Position numbers and translations under genes: made by a program
In this document: in pieces, positions 1-64,000 of the stretch
How positions within the stretch are numbered: the stretch's first letter is position 1
Layout: each line of letters starts with the position of its first letter
Notes under the pieces: generated by a model
What the model saw: only the letters and a program-made list of their open reading frames with translations
Told to the model about the DNA's origin: nothing
The model's database searches: none
Assembly: GCF_030252325.1 (NCBI RefSeq)
Contig: NZ_CP126981.1
Location: forward strand, 2,728,001-2,792,000
Direction of reading: 5' to 3'
Source of the DNA: Candidatus Mycobacterium wuenschmannii
GTDB lineage: Bacteria; Actinomycetota; Actinomycetes; Mycobacteriales; Mycobacteriaceae
Length of the DNA: 64,000 nt

Positions 1-718
1 TGTCCTGGTACTCGTCGACCAGGATGTGGCGGAAGCGCCGACGGTAATGGTCGGCGATCTGCGGGAAGGCCTGCAGCACCGCGACCGTCTCGCCGATCAG
101 GTCGTCGAAGTCGAGGGCGTTGGCCACCCGCAGCCGCTGCTGATATTCGGAGTAGACCGCGGCGACCGTGCGGGCCAGATCGTCGGACAGGTCGTCGTCG
201 GACAGGTTGGCGATGGCCTGCTGCGGGTCGATGAGTTCGTTCTTCAGGTTGGAGATGTTGTTGGCCAGCAGTCGCGGCGAGTACCGCTTGAGGTCGAGGC
301 CCATGTCCTTGCCGATCATCTGCAGCAGCCGGCGCGAGTCGTCGGCGTCGTAGATCGAGAAGTTGGAGTTGAGGCCGGAGATCAGCGAGGCCTGGTTGCG
401 CAGAATCCGCACGCAGGTCGAGTGGAACGTCGACACCCACATCGAGCGCGCCCGCGGACCGACCAGCGCGGCGACCCGCTCGCGCATCTCCGCGGCGGCC
501 TTGTTGGTGAAGGTGATCGCGAGGACCTGGCCGGGTGAGACGTCGCGGGCGGCCAGCAGGTAGGCGATCCGGCGGGTCAGCACGGCCGTCTTGCCGGACC
601 CGGCACCGGCGACGATCAGCAGCGGCGAGCCCTCGTGCAGCACCGCCTGACGCTGCTGGGGATTCAGTCCGTCGAGAAGCTGTTCGGTTTCGGATTCGGT
701 CACGTGCTGCAGACTCAT
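1..718 (-). CDS. uvrD1: ATP-dependent DNA helicase UvrD1/PcrA, N-terminal part (runs off the window)
   Basis: Superfamily 1 helicase of DNA repair. Only the first 239 codons are present; the gene continues past base 1. Reading from the ATG at 718, the Q motif LNPQQRQAV lies at residues 18-26, the Walker A motif GAGSGKT at 38-44, and the Walker B motif DEYQD at 235-239, exactly at the window edge. It is divergent from the chorismate mutase gene. A TAGGTT -10 box at 733-728 lies 9 nt before the ATG, so the leader should be about 3 nt. Mycobacterial UvrD1 is about 770 residues, so roughly a third is visible. The order uvrD1, chorismate mutase, pgi is the conserved mycobacterial arrangement. Confidence 0.95.
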   Translation of the reverse strand, partial: MSLQHVTESETEQLLDGLNPQQRQAVLHEGSPLLIVAGAGSGKTAVLTRRIAYLLAARDVSPGQVLAITFTNKAAAEMRERVAALVGPRARSMWVSTFHSTCVRILRNQASLISGLNSNFSIYDADDSRRLLQMIGKDMGLDLKRYSPRLLANNISNLKNELIDPQQAIANLSDDDLSDDLARTVAAVYSEYQQRLRVANALDFDDLIGETVAVLQAFPQIADHYRRRFRHILVDEYQD

Positions 719-858
719 AACCCGTCCAACCTACCGCCGTTCGCCGACACCTTTGCGCTGGAACGCCTGCAAGTGGCAGACTCGATTCGTGCTCAACGCG
801 CAGTGGCGATTTTTCTACGGGTACCGGCCAGCGGTGCCCGTGGTTTAGCTGCTTCCCA

Positions 859-891
859 GAGCCCCGCGGTCCGCTTCCGGATCCGGGGCTC
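859..891 (+). promoter_or_regulatory. Hairpin in the leader of the chorismate mutase gene
   Basis: GAGCCCCG at 859-866 is an exact reverse complement of CGGGGCTC at 884-891, with a 17-nt loop. It lies between the divergent uvrD1 and chorismate mutase starts, 65 nt before the latter's ATG. It is not followed by a T run, so an intrinsic terminator is unlikely. A leader RNA structure is possible. Confidence 0.4.
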
Positions 892-956
892 GTCTCTTGT
901 GTGAGGCCCGAAACCGGATGACACCGCAGAACCCACACGAGAATTCGGAGTTACCA

Positions 957-1220
957 ATGACAATCGACACCGAACACCCCATCGATATCGCCGCCCTTCG
1001 GGTGGAGATCGACCGGCTCGACGCCGAGATTCTGGCCGCGGTCAAACGCCGCGCCGAGGTGTCCAGGGAAATCGGCAAGGCACGGATGGCGTCCGGCGGC
1101 ACCCGGCTGGTGCACAGCCGCGAGATGCAGGTCATCGAGCGTTACAGCGAACTCGGGCCCGAGGGCAAAGACCTGGCGATGCTGCTGCTGCGGCTCGGCC
1201 GCGGCCGGCTCGGTCACTAG
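957..1220 (+). CDS. aroQ: Chorismate mutase (AroQ type, intracellular)
   Basis: Converts chorismate to prephenate for Phe/Tyr synthesis. The 87-residue all-helical protein has the AroQ signature EIDRLDAEILAAVKRRAEVS near the N terminus, then GKARMASGGTRLVHSREM and a C-terminal LLLRLGRGRLGH. It closely matches the short mycobacterial enzyme (Rv0948c type), which is known to be weak alone and activated by DAHP synthase through its C-terminal tail. I chose the ATG at 957 because GGAG lies 6 nt upstream at 947-950. An in-frame start at 897 would add 20 residues unlike the family. It has no secretion signal, unlike the *AroQ periplasmic mutase. Confidence 0.93.
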   Translation: MTIDTEHPIDIAALRVEIDRLDAEILAAVKRRAEVSREIGKARMASGGTRLVHSREMQVIERYSELGPEGKDLAMLLLRLGRGRLGH

Positions 1221-1276
1221 CCCGCTGTTCACCTGCGCGTCAGCAATGCTCCCATCGACCTGACTAGGGTCGAGGG

Positions 1277-2941
1277 ATGACTGCGGTTGACCAGATCCCC
1301 GACATCTCAGCGACCCCGGAGTGGAGCGCGCTGCAGCAGCACCACCGGCAGATCGGTGACACCCACCTGCGGGAGTTTTTCGACGCCGACCCCGACCGCG
1401 GCCGCGAATTCACCCTGACCGTCGGCGACCTGTACATCGACTACAGCAAGCACCGCATCAACCGCGACACGCTGCGACTGCTGATCGACCTGGCCCACGC
1501 GGCCCAGCTCGAGCGGCATCGCGATGCGATGTTCGAGGGGACGCACATCAACGTGTCCGAGGACCGCGCCGTGCTGCACACCGCGCTGCGGCTGCCGCGC
1601 GACGCATCGCTGACGGTCGACGGGCAGGATGTGGTCGCCGACGTCCACGAAGTCCTCGACAGGATGGGCGATTTCACCGACCGGCTGCGCAGTGGCGACT
1701 GGACCGGCGCCACCGGCAAGCGGATCACCACCGTCGTCAACATCGGGATCGGCGGCTCTGATCTCGGCCCGGTGATGGTCTATCAGGCGCTGCGGCACTA
1801 CGCCGACGCCGGCGTCTCGGCGCGCTTCGTGTCCAACGTCGACCCGGCCGACCTGATCGCGAAGCTCGCCGACTTGGACCCGGCCACAACGCTTTTCATC
1901 ATCGCCTCCAAGACCTTCACGACGCTCGAGACGCTGACCAACGCTACGGCCGCGCGGCGTTGGCTGACCGACGCGCTCGGCGACGACGCGGTGGCCAAGC
2001 ACTTCGTGGCCGTCTCCACCAACGCCGAGTTGGTGGCCGATTTCGGCATCGACACCGACAACATGTTCGGCTTCTGGGACTGGGTCGGCGGCCGGTACTC
2101 CGTCGACTCCGCAATCGGCCTGTCGGTGATGGCCGTGATCGGCCGAGAAGCGTTCGCGGACTTCCTGTCAGGCTTCCACATCGTCGACGAGCATTTCCGC
2201 ACCGCTCCGCTGGAGTCGAATGCGCCGGCTCTGCTCGGCCTGATCGGGCTGTGGTACTCGGACTTCTTCGACGCGCAGGCCCGCGCGGTGTTGCCATACT
2301 CCAACGACATGGCCCGCTTCGCCGCGTATCTGCAGCAGTTGACGATGGAGTCCAACGGCAAGTCCGTTCGCGCCGACGGCACGCCCGTCACCACCGACAC
2401 CGGCGAAATCTTCTGGGGCGAGCCGGGAACCAACGGCCAGCACGCCTTCTACCAACTGCTGCACCAGGGCACGCGGCTGGTGCCGGCCGATTTCCTCGGC
2501 TTCAGCCAGCCCACCGACGACCTGCCCACCATGGACGGCACCGGCAGCATGCACGACCTGCTGATGAGCAACTTCTTCGCGCAGACGCAGGTGCTGGCGT
2601 TCGGCAAGACCGCCGAGGAGATCGCCGCCGAGGGCACGGCGTCAGATGTGGTGCCGCACAAGGTGATGCCGGGAAACCGTCCGTCCACCTCGATCCTGGC
2701 GACCCGGCTCACCCCGTCGGTGCTGGGCCAGCTGGTCGCGCTGTACGAACACCAGGTGTTCACCGAGGGCGTCGTCTGGGGCATCGACTCGTTCGACCAG
2801 TGGGGCGTCGAGCTCGGTAAGACGCAGGCCAAGGCGCTCCTGCCGGTGCTGACCGAAGACGCTTCTCCCGCAGCACAATCCGATAGCTCAACGGATGCCC
2901 TGGTGCGCCGTTATCGAGCCCAGAGGGGTCGGGCGGACTAA
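1277..2941 (+). CDS. pgi: Glucose-6-phosphate isomerase
   Basis: Interconverts glucose-6-phosphate and fructose-6-phosphate in glycolysis and gluconeogenesis. The full-length 554-residue protein carries the PGI signatures: [20 protein letters not shown] in the phosphate-binding region, [11 protein letters not shown], and [16 protein letters not shown] with the catalytic His. Transcription is probably leaderless, because a TAGGGT -10 box at 1265-1270 is followed after 6 nt by the ATG. The last 4 bases overlap the stop of the convergent SDR gene. Confidence 0.98.
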
Positions 2942-3687
2942 GCGAACCGTTTGGCCAGCGACAGCGGCGCCACCTTGAGCAGTGCCACCAGTGGGCCCCA
3001 CGGCCACCACGGGATGGCGGCCCGCCCCGGCTCACGCTCGATGGCCGCGACGAGCGCCTTGACCCCGGTGTCGTTGTCCACCATCAGCATTGTGCTCTGC
3101 GACTTCGCCGTCATCTCCGATTCGATGTAGCCGGGCTCCATCACCGACACCGTGATCGGACCCTTGGCGTATTCGGCGCGCAGCGACTGCCCCAGCGAGC
3201 TGAGGCCCGCTTTGCTTGCGGCGTAGGCCGCCTTCACGCCGGGCACACCTTTCGATCCCAGAACCGAGGAGATCAGCACCAGATGCCCGGAGCCCTGGGC
3301 CTTGAACATCTCCAGCGCGGTCTCGATCTGCACCAGGGCGGCGACCAGATTGGTCTCGATGGTCGCCTTGTTGGCCCACAGTTTTCCCGAGCCCAGCTTG
3401 GCGCCCTTGCCGATGCCGGCGTTGACGATCACCCGGTCGATGCCGCCGAGGGCATCCGACAATTCGGCGAAGACCTTGGGCACCTGGTCGTGGTCGTTGA
3501 CGTCCAGCGCGGCGATGGCCACTTTCGAGTCTGGATATCGTTGCGCGAGTTCGTCTTTCAGTTCCTCGAGCTTATCGGTGCGACGGGCGCACAGGGCGAG
3601 GTCCCGGCCCTTGGCGGCGAACGCGCGGGCCATTCCGGCGCCGAGACCGGAACTCGCACCGGTGATGAGGATCTTCTGCCGAGTCAT
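2938..3687 (-). CDS. SDR family oxidoreductase (Rv0945-like)
   Basis: Classical short-chain dehydrogenase of 249 residues. The NAD(P)-binding motif TGASSGLG is at residues 10-17, followed by CARR (suggesting NADPH), the NAG motif in VNAGIGKG, the structural Ser in LISSVLGS, and the YAASK catalytic Tyr/Lys. The substrate is unknown. It is convergent with pgi (4-bp overlap) and lies next to the DUF732 and Fpg-like genes, as in other mycobacteria where an SDR follows pgi. Confidence 0.9.
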
Positions 3688-3722
3688 CCGCCCATTTCAG
3701 CAGACGCGTTGCCGGCTCCGAT

Positions 3723-4040
3723 TTACGGGCAGTAGGTCGACTTCGCCAGCTGCACTTCACGCCGAACCTGGTCCAGGCTGGCCCCATGATTGGCCTGGGC
3801 CAGGTCGCTGACCACGCTGTCGAAGGGCTCGCCGCCACCCAGGAGTTCGCAGACCTTGTGCGCGTTGGCGATCACCTTGTCCGGGTGCCAGTTTGTCCGG
3901 TCCGGGAAAATGTCTCTGACGCCCTGCAGGTAAGCGTCGTCCTGGGCCTGATCCGCGACAGCCGGCCCTGCGCCGAGGATGCCGGCGACGAGCAGCCCGG
4001 CCACGCCGACGGCGACCCGGCCTCGTTTACGAGAAAGCAT
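3723..4040 (-). CDS. DUF732 secreted protein, second gene of a tandem pair
   Basis: A 105-residue protein with a Sec signal peptide (basic MLSRKRGR, hydrophobic stretch, likely cleavage after AVA). The mature part has two Cys, as usual in DUF732, and ends in REVQLAKSTYCP, the same end as the upstream paralog. The function of DUF732 is unknown. It starts 9 nt after the upstream gene's stop and has a strong ribosome site (AAGGAGA), so it is translated from the operator-controlled bicistronic transcript. Confidence 0.85.
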   Translation of the reverse strand: MLSRKRGRVAVGVAGLLVAGILGAGPAVADQAQDDAYLQGVRDIFPDRTNWHPDKVIANAHKVCELLGGGEPFDSVVSDLAQANHGASLDQVRREVQLAKSTYCP

Positions 4041-4049
4041 GTTGTCTCC

Positions 4050-4373
4050 TTAGGGGCAGTAGGTCGACTTCGCCAGCTGCACTTCGCGCTGTGTCTGCTC
4101 TACGGATTCCTGGTTGTCGTCGGCTTGGCGGACGTCGTTGACCACCTTGTCGAAACTGTCTCCGTTGGCCAGGTGGCTACAGATGCGGTGCGCATTGCCG
4201 ATGTTCGCCGCGGGGTCGAGGCTTCGACCCTGGTAGATCTGCTGCAGGGCGGCGAAGTACTGGTCGTCCTGCGCTTGGTCGGCTCTGGCGGGTCCGGCGC
4301 CGATCATGACGGCCACGAAAAGTCCCGCCGCGGCGGCCACCCTTATCCCGTTGCGTGCTTGACGTCGAATCAT
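4050..4373 (-). CDS. DUF732 secreted protein, first gene of the pair, leaderless and operator-controlled
   Basis: A 107-residue paralog of the downstream gene. The N-terminal signal peptide has a hydrophobic AAAAGLFVAVMIGAG core and likely cleavage before DQAQDD. The mature domain is DUF732 with the ending REVQLAKSTYCP. The -10 box TACGTT at 4385-4380 lies 6 nt before the ATG, so the mRNA begins at the start codon. The palindromic operator described below is centred at -43.5. Function unknown; inferred cell-envelope or secreted. Confidence 0.87.
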   Translation of the reverse strand: MIRRQARNGIRVAAAAGLFVAVMIGAGPARADQAQDDQYFAALQQIYQGRSLDPAANIGNAHRICSHLANGDSFDKVVNDVRQADDNQESVEQTQREVQLAKSTYCP

Positions 4374-4403
4374 GGCAAGAACGTAAGCCGCGCGGCGCCG
4401 TCG

Positions 4404-4430
4404 GCGATACAGGGATTTCCCTGGTATTCA
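4404..4430 (-). promoter_or_regulatory. Palindromic operator 1 (CAGGGATTTCCCTG) upstream of the DUF732 pair
   Basis: The core AGGGATTTCCCT is at 4411-4422, flanked by GATAC on the left and GGTATTC on the right (plus-strand view). It ends 25 nt before the -10 box TACGTT (4385-4380). Its centre is 43.5 bp upstream of the inferred start site, the usual place for an activator touching sigma factor. It lies 1 nt beyond the stop of the Fpg/Nei gene. Confidence 0.75.
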
Positions 4431-4431
4431 C

Positions 4432-5295
4432 CTATTTCAGCAGGCGTGACATCCGCCGATCGGCAAGAACTTTGCCGCCGGTCTGGCAGGTCGGGCAGTA
4501 CTGAAACGACTTGTCGGCGAACGACACTTCGCGGACGGTGTCGCCGCAGACCGGGCACGGCAGGCCGGTGCGCGCGTGCACCCGCATTCCCGAACGCTTC
4601 TCGCCCTTCAGCTCGGCGGCCTGCTGGCCGACCGATCTGCCGACCGCGTCGGACAGGACCGACACCATCGCGTCGTACAGGGCTGCGAGTTGGGCCTCGG
4701 TGAGTTTGGCCGCGGTGGCGAACGGCGACAGCCTGGCGACGTGCAGGATCTCGTCGCTGTACGCGTTGCCGATGCCGGCGATGACTTTCTGGTCGGTGAT
4801 GACGCCTTTGATCCGGCCGGTGTTCTTTGCCAGCAGGGTGGCGAGGTCAGTTTGGCTGAGCTGCAAGGCATCTGGGCCAAGTGCGGCGATGCCGGGAACC
4901 TTCTGCGGGTCGTCGACGAGCCACACGGCCAGCCGCTTCTGGGTGCCGGCCTCGGTGAGGTCGAAGCCCGGCGATTCACCGGGCGGGCCGAGGTGAACCC
5001 TCAATGCGATCGGACCCTTGCCGGGTTTCAGCGGCATCGGAGACAGTTTCTCCGACCAGCGCAGCCAACCGGCCCGCGACAGGTGGGTGATCAGGATCAG
5101 CTCGCCGACGCGCATGCCGAGGTACTTGCCCCAGCGGTCGGCGCCGCTGACGGTCAGGCCGTGCAGCGCGTCGATCCGCGGATCGAAGGTCTTTAGCACC
5201 GACAACGCGGAGACGTCGACGCGACCAACGGTCTTGCCGACGGCGTGCTGGCGGAGGTAGTCGGCCAGCGCCTCGACTTCGGGCAGTTCGGGCAT
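4432..5295 (-). CDS. Fpg/Nei family DNA glycosylase-AP lyase
   Basis: Base-excision repair enzyme for oxidised bases. The 287-residue protein starts MPELPEVE, so Pro2 (nucleophile) and Glu3 are present. The beta-sandwich Lys is likely the one in RWGKYLG. The helix-two-turn-helix has the AGIGNAYSDEILH motif, and the C-terminal zinc finger has four Cys in CPVCGD and YCPTC. It corresponds by position to the mycobacterial Rv0944 locus, but is full length here. The holin-like gene ends 16 nt upstream on the same strand. Confidence 0.92.
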   Translation of the reverse strand: MPELPEVEALADYLRQHAVGKTVGRVDVSALSVLKTFDPRIDALHGLTVSGADRWGKYLGMRVGELILITHLSRAGWLRWSEKLSPMPLKPGKGPIALRVHLGPPGESPGFDLTEAGTQKRLAVWLVDDPQKVPGIAALGPDALQLSQTDLATLLAKNTGRIKGVITDQKVIAGIGNAYSDEILHVARLSPFATAAKLTEAQLAALYDAMVSVLSDAVGRSVGQQAAELKGEKRSGMRVHARTGLPCPVCGDTVREVSFADKSFQYCPTCQTGGKVLADRRMSRLLK

Positions 5296-5311
5296 GAGTC
5301 CAGTGTGCCGG

Positions 5312-5701
5312 TCAGCGCCGGGCGCGGGGTGTCACGAGCGACAGCATCCAGCTGACGATCGACAAGACGATCGCGGCCTTGATCGCCGTCCACCAGAAGG
5401 AGTCGATGGCCAGACCCCAGTGGGTGGTGTTCGCGGTGATGCGCGCGGTGATCCAGAGCATCAGCGCGTTGATGACGATGTGGAACAGGCCCAGGGTCAG
5501 GATGTAGAGCGGGATCGACAGGATCTGCACGATCGGCTTGATGAAGGCGTTGACCAAGCCGAAGACGACCGCGACGGCGAAGATGATGCCGATCCGCTGC
5601 AGGCGGGTGTCACCGCCGACGAAGTACAGCCCGGGGACGAGCTTGGTAACCACCCACAGCGCTAGCCCCGTGAGCCCGGCCCGGATGACGAAAGCTGTCA
5701 T
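5312..5701 (-). CDS. Phage holin family / YvlD-like membrane protein
   Basis: A 129-residue integral membrane protein with about four hydrophobic segments: near residues 5-20, 37-55, 62-85 and 105-125. It has the family's characteristic GLVNAFIKPIVQILSIPL stretch. Related proteins are annotated as mycobacterial holin superfamily 4 and are widespread in chromosomes, so a true phage lysis role is unlikely. It is probably co-transcribed with the downstream glycosylase gene (16-nt gap). The orphan operator at 5833 lies about 130 bp upstream, but the intervening -10 match is imperfect. Confidence 0.85.
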   Translation of the reverse strand: MTAFVIRAGLTGLALWVVTKLVPGLYFVGGDTRLQRIGIIFAVAVVFGLVNAFIKPIVQILSIPLYILTLGLFHIVINALMLWITARITANTTHWGLAIDSFWWTAIKAAIVLSIVSWMLSLVTPRARR

Positions 5702-5761
5702 GGGGCTGAACGTACTCGGCTAACCGCGTCGTTAAGTGTCAACGACGCGGGCGCGTCACTA

Positions 5762-5810
5762 GTTCTGCCCAGGAGTGCCCGGCGTGCCGGGACCGCCGTC
5801 GCCGGTATGT
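5762..5810 (-). pseudogene. Relict of a PGRS C-terminal tail
   Basis: Read on the minus strand, this stretch encodes TGDGGPGTPGTPGQN followed by a TAG stop at 5762-5760. That resembles the natural end of the adjacent PGRS protein ([11 protein letters not shown]). It lies after that protein's own stop, in a different frame, and has no start codon. It directly follows the orphan operator and its degenerate -10 box, so it is probably what a deletion left of another PGRS gene. Confidence 0.45.
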
Positions 5811-5825
5811 CGATGTCCCTCACAT

Positions 5826-5851
5826 TCGATACAGGGAAAACCCTCGCATTC
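5826..5851 (-). promoter_or_regulatory. Palindromic operator 2, orphan copy
   Basis: The core AGGGAAAACCCT at 5833-5844 has the usual GATAC left flank and GCATTC right flank, in the same orientation as the others. At the expected distance of 25 nt is TACCGG (5807-5802), a -10 box lacking the final T. There is no start codon at the leaderless position. The promoter appears decayed, and no intact gene follows immediately. Confidence 0.6.
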
Positions 5852-5874
5852 GTCAAGTGGGTCAAACGGGCGAC

Positions 5875-8800
5875 CTACGGCAGGTTGCGCCCCGGCGTGC
5901 CGGCCGCTCCCTGCGTTCCGAAGGCACCCGTGCCACCAGGTCCGCCGTAGCCTCCCGGACCGCCGGCACCGCCGTTACCGCCGTTACCGAGCGGTCCAGG
6001 ATCCGTGCCTCCGTTACCGCCGTCGCCACCGTTGCCGCCGGCGCCGCCGGCCAAGGTGTCAGACCCATAGCTGTCGTTTCCACCCATGCCGCCCGCGCCG
6101 CCGTCGCCGCCGTCGCCCACGCTCCCGGTTCCGCCGTCACCGCCGGTGCCCGCGGAGTAGAAGTAGGCAGGTCCGCTGCCGGTACTGGCGCCCACGACGC
6201 TGCCGCCGGTTCCGCCGGCACCGCCGTCTCCTCCGACGCCGCCCAGGTAGCTGCCGCCGCCACCGCCGCCACCACCACCGCCGTTGCCGCCACCGGTGCC
6301 GCCATTGCCTTGGATGCCGCCGGCACCACCTTGGCCGCCGGAAGTGCTACCCCCGAAGCCGCCGTTACCACCGCGTCCTCCGAGGTCACCCGCAGCTCCG
6401 GATCCGCCCGTCCCGCCGGTTTGCAGGCCGTTGCCGCCATTACCGCCGTTACCGCCGTTACCGAATCCTCCGTAACCGCCGTAACCCCCGTTGCCGCCAG
6501 TCACCGCGCTCGAGCCACCCGCGCCACCGTCACCGCCGTCACCACCGGGGTGTCCGACTGTGGAACCAGCCGGATAGCCGCCTTCGCCACCATTGCCGCC
6601 GTACCCGCCGCGCACCGCGCCGTAGGCGCCCGACCCGCCATTGCCGCCGTCGCCGTTCAGCGGGTCGTATCCATCGCCGCCGCTGCCACCGCTACCGCCG
6701 AAGGACCCGCTCGCACCGGGGTTTCCATTTGCGCCGGGCACGGACCCGGTACCACCCAGACCGCGGGTTCCGCCGGAGCCGACATTCGCTCCGTTTCCGC
6801 CGTTGCCGCCGTTGGGTTGGCCGGCATAGCCGTCGCCGCCCCTACCGCCGCTACCGCCGCTACCACCCTGACCGCCGTTGCCGGCGCTACCGCCGCCGCC
6901 GGATCCGCCCGCAGTGCCGTTAGCGGCCGTGCCGCCGATGCCGGCGTTGCCACCATTGCCGCCGGCACCGCCGGTACCGCCCAGCCCGCCGGCGCCACCG
7001 TTCGAGCCTGCTGCACCGACCGCACCGGTAGCCCCGTTTCCGCCGGTGCCGCCGTTCGCGCCCTTGCCGCCGCCTCCACCGATGCCGCCGTTGCCGGAGG
7101 TCGAGCCACCCTTACCGCCCGCACCGCCGCTGCCGCCGGCTCCGCCCGCCTGACCGTTGTCACCGTTTCCACCCGCAGCGCCGGGAGTGCCCGGCGTGCT
7201 GCCGCTGGCGCCGTTTCCGCCGGCCGCTCCATAGCCGCCGATTCCGCCGTTTCCGCCGTTTCCGACGTTGCCGCCGTTGCCACCGGCACCACCGTTGCCG
7301 CCAGGCGCACCCGGAGTGGTGGCGTTGTAGCCGACTCCGCCGTTACCGCCGTTGCCACCGCTGGTCGGGGTCGACCCGGCTGTGCCGTTCGAGCCGGGAG
7401 TCGACCCGGTGCCGCCGTTGCCGGCCGCGCCACCGTTGCCGACGTTGCCGCCGTTACCCCCGGCGCCGCCGTTGGGACTGGCGGCGTTGCCGCTGCCACC
7501 CAGGGCGCCGTTGCCCGCACTGCCGCCGTTACCACCGTTGCCGGCGTTGCCGCCGGCCCCGGCCTGGCCTGCAGTGCCGTTCGCCGCAGTCCCACCGATT
7601 CCGCCGTTGCCGCCATTGCCGCCCGCGCCGCCGTCGGCGCCGCTACCGCCGGCACCACCGTTCGAAGCGACGGCTCCCGCTGCGCCGTTGACGCCCGAGC
7701 CGCCGAGACCACCCTTGGCGCCCGCGCCGCCGGCACCACCGTTACCGCCGTTGCCGGCGTTCGAACCGCCCAGGCCACCGGCGCCGCCGTTGCCGCCCGA
7801 CCCACCGGCCTGACCAATGGTGCCGCTGCCGCCGTTGGCCCCTGCGGTCGTCGCGAACGGGCCGTTCGTGCCGTTCGCGCCGGCAAACCCGTTGCCGCCG
7901 TTGCCACCTGTGCCGCCGTTGCCGACGTTGCCGCCGTTTCCGCCGGCGCCACCGTTGCCGCCGCTGGCGCCAGCCGTCGTGGCGTTGAAGCCGTTGCCGC
8001 CGTTGCCGCCGTTGCCGCCGCTGACGGGCGTCGACCCGGCGGTTCCCGTCGATCCGGGTGTCAGACCGCTGCCTCCGGTACCGGCCGAACCACCCGTCCC
8101 GACGTTGCCGCCGTTACCGCCCGCTCCACCGTTGGGGTTGGCGGAATTGCCGGCGCCGCCTGTCGCGCCGTTGCCCGCAGTACCGCCGTTGCCGCCGCTG
8201 CCGGCGTTGCCGCCGACCCCGGCCTGGCCCGCCGTACCGTTCGCAGCAGTCCCGCCTGCTCCGCCGTTACCGCCGTTGCCGCCCGCTCCACCGTTGGCGC
8301 CGCTACCACCCGCGCCACCGTTCGAGCCTGCCGAGCCTGCTGCGCCGTTCATACCGGACCCGCCGGCGCCCCCGTTTGCGCCGGCACCGCCCGCGCCGCC
8401 GTTACCGCCGTCGCCGGATGTCGACCCGCCGAGGCCACCCGCGCCGCCATTACCGCCAGAGCCGCCGGCCTGACCGATCGTGCCGCTACCACCGTTGGTG
8501 CCCGCGGTCGTCGCCGCTGGGCCGTTGGTGCCCGCCGTGCCGGCAAACCCGTTGCCGCCCTTGCCCCCGTCGCCGCCACTACCGACCGAACCGCCGTTGC
8601 CACCGGCACCGCCATTACCGCCCGATGCCCCCGCGGTCGAGGCGTTGTAACCCGCGCCACCGTTGCCGCCGTCGCCACCGCTGGTCGGCGTCGACCCCGC
8701 CGTTCCGTTCACGGCCGTGCCGCCGATGCCGGCGTTGCCGCCGTTACCACCCGCACCGCCGTCGACATGGCTGGCGGACCCCGAGTAACCGTCGCCGCCG

Positions 8801-10512
8801 TTGCCGGCAACGCCTCCCGCGCCGCCGTTGCCCGACGTCGAACCGCCAAGGCCGCCGTTCCCACCGTCGCCGCCGTGACCGCCCGGGGTGCCGTCGCCGA
8901 TCGTGCGGATCCCATTGGCGCCACTACCGCCGTCACCACCGTTACCGATCGCGCCGCCGTCACCGCCGTCACCGCCGCTGCCCGCCGTCCCGCCCGTGGT
9001 CAGGTTGAAGTAGCCGTTACCGCCGTTGCCGCCGTTGGCGAGCTCGGTGGAGGCGCTGCCGTCGGCGCCGTCGCCACCCACAGTTCCGCCGCCGAGCCCG
9101 CCGGTTCCGGCGGCACCCCCGGTGCCACCGAGCCCGAACGTCCCCGGGTCGCCACCGTCGCCGCCGTCGCCGCCGTCGGGATGATCGAACGTCCCCAGCG
9201 CGCCTGCGCCACCCGTTCCGCCAGCCCCGGCGTCGCCGCCCGCACCACCGGCGCCGCCATTACCGGTCGTGCCGTCGCTGGCGAACGAGCCCTTACCGGC
9301 GTCCCCACCGACACCGCCGAGCCCGCCGGCTCCACCGGTACCGCCGTCACCTGCATTACCGCCATCGCCGGTGCCGCCGTTCATGAAGCTGCCCAATTCG
9401 CCGGCTCCGCCGTTACCGCCGTCGCCCCCGGCGCCACCGAAGCCGGCGTCGCCGCCGTTGCCCCCGGCGCCGAAGAAGAAGCCGCCAGCACCGCCCGCAC
9501 CCCCGGCCCCGCCGTTGCCGCCGATACCCCCGTTGAGGCCGTTGGCGCCGAAGGCGGTTTCCAGGGACGTGTAGCCCTCTCCACCGTTCCCGCCGAGACC
9601 ACCGTTGCCGCCATTGCTGAAGTACAGGCCACCAACACCGCCGGCGCCGCCGGCACCGCCGCTGCCGCCGTCAGGGTTCAGTTCGGTGCCCGCACCGCCG
9701 TCGCCACCGTTGCCGCCATTGCCGCCGAGTCCGAAGAAGTAGCCGCCTGCCCCACCAGCGCCACCCGCGCCGCCGTCGCCGCCGTAGAGACCGTCGGTTC
9801 CGTCGGCCCCGTTGCCGCCATTGCCGAACAGGAACGCGGCGTTACCGGCCTCACCCGGGGTGCCATTGACCGGCGAATCCCCGACAGCGAGGAGGCTCAG
9901 CTCGGACTGGGGTTCGAGGCCGCCGGCGTCGCCACCGTCACCGAGGAACCACCCCGCGTCGCCGCCGTCGCCGCCGAACCATCCGTCGCCGCCGTCGCCC
10001 AACCACAGACCGCCGTCCCCACCGTCGGGGGTCAGCTCTGTCCCGTCGACTCCGTTGCCGATCAGGAATTGACCGGACCAGGTGTTGACGAATTCACCGA
10101 ACTGCAGCCCCTCGGGGCTGGTGATCCAGTCCTGGATGCTGGTGTGCAGCGGCGAGTAGACGGCCTCGTTGAACCAGTCGTCGAATGACACCACCTCGGG
10201 CGAAGGAACGGCCGACCCAGCAAACAGACTCATCCAGTCGGTGCCGGCCCAATCCAGGTTCCACGCCGACGGGTCCAGCCAGGCCGACATGTCGAACGCC
10301 TCGACCGGCGGCGCCGCTTCAACCATCGGGTCGATGATCAACTCGATCCAGTCGGTCAGCACGTCGGCTCGCGCGACAGGCGCCGCACCTAGGGGGCTCA
10401 TACCAAACGCCAAAGCTGCACCGAGACTTGCACTTACGGCTATGGCTCGGCTGCTGCGGGATGCGACCCCTCGTCCCTGAAGATTCCGCTTGCAACCCCG
10501 CCGGCCAGCCAT
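5875..10512 (-). CDS. Secreted PGRS repeat protein without PE domain (PGRS1)
   Basis: A 1545-residue glycine- and asparagine-rich protein. Residues 1-49 form a long basic n-region plus a Sec signal peptide ending ARA before Asp50. Residues 50-146 are a non-repetitive, Trp-rich acidic domain. GQFLIGNG at about 147-154 resembles the GRPLI linker that precedes PGRS domains in PE_PGRS proteins. The rest is GGxGGx repeats, including three 220-residue near-identical units. There is no PE domain. A Shine-Dalgarno-like GGGGAAAG lies about 10 nt before the ATG at 10512. The promoter has operator 3 and a 72-nt leader. The role is unknown; a surface or secreted glycine-rich matrix protein is inferred. 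Long readings on the opposite strand are shadows of the repeats. Confidence 0.9.
6662..8650 (-). repeat. Three exact-register 660-bp tandem repeats inside PGRS1
   Basis: The marker encoding GYN/GFN-A-T/S-T recurs at 8641, 7981 and 7321, exactly 660 bp apart, with a diverged fourth register (GYDP) at 6661. A second marker, encoding GQAG...GTAANGTA, falls at 8221 and 7561 with a diverged copy at 6901, again 660 bp apart. Each unit is 220 residues with no length drift, suggesting recent duplication or ongoing gene conversion. Confidence 0.85.
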
Positions 10513-10590
10513 CAGACGCTTTCCCCAGTCCTGCGGCTAAGCCTTTCCTTCGCATTGTCTTGGGAAATTCTCAGCGAAGCCGCGCGCCCG

Positions 10591-10640
10591 ACGCTAAAGG
10601 GGACAGGCGGTTATAGATACAGGGAAAACCCTGGCATCCG
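10591..10640 (-). promoter_or_regulatory. Palindromic operator 3 and promoter of PGRS1
   Basis: The core AGGGAAAACCCT is at 10621-10632 with GATAC and GGCATCC flanks. After 24 nt comes the -10 box TAGCGT (10596-10591). The inferred start site is 10584, so the operator centre is at -42.5. This leaves a 72-nt leader before the ATG at 10512, which shares blocks with the PGRS2 leader. Confidence 0.75.
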
Positions 10641-10681
10641 CATCCTCGGCAAACTCATAGAAACGACGGGCGCGCGCCGTT

Positions 10682-11440
10682 TCACTCTAATCCGCTACGG
10701 CCCGGCGTCCAGAAGGGTGAGGTGCGAATGTTCCGCCGGTCCCAACCACGTTCGGCGACGAGGATCTTGCGGACGGTTTGAATCGTGCGTGCTTCACCGG
10801 CCAGATAGGCCACCCCAGGATCGTCGGGCAGCGTGAGCTCGCGCACGGCTTCGGCGAGCACGACCGAGTCTTTCGCCGACGCCTCCCCGCGCTGCACCTG
10901 TTGCAGCGGACGGGCAAGCGGCAGGTGATCGGGTTGGGCCGCAGCTTCCACTACGCCGTAGACATCGGCGCTCGCAGGCAGGGCGCGCAGCATCGCGGCG
11001 AACGCGACCGATGCGGTCTCGTCTCCCACGAACAGGTGATAGGGAGCATCGCCGCGGATCACGAGATTGCCCTGCGGCTTTGTGAATTGGACATTGTCAC
11101 CAACAGCGACGGCGCTTGCCCAGCGTTTTGCGGGCGTGCCGGTCTCCCGGTGATCGAACATGACGATATCGAGAGTGCCAAGCTCCGGATCTACGTCGTA
11201 TATCGAGTAGGTGCGCAGCGCGTCGTGCAGTTGCAGGCGTAGCAGCGACTCGCCCAGCCCCGCCACCTGTAGTCGGACGTGCTGCCCAGGTGCCCACGTC
11301 AAGCCCTGTAATCGCTTGCCGCTGAATCGAATACGCCGCAGCGTCGGCGTGAGCTGTTCGGTGTCGCTGACGGTTGCGGACAGGAACACGGCGTCGCGCA
11401 AGGATTTGATCAGCGGGAACGCGTCGATGAGGGTTGGCAC
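10682..11440 (-). CDS. Siderophore-interacting (SIP-type) FAD ferric reductase-like protein
   Basis: A 252-residue flavoprotein of the ViuB/SIP family, likely reducing ferric siderophores in the cytoplasm. The FAD-binding barrel includes GQHVRLQV and the RTYSIYDVD motif typical of SIP proteins. The NAD(P)H half has LFVGDETASVAF, AYLAGEARTI and a C-terminal RNIRTSPFWTPGRSG motif. It lies 13 nt downstream of the O-methyltransferase gene, forming an operon behind an IdeR-type iron box, so expression is expected when iron is scarce. Confidence 0.88.
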   Translation of the reverse strand: MPTLIDAFPLIKSLRDAVFLSATVSDTEQLTPTLRRIRFSGKRLQGLTWAPGQHVRLQVAGLGESLLRLQLHDALRTYSIYDVDPELGTLDIVMFDHRETGTPAKRWASAVAVGDNVQFTKPQGNLVIRGDAPYHLFVGDETASVAFAAMLRALPASADVYGVVEAAAQPDHLPLARPLQQVQRGEASAKDSVVLAEAVRELTLPDDPGVAYLAGEARTIQTVRKILVAERGWDRRNIRTSPFWTPGRSGLE

Positions 11441-11453
11441 TGTGGTCTCCGAA

Positions 11454-12143
11454 TCAGATTGTTCTGACTGACATTTGGTTGCCGCGCTCGCCCCCGAAGG
11501 GCAGCGCTACGGTGCGATAGCCATGTCGCTGATTGCGCACATAGGTGAGGTACTCACCCGATTCCTCGACGGCGTTCTCGGCGATCACCAAGGCCCCCGG
11601 GGCCAGTCGCGGTTCGAGGAGTTTGAGCACCGGCAGGTACAGGCTGAACGCCCCGTCGAGTAAAACCAGGTCGATGCCGTCGTCCACATCGTCGCGCAAG
11701 GTCTCCAACGCGTCACCAACGCGAATCTCAACCAGATCGGAAAGTCCTGCGGCCGAGAGGTTTTCGCGGGCCCGATCGGCCTTCGAGGGCTCGAGATCAG
11801 TTCCGATCAGCCGTCCGCCGCCACCGTCACGCAGAGCGGCCGCGAGATAGATCGTCGAGACGCCGAACGACGTGCCGAATTCCACGACGTGGCGGGCCCG
11901 CCGCGCCCGCGCACAGACATACAGGAACTCGCCAAACTCGGCGCTGACGTTCAGGTAGTAACCCGCGAGCTGCTGATACGTGCCCTTGTAGTCGTTCGCC
12001 TCGAAGGCCAGAAAATCGGCGAGCGCCACCGGGTCGGCCGCGACCTCGGCGAACCGCTCATGGAGCGGCCCGTCCTGCGCCTGCGCCTCGTCGAACAGTC
12101 GCGTCAGTACGTCCGCTACTGGCGCCGCGAAAAGTGAATCCAT
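11454..12143 (-). CDS. SAM-dependent O-methyltransferase (class I), first gene of an iron-regulated operon
   Basis: A 229-residue methyltransferase resembling O-methyltransferase family 3. The SAM motif I is VVEFGTSFGVSTIYLA, the acidic loop is LIGTDLEP, and a later motif is IDLVLLDGA. The methyl acceptor is unknown. Its pairing with a siderophore-interacting reductase and the iron box 18 bp upstream suggest a role in low-iron metabolism or siderophore handling. That is an inference from context. Confidence 0.85.
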   Translation of the reverse strand: MDSLFAAPVADVLTRLFDEAQAQDGPLHERFAEVAADPVALADFLAFEANDYKGTYQQLAGYYLNVSAEFGEFLYVCARARRARHVVEFGTSFGVSTIYLAAALRDGGGGRLIGTDLEPSKADRARENLSAAGLSDLVEIRVGDALETLRDDVDDGIDLVLLDGAFSLYLPVLKLLEPRLAPGALVIAENAVEESGEYLTYVRNQRHGYRTVALPFGGERGNQMSVRTI

Positions 12144-12161
12144 TGAGCCCCTAACCTCAGT

Positions 12162-12180
12162 TAAGGTTAGGCTTACCTAA
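12162..12180 (-). promoter_or_regulatory. IdeR-type iron box
   Basis: TAAGGTTAGGCTTACCTAA matches 17 of 19 positions of the established mycobacterial IdeR consensus TTAGGTTAGGCTAACCTAA. It lies 18 bp upstream of the methyltransferase ATG at 12143 and so should overlap the promoter, giving repression by iron-loaded IdeR. Confidence 0.85.
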
Positions 12181-12206
12181 TTTATGTCAGGTGTCAACGG
12201 CTCCGT

Positions 12207-12671
12207 TCAGCTATTCAATCCGCCGGCACCACCGGCGCCGCCCGCACCACCGGATCCGCCACTAGCGGGACTACCCGGCACACCCGAGCTGCCCGGAGCG
12301 CCGTTGCTGGCCGTGCCGCCGTGGCCGCCATTCGCACCGTCGCCTCCGCCGGCATTGCCTACGCCAGCACCGCCGTCGCCACCGGCACCCCCGTTCCCAC
12401 CGTTGCTGTCGAGGACTCCGAAGCTGCCGTCGCCACCGCGGCCACCGTCGCCACCGACGCCGTTGCTGCCGCCATCGAGCCCATGGCCGGCCGCGCCGCC
12501 GTCACCGCCGTCGCCGCCGGCACCGCCATTGCCGATGTTGGGAACGAAGTTGCTGGTCCCATTGCCGCCCGCTCCGCCATCTCCTCCTGCACCACCACGC
12601 ACCCCAGCGACGCCGGCACCCCCGTCGCCGCCAGCCCCACCGTTCCCGCCGTCACCGGCGCTGCCGGTCAC
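12207..12671 (-). CDS. PGRS2 C-terminal fragment as literally read
   Basis: A 154-residue open reading starting at a GTG at 12671 and ending GGAGGLNS. It has no independent promoter or ribosome site. The frame is open and glycine-rich upstream as far as the second frameshift at about 13250, so this is the distal end of PGRS2 and not a separate gene. Confidence 0.4.
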   Translation of the reverse strand: MTGSAGDGGNGGAGGDGGAGVAGVRGGAGGDGGAGGNGTSNFVPNIGNGGAGGDGGDGGAAGHGLDGGSNGVGGDGGRGGDGSFGVLDSNGGNGGAGGDGGAGVGNAGGGDGANGGHGGTASNGAPGSSGVPGSPASGGSGGAGGAGGAGGLNS

Positions 12672-15600
12672 GGACCCCGGACCGCCGACGTTGCCAGTAG
12701 CCCCGTTCCCGCCGGCGCCGCCCGCGCCGCCGGTTCCGGCGGTCGCACCGGCTGCTCCACCTCCGCCGCCGTTGCCACCGGCACCGCCGGCTCCGCCGTT
12801 TCCGCCTGGGATGTTGTCCAGCTGGCTGCCGCCGCCCTGATCGCCCTGGCCGCCGACGCCGCCATTACCCCCGACGCCGCCCGCCCCGCCGTTGCCAGAG
12901 TGAATCCCGGCATCGCCGCCGATTCCGCCATTGCCGCCGGCACCGCCAGCACCACCGTCCGCGCCGTTGAGCGGCGCGTAGGGCGGTGTATAGCCGCTAC
13001 CTCCGTTGCCGCCGGCACCGCCTGCCCCACCGTTGCCGTCGACATAGCCCGCGCCGCCGTGACCGCCGTTACCACCGGCCTGCCCGGTACCCGCCAGGCC
13101 GCTGGCCCCGTTGCCGCCAGCGCCCCCGTCGGGGTGCGCGACCGTGCCGTCTGCGCCGGCGCCACCGCTGCCGGCGGTGCCGCTGATCGAGGCGCTGCTG
13201 GTCCCGGGACTGCCGGCCGCGCCTTGCAGGCCGCCGGATCCGACGTAGCCCCCAGCCCACCTTGGCCACCCGCCCCGGCCTGACCGAAGTTTCCGGTAGC
13301 CCCGCCGTCACCGCCGGCACCGTCCTGCCCGCCGGACCCGATCAAGCCGAACTGCCCCTGAGCACCGTCACCACCCGCGCCGGGCGCACCGGCCGCGCCG
13401 CCTTGGCCGCCGGCCCCGCCGTCGCCGGCCACGCCGACACTTCCGTCGCCCGCAGTCCCAGCGTCGCCGCCCTGCCCACCTTGGCCTCCGGCGCCGCCCG
13501 CGCCACCGTCGCTGCCCTGGCCGCCAGTGCCGTTGTCCGCCAATATCAGTCCCGGTCTGCCGTCGCCCCCTGCGGCCCCGTCGCCGCCCGCGCCACCTTG
13601 ACCGCCGTCGCCGCCATTGCTGGCGCTTCCCGCGGCGCCGTTTCCACCCTGTCCGCCGGCACCGCCGCTACCGGCGACGTAACCGTCGCCGCCGTGACCA
13701 CCGGAACCACCGAGGCCGCCGTCGCCGATCGACGGAGAGCTGCCCGCACCGCCGTCGCCGCCGGCACCGCCGACGCCACCGAAACCGTCGGAACCCGCCA
13801 AATCACCAGAGCCACCAGCGCCCGCGATCCCCGCGTCGCCGCCGGCGCCGCCGTTGCCACCGGCACCGGTGAGGTCGCCGGTGTTATCGCCGCCGAAGCC
13901 ACCAGCGCCGCCATTACCGGCGTCACCGCCACCGCCACCGAAGCCGCCTGTGAAGAGGTGGTCCAAGGCGTTGCCACCGGCTCCGCCGGATCCGCCATGA
14001 CCACCCGCGCCGCCATCGGCTGGTGACGATCCCGACAGTCCGTCGCCACCGGCGCCGCCGTTACCGCCGGCGCCGCCGAAAGCGCCGCTCGCTCCATCCA
14101 GACCCCTGCCGCCGTCGCCGCCGTTACCACCGGCCGAACCCGGCCCGCCGGCCCCACCGTCGCCGCCGCGGCCGCCCGAGCCGCCGTTGACCGTTCCGTC
14201 GGAGCCTCCAGCGCCCGGTTGACCAGAGGTTCCCGACATCCCGCCGGCCCCACCATCGCCGCCATTACCACCGGCCACGCCAGCCGTAGTGGAGCTGTAC
14301 CCATCGCCGCCGGCGCCGCCAGTTCCACCGCCGCCCCCGTCGCCGCCGTTGCCGCCGTGCGAGCCGTCGACTCCGGCGCCGCCGTTTCCACCGTTGCCGC
14401 CGGGCGCACCGGCTTGGCCGGCGCCGCCGTCCACCTGGCTTGCGGTCCCGGCGACGCCGTTGCCGCCGGCGCTCCCGTGCCCGCCGAACCCGCCGTTGCC
14501 GCCGTAACCGTTGCTGCCGCCGTCGGCACCGCGGCCGGCGTCGCCACCGTTTCCACCGTTGTGGCCGCTCAGGCCGCCGCTGGACTCGCTGGCACCGCCG
14601 CCTCCGTTGCCGCCGTTGCCGCCATTGCCTCCGCCGACACCGTCAACGCCGGCCCCGCCGTTGCCGCCGGCGCCGCCATCGGATCCATCTCCGCCACCGA
14701 CGTTGGACGTCATGCCCTGAAGACCGCCGCCCCCGTTTCCGCCGTCGCCTCCGTGGCCGCTGGCGCCCCCGTCGACGCCGCGCCCCGCATCGCCACCGTC
14801 GCCGCCGCTGCCGCCGTCTCCGCCGTTGCCAAGGGCTAACAGGCTTTGTCCGCCGTTGCCGCCGTCGCCGCCGTAACCGCCGGCACCTCCGCGAAGGCCG
14901 TCGATGCCGCCCGCGCCGCCATTACCCCCGGCACCACCGTCACCACCATCACCGGCATCTCCGCTCGGCCCGCCTAAGCCGCCGCCGGACCCGTTGCCGC
15001 CGTAACCGCCATCGCCACCAGCACCGCCGTAGCCGGCGTTCGCACCGGCGGCCCCACCGTCGCCACCACCGCCGCCAGCACCGCCGGATCCGCCGTCGCC
15101 GCCGGGGATTTGGCCCATGGAACCGCCCTGGTCGCCCTGACCGCCAATGCCGCCGTAACCGCCGGCACCGCCCGTGCCGCCGTTACCGGAATTGCTGCCC
15201 GCGTCACCACCGGCCCCGCCGTGGCCACCGGCTCCGCCGTCACCGCCGTAGGCGCCGTTGACTGGCGAGTAAGGGGGTGTGGCAGCGCTGCCGCCGTGGC
15301 CGCCGGCGCCGCCATTGCCGCCGTTGCCGTCGACGTAGCCCTTGCCGCCGGCGCCGCCGTCACCGCCGGCCTGGCCGGTCCGGTCCGCGCCGTCAGCGCC
15401 GTTGCCACCGTTGGCGCCGTCGGGGTGCGCCACCGTACCGTCGGCGCCGTTACCGCCACTGCCCGCCTGCTGGTCGAGCTGGACTCCGCTGTAGGGGCCG
15501 CCCGCACCCTCGCCACCGGTCGCCCCTTGATAGGCATCGTTGCCGACGCCAGGCGATCCGCCCAACGCGCCGGCGCCGGGCTGGCCGAAGTTTCCTGCAG

Positions 15601-16333
15601 CGCCGCCATCACCGCCGGCGCCGTCCTGGCCGCCGGAGCCGAGGAACCCGAACTGGCCATCGGCACCGTCACCGCCGGCACCTGGCGCTCCTGCTGCTCC
15701 ACCCTGACCGCCGGCGCCACCCCAACCGGCCGTGCCGACGGTTCCGTCGCCGGCCACCCCGGCGTTGCCACCGTTGCCACCGTGACCGGCCGCCCCACCG
15801 GGCCCACCGTCGCCGCCAACACCACCCTTGCCCTGCTCGACCCCGAGCACACCGGCCGCTCCGGTGTGCCCGGCCGCACCGGCGCCACCGTCACCGCCCG
15901 CGCCGCCCACGCCACCAGTGCCGGGGCCACCGTTCGGCCCGCCGGTCGCCGCGCCGTTGCCGCCCACACCCCCGAGGCCACCACTGCCGCCCGCGAGGCC
16001 GTCGCCGCCATGACCGCCCGCGCCGCCTGCCCCGCCGTCGCCGATCAGCGGAGAGCTACCCGCGCCGCCGGCACCGCCGGCACCGCCGGCGGCACCCAAG
16101 CCGTCGAGAGAACCCGCACCTCCGAGGCCGGGCGCTCCCGCGTCGCCGCCCGCTCCGCCGCCGCCGCCGGCGCCGGCGACAGAACCGGTGTTGTCGCCAC
16201 CTCGACCGCCGTCACCACCGAATCCGGCGTTACCGCCGGCACCCGACGGGAAGTTGCCGTTGCCGAGACCGCCCGCTCCGCCATCGCCGCCCTGACCGCC
16301 GACGCCACCGTCTGTCGGCGTCGGACCGGACAC
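12668..16333 (-). CDS. PGRS2 middle fragment as literally read
   Basis: A 1221-residue reading that begins at a GTG just after the first frameshift. It is PGRS sequence until about 13250, then reads out of frame (Ala/Arg/Pro-rich) to its stop. The abrupt composition change marks the second frameshift. It lacks a signal peptide and is best regarded as part of PGRS2. Confidence 0.4.
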
Positions 16334-18981
16334 CCCGGCGCCACCGGACCCGCCGTTACCCCCATTGCCGCCCAGCCCCCGGCATTGCCACTCCCGTCGG
16401 CTCCGCCGCCGGCGCCCAGGCCGCCCACGCCCGCTGCCCCGCCGGCACCGCCCGCGCCGCCATTGCCACCGGCCAGCCCGTCAGAGTTGAGACTGAAGCC
16501 GTCGCCACCCGCGCCGCCGGACCCACCGGCGCCGGCGTTGCCGCCACTGCCGCCTCCGGTGCCGCCGTCTCCGCCGGCGCCGCCGCTGCCGCCCAGTCCG
16601 CCGACACCACCGTCGACGTTGTCGGCATCGCCCGCGATACCGCTACCGCCCCGGCCTCCGGCACCACCGTCACCCCCTCGGCCGTCGTCATAGCCGTTAC
16701 CGCCGCGGCCGCCGTCGCCACCGGCCTGACCGGTGCCGTCGACGCCGTCGCTGCCCCTGCCGCCGGGCGCGCCGTCGTGATGCGTGGCGTCGCCGTTGGC
16801 GCCGTCACCACCGTTTGCCGCCTGATTGACCGGGCCACCGTCGCTCGGCGTAGCGCTGCCCGCAGTGCCGGCAGCTCCACTTTCGCCGCCAGCACCGGCA
16901 CCCGCCTGGCCGCCGGCACCACCGGCACCCGCCGCGCCGGCCTGGCCGGGAGCGCCCGCGTCACCGCCAGCACCGTCCACACCACCGGAGCCGGGGTAGC
17001 CGAAGGCGCCCGCTGCACCCACGCCGCCGGCGCCGGCCGCGCCCGCCGCACCTCCCGCGCCACCGGCCCCGCCATCGCCGGCTGCACCGAGGGATCCGTC
17101 ACTGGACAGGCCGGCGCTGCCGCCGGCGCCACCGTGCCCTCCAGCGAACCCGTCGCCACCGTCCTCGCCATTGCCTCCGGCGCTGCCGGGAGTCACGCCG
17201 TCTGGACCGTCGGCCCCGTCGGTGCCGGGCGCTCCGATACCTCCCGCGCCGCCGACACCGCCCGCGCCGCCGGTGACACCCGCTCCGCCGTCACCTCCGA
17301 CACCACCGTTGCCGCCAACTCCACCGGTGTACGGGTCGGCTTCTTCGAGCGTCGCGAACCGGGCGAAACCGGTCGACGGTGGGGCGGCCCCATTCGCGCC
17401 CGCCCCGCCCGCACCGCCGGCGCCACCGGAGCCGATCGAGCCGCCGTCACCACCGTCGCCGCCGTGCCCGCCATTCGGATGAGCCGCGTCGCCGTGTGCA
17501 CCGGCGCCACCGGCACCGCCGTGAATGTCTGTCGACGTGGGGGCGGCACCATCGCCTCCGGACTCGCCGTTGCTCGCTCCGGCCCCGCCGGCCAAGCCAC
17601 CCAGACCGCCGTGCCCGGCCGTCCCGATCGACCCGTCGCCGGCGTTGCCGCCGTCGCCGCCGGCACCGTCCAGATCGCCCGAGCCGTGTTCACCCCAGAC
17701 CCCGGTCGCCCCGGTGCCGCCGTTGCCGGGCGTACCGGCGGCACCACCGTCGCCGCCCTTACCGCCGTCGCCGTTGAGCCCCGCGCTGCCGTGCGCCGCC
17801 GCGCCGCCGCTGCCGCCGGTGCCGCCCTGACCGCCGTCGTAGCCGTTCCCGTAGCCGTCGCCTCCGTTGCCGCCAACCCCGTTGTTGATCCCGGCGACCC
17901 CGGCGTCGCCGTCCTTGCCCACGATGCCCGACGCGCCGGCCCCACCGACGCCGCCGAACCCTCCGTCACCGCCATCACCTGACTGCGAGCCACCGATGCC
18001 GCCGTCACCACCGTGGCCACCGGCAGCGCCAATGCTGTTGTCTCCCAACGCCCCTACGCCGCCGTTGCCGCCGTCACCACCGTCGCCGTACGCCGCGCCC
18101 GCCCCGCCGTTGCCGCCGTCGCCGCCGAGCTGCCCGGCCCCGATGCCGGTGCCACCGAGCCCACCATCGCCACCGTTGCCGAACAAGTAGGCGACGGCAT
18201 TCCCACCGTCGCCGCCGGAGCCGGCAGCCAGACCGGAGCCACCGTCACCGCCCGCACCGCCGCCGCCGCCCAGGCCCATGAAGAGGCCGCCGGCACCGCC
18301 GTCACCGCCCGCGCCGCCGTCGATCCCCAGACCACCCTGGCCGCCGTCGCCGAAGAAGAAGGCGTCCCCGCCGTCACCACCGATACCCTCGAGCGAGGTC
18401 CCGCCCATTCCGCCGTCGCCGAACCACAGGCCGCCGTCCCCGCCCGCGGCATCGGCGAGCGACCCACCATCGATGCCCTCAGCGCCGTTGCCGATCAGGA
18501 TGTGGCCGTACACCGCCTCGCCGAACGGGTTGATCAGGTTGTTGTCCACCCACATGCCGAAGGGACTCTCGATCCAGTCCTGGCCGGCCTGATGCCACGA
18601 CGCATAACTGTTCGCGAGCAGGTCGACGAAGGGATCGCTACCGGCCGCGGGCGCGAGACCGGCCAGGTCTGCGCTGGGCGCCCAGGTCGTCGGATCCGCG
18701 AGGTTGGCCAGGAAGGTGTCCCATGCGGCGGGGTCCAGGAACACCTGCAGCGCGGCCGGATCGGCCAGATTCTCCATAGCGCCTGCCAGGCTCGGCCCGA
18801 GCACATCGGTGATCCAGTCGAGGTCGAAGACGTCGGCGCGCGCCACCGGCGCCGCGGCAAGCGAGCTCATTCCAAGCGTTAACAGCGCGCCGGCACTCGC
18901 CCCCAGGCCGACCGCGCGCACGCGGCGCGCGACGGCCCCTCGCGATTGACGATTGCGCTTGCTACCCCGCCGACCAGCCAT
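16045..18981 (-). CDS. PGRS2 N-terminal part as literally read
   Basis: A 978-residue reading with the true start of PGRS2: ATG at 18981, signal peptide to Ala49, N-terminal domain rich in Trp/Asp/Leu, LIGNG linker, then PGRS. After about 16375 the composition switches to an Ala/Arg/Val-rich shadow frame, so the last 100 or so residues are not native if the frameshift is real. A secreted truncated product is possible. Confidence 0.6.
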
Positions 18982-19058
18982 CCCGCACCCTTCAACTCGG
19001 GCGGCTCAGGTTTTCCTTTGTCTAGTCTTTGGAAAATCTCAGGTAGCCGCTCAGCCGA

Positions 19059-19107
19059 AGGCTAGGCCGATCGCGCGCGCGTCGATACAGGGATTTCCCT
19101 TGCAATC
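19059..19107 (-). promoter_or_regulatory. Palindromic operator 4 and promoter of PGRS2
   Basis: The core AGGGATTTCCCT at 19089-19100 has a GATAC flank and a weaker right flank (TGCAATC). After 24 nt comes the -10 box TAGCCT (19064-19059). The inferred start is 19052, giving an operator centre at -42.5 and a 71-nt leader, almost the same length as that of PGRS1. Confidence 0.75.
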
Positions 19108-19133
19108 GATGTGGGCGACGTTAGTGGGGCGCG

Positions 19134-19487
19134 TTAGCAGCGCGGATCACCGTTGGGCGGGATGTAGGAGTCGAGCCGCTCGTTGTTGCGGAACACGGCT
19201 CCGTTCGGCACGCACGTCAGTACGCCGTTGACGTACATCCACGCGCCACCGGTGAGAGGCTTGTTGCGATCCTGGCCGCTGTTGGGCTGCTGATTGTTCC
19301 CGCGGTTGGCGTTGTTGAGGACGTCGTCGACGATCCCCTTGGCCTGCTTCTCCTTGCACTGCTGCACCTGTTCCGGGGGCTGCTGGTCGCAGTCGTTCGG
19401 GTTGTCAGCAGCCGCGACCGGCAGCCACGCCATGGAAGCGGCGGCCAACAACGAAAACACCGTGATGCCAACGGATTTCTTAATCAT
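19134..19487 (-). CDS. Small secreted protein A of the operator regulon
   Basis: A 117-residue protein with a Sec signal peptide (MIKKSVGITVFSLLAAAS core, cleavage near VAA/ADN). The mature N terminus has the motif CDQQPPEQVQQC, a polar Asn/Gln-rich middle, and YVNGVLTCVPNG near the end, with four Cys. It shares CDQ-P-QVQQC and the NGV-T pattern with the neighbour at 19565, so the two are paralogs. The ATG at 19487 is 7 nt after the TAGCGT -10 box (19500-19495), so transcription is essentially leaderless. No known domain is recognised. Confidence 0.85.
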   Translation of the reverse strand: MIKKSVGITVFSLLAAASMAWLPVAAADNPNDCDQQPPEQVQQCKEKQAKGIVDDVLNNANRGNNQQPNSGQDRNKPLTGGAWMYVNGVLTCVPNGAVFRNNERLDSYIPPNGDPRC

Positions 19488-19494
19488 GAGGCAG

Positions 19495-19543
19495 ACGCTA
19501 GGCGTGGCGGCGGCGCCGCGATACCGGGATTTCCCTGGCATTC
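19495..19543 (-). promoter_or_regulatory. Palindromic operator 5 and promoter of small secreted protein A
   Basis: The core CGGGATTTCCCT at 19525-19536 (one change from the common form) has GATAC and GGCATTC flanks. The 24-nt gap to the -10 box TAGCGT (19500-19495) places the operator centre at -42.5 relative to 19488. Confidence 0.75.
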
Positions 19544-19564
19544 GGCCTGAATCTGAGCGCAGTC

Positions 19565-19981
19565 TCAGTGCGGTGTGAGCCCGAAATGCGAATAACACGG
19601 CTCGGCGGTCTGGCCGACGGTGGTGAAGAGTCCGGGCGACCACATGGTGGGGACGCCGTTGATGAGCCAGCAGTGCTTGTCGGCCAGGTCGATGGCTTTG
19701 TTGCCCTGCTCCGGCGCCTGCTTCGCCTGATCCGCGCCCTGCTTCGCCTGGTCCGCGGCTTGCTTTGCTTGATCCGCGGCTTGCTTGGCCTGGTCGACGC
19801 CCTGCTTCGTCTCGCCAATGGCCTTGTTCGCGGCTGCCGCTGCCTTGTCCTGCTGGCATTGCTGCACCTGATCGGCGGGCACCTGATCGCAGTCGGGCTC
19901 GTCGGCGTTGGCTACCGGCATCCACAGCAGCAGAGCAGAAGCACCGACAATAAGCGGCGACGCGACAGTCTTCTTCACCAT
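19565..19981 (-). CDS. Small secreted protein B with heptad repeats
   Basis: A 138-residue protein. The signal peptide (KKTVASPLIVGASALLLWM) is probably cleaved after ANA. The mature start has CDQVPADQVQQCQQ, as in protein A. The centre carries consecutive seven-residue units of the type DQAKQAA, predicted to form a helix or coiled coil. The end has HCWLINGVPTMW and a further Cys. The ATG at 19981 follows the -10 box TAGCGT (19994-19989) by 7 nt. A longer reading from 20149 would cross the operator and is rejected. Function unknown. Confidence 0.85.
   Translation of the reverse strand: MVKKTVASPLIVGASALLLWMPVANADEPDCDQVPADQVQQCQQDKAAAAANKAIGETKQGVDQAKQAADQAKQAADQAKQGADQAKQAPEQGNKAIDLADKHCWLINGVPTMWSPGLFTTVGQTAEPCYSHFGLTPH
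19716..19803 (-). repeat. Tandem 21-bp repeats coding DQAKQAA heptads
   Basis: About four consecutive 21-bp units inside small secreted protein B encode (V/A)DQAKQ(A/G). Third-position differences between units show they are not fresh copies. Heptad spacing suggests an amphipathic helix. Confidence 0.7.
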
Positions 19982-19988
19982 GGCACCG

Positions 19989-20038
19989 ACGCTATGCCCG
20001 CGCGCCACATACGCGATACAGGGATTTCCCTGGTAGTC
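19989..20038 (-). promoter_or_regulatory. Palindromic operator 6 and promoter of small secreted protein B
   Basis: The core AGGGATTTCCCT at 20020-20031 has GATAC and GGTAGTC flanks. The gap to TAGCGT (19994-19989) is 25 nt, so the centre is at -43.5 from 19982. Confidence 0.75.
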
Positions 20039-20048
20039 AGCAGGAGGG

Positions 20049-20324
20049 TCAGGCGGGAAGCTGAGCCCGCACGACGGCGGTGACGCGGTCGGCGTGCCAC
20101 CCGGCCTGGTGGCATGCCTCGATGGCTGCCTCGGCGGAGTCGGCGGCAATCACGCCGTAGATCGTGTCATCGCTGGGGGCAGTCAGCGCGCCCAATAACC
20201 GGACGCGCGCGGCGTCGGCCACCCTTTGCAACCGCTCGACGGCCTTATTGAAAGACATCGCAACCAGGTCGGGTTGGTACCACTCGACCAGGTAACACGG
20301 TTCGGTCTGCTCGCTACTGAACAC
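20049..20324 (-). CDS. Small DUF4242-like (nickel-binding-type ferredoxin fold) protein
   Basis: A 91-residue protein without a signal peptide. The pattern is CYLVEWYQPDL, a central helix, then TIYGVIAADSAEAAIEACHQAGWHADRVTAV. This resembles DUF4242 proteins, which form ferredoxin-like dimers, one of which binds nickel. The assignment rests on pattern only. I place the start at the GTG at 20324, because the -10 box TAACGT (20337-20332) lies exactly 7 nt before it and operator 7 is correctly spaced. A TTG at 20345 would lie inside the promoter. Confidence 0.8.
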   Translation of the reverse strand: MFSSEQTEPCYLVEWYQPDLVAMSFNKAVERLQRVADAARVRLLGALTAPSDDTIYGVIAADSAEAAIEACHQAGWHADRVTAVVRAQLPA

Positions 20325-20331
20325 GTGTACG

Positions 20332-20380
20332 ACGTTACCTTGCAATCGGCCGCCGCGAATCAGGGCTTTCCCTGGGAGTT
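20332..20380 (-). promoter_or_regulatory. Palindromic operator 7, overlapping the end of the LuxR gene
   Basis: The core AGGGCTTTCCCT at 20362-20373 has weaker flanks (GAATC and GGGAGTTC). Its first base is part of the LuxR regulator's TGA stop, and the rest lies in that gene's last codons. The gap to the -10 box TAACGT (20337-20332) is 24 nt and the centre is at -42.5. A further CCCTGG half-site follows at 20381-20386. Confidence 0.65.
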
Positions 20381-23119
20381 CCCTGGATTTAACGCACCCG
20401 CGAGCCCGCCGCGGGACCGAATGCCCAGCTTCCGATACACATTGCTCAGATTCATTTCGACGGTCTTCGGCGCGATGAACAACTCGGCGGCGATCTGCTT
20501 ATTAGACATTCCGGACGCCGCGAGTTCGGCGACGCGTCGTTCGGCGGCGGTCAGTCCGTGACCATCGGCGACCGGAATGTTCAGCCGCTCCAACTCGCCC
20601 CGGGCCCGCTGGGCCCACAGCGGCGCACCGAGTCGCTCGAACATCTCCAGACACTCCTGGAGCGTGGTCTCCGCCGCCTGCCGGCGCCGCCGCCGGCGCT
20701 GGATCTGACCGAGCAGCAACTGGGTGCGTGCCAACTCGAACGGCATCGGCAGTCGCTGGTGATGGCTCAGCGCGTTCTGCGCGGCACTCTCCGCCGACTC
20801 GAGATCGCCTCGCGCGGCGAGCACGTGGCCTCGGCCGCGTGCGCCGACGGCCAATAGCCACGGCCGATCATGCTGCACCCCAGCACTTTCCAATGCCTCA
20901 ACGAGCGGCTCGGCCTCGTCGTGCCGCCCCAGCGCGGTCAGCGCCTCGATCGCATCGGGAAGGTAAGCGCCGACCATGATTTCGGTGTCGTGGGCCGGGT
21001 CGAAAGACGCCAGCACCGGCTCCAGCACGGCGAGCGCGGCCGCATAGTTGCTCAGCGACACCTCGAGAAATCCGAGCGCCGTCATCGCCGGCGCGAGCAA
21101 ATGGAAGGTGCCCATGGACTGCGCCGCATCGATCGCCGACCGCGCGGCCTGCCGCGTCTCGTCCTCACGACCTGTGTACGCGGCGGCGGCGGCCTGACAC
21201 GTCCACGATGTGGTCAGCATGTGCTTGCCGCCCAACTGCTCGGCACGCTGCACGGCGTCCTCGGCGCCGGCCGTGGCGTCGCCGTACCGACCCAGCCAGA
21301 TGTCCATCATCGTCGCGTGATGGTCGGCCCACAGGATGTCGATCTCGGTGCCTTCCTGCAGGTAACGACGCTGCACCTTTCTCATCTGTTCGCGGGCGTC
21401 GACCAGTTCGCCGGCCCAGCCGGCGGCCACCGCCGCCACCGCGGTCGCCTGAAAAGTGGCTCCGGCCCAACCGTTTGGGTCTTCCAGCTCCAGCGCTCGT
21501 TGTAACGCCGACCGGTCGAATCCCAGACCGTGGATGAAGGTGACGGTGACCCACATCGTCAACGCCTGGCTGACCAGGCCGTCGAGACCCAGCCGCTCGG
21601 CTTCGACGACGGCCGCCTGCGCGTGCTCGACGGATTCCTGCATCTCTCCGATCAGTCCGGTGGCCGGCGCCAGCAATAGTCGACCCTGCAGAGCCAGCAC
21701 CGGGTCGTCGACCTCGGCGACCGCCTGCGTCAGCGCGGCGACCGCGTTAAGCATGCTGTCGTCGTGACCGGTGATGGCGGCAACCAGCATCAGTCCGACG
21801 CAGCGCAAACTGCTGCCGGGTGTCAGACGGTCGATCGTCGACTGCAGGCGCACGCCCGCCTGATCCAGCGCGCCGGACCGAAAGTGGTGCTCGGCGGCGC
21901 GGATGCGACGCAGCGACGTGTCTCCCCCGAGTTTGATTGCCAGATCCAGCAACTCGGCTGCGGCCGCCGGGGCACCCTGCGCCATCGTCACCTCAGCGGC
22001 CTTGTCGAGCGCCTCCAACATCGCCGGGTCACCGGTGGTGGCCGACAGCGCGAGATGCCGCGCCCGCAACTCCGGTTCCTCGACGGTGTCGGCGAACCTG
22101 CGGTGCATCGCCCGGCGCTGCGGCGGGCTGGCGCCGCTGTACACACCGCGGGCGAACAACGGGTGGCAGAAGCGGACCTTGTTGCCGTCCAACTCGACGA
22201 CACCGGACGCCCCGACCGATTCGACCACCTCAACCACGCGATCGACGCTCAATTCGATGGCGCGGCTCAACCGCTCGACGGTCGGAAAGACGGCGCACGA
22301 CGCGGCCAGCAGCACTGCGCTGAGCTCATCGTCGGGCCGGCCGATCCGCTGACGCACTAGTGCGGCAAGGGAATCCGGCAGACCTACCACGCCGCGCGAC
22401 GGCTCGTCGGCAACCGCACGAGCCATCTCGAGCGCGAAAAACGGATTACCACCTGATATTTCGTGGATACGGGTGATGACCGGGCGCGGCAGCGTTCGCC
22501 CCAGCCGCTGCGAGATCAGCGCGTGCACGCCACCGAGCGGCAGGGGCTGCAACCTGATCCGCGCCACCGAATCGGGCCGCGCGAATCGCAACCAGCCCGG
22601 CGTCTCGTTGCGGCGCGGCTCGCCGATCCGAACGCTGACCGCCACCCCGATCCGGCCGGTGAGGCGCCGCGCCGCGTAGCCGAACACCACCTGGCTTGAG
22701 ACATCCAGCCACTGCGCGTCGTCGATGGTGACCAAGATCGGCGCCCCCGAGCCGCGGTGCTGCAGCACCGACAGGAACGCGGCGGCGACGGTCCGCTCGT
22801 TGGTCGGCGGCCCGTCGCCGGTCAACAACAGGACCCGCTCCAGTGCCGTGCGCTGCACCGCCGGCAGGTTTGCGATGACGGCGGGATCGACGGTCTCGAG
22901 CAGGTCGGCGACTGCGGCATAGGCGTACCGCGCCTCAGTCAGCGCACCCGCCGTCGAGAGCACCCGAAAACCCTGTGCTGTGGCGGCCTCGGCAACGCGC
23001 AATAGGTAGGTGGTCTTGCCGATGCCCGCTTCGCCCTCGATGACCATCCCCGCTGGTCCGGACAAAGTACGGTCCAGGAATTCATGCACCGCATGCACGT
23101 CCGCCTGCCGCACCAGCAA
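20360..23119 (-). CDS. Large ATP-binding LuxR-family transcriptional regulator (candidate master of the operator regulon)
   Basis: A 919-residue LAL/STAND-type regulator. A Walker A motif GEAGIGKTT lies at about residues 29-37, a Walker B region ILVTIDDAQWLD follows, then a long helical TPR-like sensor region. The C terminus is a LuxR helix-turn-helix (LTAAERRVAELAASGMSNKQIA...KTVEMNLSNVYRKLG). No cyclase domain is present, unlike some Mtb relatives. The start is TTG at 23119 or, better spaced from GAGGGGG, GTG at 23113. A TAGGTT -10-like box lies upstream. Operators spaced for class II activation downstream of it make it the likely activator; this is inference. It is divergent from the diiron oxygenase gene. 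Confidence 0.9.
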   Translation of the reverse strand: MLVRQADVHAVHEFLDRTLSGPAGMVIEGEAGIGKTTYLLRVAEAATAQGFRVLSTAGALTEARYAYAAVADLLETVDPAVIANLPAVQRTALERVLLLTGDGPPTNERTVAAAFLSVLQHRGSGAPILVTIDDAQWLDVSSQVVFGYAARRLTGRIGVAVSVRIGEPRRNETPGWLRFARPDSVARIRLQPLPLGGVHALISQRLGRTLPRPVITRIHEISGGNPFFALEMARAVADEPSRGVVGLPDSLAALVRQRIGRPDDELSAVLLAASCAVFPTVERLSRAIELSVDRVVEVVESVGASGVVELDGNKVRFCHPLFARGVYSGASPPQRRAMHRRFADTVEEPELRARHLALSATTGDPAMLEALDKAAEVTMAQGAPAAAAELLDLAIKLGGDTSLRRIRAAEHHFRSGALDQAGVRLQSTIDRLTPGSSLRCVGLMLVAAITGHDDSMLNAVAALTQAVAEVDDPVLALQGRLLLAPATGLIGEMQESVEHAQAAVVEAERLGLDGLVSQALTMWVTVTFIHGLGFDRSALQRALELEDPNGWAGATFQATAVAAVAAGWAGELVDAREQMRKVQRRYLQEGTEIDILWADHHATMMDIWLGRYGDATAGAEDAVQRAEQLGGKHMLTTSWTCQAAAAAYTGREDETRQAARSAIDAAQSMGTFHLLAPAMTALGFLEVSLSNYAAALAVLEPVLASFDPAHDTEIMVGAYLPDAIEALTALGRHDEAEPLVEALESAGVQHDRPWLLAVGARGRGHVLAARGDLESAESAAQNALSHHQRLPMPFELARTQLLLGQIQRRRRRRQAAETTLQECLEMFERLGAPLWAQRARGELERLNIPVADGHGLTAAERRVAELAASGMSNKQIAAELFIAPKTVEMNLSNVYRKLGIRSRGGLAGALNPGNSQGKP

Positions 23120-23302
23120 TCCCCCTCAAGATCGCCATCCGGAATCTGGCAGATAACCTACAGGGGACTCACAGGGCCTTTTGTCTTTTAAACATCATTT
23201 GAATCCGCTATGAGCCGCGCGGAGTTAACTGCGCAGCCAATGACGACCCAGGTGGGCAACCGGGCGCCGGACAGATACCGCAAGTACCCGGTACCGCTGG
23301 TA

Positions 23303-23345
23303 TTGACATCTCCACGGACGCTCCTTACCGTTTCAGTAACGCCTG
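23303..23345 (+). promoter_or_regulatory. Consensus promoter with possible operator before the diiron oxygenase gene
   Basis: TTGACA (23303-23308), a 17-nt spacer and TACCGT (23326-23331) make a near-ideal SigA promoter. The -10 box is part of a small dyad (TTAC...GTAA, 23325-23338), which could be a TetR-type operator. No adjacent TetR gene is present. Confidence 0.6.
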
Positions 23346-23413
23346 CGAAGGGATGTCGATGATGACGCCCGCCGGCGACGATGCGGCGCAGCGCGCCGAG
23401 GAGGAGCGGCAGC

Positions 23414-24316
23414 ATGACGAGTGCGGTGAAGCCGGCAGGACGCGGTCGCGAAGACTTCTCCGACCGGCTGCTCAAGGGTTCGGTGAAGAAGTCCTACGCG
23501 CCCATCGTCGACATCGACTGGGACGCGCCCTTGGACCCGGACAAGTTCTACCTGCCACCTCGGGTGGTGTCGCTGTACGGAACACCGCTGTGGGACAACA
23601 TGACTCGTTCCCAACAGATTGAGCTGTCCCGCCAAGAGCTGGTGAACACCCTCTCCGCCGGCATCTGGTTCGAGAACATCCTCAACCAGGCTCTGCTGCG
23701 CAAGATCATGCACACCGATCCCACCAGCCGAGCGACCCACTACGCGCTGACCGAACTCGGCGACGAGACCCGCCACATGGTGATGTTCGGCAAGGCCATC
23801 GAGCGCGTGGGCGCAAGGCCGGTGCGACCGCGGCTCTACCACCGGATGATCATCAACACGCTCCCGCTCTTCTTCCGCGGCTCGGTGCTCTGGGTCGCGG
23901 CGCTGATCGGTGAGGAGATCTTCGACTCGCTACAGCGGCAGATGATGGACGACCCGGAGCTGCAACCAATCGTCCAGCGGCTCATGCGCATTCACGTCAC
24001 CGAGGAGGCGCGCCACATCCAGTTCGCCCGGGACGGATTGCGTAAGCGCGCGCCACAGATGCGCCGACCGGAGCGGTGGTTCGTTGGCAACGTCAACGGC
24101 CTGGGCGGCTGGTTCTTCCGCTACCTGTTCACCAACAAGGTGCAGTACGCGCGCGCGGGCATGAACGCGCGGGAGGCACGCCGGATCGCGCGCACCAGCG
24201 CGCACCGCCGCGAGGTGCAGGTCGACGGATTTGCACCGCTGGGCGAATTCCTGTCCGAGGTGGGGTTGATGGGACCGCTCGCGCGTCGCGCTTGGACGCG
24301 TACCAGGTTCCTGTGA
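23414..24316 (+). CDS. AurF-type diiron oxygenase family protein
   Basis: A 300-residue protein of the AurF/N-oxygenase-like ferritin-fold family. Diiron ligands are visible as ELSRQELVNTLSAGIWFE, ELGDETRHMVMF, LIGEEIFDSLQR and HVTEEARHIQFA, the paired E and EXXH motifs. The substrate is not predictable. GAGGAG at 23401-23406 lies 7 nt before the ATG at 23414, which fixes this start over an upstream in-frame ATG. The stop overlaps the GTG of the flavin-monooxygenase-like gene, so the two are translationally coupled and likely share a pathway. Confidence 0.88.
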   Translation: MTSAVKPAGRGREDFSDRLLKGSVKKSYAPIVDIDWDAPLDPDKFYLPPRVVSLYGTPLWDNMTRSQQIELSRQELVNTLSAGIWFENILNQALLRKIMHTDPTSRATHYALTELGDETRHMVMFGKAIERVGARPVRPRLYHRMIINTLPLFFRGSVLWVAALIGEEIFDSLQRQMMDDPELQPIVQRLMRIHVTEEARHIQFARDGLRKRAPQMRRPERWFVGNVNGLGGWFFRYLFTNKVQYARAGMNAREARRIARTSAHRREVQVDGFAPLGEFLSEVGLMGPLARRAWTRTRFL

Positions 24317-25464
24317 ACGACCGCGCCCACGACGTCGTCCTGATCGGCGACGGCGACGCTGCCACCGAGTTGCTGACGGCGGGCGTCCATGACTTTCTGA
24401 TCGTCGACCGCGATGTGGTCAGCGCGGTCTTCGACGACGACACCGACACCTGGACACTCACCGGCGACGACGGCGAGACCTGCCGCGGCCGGGTCGTGAT
24501 CGCCTGCGAGTCGCCGCTCATTCCGCTGGTTCCAGACCTGATGGGGCGCAGGGATTTTCGCGCTACCGCCATGCACGCAGCGATTCCCTGCACTTTCTTC
24601 GACCCGGCCGGCAAGCGGGTGGCCGTCGTCGGCGCCGACTCCAGCGCCGGCGCGCTGATCGAGCGGATGGTCGCCGCGGGCGCACGCGTCCAGGTCTTCC
24701 CGCTCGCGCCGCGTCGCGCCGTGGGACGCCCGAAACGCACCTTGCGCCGGCGCCGCGTCGAGGTCATTCCGCAGGCCATCGAGGAAGTCACCGCGGTCGG
24801 GGTCCGGACCGTCGACGGCGTCCACCACGATGCCGACGCGATCGTGTACGGCACCGGCTTCGCCGTACGCGCCGGGCTGCCGGCCGACACCCTGGTGGGC
24901 GCGCACGGCCGCAGCATTCACGACGTGTGGGTCGACGGCGGCGAGCCCTACCTCGGCCTCGCGATGCATGGCTTCCCGAATTACTTCACCGCCGCCGGAC
25001 CGGATTTCACCGCGGCGATGCGCTACATCGTCGACTGCCTGCGCCTGCTGGGCCGCAACACCCGCATCGAGGTACGTCGCAGCGCCCAGGGCGTGTTCAA
25101 CGAACGGGTCCACCTGCAAAAACCCTCGTGGCACCTGGACAGCTCTGCGTTCGATGTGTCTTCAACCGGCGGCGTGCATGACGACGGCTACGAAGGTCCG
25201 GCGACCCTGACGGCGAACGACACCGCCGATCAACTGCGAGTTGCGCTGACTGGCCGTGTCGAACCCTACGACGGCCAATACCACTGGCAGGGAACAGTTT
25301 TCGGGCCGATATCGAATGACTTGATCAAGGCGCGGTCCATCACCATCACTGTCGGCGAGCGCTCCGCGCCGGCCCGCATCACCGAGCAGACAGCCCAGGG
25401 CACCTATTCCATCTCCGGTGCAGGCGACCCGCCCTTCCCCCTTCCGGAACTGCAACTCACCTAG
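24313..25464 (+). CDS. Shortened flavin monooxygenase-like protein with C-terminal DUF4873 domain
   Basis: A 383-residue protein related to Baeyer-Villiger/flavin monooxygenases. The first Rossmann strand is DVVLIGDGDAA, but the sequence jumps from FLIVDRD straight to VVSAVFDDDTDTW. The usual GGTW segment and about 80-90 residues of FAD domain are therefore missing. The second nucleotide-binding motif reads VAVVGADSSAGALI. A later YGTGF matches the family. The last 95 residues (DDGYEGPATL to the end) match DUF4873. The GTG start overlaps the upstream TGA. FAD binding may be lost. A non-enzymatic partner role for the diiron protein is possible. Confidence 0.8.
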   Translation: MNDRAHDVVLIGDGDAATELLTAGVHDFLIVDRDVVSAVFDDDTDTWTLTGDDGETCRGRVVIACESPLIPLVPDLMGRRDFRATAMHAAIPCTFFDPAGKRVAVVGADSSAGALIERMVAAGARVQVFPLAPRRAVGRPKRTLRRRRVEVIPQAIEEVTAVGVRTVDGVHHDADAIVYGTGFAVRAGLPADTLVGAHGRSIHDVWVDGGEPYLGLAMHGFPNYFTAAGPDFTAAMRYIVDCLRLLGRNTRIEVRRSAQGVFNERVHLQKPSWHLDSSAFDVSSTGGVHDDGYEGPATLTANDTADQLRVALTGRVEPYDGQYHWQGTVFGPISNDLIKARSITITVGERSAPARITEQTAQGTYSISGAGDPPFPLPELQLT

Positions 25465-25534
25465 CCGCCAATACGGTCCACGATCGCGGGTTGCGCCGAT
25501 CACCCGTTGGGTATGCGATGAGCGGGGATTTGCA

Positions 25535-26536
25535 ATGCCAAACAGCACCACGCTCAACGTAGTCGCAGTGGGCGCCTCGGCCGGCGGGGTCGAGGCGCTG
25601 AAGGACTTCGTCGCGGGTCTGCCGGCTCACCTGCCGTACGCAGTTCTTGTGGTTCTGCATATGCCGGCCGGCGCGCCTAGCGTGCTGGCCCGCATTCTGA
25701 GCCGCAACGCATCGCTTCCCACGAAAGAAGCAGTTGATGGCGAGGTGCTGCAGGCTGGCACCATTCGCGTCTCGGTACCGAATTGGCATCTCGTCGTCGA
25801 CGACGACCGGATCGCCCTCACTCAGGGCCCGACGGAGAACGGCCACCGACCGGCCATCAATACGCTGTTTCGCTCGGTAGCGTTGACTTTCGGCCAACGC
25901 GCTACCGGCGTAGTGCTATCCGGTGTGCTCGACGACGGCACGCTCGGCGCGGCGGCCATTCGGTCGCGAGGGGGCACAACGATAGCCCAAAAGCCTGACG
26001 ACGCATTGTTTTCCGCGATGCCCCTGAACGCCATTCACGCCGGAGTCATCGACCACCAAGCGACCGCCGCCGCGGTCGGCAGCCTGCTTGCCGAATTGGC
26101 CGCACGAGAGTTCGAGGTACGCGAAATGGAGCCAGATCTCAGAATGGAGCTCGAGAACCGCATCGCGATGGCACGACGGTTCTCCACCGAAATCGATTCG
26201 GAATCTCTCGGTCCACCGTCTGGATATACCTGTCCGGACTGCAACGGATCGCTGATGTCGATCAGCGAAGGCAACTATCGCTGCCGGGTCGGCCATGCCT
26301 GGACCTCGGAGGCGCTGCTCAGCGCTCGCGACGACGAGGTGGACAACGCGTTATGGATCGCGATCCGCAGCCTGCAGGAGAAGGCCAAGTTGTCGCGCAG
26401 GCTCGCCGGCCGGGTAGCGCAAGGCATGCTCAGTGAACGGTACGACGCCATCGCCAACGAGGCCGAGCACGCGACCGCGGTACTGAGCGAGCGGCTGTCA
26501 GACATGTACTCCGGAACAAGACCTTCCGATGGGTAG
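25535..26536 (+). CDS. CheB-type methylesterase domain protein with C-terminal Cys cluster
   Basis: A 333-residue protein. The CheB catalytic triad is visible: Ser15 in VGASAGG, His42 in VVLHM and Asp133/134 in LSGVLDDG. There is no N-terminal receiver domain. Near residues 230-255, YTCPDCNGS and NYRCRVGHAW look like a small metal-binding knuckle, followed by a helical tail. GGGGA lies about 7 nt before the ATG. It starts a co-directional cluster with a STAS-HATPase gene (8-nt overlap) and a CheR-PAS gene. Mycobacteria lack flagella, so a non-chemotactic signalling role is inferred. Confidence 0.88.
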   Translation: MPNSTTLNVVAVGASAGGVEALKDFVAGLPAHLPYAVLVVLHMPAGAPSVLARILSRNASLPTKEAVDGEVLQAGTIRVSVPNWHLVVDDDRIALTQGPTENGHRPAINTLFRSVALTFGQRATGVVLSGVLDDGTLGAAAIRSRGGTTIAQKPDDALFSAMPLNAIHAGVIDHQATAAAVGSLLAELAAREFEVREMEPDLRMELENRIAMARRFSTEIDSESLGPPSGYTCPDCNGSLMSISEGNYRCRVGHAWTSEALLSARDDEVDNALWIAIRSLQEKAKLSRRLAGRVAQGMLSERYDAIANEAEHATAVLSERLSDMYSGTRPSDG

Positions 26537-27284
26537 CGCCGTAAGCCCATTGGCGATATCCGCCACCTCTGCCGGCCTGGCGTGCCTGCTCACCGCCGAC
26601 GGCCTTCTCGACAGCAGCACCTACCTGCAGTTGCGCGACACCATCGTCAAGGCCGCGCTCGACGAGCCGCAGGCCGTGCTGATCGACGTCAACAAGCTAG
26701 CGGTTCCGGCTCCGTCGGCCTGGGCGGTATTCACCAGTGCACGCTGGCTGGTCGACACCTGGCCGGCGATTCCCATCCATCTGGTATCCGATAGTGCCGC
26801 TCAGCGAGACAGCATTGCGCGCAACGGAATAACGCGCTATGTCGCAGTTCATCCGACCGTCGGCGCGGCCTTGGACACCCTCAGCGACACCCAGTGCCCA
26901 CGATTGCGGGCCAAAACGGAATTGCCCGCAGCACTGGCCAGCCTGCGCGCGGCGCGCGAGTTCGTAACGGAGCGCCTCGCGGAATGGTCTTTCGAGGCTC
27001 TCGCCCCGGTCGCGACGGTGGTGGCCAACGTGTTCGTGGAAAACGTCCTGCAGCACACCATCAGCGGGGTGGCTCTGGTGCTGGAAACCGACGGCACCTC
27101 AGTCAGCGTCTCGGTCGCTGACGACAGCCCGACCGCCGCCGCGCGACATGAAGACCCGGTCCACAGTGGCGAACAAATCTCCGGCCTCGCGATCGTCGCG
27201 TCGGTGTGCCGGGTCTGGGGCAGCGCGCCGACACCATCAGGCAAGACCGTCTGGGCCGTCATCGGTCCGGAAAACCGGCTCTGA
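26529..27284 (+). CDS. STAS plus HATPase (RsbW-like) regulatory protein
   Basis: A 251-residue protein. The N-terminal half looks like a STAS/anti-anti-sigma domain (GLLDSSTYLQLRDTIVKAAL, then AVLIDVNKLAVPAPSAWAVF, with Ser at the usual phosphorylation region). The C-terminal half resembles a GHKL ATPase (NVFVENVLQHT as the N box, VSVADDSP as a G1-like motif, GLAIVASVC). Such fusions act in partner-switching control of sigma factors. It overlaps the CheB stop by 8 nt, so it is coupled to it. Confidence 0.78.
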   Translation: MGSAVSPLAISATSAGLACLLTADGLLDSSTYLQLRDTIVKAALDEPQAVLIDVNKLAVPAPSAWAVFTSARWLVDTWPAIPIHLVSDSAAQRDSIARNGITRYVAVHPTVGAALDTLSDTQCPRLRAKTELPAALASLRAAREFVTERLAEWSFEALAPVATVVANVFVENVLQHTISGVALVLETDGTSVSVSVADDSPTAAARHEDPVHSGEQISGLAIVASVCRVWGSAPTPSGKTVWAVIGPENRL

Positions 27285-27332
27285 CCCCGAGTAGTGTTCA
27301 CCGAACGACCTGTACCCGGCGAACAGGACCTC

Positions 27333-29174
27333 ATGGACACCGAGACGGACGAATCGTTCGAGGCGCTGCTGCGCTACATGCGCGACTCACGAGGATTCGA
27401 CTTCACCGGCTATAAGCGCACCAGCCTGATGCGGCGGGTTCGGCACCGCATGACCCACGCCGGCTACGAGACCTTCGAGGAGTACCTCGACGTTCTACAG
27501 GCCAGCAGCGACGAGTTCGCGGCGCTGTTCAACACGATCCTGATCAACGTCACCGCGTTCTACCGCGACCCGGAGGCCTGGGAGTACATCGGCACGGACG
27601 TGATCCCGCGCCTGCTGGCCGAGCGCGGCCCCGACGCGCCGATCCGCGTCTGGAGCGCGGGCTGCGCGTCCGGCCAGGAGGCGTACACGCTGGCCATGAT
27701 GCTGGCGGAGGCGCTGGGTCCCGAGGCTTTCCGGCAGCGGGTGAAGATCTACGCGACCGACGTCGACGAGGACGCGCTCACCGAGGCCCGAGCAGCGAAT
27801 TACGACGCCAAGGCCGTGGAATCGGCGCCGGCGGCAATGCTGTCCAAGTACTTCGAGCAGCAGAACGGGCGCTACACCTTCCACAAGGACCTGCGGCGGG
27901 CGGTGATCTTCGGGCGCAACGACCTGGTCAAAGACGCCCCGATCTCCCGGGTGGACCTGCTGGTGTGCCGCAACACCCTGATGTACATGAATGCCGAGAC
28001 CCAGCGAAATGTGCTGGGTCGCTTGCACTTTGCGCTCGGCGCGCAAGGCACCCTCTTCTTGGGGCACGCCGAGATGTTGCTCAGCCACAGCGACCGTTTC
28101 ACACCGTTGAACCTGAAACACCGTATCTTCCGCAAGACTCCGGGCTCGCACGGCGGCCTGGAGCGTTACGACCCGGCGGCGACCATGTACGAAAGACAAG
28201 GCGACTTACCCGGCCTGACGACCGTGCGCGACTTGGCATTTCGCGCCAACCCGGTCGCCCAGATCGTGGTGACGGGCGACGACACCGTGGCAATGATCAA
28301 CCACCAGGCCGAGACCATGTTCGGTCTCTCCGCCCGGGACATCGGCCGGCTGCTGCGCGACCTGGAAGTGTCCTATCGGCCAGTCGAGCTGCGCGCCTAC
28401 CTGGAGCAGGCCAAGGTGGACCGCCGCTCGGCGCGCATCCCGGATGTCAAATGGCAGCGCGCCGGCGCCGAGACCGTCTGGTTCGAGATCCACGTCAACC
28501 CCTTGATCGACGGCGAGAACGGATTGCTGGGCGTTTCGATCGTCTTCTTCGACGTCACCGCCACGCGGGCGCTGCTGGACAAGGTCGTCTCCACCAATCA
28601 CCAGCTCGAGGCGGCGTACGAGGAACTGCAGTCCACCAACGAAGAACTCGAGACCACCAACGAAGAACTGCAGTCCACGGTCGAGGAACTCGAAACCACC
28701 AACGAGGAACTGCAGTCCACCAACGAAGAACTCGAGACGATGAACGAGGAGTTGCAGTCGACCAACGACGAACTCCACACCATCAACGACACCCTGCGCG
28801 AACGCAGCGTCGAACTCGATGATGCCCGCACCTTCCTCGACTCGTTGGTCGACTCCGTGCGCTTCGGCATGGTCGTCGTCGACCGCGAGATGCGCGTCGT
28901 CGTCTGGAACAAGGGCTGCGAGGAGCTGTGGGGTCTGCGCGCCGACGAGACCACCGGAGAGATCCTGACCGGCCTGGACATCGGCCTGCCGATGGACAAC
29001 GTGCGTCCGCTGATCGGCCACGCATTCGTCGACCCGGAGAACCCCGGCGAAGCCACGGTCGAGGCGGTCAATCGCCGCGGCCGGAAGACTCAGGTGCGGG
29101 TCGTGTGCACCAGTTTTCAGAGCCCCGAGGGCGGTGTCTCCGGAGCATTGCTGTTGATGGACGCCCAGCCCTGA
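27333..29174 (+). CDS. CheR-type methyltransferase with PAS, coiled coil and second PAS domain
   Basis: About 613 residues. The CheR N-terminal helical domain is followed by a SAM-binding motif VWSAGCASGQEAYTLAM and YATDVDEDAL, then RVDLLVCRNTLMYM. A PAS domain lies near residues 300-420. A strikingly regular coiled coil of EELQST/NEELETTN heptads follows (28612-28800), then a second PAS domain. CheR-PAS proteins usually pair with CheB, as here. I prefer the ATG at 27333 (AGGA upstream) over the GTG at 27294. The last 58 bp overlap the convergent small helical gene. Confidence 0.88.
   Translation: MDTETDESFEALLRYMRDSRGFDFTGYKRTSLMRRVRHRMTHAGYETFEEYLDVLQASSDEFAALFNTILINVTAFYRDPEAWEYIGTDVIPRLLAERGPDAPIRVWSAGCASGQEAYTLAMMLAEALGPEAFRQRVKIYATDVDEDALTEARAANYDAKAVESAPAAMLSKYFEQQNGRYTFHKDLRRAVIFGRNDLVKDAPISRVDLLVCRNTLMYMNAETQRNVLGRLHFALGAQGTLFLGHAEMLLSHSDRFTPLNLKHRIFRKTPGSHGGLERYDPAATMYERQGDLPGLTTVRDLAFRANPVAQIVVTGDDTVAMINHQAETMFGLSARDIGRLLRDLEVSYRPVELRAYLEQAKVDRRSARIPDVKWQRAGAETVWFEIHVNPLIDGENGLLGVSIVFFDVTATRALLDKVVSTNHQLEAAYEELQSTNEELETTNEELQSTVEELETTNEELQSTNEELETMNEELQSTNDELHTINDTLRERSVELDDARTFLDSLVDSVRFGMVVVDREMRVVVWNKGCEELWGLRADETTGEILTGLDIGLPMDNVRPLIGHAFVDPENPGEATVEAVNRRGRKTQVRVVCTSFQSPEGGVSGALLLMDAQP
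28612..28800 (+). repeat. Direct DNA repeats encoding the CheR coiled-coil heptads
   Basis: Units such as GAACTGCAGTCCACCAACGA recur with few changes and encode alternating EELQSTN and EELETTN heptads. The coiled coil links the two PAS domains and probably transmits signal or mediates dimerisation. Confidence 0.75.
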
Positions 29175-29560
29175 CCGGCGGCCTCCCCCGCTTCGTCCTC
29201 CACTATCGCGGCGGCGTCGTGAACCGCGGCCGCTGCGCGGTGGACGGCTGACGCATCCTGGTGGCCTTCAACGGTTTTGCCGCTCGCTCGCAGCGCAGCC
29301 TGCTCGTGCGAGGCCGCGGCTCGGCGATGCGCCGCACTCGCGTCGAGGTGCCGGGCGGCCGCGTCCCGGTGTGCCTGTTTGACGCGTTCCAGCGACTCGA
29401 CCGCGTGCTGCCGCGCCTGTTGGACGCTCTCCAGCGTGGCAGGAATGCCCGCGGCCAGTTCGGCCCTGCGCTGCTGCAACTCACCGATCCGGCGCCGAGC
29501 AGCCTCTCCGCGTGCCGCGGCGGCTCTACGGCCGGCCGATCCCGACTCAGCAGTGGTCAC
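29117..29560 (-). CDS. Ala/Arg/Gln-rich helical protein coupled to the ANTAR gene
   Basis: A 147-residue hydrophilic protein dominated by helix-forming stretches (GELQQRRAELAAG, HLDASAAHRRAAASHEQAA, HQDASAVHRAAAAVHDAAA) with repeated A-x-x-H units. No enzyme motif and no membrane segment are seen. Its start overlaps the ANTAR gene's stop (ATGA), which supports it as a real gene. It overlaps the CheR gene's 3' end antisense by 58 bp. Function unknown. Confidence 0.65.
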   Translation of the reverse strand: MTTAESGSAGRRAAAARGEAARRRIGELQQRRAELAAGIPATLESVQQARQHAVESLERVKQAHRDAAARHLDASAAHRRAAASHEQAALRASGKTVEGHQDASAVHRAAAAVHDAAAIVEDEAGEAAGQGWASINSNAPETPPSGL

Positions 29561-30249
29561 GACCGCTCGGACTCGACAAGCTTGCGCGCGACCTCGGTCA
29601 ACGGAGTGTTCGAACTCTGCGACAGTCGCTTGAGCAACTCGAAGGCTTGTATCGCGTCGATCGTGAAACGCTCCATGATCATGCCCTTAGCTTGGCCGAT
29701 GATGTCGCGGGAGGCCAACGCGCTGCGGAACTGTTCGTCGCGTCGCACGATGTTCCACGCCACTGCGGCATGTGTGGCCAGCAGGTAACCCGTCTCGGCG
29801 GCGTCGTCGTCGAAGGCCCCGGGTGTCTGGGCATAGAAGTTGAGCGCGCCCATGTGGTTGTGGTCAGCGAACAACTGGAAGGCAATTATCGAGCGGATGG
29901 GCGTCTCCGCGACGGCCTCTTTGCAGTAGAGCGGCCAGCGCTCCTCTCGGGTCATGTCGTCGATCCGGACGGTGTGGTGCTCCCACGCTGCCGACAGGCA
30001 CGGCCCCTGCGCGTGACGTTGCTGGATCTCGTCGAGCAACTCGGGGTAGCGGTCCGTGGCCGATGCCGACTGCACCTTCCCGTCCCGGGATGTCAGCGTG
30101 ATGCCCGCATACTGGGCGCCGGGCATGACCTCGACGGCGGTGTTCGTCAACTCCGCGAGCACGTCATCGAGTTCGACGTGCTTCTTGTGTTGCAGGTCCT
30201 GGACCAGGTCCGCGACTTCGCGGATCAGCCCGCCTGACTGATGGGTCAT
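29557..30249 (-). CDS. GAF and ANTAR domain RNA-binding antiterminator-type regulator
   Basis: A 230-residue protein. A GAF sensor domain (AGITLTSRDGKV, RHAQGPCLSAAWEHHTV, FQLFADHNHMGALNFYA) is followed by a C-terminal ANTAR domain (ASRDIIGQAKGMIMERFTIDAIQAFELLKRLSQ). ANTAR domains bind dual-hairpin RNAs and prevent termination. I chose the ATG at 30249, because GGAGAAGG lies about 8 nt upstream. An earlier in-frame start at 30318 lacks support. It is convergent with the CheR gene cluster. Confidence 0.9.
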   Translation of the reverse strand: MTHQSGGLIREVADLVQDLQHKKHVELDDVLAELTNTAVEVMPGAQYAGITLTSRDGKVQSASATDRYPELLDEIQQRHAQGPCLSAAWEHHTVRIDDMTREERWPLYCKEAVAETPIRSIIAFQLFADHNHMGALNFYAQTPGAFDDDAAETGYLLATHAAVAWNIVRRDEQFRSALASRDIIGQAKGMIMERFTIDAIQAFELLKRLSQSSNTPLTEVARKLVESERS

Positions 30250-30398
30250 CAGGGGCCTTCTCCGATCGTCTGCTTCGATCGCACGTCCGATTGTCCAACC
30301 TTCTGAGTTACCCGGCAACGTGCGAATCGAACCCGTCGATTATCAGGCATCCCTAGTATTTGTCCGATATTCGGAGTTCATCGAGGTAGGGAGACGGT

Positions 30399-31265
30399 GT
30401 GCGGTTCAGCTACGCGGAAGCCATGACGGATCCGGCGTTCTACATTCCGCTGGCGAAGGCCGCCGAGGCGGCCGGCTACGCCAGCATGACGATCCCGGAC
30501 AGCGTGGCCTACCCGTTCGAATCGGACTCGAAGTATCCCTACACGCCCGATGGCAACCGTGAATTCCTCGACGGTAAGGCTTTCATCGAGACATTCGTGC
30601 TGACCGCCGCGTTGGGCGCGGTCACATCGACGCTGCGGTTCAACTTCTTCGTCCTCAAGCTCCCGATCCGTCCGCCCGCGTTGGTCGCCAAGCAGGCCGG
30701 CTCGCTGGCGGCGCTGATAGGCAACCGGGTGGGCCTCGGCGTGGGCACCAGCCCGTGGCCAGAGGACTACGAACTGATGGGTGTTCCATTCGCCAAGCGC
30801 GGCAAGCGGATTGACGAATGCATCGAGATCATTCGCGGCCTGACCACCGGCGACTACTTCGAGTTCCACGGCGAGTTCTACGACATTCCCAAGACCAAGA
30901 TGACTCCCGCTCCGACGCAACCGATTCCGATCCTGATCGGCGGCCACGCCGACGCCGCGCTGCGCCGCGCGGCCCGCGCCGACGGCTGGATGCACGGCGG
31001 CGGCGACCCGGAGGAACTCGACCGACTCATCGCGCGGGTCAAGCAACTTCGCGAGGCGGAAGGCAAGACCGGCCCGTTCGAGATTCACGTGATCTCGGTG
31101 GACGGCTTCACCCTCGACGGCGTGAAACGTCTGGAGGACAAGGGCGTCACCGATGTGATCGTCGGCTTCCGGATCCCCTACATCATGGGTCAGGACACCG
31201 AACCGCTGGACACCAAGATCCGCAACTTGGAGATGTTTGCGGAGAACGTGATCGCGAAGGCCTGA
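30399..31265 (+). CDS. Luciferase-like (LLM) F420-dependent oxidoreductase
   Basis: A 288-residue TIM-barrel protein of the bacterial luciferase-like superfamily, in mycobacteria usually using F420. Typical segments are AEAAGYASMTIPDS, VGLGVGTSPWPEDYELMG, RGKRIDECIEIIRGL and PIPILIGGHADAALRRAARADGWM. The substrate is unknown. The GTG at 30399 has GGGAG upstream. It is convergent with the enoyl-CoA hydratase gene. Confidence 0.9.
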   Translation: MRFSYAEAMTDPAFYIPLAKAAEAAGYASMTIPDSVAYPFESDSKYPYTPDGNREFLDGKAFIETFVLTAALGAVTSTLRFNFFVLKLPIRPPALVAKQAGSLAALIGNRVGLGVGTSPWPEDYELMGVPFAKRGKRIDECIEIIRGLTTGDYFEFHGEFYDIPKTKMTPAPTQPIPILIGGHADAALRRAARADGWMHGGGDPEELDRLIARVKQLREAEGKTGPFEIHVISVDGFTLDGVKRLEDKGVTDVIVGFRIPYIMGQDTEPLDTKIRNLEMFAENVIAKA

Positions 31266-31330
31266 CGTCGGCGGTCGCAACGCGGCGAAGCCGCGTGCAG
31301 CGGGCCGCCGCGAAAACCTGACGTCGACTC

Positions 31331-32137
31331 CTACATCGGATCCCACACCGGCGGGCGCTTCTCCATGTGCGCGCGGGCCGCTTCGGTCGGGTTGTTGGTG
31401 AACCCGGTCAGAATCTGGGTGCGGTTCTCGATCTCGATTGCGTGCCGCAGGCTGGGCGCATCCAAAGCGGCGTTGAGTCCGATCTTGGTCTGCCACACGC
31501 CGAACGCGTTGTTCGCAGCGATCTCGCGAGCCTTGTCGAGCGCCGCCGTCATCAGCTGGTCGTGCGGAACCACCTTGTGCACCAACGTGATCCGGTAGGC
31601 CTCGTCGGCGTCGATGATGCGTCCGGTCAGCATCAGTTCCCGGGCGACGCCGGCGCCGACGATCTTGGGCAGCAGGTAGCTGGTGCCCATGTCCATCGAT
31701 GAGAAGCCGGCCTTGATGAACACCGAGCCGAATTGAGCGTGCTCCGAGGCGATCCGGATGTCGGAGTGCAGCGCGAACGCCAGCCCGCCGCCGACCGCGA
31801 CGCCGTTGACCGCGGCGATCACCGGTATCGGCAGCTCGTACAGGCGCAGGTACAGCTCGGCCAGTCGCACCTGCGCGTCGTAGTTCACCTTGTACGCCGG
31901 GGCGGTCGGCGCGTTCTCGGTCCACGCCTCGCCCGTGCCGCTGAGGTCGGCACCCGCGCAGAAGCCGCGCCCGGCCCCGGTCAGCACCGCGGCCCGGAAC
32001 TCCCCACTGCTCAGCGCGTCGAGGGCCCGGTCGAATTCGTTGATCAGCGAGCCGTCGATGGCGTTCAGCCGGTCGGGCCGATTCAACGTCACCCCGGCGA
32101 TGCCTTCCTCGAGCGTTGCAAACTCAACGGAAGTCAT
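31331..32137 (-). CDS. Enoyl-CoA hydratase/isomerase family protein
   Basis: A 268-residue crotonase-fold protein. The oxyanion-hole regions are GRGFCAGADLSG and AAVNGVAVGGGLAFALHSDIRIA. A Glu at the usual second acid position is not obvious (FGSVFIKAGFSSMDMG), so it may be an isomerase or another crotonase activity and not a classical hydratase. I start at the ATG at 32137; an upstream in-frame start has no support. It lies 13 nt downstream of the FAH-MBL gene and is co-directional. Confidence 0.88.
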   Translation of the reverse strand: MTSVEFATLEEGIAGVTLNRPDRLNAIDGSLINEFDRALDALSSGEFRAAVLTGAGRGFCAGADLSGTGEAWTENAPTAPAYKVNYDAQVRLAELYLRLYELPIPVIAAVNGVAVGGGLAFALHSDIRIASEHAQFGSVFIKAGFSSMDMGTSYLLPKIVGAGVARELMLTGRIIDADEAYRITLVHKVVPHDQLMTAALDKAREIAANNAFGVWQTKIGLNAALDAPSLRHAIEIENRTQILTGFTNNPTEAARAHMEKRPPVWDPM

Positions 32138-32150
32138 CGGCGCCACTCCC

Positions 32151-34076
32151 TCATCGCTTCGCCAGCCAATCTGCTTGCATGGCAATCAATCCCATCGCCG
32201 GTATCTGTGGTGTGTCGGGGTCGAGGTGTCGATAGTGCGTGTAAATGTTGATCAGCACGCGTTCGGCGTCCAGCCAGGTCGCGTACTCACCGAGGTCGAT
32301 GGTGTCCGCGGCCTCGAGGAACGACAAGCCCGCCCGGTGCGCGGCTTCGGCCTGTTCGGCGACGTGCACGAGATATCCACGTACCGCTCGTATTCCGTCC
32401 GGGTCGGTCACCGGTCCGTGTCCCGGCACCACCGTCGGGGCATCGAGCGCGATCATCGCGTCGCACGCCGCGACCCAGTTGGCCAGCGGTCCGGCCCAGA
32501 CGATCGGGGTGCAGCCGATGAACAGCAGGTCCCCGGCGAACAGCACCCCGGCGTCGGGTATGTGCACCACCGAGTCCGCGGCGGTGTGCGCCGGGCCCAG
32601 ATTCAGTAACTCGACCGCGCGACCGCCGACGTCGACGGTGAGCCGATCGTCGAAGGTTAGGTCGGCGTTGCGCAGGGTGATGCCGCCGAAGTCGAAGGGG
32701 CCGAATCGTTCTCGCAGGTATGGCGTCGCGACCGGGCCCAGGTCGGTGTTCTTCGCCATCACCAGCATCTCGGGCGCCATGCCGTGCGCGATCTCCTCGG
32801 CGGTGCCGGTCGCGGCGATCACCCGGACCGACGGATCCAGCAACTGGTTGCCGTGCGTGTGGTCGCCGTTGGAATGGGTGATCAGTGCATCGGTGATCGG
32901 CGCGACGTCGGTCAGGGGCGCCATCGCGTCCAGCATCTCGCGGGTCAGCGGTAGGTCAAACAGCGTGTCCACCAGCAGGGACGCCCCGTCGCCCACCACC
33001 AGACCCGCGTTGCTCCAACCGAATCCGCCGTCGGGCAGCAGCCAGGCCCACACCCGGTCACCGACGGAGTGCAGGCCACGAGTGTAGGGGATCTTCGTCG
33101 GCGCCCGGTTGACCCGCGGCTTCTCCGCCCGGACATCCGGATTGGGCCGCGACGACAGTGGTTGCGGCGCAGGCGTTTTGCGCACGATCTGCCGGGTTTC
33201 GCCCAGCCCCTCGACGCGCAGCGTCACGACGTCGCCGTCGTGCAGCCAGCCGCGGAAGGACTCCGGGGCCTGCGGATCGAGATGCTCCACCAGCGTGCAG
33301 GTGGGCACCGTACCGGACCCGATCACGTCGCCGGGCGTGAGTCGCACCCCGCGCGAGGCGTACGAGATGACCTCGGCGAAGCTCCAGTCCATCTGCCCGG
33401 TCGACCCTGATCCGACGACGTCGTCGTTGACCATCGCAACGACGTCGAGGGCCAGCTTGCCGTCCCTGCGGTACGGCTCGAGTTCGTCGGGGGTGACCAG
33501 GTACGGCCCCAGGGTGACGCCGCTGTCCTTGCCCTTGGCCTGACCGATCGCCAGTTGACCTTCGAGCTGTTGCAGGTCGCGTGCCGACCAGTCGTTGAAG
33601 ATCATGTAGCCGACGATCGCCCGCTCGGCCTCCTCGACCGACAGGTCTTGACCCGCAGTCCCGATCACCGCCGCGATCTCCAGTTCGAAGTCCTGCCAGA
33701 CGCTGCCGGGCGCCATCGGCGCATCGTCGTAGGGGCCGAGAACGGTTGTCGGGCAGGCGAAGTAGAACGCCGGGATGCGGTACCAGGTGTCCTTGAGCAC
33801 CCGCCCACCGCCCATCGCGGCCTGGCAGTTGCGCATGTGGTCCAGGAAGCAGAGGCTGTCCCGAATCGACGGCGGCCGCGGGATCGGTGCCAGCAGTGTC
33901 ACTTCGCTCAGCAGCGCCGTCTTGGCCGACCGCAGCGCCCGCTGCCCCGCCGTCGCCAGACCGCCATCGCCGATCAGCTCGAGCAGCGTCACACCGGGTG
34001 CGAACTCGTGAATCGCCTCGCCGTCGAGAACTCCGGCCCGCTCGTCGCCGCCATTGCGAAATGTCACGAACCGCAT
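32151..34076 (-). CDS. Fumarylacetoacetate hydrolase-family and metallo-beta-lactamase-fold fusion protein
   Basis: A 641-residue two-domain protein. Residues 1 to about 330 are an FAH-family hydrolase ([48 protein letters not shown]), with metal ligands in the FELE and DWS regions. Residues about 345-640 are an MBL-fold hydrolase with [16 protein letters not shown] and VPGHGP motifs. One uninterrupted frame joins them. The substrate is unknown; aromatic or ketoacid catabolism is plausible. The promoter is leaderless: TATGTT (34089-34084) lies 7 nt before the ATG. It is divergent from the VOC gene. Confidence 0.88.
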
Positions 34077-34116
34077 GGGCTCCAACATACAAATGCCCCG
34101 CGCTACCGTGGCACCG
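34077..34116. promoter_or_regulatory. Compact divergent leaderless promoters
   Basis: In 40 bp, TATGTT (34089-34084) reads left to the FAH-MBL ATG and TACCGT (34104-34109) reads right to the VOC ATG, each with 7 nt between box and start codon. The two upstream regions overlap, so the genes may be co-regulated. Confidence 0.65.
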
Positions 34117-34743
34117 ATGAGCATCACCGTCGACGAGATCGAGGTCGCCGACCCACCCCAGGCGTGGTCACAGGCCGGGTTCACCGTCGACGCCGACGAC
34201 GTCTGCCGGATCGGCACCGTCCGGGTCCGCCTGGTCGGCGGCAAGGACGGCATCGCCGGCTGGTCGCTGAGGGGCCTGACCGCGGACGACCCGCTCGACG
34301 GCATCCCGACCACCCGGTCCGAGGCCGACCCGCCCGAACCCGCGCGACACCCGAACGGCGTCACCGAGATCGACCACGTCGTGGTGCTGTCCCCCGACCT
34401 GAACCGCACGGTCCGGGCCCTGACCGCCATCGGCGTCGAACCGCGCCGCGAGCGCGACGGCGAACTCGGCGGACGACCGATCCGGCAGGTCTTCTTTCGC
34501 CTCGGCGCGGTGATCGTCGAGGTTGTCGGCGCACCGGACACCACCGGTGCGGGCCCGGCGACGCTGTGGGGCATCACCTACACCGTCGCCGACATCGACG
34601 CGACCGCCGCCCTACTTGGCGACCGCACCACCCCGGTGAAGCCAGCCGTTCAGCCCGGACGGCGGATCACTACACTGCATCACCGCGCCTTTGGAATGTC
34701 GGTCCGCACGGCGCTCATCTCAGCACCTATTCTCGGCGGGTGA
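34117..34743 (+). CDS. VOC/glyoxalase-like protein
   Basis: A 208-residue protein with a vicinal-oxygen-chelate pattern: a short N-terminal region, then [48 protein letters not shown] and [19 protein letters not shown]. Metal ligands appear to be the His in IDHVVV and the Glu in VIVEVVG. The substrate is unknown. The start at 34117 follows TACCGT by 7 nt (leaderless). The stop overlaps the RNase HI start (GTGA), so the two are coupled. Confidence 0.82.
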
Positions 34744-35255
34744 CCGACTCCGTCGACGATCCCGTGATCATCCACACCGACGGTGGCTGCCGGCCGAATC
34801 CCGGCCCCGGCGGCTGGGGAGCTGTGCTGCGCCAGCGCCAACACGTCCGCGAGATGTGTGGCGGTGAGCCCGGCGACACCAGCAACAACCGCATGGAGTT
34901 GACGGCGCCGATCATGGCGCTGGAGGCGCTCACCCGGCCCGTGACCGTGCACCTGTACACCGACAGCACCTACGTCCGTAACGGCATCACCAAGTGGGTG
35001 CTCGGCTGGGAGCGCAACGGCTGGCTGACCGCCGCGAAGCAGCCGGTGAAGAACGTCGACCTCTGGCAGCGGCTGCAGGCCGCGTGCGCACGCCACCGCG
35101 TCGAATGGTTCTGGGTGAAGGGACATTCCGGCGTCGCCGACAACGAGCTGGCCGACGAGTTGGCGACGCGCGGGCTACAGGAAGCGGTCGACTCCTATTC
35201 CCGGACCACCTCGTCGGGCGCCTTGTCCGGACGCAGCCCCCTCCAGCTGGGCTGA
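34740..35255 (+). CDS. rnhA: Ribonuclease HI
   Basis: Cleaves RNA in RNA-DNA hybrids. The 171-residue protein has the full catalytic set: Asp14 (IIHTDGG), Glu53 (NNRMELTAP), Asp75 (LYTDSTYV) and Asp134 (VADNELAD), with His129 in KGHSG. The GTG start overlaps the VOC stop. The last 61 bp overlap the 3' end of ligD on the other strand. M. tuberculosis has only a fused RNase HI (Rv2228c), so a stand-alone copy is more like environmental mycobacteria. Confidence 0.95.
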
Positions 35256-37417
35256 CGCAGCCGCCCGTCCGACGTCCACTCGCTGTAGCGGACCTCGCCG
35301 ACCAACGTCGGCCGAACGAACGTAACGCCCCTGGCGTCCTGGGTGGAAAGCTTTGCAGCAAAGGGCGAGTTGGCGGTGTGCAGCGGCTTGAGGGTCTTTT
35401 TCAGGTTGTCCAGGTCGCGTTCGGTGAAACCGGTGCCGACCCGGCCGGCGAACTGCAGGCCGTCGTCGCCCGGGATGCCCATCAGCAGTGAGCCGATACC
35501 GCTGCTGCGCCCGCCCTCACCGGCACGCCAGCCGCCGATGACGACCTCCTGGGTGTTCCAGTACTTGTCCTTGACCCACGATGCCGAGCGGCGACCCGGC
35601 TGATAGGTGGAGTCCCGTTTCTTGGCGATCACGCCTTCCCACTTCTGCTTGCGCGAATACTCCAGCGCCTCGGCGCCGTCGCCGAGCAGCAGTTCCGGGA
35701 CGTTGAGGCCCCCGGCAGATGCGAGTGTTTCCAACATCTTTCGCCGATCGCGGTACTTCGCCCGCAGCAGTGACCGCCCGTCCAGGTACAGCAGGTCGAA
35801 CGCGCGGAACTCGATGCGGGTGGCGCGGGCCCGGTTCTGCATCTCCGAGAAGCTGGGCACCCCGGATTCATTCAACGCGACAACCTCCCCGTCGAGCACG
35901 ACGTGGTGATCGGCGAGATCGCTTGCCAGTGACTGCAATTGAGGGAATTCGCTGGTGAGGTCCCGCCCACTGCGCGAACGCAGCCGGACCTCGCCGTGGT
36001 CCGCGTCTACCAGCAGCCGGTACCCGTCCCACTTCGCTTCGAACGCCCACTGCGCCGCGGTCAGCTTCGCCACCGAACCGTGGGTGGCCAGCATCGGCGC
36101 AAGGTCGTCGAAGTCGAAGACGTGCTGGTCTTTCATCCGGTGAGCGAGCCACTGGTTGCCGTCGGTCTGAATCAGCGCGTAGCGGCCCGAGATTCGCTGT
36201 CCGTGCAGCGTGACGATCACCTCGTTCTCCAGGAACTTCTCCGTGTCGTAGGTGCCGGCATCCCAGATGGTCACCGTCCCGCCGCCGTACTCCCCCTTGG
36301 GAATCGTTCCCTCGAAGCTGCCGTACTCCAGCGGGTGGTCTTCGGTGTGCACGGCTAGGTGATTGACGGCCGTGGTCTCCGGCAGATTCTTCGGTACCGC
36401 CCACGAAACCAGCACGCCGTCGCGCTCGAGCCGGAAGTCGTAGTGCAGCCGGCGGGCGTGATGCTCCTGGATGACGAACGTGTTGCCCTGTCCGGAACCG
36501 GGTTTGGCGGAAGGGACCGGCTCCGGTGTCTTGCCCGCATCGCGCATGCTTCGATACTTGGTCAGTCGATCCGGCACGTCGGCATCCAAGCCCGCCAACA
36601 GATCTCCGTCGCGCTCGACCCGCTCGAGCACCTCGTCGTAGCGCAGCTGGCGTAACTTCTTGTCGTCCAACTCATCCCAGTCACGCGGGGCCGCGACGGT
36701 CGGATACTCCCGGCCCCGTAACGAGTACGGCGCGATCGTGGTCTTCGAGCCATTGTTCTGGCTCCAGTCCACGAAGATCTTGCCGGCGCGCACGCTCTTG
36801 GTCATCGTCGAGGTGACCAATTTCGGCATCGCCGTTTCCAGTTGCTGCGCAACCCGTTTCGCCAACACCGATGCACCGCGGCTGCTCACCGGCTTGTCCA
36901 GCGGGCAGTAGAGGTGCATCCCCTTGCTGCCGCTGGTCAACGGAAACGTCGTCAGCCCGATGTCGGCGATCAAATCGCGGACCGCGCGGGCGACGGTGGC
37001 GAGTTGCGCCATCGTCGCCCCGTCGCCCGGGTCGAGGTCGAACACCAGCCGGGTGGCCGGTCCGGGGTCGCGCGCACCGAAACGCCATTGCGGCACATGC
37101 ACTTCCAGCGCCGCTTGCTGCGCGATCCAGGCCAGACCGTCGACGCTGTCGATGATGGGATAGGTGGTCGTGCCGGACTTGTGCGCGATGCTGCCGCGCG
37201 GCAACCACTCGGGAGCCGAAGCGGCAAGCTGCTTTTCGAAGAAAGAAGGTTGGTTAACGCCGTTAGGCCAGCGTTTCCGGGTAGCCGGCCGGCCCGCGAT
37301 ATGGGGCACCATGAACTCGGAAACCCGCACGTAATAATCGAATACGTCGGCCTTGGTTGTTCCGGCTGCGGGGTATAACACCTTGTCGGCGTTCGTCAAC
37401 TTGACCCGCGGCGGCAT
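35195..37417 (-). CDS. ligD: Multifunctional NHEJ ligase-polymerase LigD
   Basis: ATP-dependent DNA ligase of non-homologous end joining. The 740-residue protein has, in order, a primase-type polymerase (residues about 5-290, DLDPGD metal motif), a 3'-phosphoesterase ([27 protein letters not shown]), and a ligase domain (nucleotidyl Lys in [30 protein letters not shown]). This is the mycobacterial POL-PE-LIG order and length. The ATG at 37417 follows the -10 box TAGGTT (37430-37425) by 7 nt, so the start is leaderless; the longer reading from 37504 is rejected. The partner Ku lies 5 kb away. Confidence 0.96.
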
Positions 37418-37508
37418 GTTTGTCAACCTACGCCGCCCGCCACCCTGCTCACCACGGGCGATTCCGCGTTTCCCGAATAGCTCTGTGTCAGATAAACGTG
37501 ACATAACC

Positions 37509-37526
37509 CACTAAACCGTTTAAGTG
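37509..37526. promoter_or_regulatory. LacI-type operator candidate before the polyol operon
   Basis: CACTAAACCGTTTAAGTG is a dyad with 7 of 9 symmetric matches and a TAAACCGTTTA-like centre typical of LacI/GalR family sites. It lies 27 bp before the first start codon of the operon. No LacI gene is present in the window. Confidence 0.5.
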
Positions 37527-37552
37527 CTCCTGACCAGTGGATACAGACCCAC

Positions 37553-39079
37553 ATGCGAAAAGTGATTCCTTGGCGGCCAAGCGCCGGAGTTCCGCTCAGT
37601 AACGACACTCTCGACACCATCCCGATGCGAGCCCAGGGCATCGAGGTGCCGGCCTACGACCGTTCGACGTTGCAGCGCGGCGTGGTCCACATCGGCGCCG
37701 GCAACTTCCACCGTGCGCACCAAGCCGTCTACTTCGACGACCTGGCCGGCTCGGGCGTCTCGAACCAGTGGGGCGTGACCGGCGTCAGCCTACGGTCCCG
37801 CGACGTCAAGGACGTGCTGTCGGCCCAGGATGGTCTCTACACGGTCGTGGAACGGGGTCACGAGGGCGAGACCGCCCGCGTCGTCGGTTCGATCGGCTCG
37901 GTCCACTACGCGCCCAACGACGGCGCCGCGGTTCGCGCCGCGCTGGCCGACCCTCGCACCCGCGTCGTCAGCCTGACCATCACAGGTAACGGCTACTTCC
38001 TCGACCCGGCCACCCGCGAGTTCAACGCCGGCCATCCCGATGTGCAGGCGGATCTGGTCCAGACCGGTACCTACAACACCGCGTGGGGCTACCTCACCGA
38101 TGCGCTGGAGTTGCGCCGCCGCGCCGGTACCGCTCCGTTCACGGTGCTCTGCTGCGACAACATCCCCGACAACACGCAGGCGGCGCGCACCGCGCTGGTG
38201 TCCTTCGCCGCGCTGAAGGATCCCGACCTCGCCCGCTGGATCGACACCCATGTCGCGTTCCCATCGACCATGGTCGACCGGATCACGCCGCAGACCTCCG
38301 AAGACGAGGTCGAGTTCGTCCGGCAGACCTTCGGGATCTCCGACAAGTGGCCGGTGCTCACCGAGCCGTACAGCCAGTGGGTGATCGAGGACAACTTTTG
38401 TGCCGGTCGTCCGCCGCTGGACGAGGTCGGCGCGCAGTTCGTGTCGAACGTCAGCGACCACAAGCTGGTCAAGACCCGGATGCTCAACGGCACGCACATC
38501 GCGATGTCGACGCTGGCCACGCTGGCCGGTTACCGGCGCACCGACGAGGCCATGCGCAACGAGGCCATTTACGGCTTCGTCGAGCAGCTGATGCGCGACG
38601 AGGTGCAGCCGCTGCTGCCGGCCGTGCCCGGGATGAACACGCCCGAGTACCGGCACTCGCTGCTGTTGCGCCTTAGTAACCCGCAGATGAGCGACCAGTT
38701 GTCGCGATTGGCGCGCCGCGGTTCGGAGAAGATCGCGTCCTTCCTGCTGCCGTCGCTGCACGACTCGATCGAGCAGAACCGCCCGCACACCCTGTTGATG
38801 CTGGCGCTCGCGGGCTGGATCCGGTACCTCCAGGGCACCGACCTGAAGGGTTGCAACATCCAGGTCGACGACCCGGAGAAGGAGTTGCTGACCAAGCTCG
38901 CGAAGATGGGCGGCACCAACCCCGAGCCGGTGCTGCGCCACGAGATCTTCGCCGAACTGCGGATGGTCCCTGGATTCACCGACCGTCTACGCGAGATGAT
39001 CGTCGACATCGACGAGCACGGTGTGGTCCCGACGCTGCGCAGGGCGCTGCGGGCCGAGGCGCGGGAGCTGGTGTCCTGA
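37553..39079 (+). CDS. Mannitol/arabinitol dehydrogenase family protein (first copy)
   Basis: A 508-residue NAD-dependent polyol dehydrogenase of the mannitol 2-dehydrogenase family. The Rossmann motif is VVHIGAGNFHRAHQAVY, the family signature CDNIPDN is present, and the C-terminal domain has ITPQTSEDEVEF, KTRMLNGTHIAMS and LPSLHDSI. It likely oxidises mannitol or arabinitol to the ketose. The start is uncertain, as the ATG at 37553 has no clear ribosome site. Its stop overlaps the HAD gene (TGATG). The second copy lies two genes on, in the same operon. Confidence 0.9.
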   Translation: MRKVIPWRPSAGVPLSNDTLDTIPMRAQGIEVPAYDRSTLQRGVVHIGAGNFHRAHQAVYFDDLAGSGVSNQWGVTGVSLRSRDVKDVLSAQDGLYTVVERGHEGETARVVGSIGSVHYAPNDGAAVRAALADPRTRVVSLTITGNGYFLDPATREFNAGHPDVQADLVQTGTYNTAWGYLTDALELRRRAGTAPFTVLCCDNIPDNTQAARTALVSFAALKDPDLARWIDTHVAFPSTMVDRITPQTSEDEVEFVRQTFGISDKWPVLTEPYSQWVIEDNFCAGRPPLDEVGAQFVSNVSDHKLVKTRMLNGTHIAMSTLATLAGYRRTDEAMRNEAIYGFVEQLMRDEVQPLLPAVPGMNTPEYRHSLLLRLSNPQMSDQLSRLARRGSEKIASFLLPSLHDSIEQNRPHTLLMLALAGWIRYLQGTDLKGCNIQVDDPEKELLTKLAKMGGTNPEPVLRHEIFAELRMVPGFTDRLREMIVDIDEHGVVPTLRRALRAEARELVS

Positions 39080-39936
39080 TGAACCAGCCCCTGGAATTCG
39101 TCCGACCGTTCGACCCGGCATCGATCACGACGTTGCTGCTGGATGCCGACGACAACCTGTTCCCCTCGGAGGCGCCGGCTTTCGACGCGTCGGCCGACGT
39201 GACCACCCAGTTCCTGGCGCGCTTCGGCGTCAATTCCCCGCTGAGCGGCGACGAGTTGCGAAAGAAGGCGGTGGGCAAGAACTTCCGTAGCACCGCCACC
39301 GACCTTGCCGTGCTGAGCGGGGTTCCGTTCGAGACGTCGCTCGCCGACAAGCGCCCCGACGCGGTGGTCGCCACCGAGGCCGACCTCGCCGAAGGTCGTG
39401 CGCTCACCGCCGACGAACTCGAGCAGTGGGTGCGCAAGGAGCGCGAGCAGGTGACCGCTCATCTCGCCGTGACGCTGCGGCCGGACCCCGAGGTACTCGG
39501 CCCGCTGCAGGACCTGGCGCCGCGGTTCGCGATGGCCGCGGTCAGCTCCAGTGCCCTCGTCCGGCTGAAGGCGTCGTTCACCGCCGCGGGCTTGGACGAA
39601 CTGATCCCGGAAGCGGTGCGCTTCAGCGCGGAGGACTCGCTGGCAGTGCCCGTCAGCAAGCCCGATCCCGCGGTGTACCTGCAGGCCGGCCGGATCCTGG
39701 GCGTCGACGGCCCGCGCGGGCTGGCCGTCGAGGACTCGGTGCCCGGCGTGAGCTCGGCGGTCGCGGCCGGGTACTACGCCGTCGGTAACGTGATGTTTGT
39801 GCCTGCCGACGAAAAGCGAAGCCGCACAAAGGAGTTACTGGACGCCGGTGCGGTCGCCGTCACCGACTCGTGGCGCGCGCTCGCCGACTCGCTTATCTTG
39901 GCGGCAGTGACGACTGGAGGTTCCGCGCTCAGCTAG
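39079..39936 (+). CDS. HAD-superfamily hydrolase (sugar phosphatase-like)
   Basis: A 285-residue HAD phosphatase. Motif I reads LLLDADDNLFPSEAP (Asp nucleophile), motif II is AAVSSSAL, the Lys is in VSKPDPAVYLQAG and the acidic motif IV is AVEDSVPGV. An internal cap of about 100 residues follows motif I. It is translationally coupled to the polyol dehydrogenase by a 1-nt overlap. Context suggests dephosphorylation of a sugar or polyol phosphate. Confidence 0.88.
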   Translation: MNQPLEFVRPFDPASITTLLLDADDNLFPSEAPAFDASADVTTQFLARFGVNSPLSGDELRKKAVGKNFRSTATDLAVLSGVPFETSLADKRPDAVVATEADLAEGRALTADELEQWVRKEREQVTAHLAVTLRPDPEVLGPLQDLAPRFAMAAVSSSALVRLKASFTAAGLDELIPEAVRFSAEDSLAVPVSKPDPAVYLQAGRILGVDGPRGLAVEDSVPGVSSAVAAGYYAVGNVMFVPADEKRSRTKELLDAGAVAVTDSWRALADSLILAAVTTGGSALS

Positions 39937-39964
39937 GCACCGCCATCCCGGAAGGAGTCTTGTC

Positions 39965-41374
39965 GTGCCTAACGCAATACCCCTGAACAATTCGGCCCTG
40001 GCAGATCTGCCGATCGACGCACCGAAGTACGACCGTGGCAGCGTCAGCGTCGGCATCGCACACATTGGCACCGGCCACTTTCACCGCGCGCACCAGGCCG
40101 CCTACATCAACCTGTTGCTGCAGCAGGGCCTCGCGCACGAGTGGGGCATCTGCGGTATCGGCGTGATGCCGGGTGACTGGACCATGCGCGAAGTCATGGA
40201 CGGCCAGGACGGCCTCTACACGCTGATACTGGAGCATCCCGGTGGTACCCGCAGCGCTCAGGTGATCGGTTCGATCATCGACTACCGCTTCGCCCCGGAC
40301 GATCCGGAATCGGCTCTCGAGGTGCTCGCCGCGCCGACGACCAAGATCATCTCGCTGACCATCACCGAGGGCGGATACCTCGATCCGGACGGGCCGGCGT
40401 TCACGCTGATCACTCAGGCGCTGGACCGCCGTCGCAGCAGGGGCATCCCCGCACCGACGATCGTCTCGTGCGACAACATCGAGAACAACGGCGAGGTCGC
40501 CAAGCGGACCGTGCTGGCCAGTGCCGAACGCGTCGACCCCGAACTGGCCGAGTGGGTGGGCGAGCACGCCCGATTCCCCAACTCCATGGTCGACCGCATC
40601 ACTCCCGCAACGACTTTGGAGATGGCCGCGGAAGTGCGCCGCGATTTCGGCGTCGACGACAGATGGCCGGTGGTGGCCGAGCCGTTCAGCGCGTGGGTCA
40701 TCGAGGACGACTTCGCCGACGGGCGGCCGCCGCTGGAGAAGGCGGGTGTGCTGGTCGTCGACGACGTCCGGCCCTACGAGTTGATGAAGCTGCGGATGCT
40801 GAACGCGGGCCACCAGTGCCTGTGCTACTTCGCGCATCTGTGCGGGTTCGAGTTCGTGCACGATGCGGCGCAGGACCCGGTGTTCGCCAAGTTCCTGCTG
40901 TCCTACCTCGAGGACGAGGCCATCCCGACCCTGCCGCCGGTGCCCGGGATCGACCTGCACGAGTTCGCCCGCACACTGGTCGAGCGATTCGCCAATCCGG
41001 CTGTGCGCGACACAGTTTCGCGAATCTGCGCCTATTCGTCGGACCGCATTCCCAAGTTCTTGTTTCCGGTCATCTGCGACAATCTGGCCAACGACGGCCC
41101 GGTGGCGATGGCGTCGGCCGCGGTGGCCAGTTGGGCCCGCTACGCCGAGGGTGTCGACGAGTGGGGCGAGCCCTACGAGGTGCTCGACCGGCTGGCCGAT
41201 GCGCTGATCCCGATAGCCCGCTCGCAGCACGAGAACCCGAACGCCTTCATCGAGATCACCGCGGTGTTCAACGACCTCGCCCACCAGCACCGGTTCGTCG
41301 AGGCCTACCGGTGGGCGCTGGATTCGTTGCACAGCAAGGGCGCTCGCGCGACACTGGAGGCATTGGTGCAATGA
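39965..41374 (+). CDS. Mannitol/arabinitol dehydrogenase family protein (second copy)
   Basis: A 469-residue paralog of the first operon gene, sharing AHIGTGHFHRAHQAAY, CDNIENN, DRITPATT, WVIEDDF and KLRMLNAGHQCL. The sequences are diverged, so the two probably act on different polyols. The GTG at 39965 is preceded by a good ribosome site (GGAAGGAG). The stop overlaps the kinase start (ATGA). Confidence 0.9.
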   Translation: MPNAIPLNNSALADLPIDAPKYDRGSVSVGIAHIGTGHFHRAHQAAYINLLLQQGLAHEWGICGIGVMPGDWTMREVMDGQDGLYTLILEHPGGTRSAQVIGSIIDYRFAPDDPESALEVLAAPTTKIISLTITEGGYLDPDGPAFTLITQALDRRRSRGIPAPTIVSCDNIENNGEVAKRTVLASAERVDPELAEWVGEHARFPNSMVDRITPATTLEMAAEVRRDFGVDDRWPVVAEPFSAWVIEDDFADGRPPLEKAGVLVVDDVRPYELMKLRMLNAGHQCLCYFAHLCGFEFVHDAAQDPVFAKFLLSYLEDEAIPTLPPVPGIDLHEFARTLVERFANPAVRDTVSRICAYSSDRIPKFLFPVICDNLANDGPVAMASAAVASWARYAEGVDEWGEPYEVLDRLADALIPIARSQHENPNAFIEITAVFNDLAHQHRFVEAYRWALDSLHSKGARATLEALVQ

Positions 41375-42297
41375 GCCGCGGTCTGGTGATCGGCGAAGCA
41401 CTCATCGACATCGTCCAGGACGGCCACCAGGTCATCGGGGAACATGTCGGCGGGAGTCCACTCAACGTCGCGGTCGGACTGGCCCGGCTGGGGCGCGACG
41501 TCGACTTCCTCACCCACATCGGCGACGACGCATACGGCCGCCGCATCGCCGACTACGTCTCCGCGTCCGGGGCGCACCTGGTGCCGGGTAGCGACAGCGC
41601 CGAGCGAACGACCACCGCGCGGGCGACGGTGGCCCAAGATGGTTCGGCCACTTACCAATTCGACTTGGACTGGCAGCTGTCCGGCACGCCGCCGGTGCCG
41701 CCGCCGCTGTTTGTGCACACCGGATCGATTGCTGCGGTGCACGATCCGGGCGCGCTGGCCGTCGCCGCGCTGATCGACGCCTACCGGGTGTCGGGCACCG
41801 TCAGCTTCGACCCGAACGTACGGCCCTCGCTGATCGCGGATCGGGAGTTGGCCCGCACCAGGATCGAGCACCTGGTCGAGCGCAGCGACATCGTGAAGGT
41901 CAGCGACGAGGATCTGCGCTGGCTAGACCCCAACCGCAAGCCCGAGGACATCGCGCAGACCTGGCAGTCGCTGGGTCCGGCGATCGTCGCGGTGACGATG
42001 GCCGATCAGGGCGCCGAGGCGGTCTGTGCCGCCGGCGTGGTGCGGGTGCCGGCGCGGACGGCGCGGGTGGTCGACACCGTCGGCGCGGGTGACTCCTTCA
42101 TGGTCGGCCTGCTGGACGCGCTGTGGGAGCGCGACCTGCTCGGGGCCGACCGGCGTGCCGCACTGGCCGCGCTCGACCTGGAGACGCTGACCGCCGCCTT
42201 GGAGGCGGGCAGCGCCGTCGCGGCGGTGACGGTCGGCCGGGCGGGCGCTGACCTGCCGGATCGCGAGGCACTGAGCGCCGCGGCGCAGCAGCGATAG
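41371..42297 (+). CDS. PfkB-family carbohydrate kinase (fructokinase-like)
   Basis: A 308-residue ribokinase-fold kinase. The N-terminal signature is GEALIDIV and HVGGSPLNVAVGLARLG; the C-terminal signature DTVGAGDSFMVGLL has the catalytic Asp. It would phosphorylate the ketose (fructose or xylulose) made by the dehydrogenases, completing a polyol catabolic operon of four genes. No transporter is in the operon. Confidence 0.9.
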   Translation: MSRGLVIGEALIDIVQDGHQVIGEHVGGSPLNVAVGLARLGRDVDFLTHIGDDAYGRRIADYVSASGAHLVPGSDSAERTTTARATVAQDGSATYQFDLDWQLSGTPPVPPPLFVHTGSIAAVHDPGALAVAALIDAYRVSGTVSFDPNVRPSLIADRELARTRIEHLVERSDIVKVSDEDLRWLDPNRKPEDIAQTWQSLGPAIVAVTMADQGAEAVCAAGVVRVPARTARVVDTVGAGDSFMVGLLDALWERDLLGADRRAALAALDLETLTAALEAGSAVAAVTVGRAGADLPDREALSAAAQQR

Positions 42298-42334
42298 ACG
42301 CGTATCCGCCCAGTTGTGTGGGCATACTGGCAGC

Positions 42335-43252
42335 ATGCGTTCGATCTGGAAGGGCTCGATCTCCTTCGGGCTGGTCAATGTGCCGGTGAAGGTCTACAGC
42401 GCGACCGAGGACCACGACATCAAGTTCCACCAGGTGCACGCCAAGGACAACGGCCGCATCCGGTACAAGCGGGTCTGCGAGGTCGACGGCGAAGTCGTCG
42501 AGTATCGCGACATCGCCCGGGCCTACGAGTCCGACGACGGTCAGACGGTGATCATCACCGACGACGACATCGCCACGCTGCCCGAGGAGCGCAGCCGCGA
42601 GATCGAGGTGCTGGAGTTCGTGCCTGCCAGCGACCTCGACCCGATGATGTACGACAAAAGTTACTTCCTCGAACCCGACGGCAAGTCGACGAAATCCTAT
42701 GTACTGCTGGCGAAGACGCTCGCCGAGACGGACCGGGTGGCGATCGTGCACTTCGCGCTGCGCAACAAGACCCGGCTGGCTGCGTTGCGGGTCAAGGACT
42801 TCAGCAAGCGCGACGTGATGGTTATCCACACCCTGCTGTGGCCCGACGAGATCCGCGACCCGGACTTTCCGGTGCTCGACAAGAAGGTCGAGGTCAAGCC
42901 AACCGAGCTCAAGATGGCCGGCCAAGTGGTCGAGTCGATGGCCGACGAGTTCAACCCCGACCGCTATCACGACGACTACCAGGAACAGCTGCAGGAGTTG
43001 GTGACCGCCAAACTCGAAGGCGGAGAGGCCTTTACCACCGAGGAGCAGCCGAAGGAGCTCGACGAGACCGAGGATGTCTCCGATCTGCTAGCCAAGCTCG
43101 AGGCCAGCGTCAAGGCGCGCTCGGAAAAGGCGCCGGCCAAGAAGTCGCCAGCAAAGAAGGCGGCCGCCAAAAAAGCTCCCGCCAAAAAAGCCGCGGCGAA
43201 GAAGGCCCCAGCCAAAAAAGCGGCCGCCAAGAAGGCCGGCTCCAAGAGCTAG
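42335..43252 (+). CDS. ku: NHEJ end-binding protein Ku
   Basis: A 305-residue bacterial Ku homodimer subunit that threads onto DNA ends and recruits LigD. The core domain starts MRSIWKGSISFGLVNVPVKVY and includes the bridge region. The C terminus from about 255 is a Lys/Ala tail of KKAAAKKAPAKKA type, as in extended mycobacterial Ku, which contributes to DNA binding. A CATACT -10 box (42323-42328) places the start site at the ATG at 42335 (leaderless). Confidence 0.97.
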   Translation: MRSIWKGSISFGLVNVPVKVYSATEDHDIKFHQVHAKDNGRIRYKRVCEVDGEVVEYRDIARAYESDDGQTVIITDDDIATLPEERSREIEVLEFVPASDLDPMMYDKSYFLEPDGKSTKSYVLLAKTLAETDRVAIVHFALRNKTRLAALRVKDFSKRDVMVIHTLLWPDEIRDPDFPVLDKKVEVKPTELKMAGQVVESMADEFNPDRYHDDYQEQLQELVTAKLEGGEAFTTEEQPKELDETEDVSDLLAKLEASVKARSEKAPAKKSPAKKAAAKKAPAKKAAAKKAPAKKAAAKKAGSKS

Positions 43253-43345
43253 ATTTCTTCATTTCCACAGCGTGCGCCCGTAATACGACGGTATCGTCCG
43301 GACTAGTGCGGCCGGATGCAGGCCGCGTTCACAGAAGAGTTCGAC

Positions 43346-43594
43346 ATGGCTCGTATCCACAAATCAACAGCGGGGCTCGCAATCACCGCAGCCGCCGCGA
43401 TGTACGGACTTCTCGGCGCGGCCGCCGCGCACGCCGATCCACCCATCTGCGGCACCCAGGGCACACCACCCTGCGCCGGCGGCAGTCCGTTGACGCCGGA
43501 GCAGCAGTGCGCATACACCGCCTGGCGCACGATGATGCCCTGCAACTGGCAGGGCCAGCAGGTGCCACAGGGCACTCCGGGCAGCTGGGGCTGA
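43346..43594 (+). CDS. Small Cys-containing secreted protein
   Basis: An 82-residue protein. The signal peptide (ARIHKSTAGLAITAAAAMYGLLGAA) is likely cleaved after AHA. The mature protein has four Cys in ICGTQGTPPCAGG, QQCAYTAW and MPCNWQ. I start at the ATG at 43346; the in-frame ATG at 43316 would put a charged stretch before the signal. AGAAGAG upstream is a plausible ribosome site. Function unknown. Confidence 0.75.
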   Translation: MARIHKSTAGLAITAAAAMYGLLGAAAAHADPPICGTQGTPPCAGGSPLTPEQQCAYTAWRTMMPCNWQGQQVPQGTPGSWG

Positions 43595-43646
43595 GCCGGT
43601 TCGGCCGAGACGGGCGAAGTGCGTCGATCTCGTCTAGCGTTGTTGC

Positions 43647-43970
43647 ATGAAGGTTCGATGTACCGGCTGGGCGGCGCTGCTGGCCATCGCCACTGTGGTC
43701 TGCGCCGCCCCCGCTTCCGCCGACGCCACCGATGACGCGGTGATCAATGCCCTCGCCAAGCGCAACATTCCCGTCAACGACGACAATCGCGACGTGCTAC
43801 TCGCCGAGGCTCACATGGTGTGCGACGGTTTCGACAAGCACTACACGACAAGCGCTTTGGCGATGAAGATCGTCGGGGACACCGACCTCAACGTCAGCCA
43901 GGCCAGCTTCCTGGTCGGGCTCGCGGTGTCGGCCTACTGCCCCGAGTACAAGGGTCGGCCCGACTCCTGA
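43647..43970 (+). CDS. DUF732 secreted protein
   Basis: A 107-residue protein with a signal peptide cleaved near ASA/DAT, then a DUF732 domain with Cys in HMVCDGF and SAYCPEY. It is leaderless: TAGCGT (43635-43640) is followed after 6 nt by the ATG. Although the -10 box equals that of the operator regulon, no palindrome is found at the expected 24-25 nt upstream. Confidence 0.85.
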   Translation: MKVRCTGWAALLAIATVVCAAPASADATDDAVINALAKRNIPVNDDNRDVLLAEAHMVCDGFDKHYTTSALAMKIVGDTDLNVSQASFLVGLAVSAYCPEYKGRPDS

Positions 43971-43975
43971 CGCGA

Positions 43976-45388
43976 TTAGAAGGGCGGGTCGTCGGCGGAC
44001 GAATAGGTGTAGCCCAAGGCGCGCCCCCGGGCCATCCGGGCGTCGTGATTGTGCCTGCGCTCAGCGGCGATTCGCTGCGCGCGATGCTGCGAACGAGTCC
44101 GGCTCCGGGTCGGCATCATCGCGGTGCGGTCGCCACAACGGAGGTCGTAGGCCGGCGGCACCTGGGGCACGTCACCCGTCGACACCGCAAGCGCGGGAAA
44201 CAGCAGCGCGCTACCCGGACTGGTCACGTACACCCGCCCCGACGGCAGCGTCCAGATCACCGTGCCGTCGGCCAGCTGCCGGTCTTGCCAGCCCCAGAAA
44301 GTCTTGAGTAGATGGTGTTTTCGGCACAATGCCTTGAGGTTCGACGGATGTGTCGCGCCGCCGTCGGCGAAGGGCTTCGTGTGGTCGATGTCGCACCGCA
44401 CCGCCGGCACATCGCAGCCGGGCGCGCGACAGGTCAGGTCGCGGCAACGGACGAACTCGGCAAGCTTCGCCGACGGCGTGTAGCGCGGCTCGGCCTCGGA
44501 CGGAAATGCCAATGGCCGCAACGTCGCCGTCTTCGCCAGCTCGGCAACCACCTGCGGCGGGATCAACTCGTCCACCCCGGCCATGTATCCGGGCGCCCCG
44601 CCGCTGCCGTCGACAGCGGACTGATCGGCGACCACGTGAATGATCACGTTGCGATCGCGCAGCCGGCCGCGCGCACCGACGCATGCCGAACCCTCGCAGG
44701 TGCATGCCATCCGGTCGACACCCGCGACCAACGCGGTCAGCGCGTCGGCCCGCCGCTGCGCCTTGGTGCGAGGATCGGCTTCACACACCGAGCTCGCAAG
44801 TTCGTTTAGTCGTCGATCGAAAGCCTTGGCCGCACTGGCGAATACGTTGCCGTAGATCTCGGAAACGCCCGACATCGACCGCGACACATTCAGGTAGCGG
44901 TCCTTGATCTCCTTGTTGGCCCGGCGAATGGCGTCGCGATCGACCCGTGCCACGATGGCGTCGACCCGCATCGCGAGCCTGCCGCGGGCCGACGACGGCC
45001 AGCGGGGTGCGCGCAAGGCCACCTGTTCGTCGACGGTGGCCAGGGCCGCCTCGTCAGTGATCAGCGCGGTGCGCAACGCGATGACCGAGAATGCGACGTA
45101 GTTGATGTCGCCAGCGGCCAGACACTCCCCGACTTTAGGTAGGCGCTCGCGCATGATCTCCGCATCGCTCATGTACCTCGACGCCTGAGCACGGCTGATC
45201 CGAAGGGCCGCAGCCAATTCCGCCGAGACCTCGTCCCACACATCGGCGACCCAATCCGCGCGGTCCCCGTGCTGACGGAAGCGCAGTTCCATCAGATCGG
45301 CGACCGCGTTCAGCCGCCGGGCGGTGGCTTGCGACTCCGCGCGCGCCGCCTCGCAGATCGGGTCGATCGGCGACGTCGATTCGAACAT
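43976..45388 (-). CDS. DUF222 / 13E12-repeat HNH endonuclease family protein
   Basis: A 470-residue protein of the mycobacterial 13E12 (REP13E12) family. The N-terminal DUF222 helical region is followed by an HNH motif near residues 310-360 (CRAPGCDVPAVRCDIDHTKPF, LCRKHHLLKT). Members are numerous in mycobacteria and are sometimes associated with mobile or repeated loci. The nuclease role is unproved. The C terminus is basic. Confidence 0.9.
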   Translation of the reverse strand: MFESTSPIDPICEAARAESQATARRLNAVADLMELRFRQHGDRADWVADVWDEVSAELAAALRISRAQASRYMSDAEIMRERLPKVGECLAAGDINYVAFSVIALRTALITDEAALATVDEQVALRAPRWPSSARGRLAMRVDAIVARVDRDAIRRANKEIKDRYLNVSRSMSGVSEIYGNVFASAAKAFDRRLNELASSVCEADPRTKAQRRADALTALVAGVDRMACTCEGSACVGARGRLRDRNVIIHVVADQSAVDGSGGAPGYMAGVDELIPPQVVAELAKTATLRPLAFPSEAEPRYTPSAKLAEFVRCRDLTCRAPGCDVPAVRCDIDHTKPFADGGATHPSNLKALCRKHHLLKTFWGWQDRQLADGTVIWTLPSGRVYVTSPGSALLFPALAVSTGDVPQVPPAYDLRCGDRTAMMPTRSRTRSQHRAQRIAAERRHNHDARMARGRALGYTYSSADDPPF

Positions 45389-45419
45389 ACATTCGATTAT
45401 ACGGACGTGGCCGACAACT

Positions 45420-45794
45420 TCACGCCCGCGGACAGAACATGCCGAGGATCTGCTGGCAGTTGCTCCGATCGATCACGAACGGTCCCGGGTTGTACGGCAC
45501 CGGCTCAGGCGGTACCTCCCCCTCGAAGATGTTCTGGGCGACATTGCCTTGGCCGTGGTCGACGTACCAGTAGGTGTGGCAGACGTTGACGTCCCAGCGG
45601 ACCGGGTTCACCCGAAGGTTGCCGGTCTGCACTGGGGGATCTCCGGGGCACCAGCGGCACGGCCCTGCCGGATGGTCGTTCGGACAGCCAGGCCAGGCGT
45701 CCGCTTCGGCAGTTCCGGCGGTCGCGACCATCCCTACCGCCACGACCGCCGACAGCAGTCCGGCGCCCACGATGTTCTTCAGCGAAGTGTTCAT
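45420..45794 (-). CDS. Small secreted Cys-rich protein
   Basis: A 124-residue protein. The signal peptide (LKNIVGAGLLSAVVAVGMVATAG) is cleaved near AEA/DAW. The mature part has six Cys (GCPNDHPAGPCRWCPG, VNVCHTYW, NCQQILGMFCPRA) and many Pro/Trp, suggesting a compact disulphide-bonded extracellular protein. The function is unknown. It is separated from the downstream HNH gene by 31 nt on the same strand. Confidence 0.8.
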   Translation of the reverse strand: MNTSLKNIVGAGLLSAVVAVGMVATAGTAEADAWPGCPNDHPAGPCRWCPGDPPVQTGNLRVNPVRWDVNVCHTYWYVDHGQGNVAQNIFEGEVPPEPVPYNPGPFVIDRSNCQQILGMFCPRA

Positions 45795-45902
45795 GACCGA
45801 AAAAGTAGGTGCGGCCGCTTGTCAGATTCTTAACGACGACAAACTAGAACGTGTTTCAGAAATAGGGTTCCCCGGCCGCCGGCACCTTGTTACGGTGGCG
45901 CC

Positions 45903-46694
45903 GTGATCCTCGACAAATTCAGACTCGACGACCAGGTCGCCGTCGTCACCGGCGGCGGACGCGGTCTAGGCGCGGCCATCGCGCTGGCGTTCGCCGACGT
46001 CGGCGCGGACGTCGTCATCGCCTCCCGCACCCAATCCGAACTAGAGTCCGTCGCCGAAAAGGTCGAAGCGGCCGGCCGCCGGGCCCACATCGTCACCGCG
46101 GACCTGGCCCAGCCAGAGGTCACCGCCGAGTTGGCGCATAAGGCCGTCGAGGCCTTCGGCCGGCTGGACATCGTCGTCAACAATGTCGGCGGCACGATGC
46201 CCAACGGTCTGCTGACCACGTCGACCAAGGACCTCAAGGCCGCCTTCACGTTCAACGTCGCGACCGCTCACGCGCTGACCACCGCGGCGGTTCCGCTGAT
46301 GCTCGAGCACTCCGGCGGCGGCAGCGTCATCAACATCACCTCGACAATGGGACGGGTCGCCGGCCGCGGTTTCGCCGCCTACGGCACCGCCAAAGCGGCC
46401 CTCGCGCACTACACCCGCCTGGCCGCGCTCGACCTGTGCCCGCGGGTTCGGGTCAACGCGATCGCACCCGGATCGATCGCCACTTCCGCGCTGGATGTGG
46501 TGGCCTCCAACGACCAACTCCGCGAGCCGATGGAGCAGGCGACCCCGCTCAGACGGTTGGGGCAGCCCGACGAAATCGCCGCCGCCGCGGTCTATTTGGC
46601 CTCTCCTGCGGGCGCCTACCTGACCGGCAAGGTGATCGAAGTCGATGGCGGCATCACCTTCCCGAACCTCGACCTCCCGATCCCGGACCTGTGA
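45903..46694 (+). CDS. SDR family oxidoreductase, first gene of a two-gene operon
   Basis: A 263-residue classical [12 protein letters not shown] (cofactor), NNVGG, NITSTMG, YGTAK (catalytic Tyr/Lys) and a C-terminal GKVIEVDGG. The GTG start is leaderless (TACGGT at 45891-45896, 6 nt before GTG). It ends 2-3 nt before the DapB-like gene, so the two are co-translated. The substrate is unknown; steroid or lipid-derived alcohols are typical of mycobacterial homologs. Confidence 0.9.
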
Positions 46695-46696
46695 CC

Positions 46697-47773
46697 ATGA
46701 CAATCAAAGTCGCCGCAATCGGCACCGGCAATGTCGGCATCCACGCGCTGAAGGCGCTGATCACCAACCCCGACTATGAACTCACCGGGGTCTGGGTCTC
46801 GTCGGAAGCCAAATCCGGCAAAGACGCCGGAGAGCTTGCCGGCCTTGATGTTTCGACCGGGATCAAGGCGTCCACGGACCTCGACGCGGTGCTGGCCACC
46901 GGACCGCAGTGCGCGGTCTACACCGCGATGGCCGACAACCGGCTCCCCGACGCCCTGGAGGACTACCGACGGATCCTGGCCGCCGGCGTCAACGTCGTCG
47001 GCAGCAGCGCCGTGTTCCTGCAGTACCCCTGGGCAACGCTGCCCGACAACATGCTCAAGCCCATCGAAGATGCTGCCCGCGAGGGCAATTCGAGCCTGTT
47101 CGTCAACGGCATCGACCCCGGATTCGCCAACGACCTGATTCCGCTGGCGCTGGCCGGCACCTGCCAGAGCGTCACGCAGATCCGCTGCATGGAGATCGTC
47201 GACTACGCCACCTACGACAGTGCGACGGTGATGTTCGACGTGATGGGCTTCGGTAAGCCGCTCGACGAGGTTCCGATGCTGTTGCAGCCCGGCGTGCTGA
47301 GCCTGGCCTGGGGGTCGGTGGTGCGCCAACTCGCCGCCGGCCTGGGTGTCGAACTCGATTCGGTGACCGAGAAGCAGGAGCGCATCCCGGCGCCCGAGGA
47401 CTTCGACATCGCCTCCGGACACATCCCGAAGGGCAGTGCCGCGGCGCTGCGGTTCGAGGTGCAGGGCAACAAGGACGGTCACCCCGTCGTCGTCCTCGAA
47501 CACGTCACCCGGCTGCGCGAAGACCTGTGCCCGGATTGGCCGCAACCGGCGCAGCCCGGCGGCTGCTACCGGATCGAGATCACCGGTGAACCGTCCTACG
47601 CCATCGACGTGTGCCTGAGCAGCCCCAACGGCGACCACAACCACGCCGGTCTGGTCGCGACCGCGATGCGCGTCGTCAACGCCATCCCGGCCGTCGTCGC
47701 GGCGCCCGCGGGAATCCGCACCACGTTGGATCTTCCGCTGGTCACCGGTCGCGGCCTGTACGCGCCCGCCTAG
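46697..47773 (+). CDS. Dihydrodipicolinate reductase-like NAD(P)H-dependent protein
   Basis: A 358-residue protein with an N-terminal Rossmann motif VAAIGTGNVGIHALKALI and a DapB-like arrangement (NVVGSSAVFLQYPW, FVNGIDPGFANDL). It is longer than true DapB and lacks the DapB lysine-pathway context, so another reductase or dehydrogenase activity is likely. The ATG at 46697 lies just after the SDR's stop. A GTG 6 nt earlier is also possible. Confidence 0.82.
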   Translation: MTIKVAAIGTGNVGIHALKALITNPDYELTGVWVSSEAKSGKDAGELAGLDVSTGIKASTDLDAVLATGPQCAVYTAMADNRLPDALEDYRRILAAGVNVVGSSAVFLQYPWATLPDNMLKPIEDAAREGNSSLFVNGIDPGFANDLIPLALAGTCQSVTQIRCMEIVDYATYDSATVMFDVMGFGKPLDEVPMLLQPGVLSLAWGSVVRQLAAGLGVELDSVTEKQERIPAPEDFDIASGHIPKGSAAALRFEVQGNKDGHPVVVLEHVTRLREDLCPDWPQPAQPGGCYRIEITGEPSYAIDVCLSSPNGDHNHAGLVATAMRVVNAIPAVVAAPAGIRTTLDLPLVTGRGLYAPA

Positions 47774-47778
47774 CGGTT

Positions 47779-47823
47779 TCGGCTAACCTAACTTTCTTAT
47801 TCGCCGTCGGAAAGTGAGTTAGG
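47779..47823 (+). promoter_or_regulatory. Candidate metal-regulator (MntR/IdeR-type) site before mntH
   Basis: GGCTAACCTAA (47781-47791) exactly matches half of the IdeR consensus, and the full 19-mer matches 14 of 19 positions. A second, imperfect inverted element (GAAAGTGAGTTAGG, 47810-47823) ends at the start codon. DtxR-family regulators bind such sites, and manganese control of an Nramp gene is expected. Confidence 0.5.
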
Positions 47824-49055
47824 TGGCCCAGGACACCCGTGCCCGGTTGAAGACTGGGTGGTACCTGCTCGGGCCCGCGTTCGTCGCCGCCATCGCCTAC
47901 GTCGACCCGGGCAACGTCGCCGCGAACATCAGCGCGGGCGCGCAGTTCGGCTTCGCGCTGCTCTGGGTCATCGTCCTGGCGAACGTGATGGCCGGGCTGG
48001 TGCAGTACCTGTCCGCAAAACTTGGCCTGGTGACCGGGCGCACGCTGCCCGAGGCGATCGGCACGAAGCTCAATCGTCCTGCCCGGCTGGCGTTTTGGTT
48101 GCAGGCCGAGATTGTCGCGATGGCCACCGACGTGGCCGAGGTGATCGGCGGGGCGATCGCGCTGCACATCCTGTTCGGGCTGCCGCTGCTGCTCGGCGGC
48201 GTCATCACCGGGGTGGTGTCGCTGCTTCTGCTGCGGGTTCAGGATCAGCGCGGCCAGCGCATCTTCGAACGCGTCATCACCGGTCTACTACTGGTCATCG
48301 CGATCGGCTTCACCGCGAGCTTCTTCGTCGCGACACCGCCGCCCGGCGACGTGATCGGCGGTCTGGTGCCACGCTTCCTCGGCAAGGAAAGCGTTCTGTT
48401 GGCAGCGGCCATCCTCGGTGCGACCGTGATGCCGCACGCGGTGTACCTGCATTCCGGGCTGGCCCGCGACCGGCACGGTCATCCGGAGCCCGGCGCACAG
48501 CGGCGACGGCTGCTGCGCATCACCCGACTGGACGTGGGCCTGGCGATGGTGGTCGCGGGCGGGGTGAACGCGGCCATGCTGCTGGTCGCCGCGCTCAACA
48601 TGCGCAACCGCGGCGACATCAGCTCCATCGAGGTCGCCTACAACGCCGTGCACGACACCGTCAGCCCGGTGATCGCCGCGCTGTTCGCGATCGGCCTGCT
48701 CGCCTCGGGACTGGCGTCGGCATCGGTGGGCGCCTACGCCGGCGCGATGATCATGCAGGGCCTGCTGCACCGCTCGGTGCCGATGGTGTGGCGCCGACTC
48801 GCAACGTTGGCGCCCGCGCTGCTGATCCTGGCACTGGGTTTCAATCCGACCCGCACGTTAGTGCTGTCGCAGGTGGTGTTGTCGTTCGGAATTCCGTTCG
48901 CGCTGCTGCCCCTGGTTCGGCTCACCGGTGATCGCACGTTGATGGGCGACGACGCCAACCACCGCGTCACGACCGCTGCCGGCTGGGTGATCGGCACGTT
49001 GATCAGCGGCCTGAACGTGGTCCTGATCTACCTGACGGTCACCGCCAGAGGCTAG
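47823..49055 (+). CDS. mntH: Nramp-family divalent metal (Mn2+) transporter
   Basis: A 410-residue, roughly 11-TM proton-coupled metal importer. The TM1 metal-binding motif reads YVDPGNVAAN and the TM6 motif ATVMPHAVYLHS, both canonical for MntH. The GTG start at 47823 has GGAAAG upstream. Its 3' end overlaps the small convergent gene by 17 bp. Confidence 0.94.
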   Translation: MAQDTRARLKTGWYLLGPAFVAAIAYVDPGNVAANISAGAQFGFALLWVIVLANVMAGLVQYLSAKLGLVTGRTLPEAIGTKLNRPARLAFWLQAEIVAMATDVAEVIGGAIALHILFGLPLLLGGVITGVVSLLLLRVQDQRGQRIFERVITGLLLVIAIGFTASFFVATPPPGDVIGGLVPRFLGKESVLLAAAILGATVMPHAVYLHSGLARDRHGHPEPGAQRRRLLRITRLDVGLAMVVAGGVNAAMLLVAALNMRNRGDISSIEVAYNAVHDTVSPVIAALFAIGLLASGLASASVGAYAGAMIMQGLLHRSVPMVWRRLATLAPALLILALGFNPTRTLVLSQVVLSFGIPFALLPLVRLTGDRTLMGDDANHRVTTAAGWVIGTLISGLNVVLIYLTVTARG

Positions 49056-49260
49056 GTCGCGCGTCGGAATTCTCGTTCTCCCAGCGGTGTTTTCCGGTGC
49101 CCTCGACCTGGTTGAGTTCGTCGAGCAGCGCGTCCATCTGGGCGAGCGACGGCATCTCCTTACCGCTCTCGCGGTAGGCGTCGCGAACAGTGGCCAGTAG
49201 CCGCAATTCGCGCTCGATACTCTGGCGATCCCGGGTGCCGTCAAAGTGCGCGCCGCTCAT
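49039..49260 (-). CDS. Small hypothetical protein
   Basis: A 73-residue hydrophilic, helical protein (SIERELRLLATVRDAYRESGKEMPSLAQMDALLDELN). AGGA lies about 8 nt before the ATG. It has no known domain and overlaps the mntH end by 17 bp. Coding seems likely because the sequence is balanced and not a repeat shadow. Confidence 0.55.
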   Translation of the reverse strand: MSGAHFDGTRDRQSIERELRLLATVRDAYRESGKEMPSLAQMDALLDELNQVEGTGKHRWENENSDARPSLWR

Positions 49261-49383
49261 CGGTCAATCCTGTCACCTTGTGCCGCAGCCCATCACCGCG
49301 ACGCGTGGAATTAACCTTTCGCTCAGAAGTCGTTCGAACGCTGCGACCGTCCGGCAAATACTTCGCTCGGCTAACATCGATCC

Positions 49384-50448
49384 GTGACGCAGCGCCGCCG
49401 TCATTCCTACTTCGCGTACGGGTCCAACCTGTGCGTGCAGCAAATGGCGCAGCGCTGCCCCGACGCGGTCAACCCACGCCGCGCCGTCCTCGCCGACCAT
49501 GACTGGTTGATCAACCAGCGGGGGGTTGCAACCGTCGAGCCATTCGACGGGACGCAGGTGCACGGCATCGTCTGGGATCTCACCGACCACGATCTGGACA
49601 CGCTGGACCGCGCCGAGAGCGTGCCGGCGCACTACAGCCGCAACCAGATGCTCGTGCAGACCGAGGACGGGCCGGCGGACGCGTGGGTCTACATCGACCA
49701 CCGCGTGCATCCGGGCCCGCCGCGGCCCGGCTACCTGGAACGCATCATCGACGGCGCGGAGCATCACAAGCTGCCGCAGAGCTGGATCGACTTCTTGCGA
49801 CGATGGGACCCATCGCGCTGGCCCAAGCCGCGTCCGCGGCCCACAACGCCTGCGCCACAATCGCTTTCCGAGTTGCTGGCCGAGCCCGGCGTTGTCGAGT
49901 CAAGCCAGTTGCGGTCGCGGTTCGGCTTCCTGGCCATCCATGGCGGTGGGTTGGAGGAGATGACCGACGTGATCGCCGAGCGTGCCGCCGACGCAGCCGG
50001 CGCATCGGTGTATCTGATCCGCCATCCCGACCGGTATCCGCATCACCTGTCGTCGGCGCATTTCCTGGCGGCCGAGTCGGCGCGGTTGACGGAGTTCCTC
50101 GCCCACGTCGACGTGACCGTGTCACTGCACGGCTACGGACGGATCGGCCGCGCCACCCAACTGCTCGCCGGAGGACGCAACCGCGCACTGGCCGCGCACG
50201 TCGCCACACACCTCGACCTGCCGGGCTATCGGGTCGTCACCGACCTCGACGAGATTCCGCCGGAACTACGTGGGCAACATCCGCAGAATCCAGTGAACCA
50301 AACCCGCGGTGGTGGAACGCAATTGGAACTACCGACCCGGGTCCGGGGGATCAGCCCACGCAGCCCGCTCCCCGGCGACGACGGACTGTCGCCCGTGACC
50401 GCGGCATTGATCGAAGGTCTCGCAGCAGCCGCTCGTACCTGGAAGTAA
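49384..50448 (+). CDS. Gamma-glutamylcyclotransferase-like and poly-gamma-glutamate hydrolase fusion
   Basis: A 354-residue two-domain protein. Residues about 1-150 are a GGCT-fold domain (FAYGSNL, then a Glu in RAESVPAHYSR). Residues about 165-350 resemble the phage-type poly-gamma-glutamate hydrolase family (DUF867): LAIHGGGLEEMTDVIAE has a His-Glu zinc pattern, and VTVSLHGYG a second His. Both act on gamma-glutamyl bonds, so a role in gamma-glutamyl peptide turnover is inferred. The GTG start is leaderless (TAACAT at 49372-49377). Confidence 0.82.
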   Translation: MTQRRRHSYFAYGSNLCVQQMAQRCPDAVNPRRAVLADHDWLINQRGVATVEPFDGTQVHGIVWDLTDHDLDTLDRAESVPAHYSRNQMLVQTEDGPADAWVYIDHRVHPGPPRPGYLERIIDGAEHHKLPQSWIDFLRRWDPSRWPKPRPRPTTPAPQSLSELLAEPGVVESSQLRSRFGFLAIHGGGLEEMTDVIAERAADAAGASVYLIRHPDRYPHHLSSAHFLAAESARLTEFLAHVDVTVSLHGYGRIGRATQLLAGGRNRALAAHVATHLDLPGYRVVTDLDEIPPELRGQHPQNPVNQTRGGGTQLELPTRVRGISPRSPLPGDDGLSPVTAALIEGLAAAARTWK

Positions 50449-50469
50449 CGACACAATCGGAGGTGGCCA

Positions 50470-51288
50470 ATGGCCGAACGCGCCCTAAGCTTCTCGGTGG
50501 GCATTCACGCCGTCAAATCGCTGAAAGCCCTGCGAGACAAGGTGAAACGGATCGAGGACAGCGGATTCGATGCGCTGCACCTACCCGACCACCTGGGCGC
50601 GCCCGCGCCATTTCCGGGGCTGACCGCGATCGCGACGGCGACGTCGCGGGTCCGGCTCGGCACCTACGTGCTGAACGCGGGTTTCTACAAGCCGGCCCTG
50701 CTGGCGCGCGACGCCGCCGAAGTCGACCAGATCAGCGACGGCCGGCTCGACCTCGGCCTCGGTGCCGGCTACGTGAAAGAGGAATTCGAAGCGGCCGAGC
50801 TGCCGTATCCCACTGCGCGGCAACGGGTCGACTACCTCGAGCACGTCACCGTCTATCTCAAGAAGCACCTCCCGAAGGTGCCAATCCTCATCGCGGGCAA
50901 CGGAAATCGATTACTCACCGTCGCCGCCAAGCACGCCGACATCATCGGTTTCACCGGTGCCAGCTCCGACGCCGCCGACCCGCTGGCCGAGCGCGTCGAG
51001 TTCGTCCGCAACGCCGCCGGCGATCGATTCGCCGATCTCGAGCTGAACCTGGCGATCACCGCCGTGCCGTCCGGCGATTCCGATCAGGCCGACCTGGCGC
51101 TGACCCGACGATTTCTTCCCGGCGTATCCGACGAGGAACTGCTGGCCTTGCCGTCGGTGCTCAGCGGCTCGACCAGCGGCCTCGTCGAGACGCTGCTCGG
51201 CTACCGCGAGAAGTACGGGCTGACATCGTTCACGTTCCAGGAGAACCACGTCGACACGATCGCGAAAGTCATCGCCGCACTCCGTTGA
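50470..51288 (+). CDS. Luciferase-like (LLM) F420-dependent oxidoreductase
   Basis: A 272-residue TIM-barrel protein: DSGFDALHLPDHLGAP, GTYVLNAGFYKPALLARDAAEVDQISDGRLDLGLGAGY, KVPILIAGNGNRLLTVAAKHADIIGFTG. It fits the TIGR03621-like F420 subgroup by pattern. GGAGG lies 6 nt before the ATG. The substrate is unknown. Confidence 0.9.
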   Translation: MAERALSFSVGIHAVKSLKALRDKVKRIEDSGFDALHLPDHLGAPAPFPGLTAIATATSRVRLGTYVLNAGFYKPALLARDAAEVDQISDGRLDLGLGAGYVKEEFEAAELPYPTARQRVDYLEHVTVYLKKHLPKVPILIAGNGNRLLTVAAKHADIIGFTGASSDAADPLAERVEFVRNAAGDRFADLELNLAITAVPSGDSDQADLALTRRFLPGVSDEELLALPSVLSGSTSGLVETLLGYREKYGLTSFTFQENHVDTIAKVIAALR

Positions 51289-51313
51289 CCGCCGGGTTCC
51301 GTATTCTGGGTTG

Positions 51314-51811
51314 ATGCGCTACAACCCGCCTCCGAACTGGCCGAAGCCCCCGAAGGGCTGGGCGCCGCATGCGGACTGGTCGCCGGATCCGTCCTGGCCG
51401 CCGCCACCGCAGGGCTGGCGGTTGTGGGTCGAGGAAGACGAGGAGGGTCCGGAGCCCCCGTCGGCGCTGGGCCGGCTCCGGCACGCCGGCGACGACAGCG
51501 AATACTTCGGCGACGAGAACGCGTGGGCCGACGACTCCGGGCCCGCGCCGTCCGACGACGATCGGCTCGACAGGGCGATCACCGAGTTGCCGCCGCACCC
51601 CACCGAGGTGGCGCCCGAAGATCTTGCGGTGCAACACCTTGGCCAGTACGCGACGGTCAAATGGGCTGACGAGAAGCAGTACGCGATCGGCACGATCCTC
51701 GCGGTCTCGGCCGACGCGGCCGAGGTGCGGCTGAAGCTGGACGGCATCGACGGGCCGATCGCGTTTCCGCGGGAGACGCCGGGCAGCCCGAAGCTCCTGG
51801 TCTGGATGTAA
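51314..51811 (+). CDS. Pro/Trp-rich N-terminal hypothetical protein
   Basis: A 165-residue acidic cytoplasmic protein. The first 40 residues contain a repeated PNWPKPPKGW / PSWPPPPQGW motif seen in several actinobacterial proteins, then an acidic linker and a C-terminal beta-rich part. The start is leaderless: TATTCT (51302-51307) lies 6 nt before the ATG. The next gene begins directly afterwards. Function unknown. Confidence 0.75.
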   Translation: MRYNPPPNWPKPPKGWAPHADWSPDPSWPPPPQGWRLWVEEDEEGPEPPSALGRLRHAGDDSEYFGDENAWADDSGPAPSDDDRLDRAITELPPHPTEVAPEDLAVQHLGQYATVKWADEKQYAIGTILAVSADAAEVRLKLDGIDGPIAFPRETPGSPKLLVWM

Positions 51812-51816
51812 GACCC

Positions 51817-52845
51817 CTGGCGACGGCCATCCCCGTCATCTGCCTGACCGGCTATCTCGGCGCGGGCAAGACGACACTGCTCAATCACGTCCTGCGCAGC
51901 CCGGGCGCGCGGATCGGTGTGATAATCAACGACTTCGGCGAGCTCAACGTCGACGCCATGCTGGTGGCCGGCCAGGTGGACGAGCCCGTATCGATTGCCG
52001 GCGGTTGCATCTGCTGCCTGCCCGACGACGGCGGCATCGACGAGGCGCTGGCCAAGCTCGCCGACCCGCGGCTGCATCTCGACGCCGTGATCGTCGAGGC
52101 CAGTGGTCTGGCCGACCCGCTGAGCGTCGCCCGCATCATCGGCTTCAGCAAGGTTTGCGGGCTGCGTTACGGCGGACTGGTCGACGTCATCGATGCCGCA
52201 ACTCATTTCGACGTCGTCGACACCGGTGGGGTGTTGCCCGCGCGCTATCGGGCGGCGTCACTCGTCGTCGTCAACAAGCTCGACCAACTCCCCGAGGGCG
52301 ACCGCACCGCTTTGGTCGAACGGGTGCAGCAGCGGGTGCGCAGCCAGAATGCCCGGGCTACCGTGGTAGGAGCGATCGGCGGGCAGATCGACCCGCGACT
52401 GCTCTACGACGTCGCCGGCTCCGATGACGAACCGGGCCAACTCTCGCTGCGCGAACTGCTCGTCGACGAGGCCCCGCACGCCCACGACCACCACGACCAC
52501 GTGCACGCCGACTCGGTGACCGTGACCACCGACGGCGAGGTCGACCCCGGCGCGCTGATCGACCTGCTGGAAGACCCGCCGACCGGGGTGTACCGGCTCA
52601 AGGGAGCGGTGAAGATGCGCTACGGACGAGGCGCGCCGACCTTCGCGGTCAACCTGGTCGGGCCGACGATTCACATCGCCAGCGCACCGGCCGGGGCCGT
52701 CGGCAATTTTCTGGTCGCGATCGGGATGCACCTACATACCGACGAGGTACGCGCCCGCCTCGATACGGCGCTGCGCCCGTCGGCCGAACCGGCGACCCTG
52801 GCCGACGCGCACCGCCTGCGTCGGTACCGTCGCCACAGCCTGTGA
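51817..52845 (+). CDS. CobW/COG0523 family GTPase (metallochaperone-like)
   Basis: About 342 residues. The P-loop is LTGYLGAGKTTLLNH, followed by INDFGELNVD, the metal-binding CxCC motif GGCICCLPDD, EASGLADP and VNKLDQLPE. A His-rich loop (APHAHDHHDHVHAD) precedes the CobW C-terminal domain. It likely inserts or delivers zinc or cobalt. No ATG, GTG or TTG exists in frame upstream of the P-loop after the stop at 51667, so the start is placed at the CTG at 51817, 5 nt after the preceding gene. An in-frame GTG at 51919 would remove the P-loop. Confidence 0.8.
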   Translation: MATAIPVICLTGYLGAGKTTLLNHVLRSPGARIGVIINDFGELNVDAMLVAGQVDEPVSIAGGCICCLPDDGGIDEALAKLADPRLHLDAVIVEASGLADPLSVARIIGFSKVCGLRYGGLVDVIDAATHFDVVDTGGVLPARYRAASLVVVNKLDQLPEGDRTALVERVQQRVRSQNARATVVGAIGGQIDPRLLYDVAGSDDEPGQLSLRELLVDEAPHAHDHHDHVHADSVTVTTDGEVDPGALIDLLEDPPTGVYRLKGAVKMRYGRGAPTFAVNLVGPTIHIASAPAGAVGNFLVAIGMHLHTDEVRARLDTALRPSAEPATLADAHRLRRYRRHSL

Positions 52846-52886
52846 CGCCGCGCGCCGATCCGGAGGTAGATTTGACGAGGTTTTCC

Positions 52887-52959
52887 GCCCCCGTAGCTCA
52901 GGGGATAGAGCACGGCTCTCCTAAAGCCGGTGTCGCAGGTTCGAATCCTGCCGGGGGCG
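52887..52959 (+). tRNA. tRNA-Arg (anticodon CCT)
   Basis: The cloverleaf is complete. Acceptor GCCCCCG pairs with CGGGGGC, the D stem is GCTC/GAGC, the anticodon stem CGGCT/AGCCG closes the loop CTCCTAA, and the T stem GCAGG/CCTGC has loop TTCGAAT. The CCA is not encoded. A TAGATT -10 box lies at 52867-52872. An integrase gene immediately downstream suggests the tRNA 3' end is an attachment site. Confidence 0.95.
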
Positions 52960-53051
52960 CTAGAGTTTTTCCAGGTCAGAGGGTTGTTGGCTGCTTCTCG
53001 ACCCGCTACTCGGGTTCGTCTGGTCGGTGCTTGGTCGGTGATTATTCGACA

Positions 53052-54152
53052 TTATTTGGCATCAGATGACTTGCTCTGGTTGCCGATAGCCACACGAGCC
53101 GCAGCGTCGAGCCGTGAAGCGATGTCGTCAAGATCACTCGGGAACAGAGCCGCGTAGTGGTTAAGCGTGGTCGCCGGCGATTCGTGACCTAACAAGCGGG
53201 CCACAGCGACGACCGACGCACCCGCGTCGATAGCAAGCGATGTGGCGGTGTCGCGAAGATTGTGTGGAGTGATGTTCAAGCTCAGCGCCTCGACTGCGGG
53301 ATCGAACACGTCGCGTCGCCAGTTGCGATTGCGCAGCGGCGTGCCCGAGGCAGACGGAAAGACCAATTCACCTTGAGGCTGGCCAGCTTTGTACCCAGCC
53401 AGCTCGTCCGACACGATCTCAGGGACAGGCACTGTACGTGCCTGATGGTTTTTGACCGGCGATAACTCTCCCCGCGGCGCCTCCTCCGAATACGCCCGAG
53501 CGACGCGTATGGTCCGGGATTGTTTGTCGACATCGGCCCATCGCAGGGCGGCGAGTTCACCCCACCTCAATCCGCAATAACCGGCGACGAGCACCAGCAA
53601 GCGGTCCCTCGGTTGATCGACCTCTCCGGCAAGACGCCAGAGCTGATCATTAGTCAGTGGCCGGGGGTCGTTGCCCTGCACCTTCGACAATCGGATACCT
53701 GCAGCGGGATTGCGCTGAATGGCGCCGTCGCGCACGGCGTAGTCGAACACCCTGCGCAAAACGCCCAACGAATGGCGGGCTGTTGCGACTGATTGCGTGC
53801 GCGACAAGTCGGCGGCCCAGGCTTGCACCTCGGATGGTCGAACCGATACGAGCGGCCGACGCCCGAAAGTCCCCGCAATCTGTTTCGCGATCACCCCACG
53901 AATCTTGCGGGTAGTTGCCGGCTGCCTGAGTGGCTGGGCATCCAGCCAGATCTGACACCACTCTCCGACCGGCCTGTCCCCTGCCGCGGGATCCGACCAC
54001 ACGCCGGATCGGAGGCTATCCGTTTGGCGCCGTTCCCATTCCTGCGCATCACGTTTCCGCTGAAATGTGCGCGAAGCGACGTATCGGCCGCGGTAGTAGA
54101 TGCGAGCGCGGTAGACTCGCGCGCCGTTTGGACCGACGCGCGGTTCAATCAC
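53052..54152 (-). CDS. Tyrosine recombinase/integrase of an integrated element
   Basis: A 366-residue phage-type integrase. An N-terminal AP2-like arm-binding region (YRARIYYRGRYVASRTFQRK) and SAM-like core-binding domain are followed by a catalytic domain with Arg in CGLRWGE, HNLRD, LLGHES and the nucleophile Tyr in TTLNHYAAL. It is next to tRNA-Arg, facing it, the typical geometry for integration at the tRNA 3' end. It overlaps the excisionase gene (ATGA). Confidence 0.93.
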   Translation of the reverse strand: MIEPRVGPNGARVYRARIYYRGRYVASRTFQRKRDAQEWERRQTDSLRSGVWSDPAAGDRPVGEWCQIWLDAQPLRQPATTRKIRGVIAKQIAGTFGRRPLVSVRPSEVQAWAADLSRTQSVATARHSLGVLRRVFDYAVRDGAIQRNPAAGIRLSKVQGNDPRPLTNDQLWRLAGEVDQPRDRLLVLVAGYCGLRWGELAALRWADVDKQSRTIRVARAYSEEAPRGELSPVKNHQARTVPVPEIVSDELAGYKAGQPQGELVFPSASGTPLRNRNWRRDVFDPAVEALSLNITPHNLRDTATSLAIDAGASVVAVARLLGHESPATTLNHYAALFPSDLDDIASRLDAAARVAIGNQSKSSDAK

Positions 54153-54412
54153 CCTGCTTGCCAGCGTGATTCACGCCGGGTATCGAGCCACTCATCGACC
54201 TCTCGGGAGTCCCACCGGAGCGCGGTTCCGACACGAATCGCCGGCGGGCCGTCGCCACGCAGGCGCCAGGCACGGATACACCCGACGCTCACCGTCAGCC
54301 GCTCCGCGAGCTCTTGGATGGTCAGTAATGTGCCAAGTTGAGGCGTATCAGCCTGCGGCTTCGAAGGTTTCAAAACCGCGGACACCGTTGCCGTTGAGCG
54401 AGATGCAGCCAC
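54149..54412 (-). CDS. Excisionase-like helix-turn-helix protein
   Basis: An 87-residue protein with a MerR/Xis-type winged helix (LLTIQELAERLTVSVGCIRAWRLRGDGPPAIRVGTALRW) and a C-terminal VDEWLDTRR. It overlaps the integrase start, so both form one operon. The GTG start at 54412 has AAGGAA upstream. It probably directs excision. Confidence 0.85.
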   Translation of the reverse strand: MAASRSTATVSAVLKPSKPQADTPQLGTLLTIQELAERLTVSVGCIRAWRLRGDGPPAIRVGTALRWDSREVDEWLDTRRESRWQAG

Positions 54413-54424
54413 CGTGTTTCCTTT

Positions 54425-54459
54425 GCGATATCCGATTAGTTCGGATCATCGGATATCGC
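54425..54459. promoter_or_regulatory. 11-bp perfect inverted repeat before the xis-int operon
   Basis: GCGATATCCGA (54425-54435) is exactly the reverse complement of TCGGATATCGC (54449-54459), with a 13-nt spacer. It begins 13 nt upstream of the excisionase start, so it is a strong operator candidate for an element repressor, or an Int/Xis arm site. Confidence 0.65.
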
Positions 54460-54508
54460 CGGGCCATCTCGCTACCAACGCAACCAACTTCGCCGAAATT
54501 GGGGTGCG

Positions 54509-54697
54509 TCACAGTCCCCTCGGGTTAAAGAAAATGCCCTCGTTGGCGATCGTGTCGATAGCGCCAGGGATCGAGGAGCGCGGGATCGCCGCTGCGATCC
54601 AGCTAACCTCTTCGTCCGTCAAAGTCCTGCCGGCCCATTCCTCGAGCTGCGATCGGTACAAGATCACGTGAGGCCGTGCAGCTGCCGAATGCTCCAT
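54509..54697 (-). CDS. Small hypothetical protein of the integrated element
   Basis: A 62-residue protein (ILYRSQLEEWAGRTLTDEEVSWIAAAIPRSSIP). A strong ribosome site (GGAGGA) lies 6 nt before the ATG. It follows the AbrB-type gene by 33 nt. No known toxin fold is recognised; a toxin-like partner role is possible from context only. Confidence 0.55.
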   Translation of the reverse strand: MEHSAAARPHVILYRSQLEEWAGRTLTDEEVSWIAAAIPRSSIPGAIDTIANEGIFFNPRGL

Positions 54698-54730
54698 AAG
54701 TTCCTCCAGCTTTCGTTAAGTCTGCATTCC

Positions 54731-55060
54731 CTACTCTGGTCCCCTATCGTCGTCGGCCTGGGCCTGGGCGTCGAGGAGATCCAGATGATCGCGGAAGGCA
54801 TCGCCGTCGTCGTGCGCGGTGACCCTTCCCGCCGCCGCGTGCTCGTCGACTTCGATTTCCCGCTGCTGCCAGCGATCCTCCCAGAACCAACGCTGGTCGG
54901 CGGCAATCGGTAGCGCTGGCCGAAGCTCGAGCACCCCGTCCTCGCGCTCCGTGATCTCGACTTGAGCGCCCGATTCGTCGAGGCGCAGCCGCCGACACAC
55001 CTCGGCCGGCAGGGCAACGAGACCGCGGCCCTGAATCGCGACGAGCCATGAAAAAGCCAC
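54731..55060 (-). CDS. AbrB/MazE/SpoVT-type DNA-binding protein (antitoxin-like)
   Basis: A 109-residue protein. The N-terminal swapped-hairpin domain pattern is LVAIQGRGLVALPAEVCRRLRLDESGAQVEITEREDG; the tail is acidic and helical, as in antitoxins. The start is GTG. The only adjacent candidate partner is the 62-residue gene downstream. Confidence 0.78.
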   Translation of the reverse strand: MAFSWLVAIQGRGLVALPAEVCRRLRLDESGAQVEITEREDGVLELRPALPIAADQRWFWEDRWQQREIEVDEHAAAGRVTAHDDGDAFRDHLDLLDAQAQADDDRGPE

Positions 55061-55366
55061 GGCTCCACGGTCTCACATCGCCACAACGCGGGAAATCCGT
55101 ATGCTGCCGAGCTGGATTACGAATTGACCTAGACGAGCTTCCGCTTTTCAGACGGAGTTGCGGCTTACACGAATGTGTTTCAGCTGCTCAGGCTGGTGGC
55201 GCAGCTGGCATCTGGACGTGTTGGACCAGTCGGTCTGGCGGGTTGGCCCCATTTTGGCCCCATGAGATGGCCCGCATGAGTCGCGGCTGACGGGCCGGGT
55301 GCCGTCCTATTTTCCTGCGTGTTATTCGGTAGGCATCGCACTGACTTTCCCGAGCTGCGAGCCGTT
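55061..55366. other. Intergenic stretch of about 300 bp, possible relict of an integrase end
   Basis: No convincing gene is seen. On the minus strand at about 55225-55266 a short reading gives GHLMGPKWGQPARP, which resembles the text found around the 3' ends of many actinobacterial integrase genes. It has no start and no catalytic motifs. Confidence 0.3.
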
Positions 55367-56026
55367 TCACAGCGCCGGCTCAAGCGTCAGGCCCCATGGC
55401 GTGACAACGCTGATGAGCGGTGTGGGCGGCGGGTCGGTGAGCGCGATGAGTTCCCCGGCCGAGCTCGCGGCGCCTCGGCCTTCGAAGAGCGCGATGCACG
55501 CGTTGCCGTCCAGTCGGGACGGGAACCGGACGGCGCTGGCGCCTCGGTCAAAGAGGTCCGCGGCGATCGTCTGGGTGATGGCTCGGCGGCTGGTGGTGAT
55601 CTCGTGCAGATCGAGGTGCTGCAGGTCGTGCTCGAGCAGCAATTGGACGTGGCGGTGCTCGATCTCCTGGCGGGTAGGGACGTCGGTCAGGTCGATCAAG
55701 GGGCCATCGAGCTCGAGGACGGTAGGAACGAGGACGTGCTGTCTTCGCCATTGCGCAGTGACCGGCTTTTCGATGAAGTCTTCTGCGGCCTCGGGTCCGT
55801 AGCGCTCGACATGGCGTTGCAGCGCGCCCAGGTTAGGCCGGAAGTCGGCGAGCACTTCGCGTAGCGATGTCTCGGCCGAGTCAGCGCAATAGAGCGTGCG
55901 GAAGCGGTGGTGGACATCGTCGAAGCGATGGCTGAACTGATACAGCTCGCGTGGAGTGAAATCCAAAGGGTCTGCGTAGTAGCCGACCCGCCATAAGGTT
56001 CGCCCTTGCTGGGGCGCCGCAATCAC
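55367..56026 (-). CDS. RES-domain toxin (MbcT/Res family)
   Basis: A 219-residue RES-fold protein. The Arg-Glu-Ser type active site is suggested by LWRVGYYADP, RFRTLYCADSAETSLREVLADF and a later Ser/Asp region. RES toxins degrade or phosphorolyse NAD+. It overlaps the upstream antitoxin gene by 4 nt (ATGA), as in known Xre-RES and MbcTA modules. Confidence 0.87.
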   Translation of the reverse strand: MIAAPQQGRTLWRVGYYADPLDFTPRELYQFSHRFDDVHHRFRTLYCADSAETSLREVLADFRPNLGALQRHVERYGPEAAEDFIEKPVTAQWRRQHVLVPTVLELDGPLIDLTDVPTRQEIEHRHVQLLLEHDLQHLDLHEITTSRRAITQTIAADLFDRGASAVRFPSRLDGNACIALFEGRGAASSAGELIALTDPPPTPLISVVTPWGLTLEPAL

Positions 56027-56418
56027 GACTGGAAGCTGGCGACCTGCCGTGCGGCCCGTACGACCATCGCGAACTCTGCGGTGTCGATCGCCGCGCCGAG
56101 CACCTCAATCGGCGCGCGATCGTCCAAGCGCGTATTGGTGCCAAACAGCCACGCCCGTGCTGTCTTGTCGTCGTAGGCGTCGACGAGCATCCTGACGACT
56201 TTGTAGCCCTCGCGTAACCGGCGCTCGGTCGCGCCGTGCGGTTGCGGGCCGCCATTGCGCGCGTACCGACCGATCTGTTTGGCGTCAGCTAGGCCCGCCA
56301 TCGCCGCCGCGACGCGCTGGCCGACAGTTTTTTGCAGATATGCGGCGATCTCGCGGAGCGAAAGTGTCGCTGACTCATCATCAAGCCGCTGCGCCGCGGA
56401 CACGGTCAAGACCGGCAT
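56023..56418 (-). CDS. Xre/MbcA/ParS-type antitoxin (DUF2384-like)
   Basis: A 131-residue protein with an N-terminal helical DNA-binding-like region (LSLREIAAYLQKTVGQRVAAAMAGL) and the C-terminal toxin-binding domain (VVRMLVDAYDDKTARAWLFGTNTRLDDRAPIEVLG), a clear MbcA/ParS signature. GGAGG lies 9 nt before the ATG at 56418. It pairs with the RES toxin and likely autoregulates. Confidence 0.88.
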   Translation of the reverse strand: MPVLTVSAAQRLDDESATLSLREIAAYLQKTVGQRVAAAMAGLADAKQIGRYARNGGPQPHGATERRLREGYKVVRMLVDAYDDKTARAWLFGTNTRLDDRAPIEVLGAAIDTAEFAMVVRAARQVASFQS

Positions 56419-56655
56419 ATCGCACCTCCACAGTAATTCTATCTACGACGTTACCTTATCAACACCCCGCAACACATCCGCAAGCTACACCGAATAGTAC
56501 ACCGCGCTACCCCACCGGAGACTTGCGACAGGAAGAATTCGGGCCGCCATGTTCGCAGAAATCGGCCGCCAGCATGGCTCTCAGCAACCGCGATTCGCAA
56601 GCAAAGTGACAGTCGGCCAAGCGGGAAATCGGTTATCGCGCTTGCGAATACGCAC

Positions 56656-57486
56656 CTATAGTCGACCGTTGACCCGCAGGTCGGGGTGCACCCAGTTTGG
56701 CGATCGCCGGTCTTTGAACGCGAGAAAACCTCCGCGCGCCTCGGGGCTGTCCAAACTCGACGTCATACCGATCCGGTCGTATAGACCCAGGTAGTTGTCC
56801 AGGCTTGACTTCACCAGAGCGCGCGCTCTCGGTGCAGTGCGGCAACATTGAGCCAGCACATCCCGCGCGGCCGAAACGAGTTCGTGGTGAGCTAACACTC
56901 GCGCGACCAAGCCCCACTCGAGTGCTTCCTGGGCCGACAGCACGCGGCCGGTCAGCATCAAGTCACGCGTTCGAACCGGCCCGATCACGTGCGCCAAGAT
57001 GTGGCTGTAGTAGGTGTCTGCAATTCCGCGGAACAACTCTGGCACTCGGAAGGTGGCGCGCTCGCTGACCACCGCGATGTCGCTGCATAGGGCAATCTGA
57101 AATCCGCCGCCTTGCGCCAGACCGTTCACCGCAGCGACCACTGGTTTCACAGACTGGCGCAGACTGTCGAAGGGCGTCACGTGCATCCCCATCGTCGAGC
57201 CGAAGTCCATCCAACTGTCTTCCGCATTTTGACTCAGGTCGCCGCCCGGTGCGAAGACATCACCGACGCCTGTGATCAGCAAGCCGCTGAGGTCGTCATC
57301 GGCGTTCACTCGTGAAATCGCGTAGCGGATCCCGAAGTACATAGCGCCCGTCATTGCGTTGCGCGCAGCTGGCCGGTCCAGCGTGAGCACCGCGAAACCG
57401 TTATCGCGCTCGAACCTCAAATACGGCGACCCCATCCAGTCGCCGTCGGGCGGGCGCGGACTGACATTGCTTGGCTGCGCCGGCAT
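56656..57486 (-). CDS. Enoyl-CoA hydratase/isomerase family protein
   Basis: A 276-residue crotonase-fold protein (GVGDVFAPGGDLSQ, AAVNGLAQGGGFQIALCSDIAVV, FRVPELFRGI with a Glu at a catalytic position). The ATG at 57486 has GGGGGAAAG upstream and is preferred to a longer reading from 57549 with three consecutive Cys. It lies just downstream of the frameshifted LLM gene on the same strand. Confidence 0.87.
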   Translation of the reverse strand: MPAQPSNVSPRPPDGDWMGSPYLRFERDNGFAVLTLDRPAARNAMTGAMYFGIRYAISRVNADDDLSGLLITGVGDVFAPGGDLSQNAEDSWMDFGSTMGMHVTPFDSLRQSVKPVVAAVNGLAQGGGFQIALCSDIAVVSERATFRVPELFRGIADTYYSHILAHVIGPVRTRDLMLTGRVLSAQEALEWGLVARVLAHHELVSAARDVLAQCCRTAPRARALVKSSLDNYLGLYDRIGMTSSLDSPEARGGFLAFKDRRSPNWVHPDLRVNGRL

Positions 57487-57527
57487 GGCTTTCCCCCGTT
57501 CCTCACCGCAACAGCATTGGTGCACCA

Positions 57528-58662
57528 TCATCCATCGAGACGGCAGCAACTTAAAAGCTTCAGCACCGGCGCGCGATCGGCAGCGGTCAATGACATCACC
57601 GAATAACCGCAGTGCGCGGCAGGTGAAGTGCCTCCACGGTCGCTTACGAACTCGGGGGAGCAGTATGCGATCAGATCGTGAAGATTTTGGCTCACTCGGT
57701 GGTCCTCGATGCCCACGGATGGCGGGTAGAGCATGATGTGGTCGAGTACGCCCTCGTAGCGGCGTAGCCCGGCTCGAACTTCGGGTGCGGTGCCGGCCAC
57801 ACCCATGACATCAATCATGTCGTCGGTCACCGCGTCGAACATGGCCGCGAAGTCGCCGCGCGTGAAAGCCTCGCGAATGACGTTGCCCTGCTTGGCGAAT
57901 CCGCAGAAGTCCAGTAGTGGTTCGTAGGTTCTGACTGCGGCGTAGAACGCGATTTGTTGGGCGACTTTGCGGCGGGCGATTGTGGGATCGTCGTGGATTG
58001 AGCACATGACCATGGAAACGATTTCGATCTCGCGAGGGCCGCGGCCTGCGTGTTGCGCGCCTTTGGTCACTGCGGGGCCGCACGACCTCCTCGACGTAGT
58101 CGGTTGTAAACAGCGGATGCCCGGCCAGGCCGTCGGCAACGCGGCCAGCCGCTTCACACATCCGCGGGCGTACGGCGGCGGTGATGACTGGGATGCGACG
58201 TCGCGGTGGCTCGACCGGACCGGTGGGTATGAGGTTCATATTGTAGAAGCGACCGTCATGGTGGACTGGTCCTTCATGCAAATTCCAGATCCGCCTGATC
58301 AAAGGTATGAGTTCTTCAATGCGCAGAGCGGGTGCGCTGACGTCGGCGACGCTGTGCCAGTCGCTCATCATCCGCTTGGTGCCGTTGCCGATGCCGAGCA
58401 CGACGCGCCCTCCGGACAACTCGTCGAGGTCGCGAGCTTCGGTCGCGAGAACGAGTGGGCTGCGCCCGATGCCGTAGAGGATCGACGAGCCAATGCGACA
58501 TGTGTTGGTAGCCGCGGCTATTGCCGCCATCGAGATTGATCCCGACCTCGTGTAGAACTCCGAGGCCCACACGGCGTCGAAGCCGGCCTGATCAGCGGCA
58601 GCGGCGGTGGCCTGCATTGCCTTCATGCCCGGGGCGAGTACGGAAAGGCCGTACGTGCTCAT
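57528..58662 (-). pseudogene. Luciferase-like (LLM) oxidoreductase with an apparent +1 frameshift
   Basis: From the ATG at 58662, LLM sequence (YGLSVLAPGMKAMQ, GGRVVLGIGNGTKRMM, RRIPVITAAVRPRMCEAAGRVADGLAGHPLF) runs to VEEVVRP and then turns into Arg-rich text, ending at 57811. The expected continuation (AVTKGAQHAGRGPREIEIVSM to ...CRLDG) is in another frame, ending at 57528. Removing one base from the G4 run at 58075-58078 (plus strand) restores one protein of about 377 residues. It may be a real pseudogene or an assembly error. Confidence 0.78.
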
Positions 58663-58856
58663 AGCTGCTACTCCAAACTTTTACGCGGCCATACTGCCGC
58701 CACACAATGACGCCTACAGATTTGTCGGCCGCCGAGGACAGGTCCGCTTGATCGCGGAGTCGAGCAATGCGGCGTGCCGACGCTCATGGGTCCGTCCGAT
58801 GACCCAAGCCTCCTCAATGTTTACAATGATAGAGATTTAGTCAATATCTGGACATA

Positions 58857-59498
58857 TCATGGTGATCTGTCCTCGGAGCCTGCCGGACCAGACCGGACCC
58901 CTAGATAACGCAAGGCAATACGCGAAATCCGTCTCCCGGTCGCCTCGGAGTCGGCGGTCGGCAGAACGACGTGGCTTACGGTCAACCGCACAAGCGCGTC
59001 AGCAACATCGTTGACGTCATCGCGATCGAGGCCGGGAAACTGCTCATTGAACCAGGTGACGAGCGCGGCTGAAGACAGTTCCAGCAGCGACGCCGACGTT
59101 GGTAGTAGCGGCAACACACCCGTCGACTCGGATGTGGCGCCACCATTTGACCGGTTTGAGGTCAGTACCGCTTTGAGCAGGGGGCTCGCCTCGGCCTCGT
59201 GAAGTGTGTAGGAAACGGCGGCCGTGATGCCGCCTTCGACGTCTCCACCGTGACGCGCCAGCACGGCAAAGATGCCCTCCAAAAAGCGCTCACCCTCCGC
59301 GACGACAAGCGCATCGCCCAGACCTTGCTTGTCGGTGAACTCTTTGTAGAGCGTCGGACGGGACACACCCACGAGTTGGGCGACTTCACTGATGCGAACA
59401 CGCTCCCACCCTTTTTCGATGGTGAGGGTTCGTGCCGCTCGCAAAACCTGTTCGCGCATATGCCGGCGAAAAGACAGGCGGACGGAGTCGGTGGGCAT
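58857..59498 (-). CDS. TetR-family transcriptional regulator
   Basis: A 213-residue repressor. The N-terminal HTH reads ILRAARTLTIEKGWERVRISEVAQLVGVSRPTLYKEFTDKQGL-like, followed by a helical ligand domain. I start at the ATG at 59498; upstream in-frame starts add an Arg/Ser-rich extension not typical of the family. It lies upstream of, and co-directional with, the LLM and enoyl-CoA hydratase genes, the likely targets. The 194-bp gap to the LLM gene is AT-rich and contains TTGACT and other promoter-like sequence. Confidence 0.88.
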   Translation of the reverse strand: MPTDSVRLSFRRHMREQVLRAARTLTIEKGWERVRISEVAQLVGVSRPTLYKEFTDKQGLGDALVVAEGERFLEGIFAVLARHGGDVEGGITAAVSYTLHEAEASPLLKAVLTSNRSNGGATSESTGVLPLLPTSASLLELSSAALVTWFNEQFPGLDRDDVNDVADALVRLTVSHVVLPTADSEATGRRISRIALRYLGVRSGPAGSEDRSP

Positions 59499-59696
59499 GG
59501 TGAGCAGGATAAGCGGCCAGACGCTGGGGTTCCGCGTCATCTGACGACGACGCAGGCTCTGAGATCCGGGCCGTTGGGCTACTGATCGTCGTCGCGACGA
59601 CCCGAGTGCGGCAGCAATCCGTCGGCGACTCATCGCGCCGAGTGAACTCCAACCTGGCGGGAAGGCACTCAATTACGCAGCCGCGACCGACTACGC

Positions 59697-62588
59697 CTAC
59701 ATCACCGGCAGCGCCGCGGTATCTGCATTGCGGTCATCCGGCGCGCTGCGCGGTTGCGGCCGCTGGTGATCGCCGCGCGGATAGACCACCTGCGGCCACC
59801 AGAACCACCGGCCGAGCATGGTGGCGATTGACGGCATCAGCAGCGAGCGCACGATGAAGGTGTCCACGAGCAGACCGATAGCGATGGTCGAGCCCATCTG
59901 CGCTAGCACGATGAGGTCGCTGTACACCATGCCGGCCATGGTGGCTGCGAACACCAACCCGGCCGAGGTGACCACGCCGCCGGTGCCAGCCATGGACCGG
60001 ATGGTGCCGGTATGCAGGCCGGCATGGATTTCGTCCTTGAACCGCGACACCAGTAGCAGGTTGTAGTCCGATCCGACCGCCAACAGGATGATGACCGACA
60101 TCAACATGACCAGCCACTCGATCGGTTTGCCGAACAGGTCCTGCCACAACAGGACCGATATGCCGAACGACGCGGCGATCGAACTACCTGCTGTACCAAC
60201 GATTGTCAGCGCCGCTATGGCGCTGCGCGTCAGGATCAGCATGATCAAGAAGATCAGCGTCAGCGACGACACCACAGCGATCATCAAGTCGTACCTGGCG
60301 CCGTCCGCCATGTCCTTATACGTCGCCGCGACGCCACCTAAATAAATCCTGGCGCTCGACAGCGACGACATCTTCAGCGCCTCTTGGGCGGCCTTGCGCT
60401 CCGAGGCGACCCGCGCGATGCCTTCGACGGTGGCGGGGTCCGACTCGTGGGTGATGAACATACGGGCGGACTTGCCGTCCGGTGAGAGGAACATTTCCAG
60501 ACCGCGCTTGAAATCCGGGTTCTGGAATGCCTCTGGAGGCAGGAAGAACAGGTCGTCGTTCTTGGAGTCGTCGAACGCCGTGCCCATCGCCAGCGCTGTG
60601 TCGTTGGTCGCTTGCATCTGATCAATCAGCGCCTTCTGCGAGTTGTACGACGCCAGCGCGAGGTCCCGACTGGTCTTCATCTCGGCAATCGACTGCGGCA
60701 ACAATGCCGTCAACCGAGGAGCGAGGTCCGCTAACTTGTCGGTGTAAACCTGGCTCGCCTCGGTCAGGCTGGTGGTCTCGTCGATCCCGTCGAGGGCGTC
60801 GTAGAGCGACCGCAGCGCGTAGCACAACGGGATGTCGAAGCAGTGTTTTTCCCAGTAGAAGTAGGAGCGTAACGGCCGGAATTCGTCGTCGAAATCCGCG
60901 ATGTGGTCACGGATTTCCTTGGTGACCGCGAGCAGTTCCTGCGATACCTTGTCGGACTTCACCGTGAGGTTGGTCTGCTCGACCGACAGTCGGTACTGCT
61001 TCTCCATGATCGCGATGGACTTATTCATCGAATCGACCGTTTTGAGCTGGTTAGCCAGCTGATCCCGCTGAAACGGCAGATTCATGTTGCTCGTCTGCCC
61101 GGAGATACTCGTCTGGAATGGGATCGAGCTGTGCTGGATCGGAATGCCTAACGGGCGCGTAATGCTCTGCACCATCGCGATGCCCTCGGTGTGCATCACG
61201 TTGCGCGCGATCGCGTTCAAGACCAGCATGTCGGCAGGATTTCGCATGTCGTGCTCGGCCACGACCATCAGGATGTCGGGGTTCATCCGGGCCTGCGAGA
61301 AGTGTCGATCGGCGGCGGCAAAGCCGACATTGACCGGGGCGTCGTCGGGTAGGTAGTAACGGTCGTTGTAGGCCGGCTTGAACCCCGGGATGGCCACCAG
61401 GCCAATCAACACCACAGCTAGGCTGGCCACGAAGATCGGTGCGGGCCAACGGACTACGGCGGTCCCGACCTTGCGCCAGAAGACACTCTTGGGCGGACGT
61501 TTCGATTCGTAGAGACCTACCTTGCTGCCGAGGAACAGCACGGCCGGGCCGAGCGTCACCGCGATGAGGACCACCACGATCATGCCGATCGCGACCGGAG
61601 CGCCCATCGTGGCGAAGTACGGCAGTCGGCAAAAGCTCAGACAATAGGTGGCGCCGGCGATCGTCAGACCCGAGCCCACGATGACAGGTGCGACGGATTT
61701 GAAGGTGGCGTAGTAGGAATCGTCGCGATCAAGTCCCATACCGCGGTCTTCGCGATACCTGCCGAACAGGAAGATGCCGTAGTCGGTCGCCGCCGCGATC
61801 GCCAGCATCGTGAGGATGCTGCCCGCGAAGGTGGTGAGTCCAAACGCGCCGTGCAAAGCCAGCACGGAGACCACGCCACGAGCCGTGAGCAGCCCGAGAA
61901 ACGTCAGGAAGAGCTGGATCAGCGTCGTGACGATTGATCGGTAGACGATCAGCAGCATGACCGCGATGGCGGCGAGGGTGATGAGCGTGATGACGCCGAG
62001 GCTGGCATTGCCGACGACGTGCTCATCGCGGGTCAGCGCGGCAGGGCCGGCGACGTAGGCCTGCACCCCAGGCGGGGCCTTCGTTTCCTCGATCGCCTTG
62101 CGGACGGCTTCGACGCCCTCGTTGGCCAGCGTCATGCCTTGCTCGCCGGCGAGATTGATCATCACGTAAGACGCCTTGCCGTCGGCGCTTTGGGCGCCCG
62201 CCGCGGTGAGGGTGTCACCCCAGAAGTCCTGGATGTGCTGGATGTGCTGGGGATCCCGGCGCAGCTTGGCGATGATCTGGTCGTAGTACTGGTGGGCATC
62301 CGGGCCGAGCGGCCTCTTACCTTCGAGCACGACCATGATCGTGCTGTTGGAATTGAACTCGTGGAAGTTGCCACCCATCAACTTCATGGCCTTCATCGAC
62401 GGAGCGTCCTCCGGAGCCATTGGCGCCGCGTGCAATTCGCCCACTACCTCGAGCGGCGGAGCGACCGTGTTGACGACCACCGCGACGAAGACCCAGAAGA
62501 TGACGACTGGCACCGAGAAGATGCGCAGCAGGCGCGGGAAGTATGGCCGCTGGCCGCGTGCAACCTCCGGGACGCCGGTGTGAGTCAC
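59697..62588 (-). CDS. MmpL-family RND transporter
   Basis: A 963-residue mycobacterial membrane protein large. There are two porter loops and about 12 TM segments, with the first half containing ATDYGIFLFGRYRED and the second VGSDYNLLLVSRFKDE (the paired D-Y proton-relay motifs). The length and the two Cys around KHCFDIPLCYALRSLYD match the MmpL4/5 class, which export siderophores or lipids with MmpS. It overlaps mmpS by 4 nt. Confidence 0.94.
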   Translation of the reverse strand: MTHTGVPEVARGQRPYFPRLLRIFSVPVVIFWVFVAVVVNTVAPPLEVVGELHAAPMAPEDAPSMKAMKLMGGNFHEFNSNSTIMVVLEGKRPLGPDAHQYYDQIIAKLRRDPQHIQHIQDFWGDTLTAAGAQSADGKASYVMINLAGEQGMTLANEGVEAVRKAIEETKAPPGVQAYVAGPAALTRDEHVVGNASLGVITLITLAAIAVMLLIVYRSIVTTLIQLFLTFLGLLTARGVVSVLALHGAFGLTTFAGSILTMLAIAAATDYGIFLFGRYREDRGMGLDRDDSYYATFKSVAPVIVGSGLTIAGATYCLSFCRLPYFATMGAPVAIGMIVVVLIAVTLGPAVLFLGSKVGLYESKRPPKSVFWRKVGTAVVRWPAPIFVASLAVVLIGLVAIPGFKPAYNDRYYLPDDAPVNVGFAAADRHFSQARMNPDILMVVAEHDMRNPADMLVLNAIARNVMHTEGIAMVQSITRPLGIPIQHSSIPFQTSISGQTSNMNLPFQRDQLANQLKTVDSMNKSIAIMEKQYRLSVEQTNLTVKSDKVSQELLAVTKEIRDHIADFDDEFRPLRSYFYWEKHCFDIPLCYALRSLYDALDGIDETTSLTEASQVYTDKLADLAPRLTALLPQSIAEMKTSRDLALASYNSQKALIDQMQATNDTALAMGTAFDDSKNDDLFFLPPEAFQNPDFKRGLEMFLSPDGKSARMFITHESDPATVEGIARVASERKAAQEALKMSSLSSARIYLGGVAATYKDMADGARYDLMIAVVSSLTLIFLIMLILTRSAIAALTIVGTAGSSIAASFGISVLLWQDLFGKPIEWLVMLMSVIILLAVGSDYNLLLVSRFKDEIHAGLHTGTIRSMAGTGGVVTSAGLVFAATMAGMVYSDLIVLAQMGSTIAIGLLVDTFIVRSLLMPSIATMLGRWFWWPQVVYPRGDHQRPQPRSAPDDRNADTAALPVM

Positions 62589-63046
62589 GCGGACTTCACC
62601 AGGCAGTACGTCTGGGCCTGTACACCGTCAGCAGACCGCTGCTCACGGACGACTCCATTTACGGTGACGCGGCATCCAATGTGATAGCCGTCGGCCCGGG
62701 CCATGAGGCTGGCACTAACGGTCGGCAACGTCGTAGACAACGTCACCGTCCACGGGAGCGAGGCGGTGACCTCGTACACCTTCGCGTCGGGGTCGAAGTA
62801 GCCGATCTGTGCGGTTGCTCCCGGCGGGCCCCACACGTCGTAGACCACAACCTTGGGGTTGAACTGGACGATCTCAATCCCCGCCCCTGCGTCGGGGTTT
62901 AGGTCCTGCGATGCGAACACCTTGTGCAGTCGCGAGACGACGAGACCCGAGACCCCGAGCACGACGACGAAGACGAGAGCGATCCAGACCTTCCCGAGTC
63001 TCGAAACCCCGCGGGCCACCCAGCGGCCCACCGGAATCGACTTCAT
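62585..63046 (-). CDS. MmpS-family accessory membrane protein
   Basis: A 153-residue protein: an N-terminal cytoplasmic tail, one TM segment (VWIALVFVVVLGVSGLVV), and an extracytoplasmic beta domain (VVYDVWGPPGATAQIGYFDPDAK, LPWTVTLSTTLP) with the C-terminal CLVKSA. GGGAGG lies about 8 nt before the ATG at 63046. It overlaps the marR stop and the mmpL start. Confidence 0.92.
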   Translation of the reverse strand: MKSIPVGRWVARGVSRLGKVWIALVFVVVLGVSGLVVSRLHKVFASQDLNPDAGAGIEIVQFNPKVVVYDVWGPPGATAQIGYFDPDAKVYEVTASLPWTVTLSTTLPTVSASLMARADGYHIGCRVTVNGVVREQRSADGVQAQTYCLVKSA

Positions 63047-63543
63047 CCACACACCTCCCGATCGGCGGGCGCCGGAGCGGGAGCCGCGCACTGTTCGGCG
63101 CTCTCGACGAGCTGGTGAATGACCGAGCCCGCAGACGTCGCAGACAGCCATAACAGGCGCTGCTGCTTGTCGGTCAGCGTTTCCATCAGCTGTGTCAGGC
63201 GTTCCTCGCGGACGTTCCTGCGGTGCGCCATAACGTCTCGGCCCGCAGGGGTGATCGCCACGAGCGTCGCTCGGCCGTCGCTGGGATCGGAGCACCTCAG
63301 GAGCAATCCATGACGTTCCAGGCGCTGCACCAGCTGAGTCATCGACGGCTGCGTGACGCCTTCACGGGCGGCGAGCGTGGTCAGTCGCATCGGGCCCTCG
63401 CGGCCTATGCGGTTCAGCACGAACGCCGCGGGGATCGACAGGGGTTCGCGTTGGGCCAGGAATCGGATTATCAGGTCTGCCGCGCCATCGAGAAAGTCCA
63501 CGACGTCCTCACGCATTTCGCGTTCACTGACCTGCGGTGCCAT
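63043..63543 (-). CDS. MarR-family regulator of the mmpS-mmpL operon
   Basis: A 166-residue winged-helix repressor (MRLTTLAAREGVTQPSMTQLVQRLERHGLLLRCSDPSDGRATLVAITPAGRDVM). It is the first gene of the marR-mmpS-mmpL operon. A TATAAA box (63556-63551) lies 7 nt before the ATG. The M. tuberculosis Rv0678-mmpS5-mmpL5 group is similar, but there the regulator is divergent. Confidence 0.9.
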   Translation of the reverse strand: MAPQVSEREMREDVVDFLDGAADLIIRFLAQREPLSIPAAFVLNRIGREGPMRLTTLAAREGVTQPSMTQLVQRLERHGLLLRCSDPSDGRATLVAITPAGRDVMAHRRNVREERLTQLMETLTDKQQRLLWLSATSAGSVIHQLVESAEQCAAPAPAPADREVCG

Positions 63544-63884
63544 GCGCCTGTTTATATCATCACAACTATGTACCAGCGAGCTGTATGTCGCGATTCAATC
63601 GACGCGCGATTGATCTCAAACGGCCAATAACGGCTGAGGTATGTGCATTCAACAGCGTTCACCCTCAGAGTATCTGGTCACTGTGCCGTGCCAGGCGCGA
63701 CGCATTGCTCGACCTTGTCGTCTATCAAGCGACCAATACTCAGTGAGTCTGTTGTATTGCGTCAACTATCTAATTCCTGGCTTAATCTGTCTCGAAACTA
63801 CTTCGTCCTTTGATGGGATCCGCATCCGTCCCGGGCGCCAGGCGCATGCAAGCCTGTCGAGTTAGTCGCTGCTTCGGTTCGAAC
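63544..63884. other. Intergenic region with no recognised gene
   Basis: About 340 bp of lower GC than the flanks. Several short readings exist on the plus strand, but none has a ribosome site or a recognisable motif. It holds the marR operon promoter at its left end. Confidence 0.5.
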
Positions 63885-64000
63885 TCAGGTCGAAGCAGCA
63901 AGCAGTTCGGCCCGGTCGATAGGAAGGCAATTGGTGATCGCCCGCTTACTGAACATGAAATCGCGAGGACGATTGACGGAGTCGGCGGCGATGAGTTCGC
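63885..64000 (-). CDS. C-terminal end of an unidentified protein (gene continues beyond the window)
   Basis: The minus strand is open from the window edge to a TGA at 63887-63885, coding ELIAADSVNRPRDF then MFSKRAITNCLPIDRAEL. It shows no frame-breaking codon and has balanced composition, so it is probably the end of a gene. Too short for identification. Confidence 0.45.
   Translation of the reverse strand, partial: ELIAADSVNRPRDFMFSKRAITNCLPIDRAELLAAST

Follow-up and report, generated by a model that had tools for sequence, protein, structure and literature searches.

A palindromic operator associated with an ATPase-LuxR regulator family and predicted exported-protein promoters in Candidatus Mycobacterium wuenschmannii

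Relation to described regulators and sites

IniR (Rv0339c, MMAR_0612) is a mycobacterial ATPase with a MalT-like region and a C-terminal LuxR-type HTH which activates the iniBAC promoter, and the accessible part of its description presents it as a regulator of iniBAC only (PMC5760070). The protein of interest here is encoded at 20360..23119 (minus strand) in a 64-kb window of Candidatus Mycobacterium wuenschmannii (GCF_030252325.1, NZ_CP126981.1, positions 2,728,001 to 2,792,000, forward strand; all positions below are window positions). It likewise combines an ATPase with a LuxR-type HTH and is a putative activator, but it reaches 28.2 bits on the IniR model NCBIfam NF038181 against a cut-off of 750 bits, and two paralogs in the same genome reach 28.5 and 44.0 bits. 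Given this low family score, the lack of a match to the IniB domain in the window's genome and the different repeats in front of iniB (two or three CCCCTAA/G repeats, and never the palindrome described below, in 30/30 inspected upstream regions), IniR was rejected as the regulator at this locus. The CCCCTAA/G repeats may be what IniR itself binds. A further feature of IniR is its trehalose response.

MalT boxes are asymmetric, repeated sites, which differs from the single palindrome at a fixed place found here. The window regulator shares the AAA_16, TPR, GerE order of MalT and the large ATP-binding LuxR (LAL) proteins, each domain scoring above its cut-off (AAA_16 56.7 bits, TPR_12 43.1 bits, GerE 56.2 bits), yet it reaches 41 bits on the MalT equivalog model, compared with 537. 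Matches in a PDB sequence search were confined to HTH domains. The true start of the gene may be the GTG at 23113.

The OsdR consensus, AGGGCCGATCGGCCCT, is said in the accessible part of the source to conform to the DevR site of M. tuberculosis (PMC5069765). AGGG...CCCT half-sites are common to those sites and ours, and the window regulator likewise has a GerE domain; the DevR box was nevertheless rejected as an explanation, as the arrangement here is AGGG-N4-CCCT versus N8, with half-sites 4 nt closer. DevR/DosR and OsdR are also response regulators, whereas a domain profile search gave no receiver domain match in the window regulator.

The first, conserved target gene predicted for the regulator encodes a protein (20049..20324, minus strand; 91 aa from a GTG) that resembles SCO4226 (PF14026, DUF4242) weakly, with 24.2 bits and an E value of 3.8e-05 over the full profile length. 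This is under the Pfam gathering score of 28.5 bits, so that the two are distant relatives at most, and no credible relative was found by a PDB sequence search (best E 0.57). The first-pass annotation knew of no description of the palindrome itself, and the papers searched yielded none: four spellings of the core retrieved no mycobacterial paper by title, and 10-base cores combined with mycobacteria retrieved none on the subject among the matches listed, judged by title and start of the abstract. The regulon is thus apparently undescribed in the openly accessible literature.

Operator copies and promoter geometry

All seven palindromes reported for the window by the first-pass annotation were found, in a single orientation with the minus strand as the sense strand, although each 14-mer starts one base before the position originally given. 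The flank on one side reads GATAC in six copies and GAATC in the copy at 20361. At up to two mismatches the window holds 10 matches versus 0.47 expected, a number reached by 0/100 shuffles; the three additional ones lie at 20372 (overlapping the copy at 20361), 35941 and 60908. Allowing three mismatches yields 35 versus 24.5 expected, which is not significant, as 7/100 shuffles reach this number.

The first copy (CAGGGAAATCCCTG, 4410..4423; like all features listed here on the minus strand) precedes a pair of genes for secreted DUF732 proteins, of 107 aa (4050..4373) and 105 aa (3723..4040), the second DUF732-like and a paralog by eye with the same C-terminus. The second copy (GAGGGTTTTCCCTG, 5832..5845) precedes the gene for a 129-aa PF04020 membrane protein with four transmembrane segments (5312..5701) which has homologs at 12 of the other loci compared. 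Copies three (10620..10633) and four (19088..19101) stand ahead of PGRS-like giants with signal peptides, of 1545 aa (5875..10512) and 978 aa (16045..18981; its PGRS score of 22.8 bits is below the 27-bit cut-off). Copies five (19524..19537) and six (20019..20032) precede genes for small secreted paralogs of 117 aa (19134..19487) and 138 aa (19565..19981, rich in Gln and Asp). The seventh (20361..20374) overlaps the stop codon of the regulator gene, and the DUF4242-like gene starts 36 nt past its 14-mer. The targets originally proposed are all correct, with the PF04020 gene omitted.

A TANNNT box had been claimed behind six of the copies and is present there, starting 23 or 24 nt past the 14-mer: TACGTT at 4380-4385, TAGCGT at 10591-10596, 19495-19500 and 19989-19994, TAGCCT at 19059-19064 and TAACGT at 20332-20337. 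Copy two has TACCGG in its place. If the box starts at -12, the dyad centers are at -42.5 or -43.5. The same spacing holds across a wider set of sites, as a box occurs 22-25 nt from the operator at 93/105 sites (12 have none), compared with 6/1500 random positions, and at 68/77 sites outside the window's genome. The box is more constrained than TANNNT and is TANCGT-like (TAGCGT or TACCGT in 47/93), and there is no -35 consensus, 88/93 sites matching TTGACA at three or fewer of six positions. Conservation is limited to the site and its box, ahead of differing gene families, and export signals are found in 72/88 targets versus 297/1500 random positions. With the center taken from the box position, this geometry supports the class II arrangement that had been proposed, in which a dyad near -42.5 replaces the -35 element.

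The regulon had been put at seven copies and is far larger. Genome-wide, 50 matches were obtained at up to two mismatches; 34 were inspected and 27 retained as sharing the extended motif, a conserved control site 24 bases long, scattered across the genome at a fixed distance ahead of about 27 promoters. Far from being common without promoter association, the retained sites carry the box in all but two cases (25/27). The genes downstream mostly encode proteins predicted to be exported, including PGRS giants, small secreted families, DUF732 proteins and a C39-like peptidase.

Association with the ATPase-LuxR family

A survey of 118 mycobacterial genomes places the motif in 25 of the 55 with a match to the ATPase-LuxR family and in none of the 63 without one, in statistics that ignore kinship; the strict pattern is unmatched in the other 30 family-bearing genomes. 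Outside the window's genome, 11/57 matches have a family gene no more than 700 bp away, where 0.16 would be expected. The site also spans the stop codon of the regulator gene in several species, with three reading frames represented, and a DUF4242-like gene follows it.

Two operator subtypes track two regulator groups. The base before AGGG is not T in 17/17 operators linked to clade-1 regulators (the clade of the window regulator) and is T in 12/13 of those linked to others, and unlinked sites follow the same rule in 12/12 and 11/13 cases, respectively. Residues of the recognition helix separate motif-bearing from other regulators uncleanly, and a single such residue was rejected as the determinant.

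Forty-two of 65 regulators, including relatives 62-63% identical, have no site of at least 15 bits within 500 bp. A single clean clade of motif-bearing regulators was likewise rejected. Because adjacency costs 11 changes on a FastTree tree of the 65 regulators, against a shuffled-label mean of 19, it would seem to be old and either often lost or drifted under the threshold. Rescanning the remaining regulators with a matrix of linked sites gave weaker sites near four (L063, L068, L074 and L206) and nothing of at least 12 bits within 600 bp of the others.

Proposed regulation and its alternatives

Taken at about 80% probability, our preferred reading of the sequence data sees in the palindrome the operator through which a mycobacterial MalT-like ATPase-LuxR subfamily, distinct from IniR, controls a class II activator regulon. 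A GerE-domain dimer would bind the palindrome, centered some 43 bases ahead of the start of transcription, stand in for the -35 element and recruit RNA polymerase to the TANCGT-like -10 box. The regulator would thus turn on, rather than repress, about 27 scattered promoters with mostly exported products, and switching may be ATP- or ligand-gated. The DUF4242-like gene at its 3' end would also be driven, its product perhaps acting as a partner or feedback component.

The ATPase-LuxR protein beside the seventh copy had been proposed as the activator. Control by its family is backed by co-occurrence, adjacency, three-frame conservation and covariation; as the genome holds three clade-1 regulators, the window protein is the leading candidate and not the only one. 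It probably serves most sites. That one of the other two (G000:C1:3702220 or 4039661) is the main activator, or that the paralogs share operators, is possible though rather doubtful; the gene at 4039661 begins some 130 nt past a PGRS gene served by an operator, but the window gene is alone in having operators (four, at 0, 328, 823 and 1259 nt) less than 2 kb away. A different, unlinked transcription factor with ATPase-LuxR genes merely among its targets would fit the 46/57 sites more than 700 bp from a regulator gene, and is improbable given that the operator subtype follows the regulator group even at such unlinked sites and that genomes without a family match lack the motif.

Palindromes often serve repressors, and a member of this family might repress through the site; we regard this as very unlikely, since strict box spacing, oriented flanks and the missing -35 consensus suit a polymerase-touching activator. 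Least probable is an alternative sigma factor promoter or a dispersed repeat. The tightness of the TANCGT box speaks for this reading. Against it, the conserved palindrome has its center some 30 nt ahead of the box, beyond the place of a -35 element, its variants follow those of the LuxR regulators, and conservation ends at site and box in front of differing gene families.

Beyond the activator reading, we see evenly balanced chances for a dedicated mycobacterial exoprotein switch. A duplicated ATPase-LuxR family would recognize two operator dialects, MAGGG...TGTATC and TAGGG...TGATTC, one per regulator group. The DUF4242-like protein would be a co-evolving partner expressed from a leaderless promoter inside the regulator stop codon, and PGRS, PE, adhesin-like and small secreted products would remodel the cell surface as one program.

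To our knowledge, the control of PGRS-type and other surface or secreted mycobacterial proteins is little understood. A predicted operator, a promoter geometry, a target list and a candidate activator are now available and directly testable. The operator-regulator covariations offer a natural set for studying site choice by an HTH family, and DUF4242-like proteins gain a regulatory context.

Operator and promoter geometry

All seven palindromes reported in the first-pass annotation were found in the window (at 4410, 5832, 10620, 19088, 19524, 20019 and 20361), where ten matches with up to two mismatches occur against 0.47 expected. Throughout the window's own genome (G000, 5.10 Mb, a single contig, of which the window covers C1:2728001-2792000), CAGGGAWWTCCCTG with up to two mismatches was found in 50 places compared with 8 for the reversed pattern. 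Context was viewed for 34 of the 50, of which 27 with common flanks were retained and seven discarded (2748372, 2989786, 3152962, 3389215, 57960, 58334 and 257209); the match at 3389215 reached 21 bits in later scoring, without a box, upstream of a gene with an export signal. The consensus of the 27 sites is roughly gAATRC-MAGGGAAATCCCTG-TATC, in which AGGG and CCC are invariant. As the core reads AAAT in 20 of the 27 and ATTT in one, the operator is oriented towards its gene, and two pairs stand back to back, 30-31 bp apart, facing divergent genes.

A second palindrome, CTGGGAGTTCCCTG, at window 20372-20385 overlaps the operator at 20361 and is possibly a second binding site; a similar one lies alongside the operator of locus L059 (12733). 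Near-perfect palindromes in two other mycobacterial loci, L169 (G085:C1:719064) and L181 (G104:C14:87120), fit the pattern on either strand, with the two matches offset by 5 bp, and are perhaps bidirectional operators.

A TANNNT box, the putative -10 element, follows the operator by 23-25 nt in 25 of the 27 G000 sites, the exceptions being 2733832 (window 5832) and 3917112. Among 105 distinct sites of at least 18 bits from all loci fetched, many of which were chosen for motif or regulator and some of which come from near-identical genomes, 93 have a box starting 23 (58), 24 (32) or 25 (3) nt downstream of the 14-mer, compared with 6 of 1500 random positions when 22-25 nt was allowed. Outside G000 the box is present at 68 of 77 sites, and the site-scoring matrix did not include it. 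Of the 93 boxes, 47 read TAGCGT or TACCGT. A -35 consensus is absent: in 88 of the 93, no more than three of the six TTGACA positions match. DUF4242-like genes directly behind a site (n = 20, including a few pairs of near-copies) start at +36 (17), +37 (2) or +32 (1) when starts were sought at +30 to +41. The start codon thus coincides with the likely transcription start or lies next to it, and these transcripts would be leaderless.

The regulator family and its link to the operator

The regulator at 20360-23119 on the minus strand contains AAA_16, TPR and GerE domains. Its closest relatives in named records, a search from which records of the window's own genome were possibly excluded, are in the MAG Mycobacterium sp. 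Actino1 (77%) and in Mycolicibacter species (59-62%), which makes a host from the M. terrae group probable. The regulator's closest relative, L059:10001-12756 (G030:C12, MAG), is broken over two frames by mutation or assembly error. Among mycobacterial proteins already described, IniR comes nearest (PMC5760070), but by family score the regulator is not IniR itself. All 30 iniB upstream regions inspected (L135-L164, other mycobacteria) carry two or three MalT-box-like CCCCTAA/G repeats and no palindrome; these repeats are likely the IniR site, and the available passages of the IniR paper give no motif (PMC5760070). OsdR/DevR sites have the AGGG half-site as well; in the operator here the two halves stand 4 nt closer together (PMC5069765).

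With seven candidates scored per genome, a relative of the regulator (E 1e-60 or better) was present in 55 of 118 genomes of the genus. The ungapped motif AGGGWWWWCCCTRWWTC had 78 matches in the 118 genomes versus one for the reversed control, and the 25 genomes containing it all fall within these 55 (Fisher p 1.2e-10, a statistic that ignores relatedness); it was not matched in the 30 others having a regulator hit. Across the rest of the family (141 genomes), three genomes had one match each and the control one, which is background level. Seven of the 57 matches outside G000 lie within 150 bp of a regulator gene (0.12 expected). Within 700 bp there are 11 (0.16 expected), a count in which one G085 palindrome, read in both directions, appears twice. 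The regulators at 3702220 and 4039661 of G000 belong to the same clade (clade 1) as the window regulator, which leads as candidate in this genome on account of the four operators found less than 1.3 kb away.

Operator subtype follows regulator group. A FastTree phylogeny covered 65 regulators; those with a site of at least 15 bits within 500 bp number 23 and occur in both halves of the tree. When linked operators of at least 12 bits were compared, box optional, the base preceding AGGG differed from T in all 17 distinct clade-1 operators (one being a palindrome read backwards) and was T in 12 of 13 from other regulators, the exception being L060, on a long branch. Unlinked sites behaved alike: in 25 sites from genomes where one group alone was found (tree of 128 regulators, 34 in clade 1), the base was not T in 12/12 for clade 1 and T in 11/13 for the others (p 2e-5), with the tail ATTC in 0/12 versus 13/13 and TATC in 9/12 versus 0/13, in a sample where the regulators fetched are a subset of those in the genomes and the groups partly track species relationships. 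Genomes with both groups gave 43 sites, uninformative for covariation, of which 37 were not T and six T: one in G102, two of mixed type (T with TATC) in G045 and three in G000. The last (L022, 1763347-1763560) are of the other subtype (TAGGG...TGATTC) within one intergenic region, with a DUF3558 lipoprotein gene on one side and, on the other, a gene whose Pro-rich frame is broken by a stop; the clade-2 regulator at 321685 perhaps acts on them.

In the window and several relatives the regulator comes first, the operator spans its stop codon or lies just past it, and the DUF4242-like gene follows; L049, L050, L053 and L074 instead have the operator first, then the DUF4242-like gene and last the regulator. 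Where operator and regulator gene overlap, the site translates as ...QGKP-stop (window, L039, L041, L042, L057, L058), KGKP (L060) or ...REIPDS, RETPDS, REIPGT or RVNTDS (L044, L208, L209, L096, L052, L047), and in L199 its own TAG serves as the regulator stop. It is therefore the DNA, and no single peptide, that is conserved. Sites also stand next to regulators for which no DUF4242-like gene was detected (L048, L060, L204), which argues that the regulator is the operator's constant partner.

Mostly exported targets and a proposed model of activation

An export signal was predicted by a simple signal-peptide rule for 72 of 88 targets versus 297 of 1500 random positions. The 88 had passed a text filter against DUF4242, although two are DUF4242-like: the window gene (no signal) and L169 (flagged). 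In G000, 25 of 28 target rows were flagged, the PF04020 membrane protein and 4170399 being doubtful. BLAST groups the targets into families that are found behind the operator in more than one species. Small secreted proteins with a CGxxC core account for 17 and proteins sharing a GRVGALAVALGVG-like signal region for 14 (Ig/cadherin repeats in one of two scanned), followed by Gln-rich small secreted proteins (10), PGRS-like giants (10) and pairs with PE, DUF732 or C39-like domains. Operators precede PE-family genes in L172 and L182 of other mycobacteria, the PE domain being scanned in L172, with which L182 clusters. Since the PF04020 gene (window 5312-5701) has homologs in 12 other loci around regulators of this family, it is, by gene order, a syntenic neighbour of the regulators, and perhaps also a target of the 5832 operator.

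In the mechanism we propose, a GerE dimer bound to the operator at about -43 would bring about class II activation of the target promoters, and ATP or a ligand would gate the switch, as for MalT-like proteins; the DUF4242-like protein may, at a guess, be a feedback partner. Comparison of sequences establishes the fixed operator-box geometry, the mostly exported targets and a regulator family that accompanies the operator between genomes and covaries with it. Literature searches found no description of motif or regulon. The finding is real, larger than first reported and well supported by the comparisons; on this genomic evidence, it adds a new regulon and a new operator to a regulator architecture that is already known.
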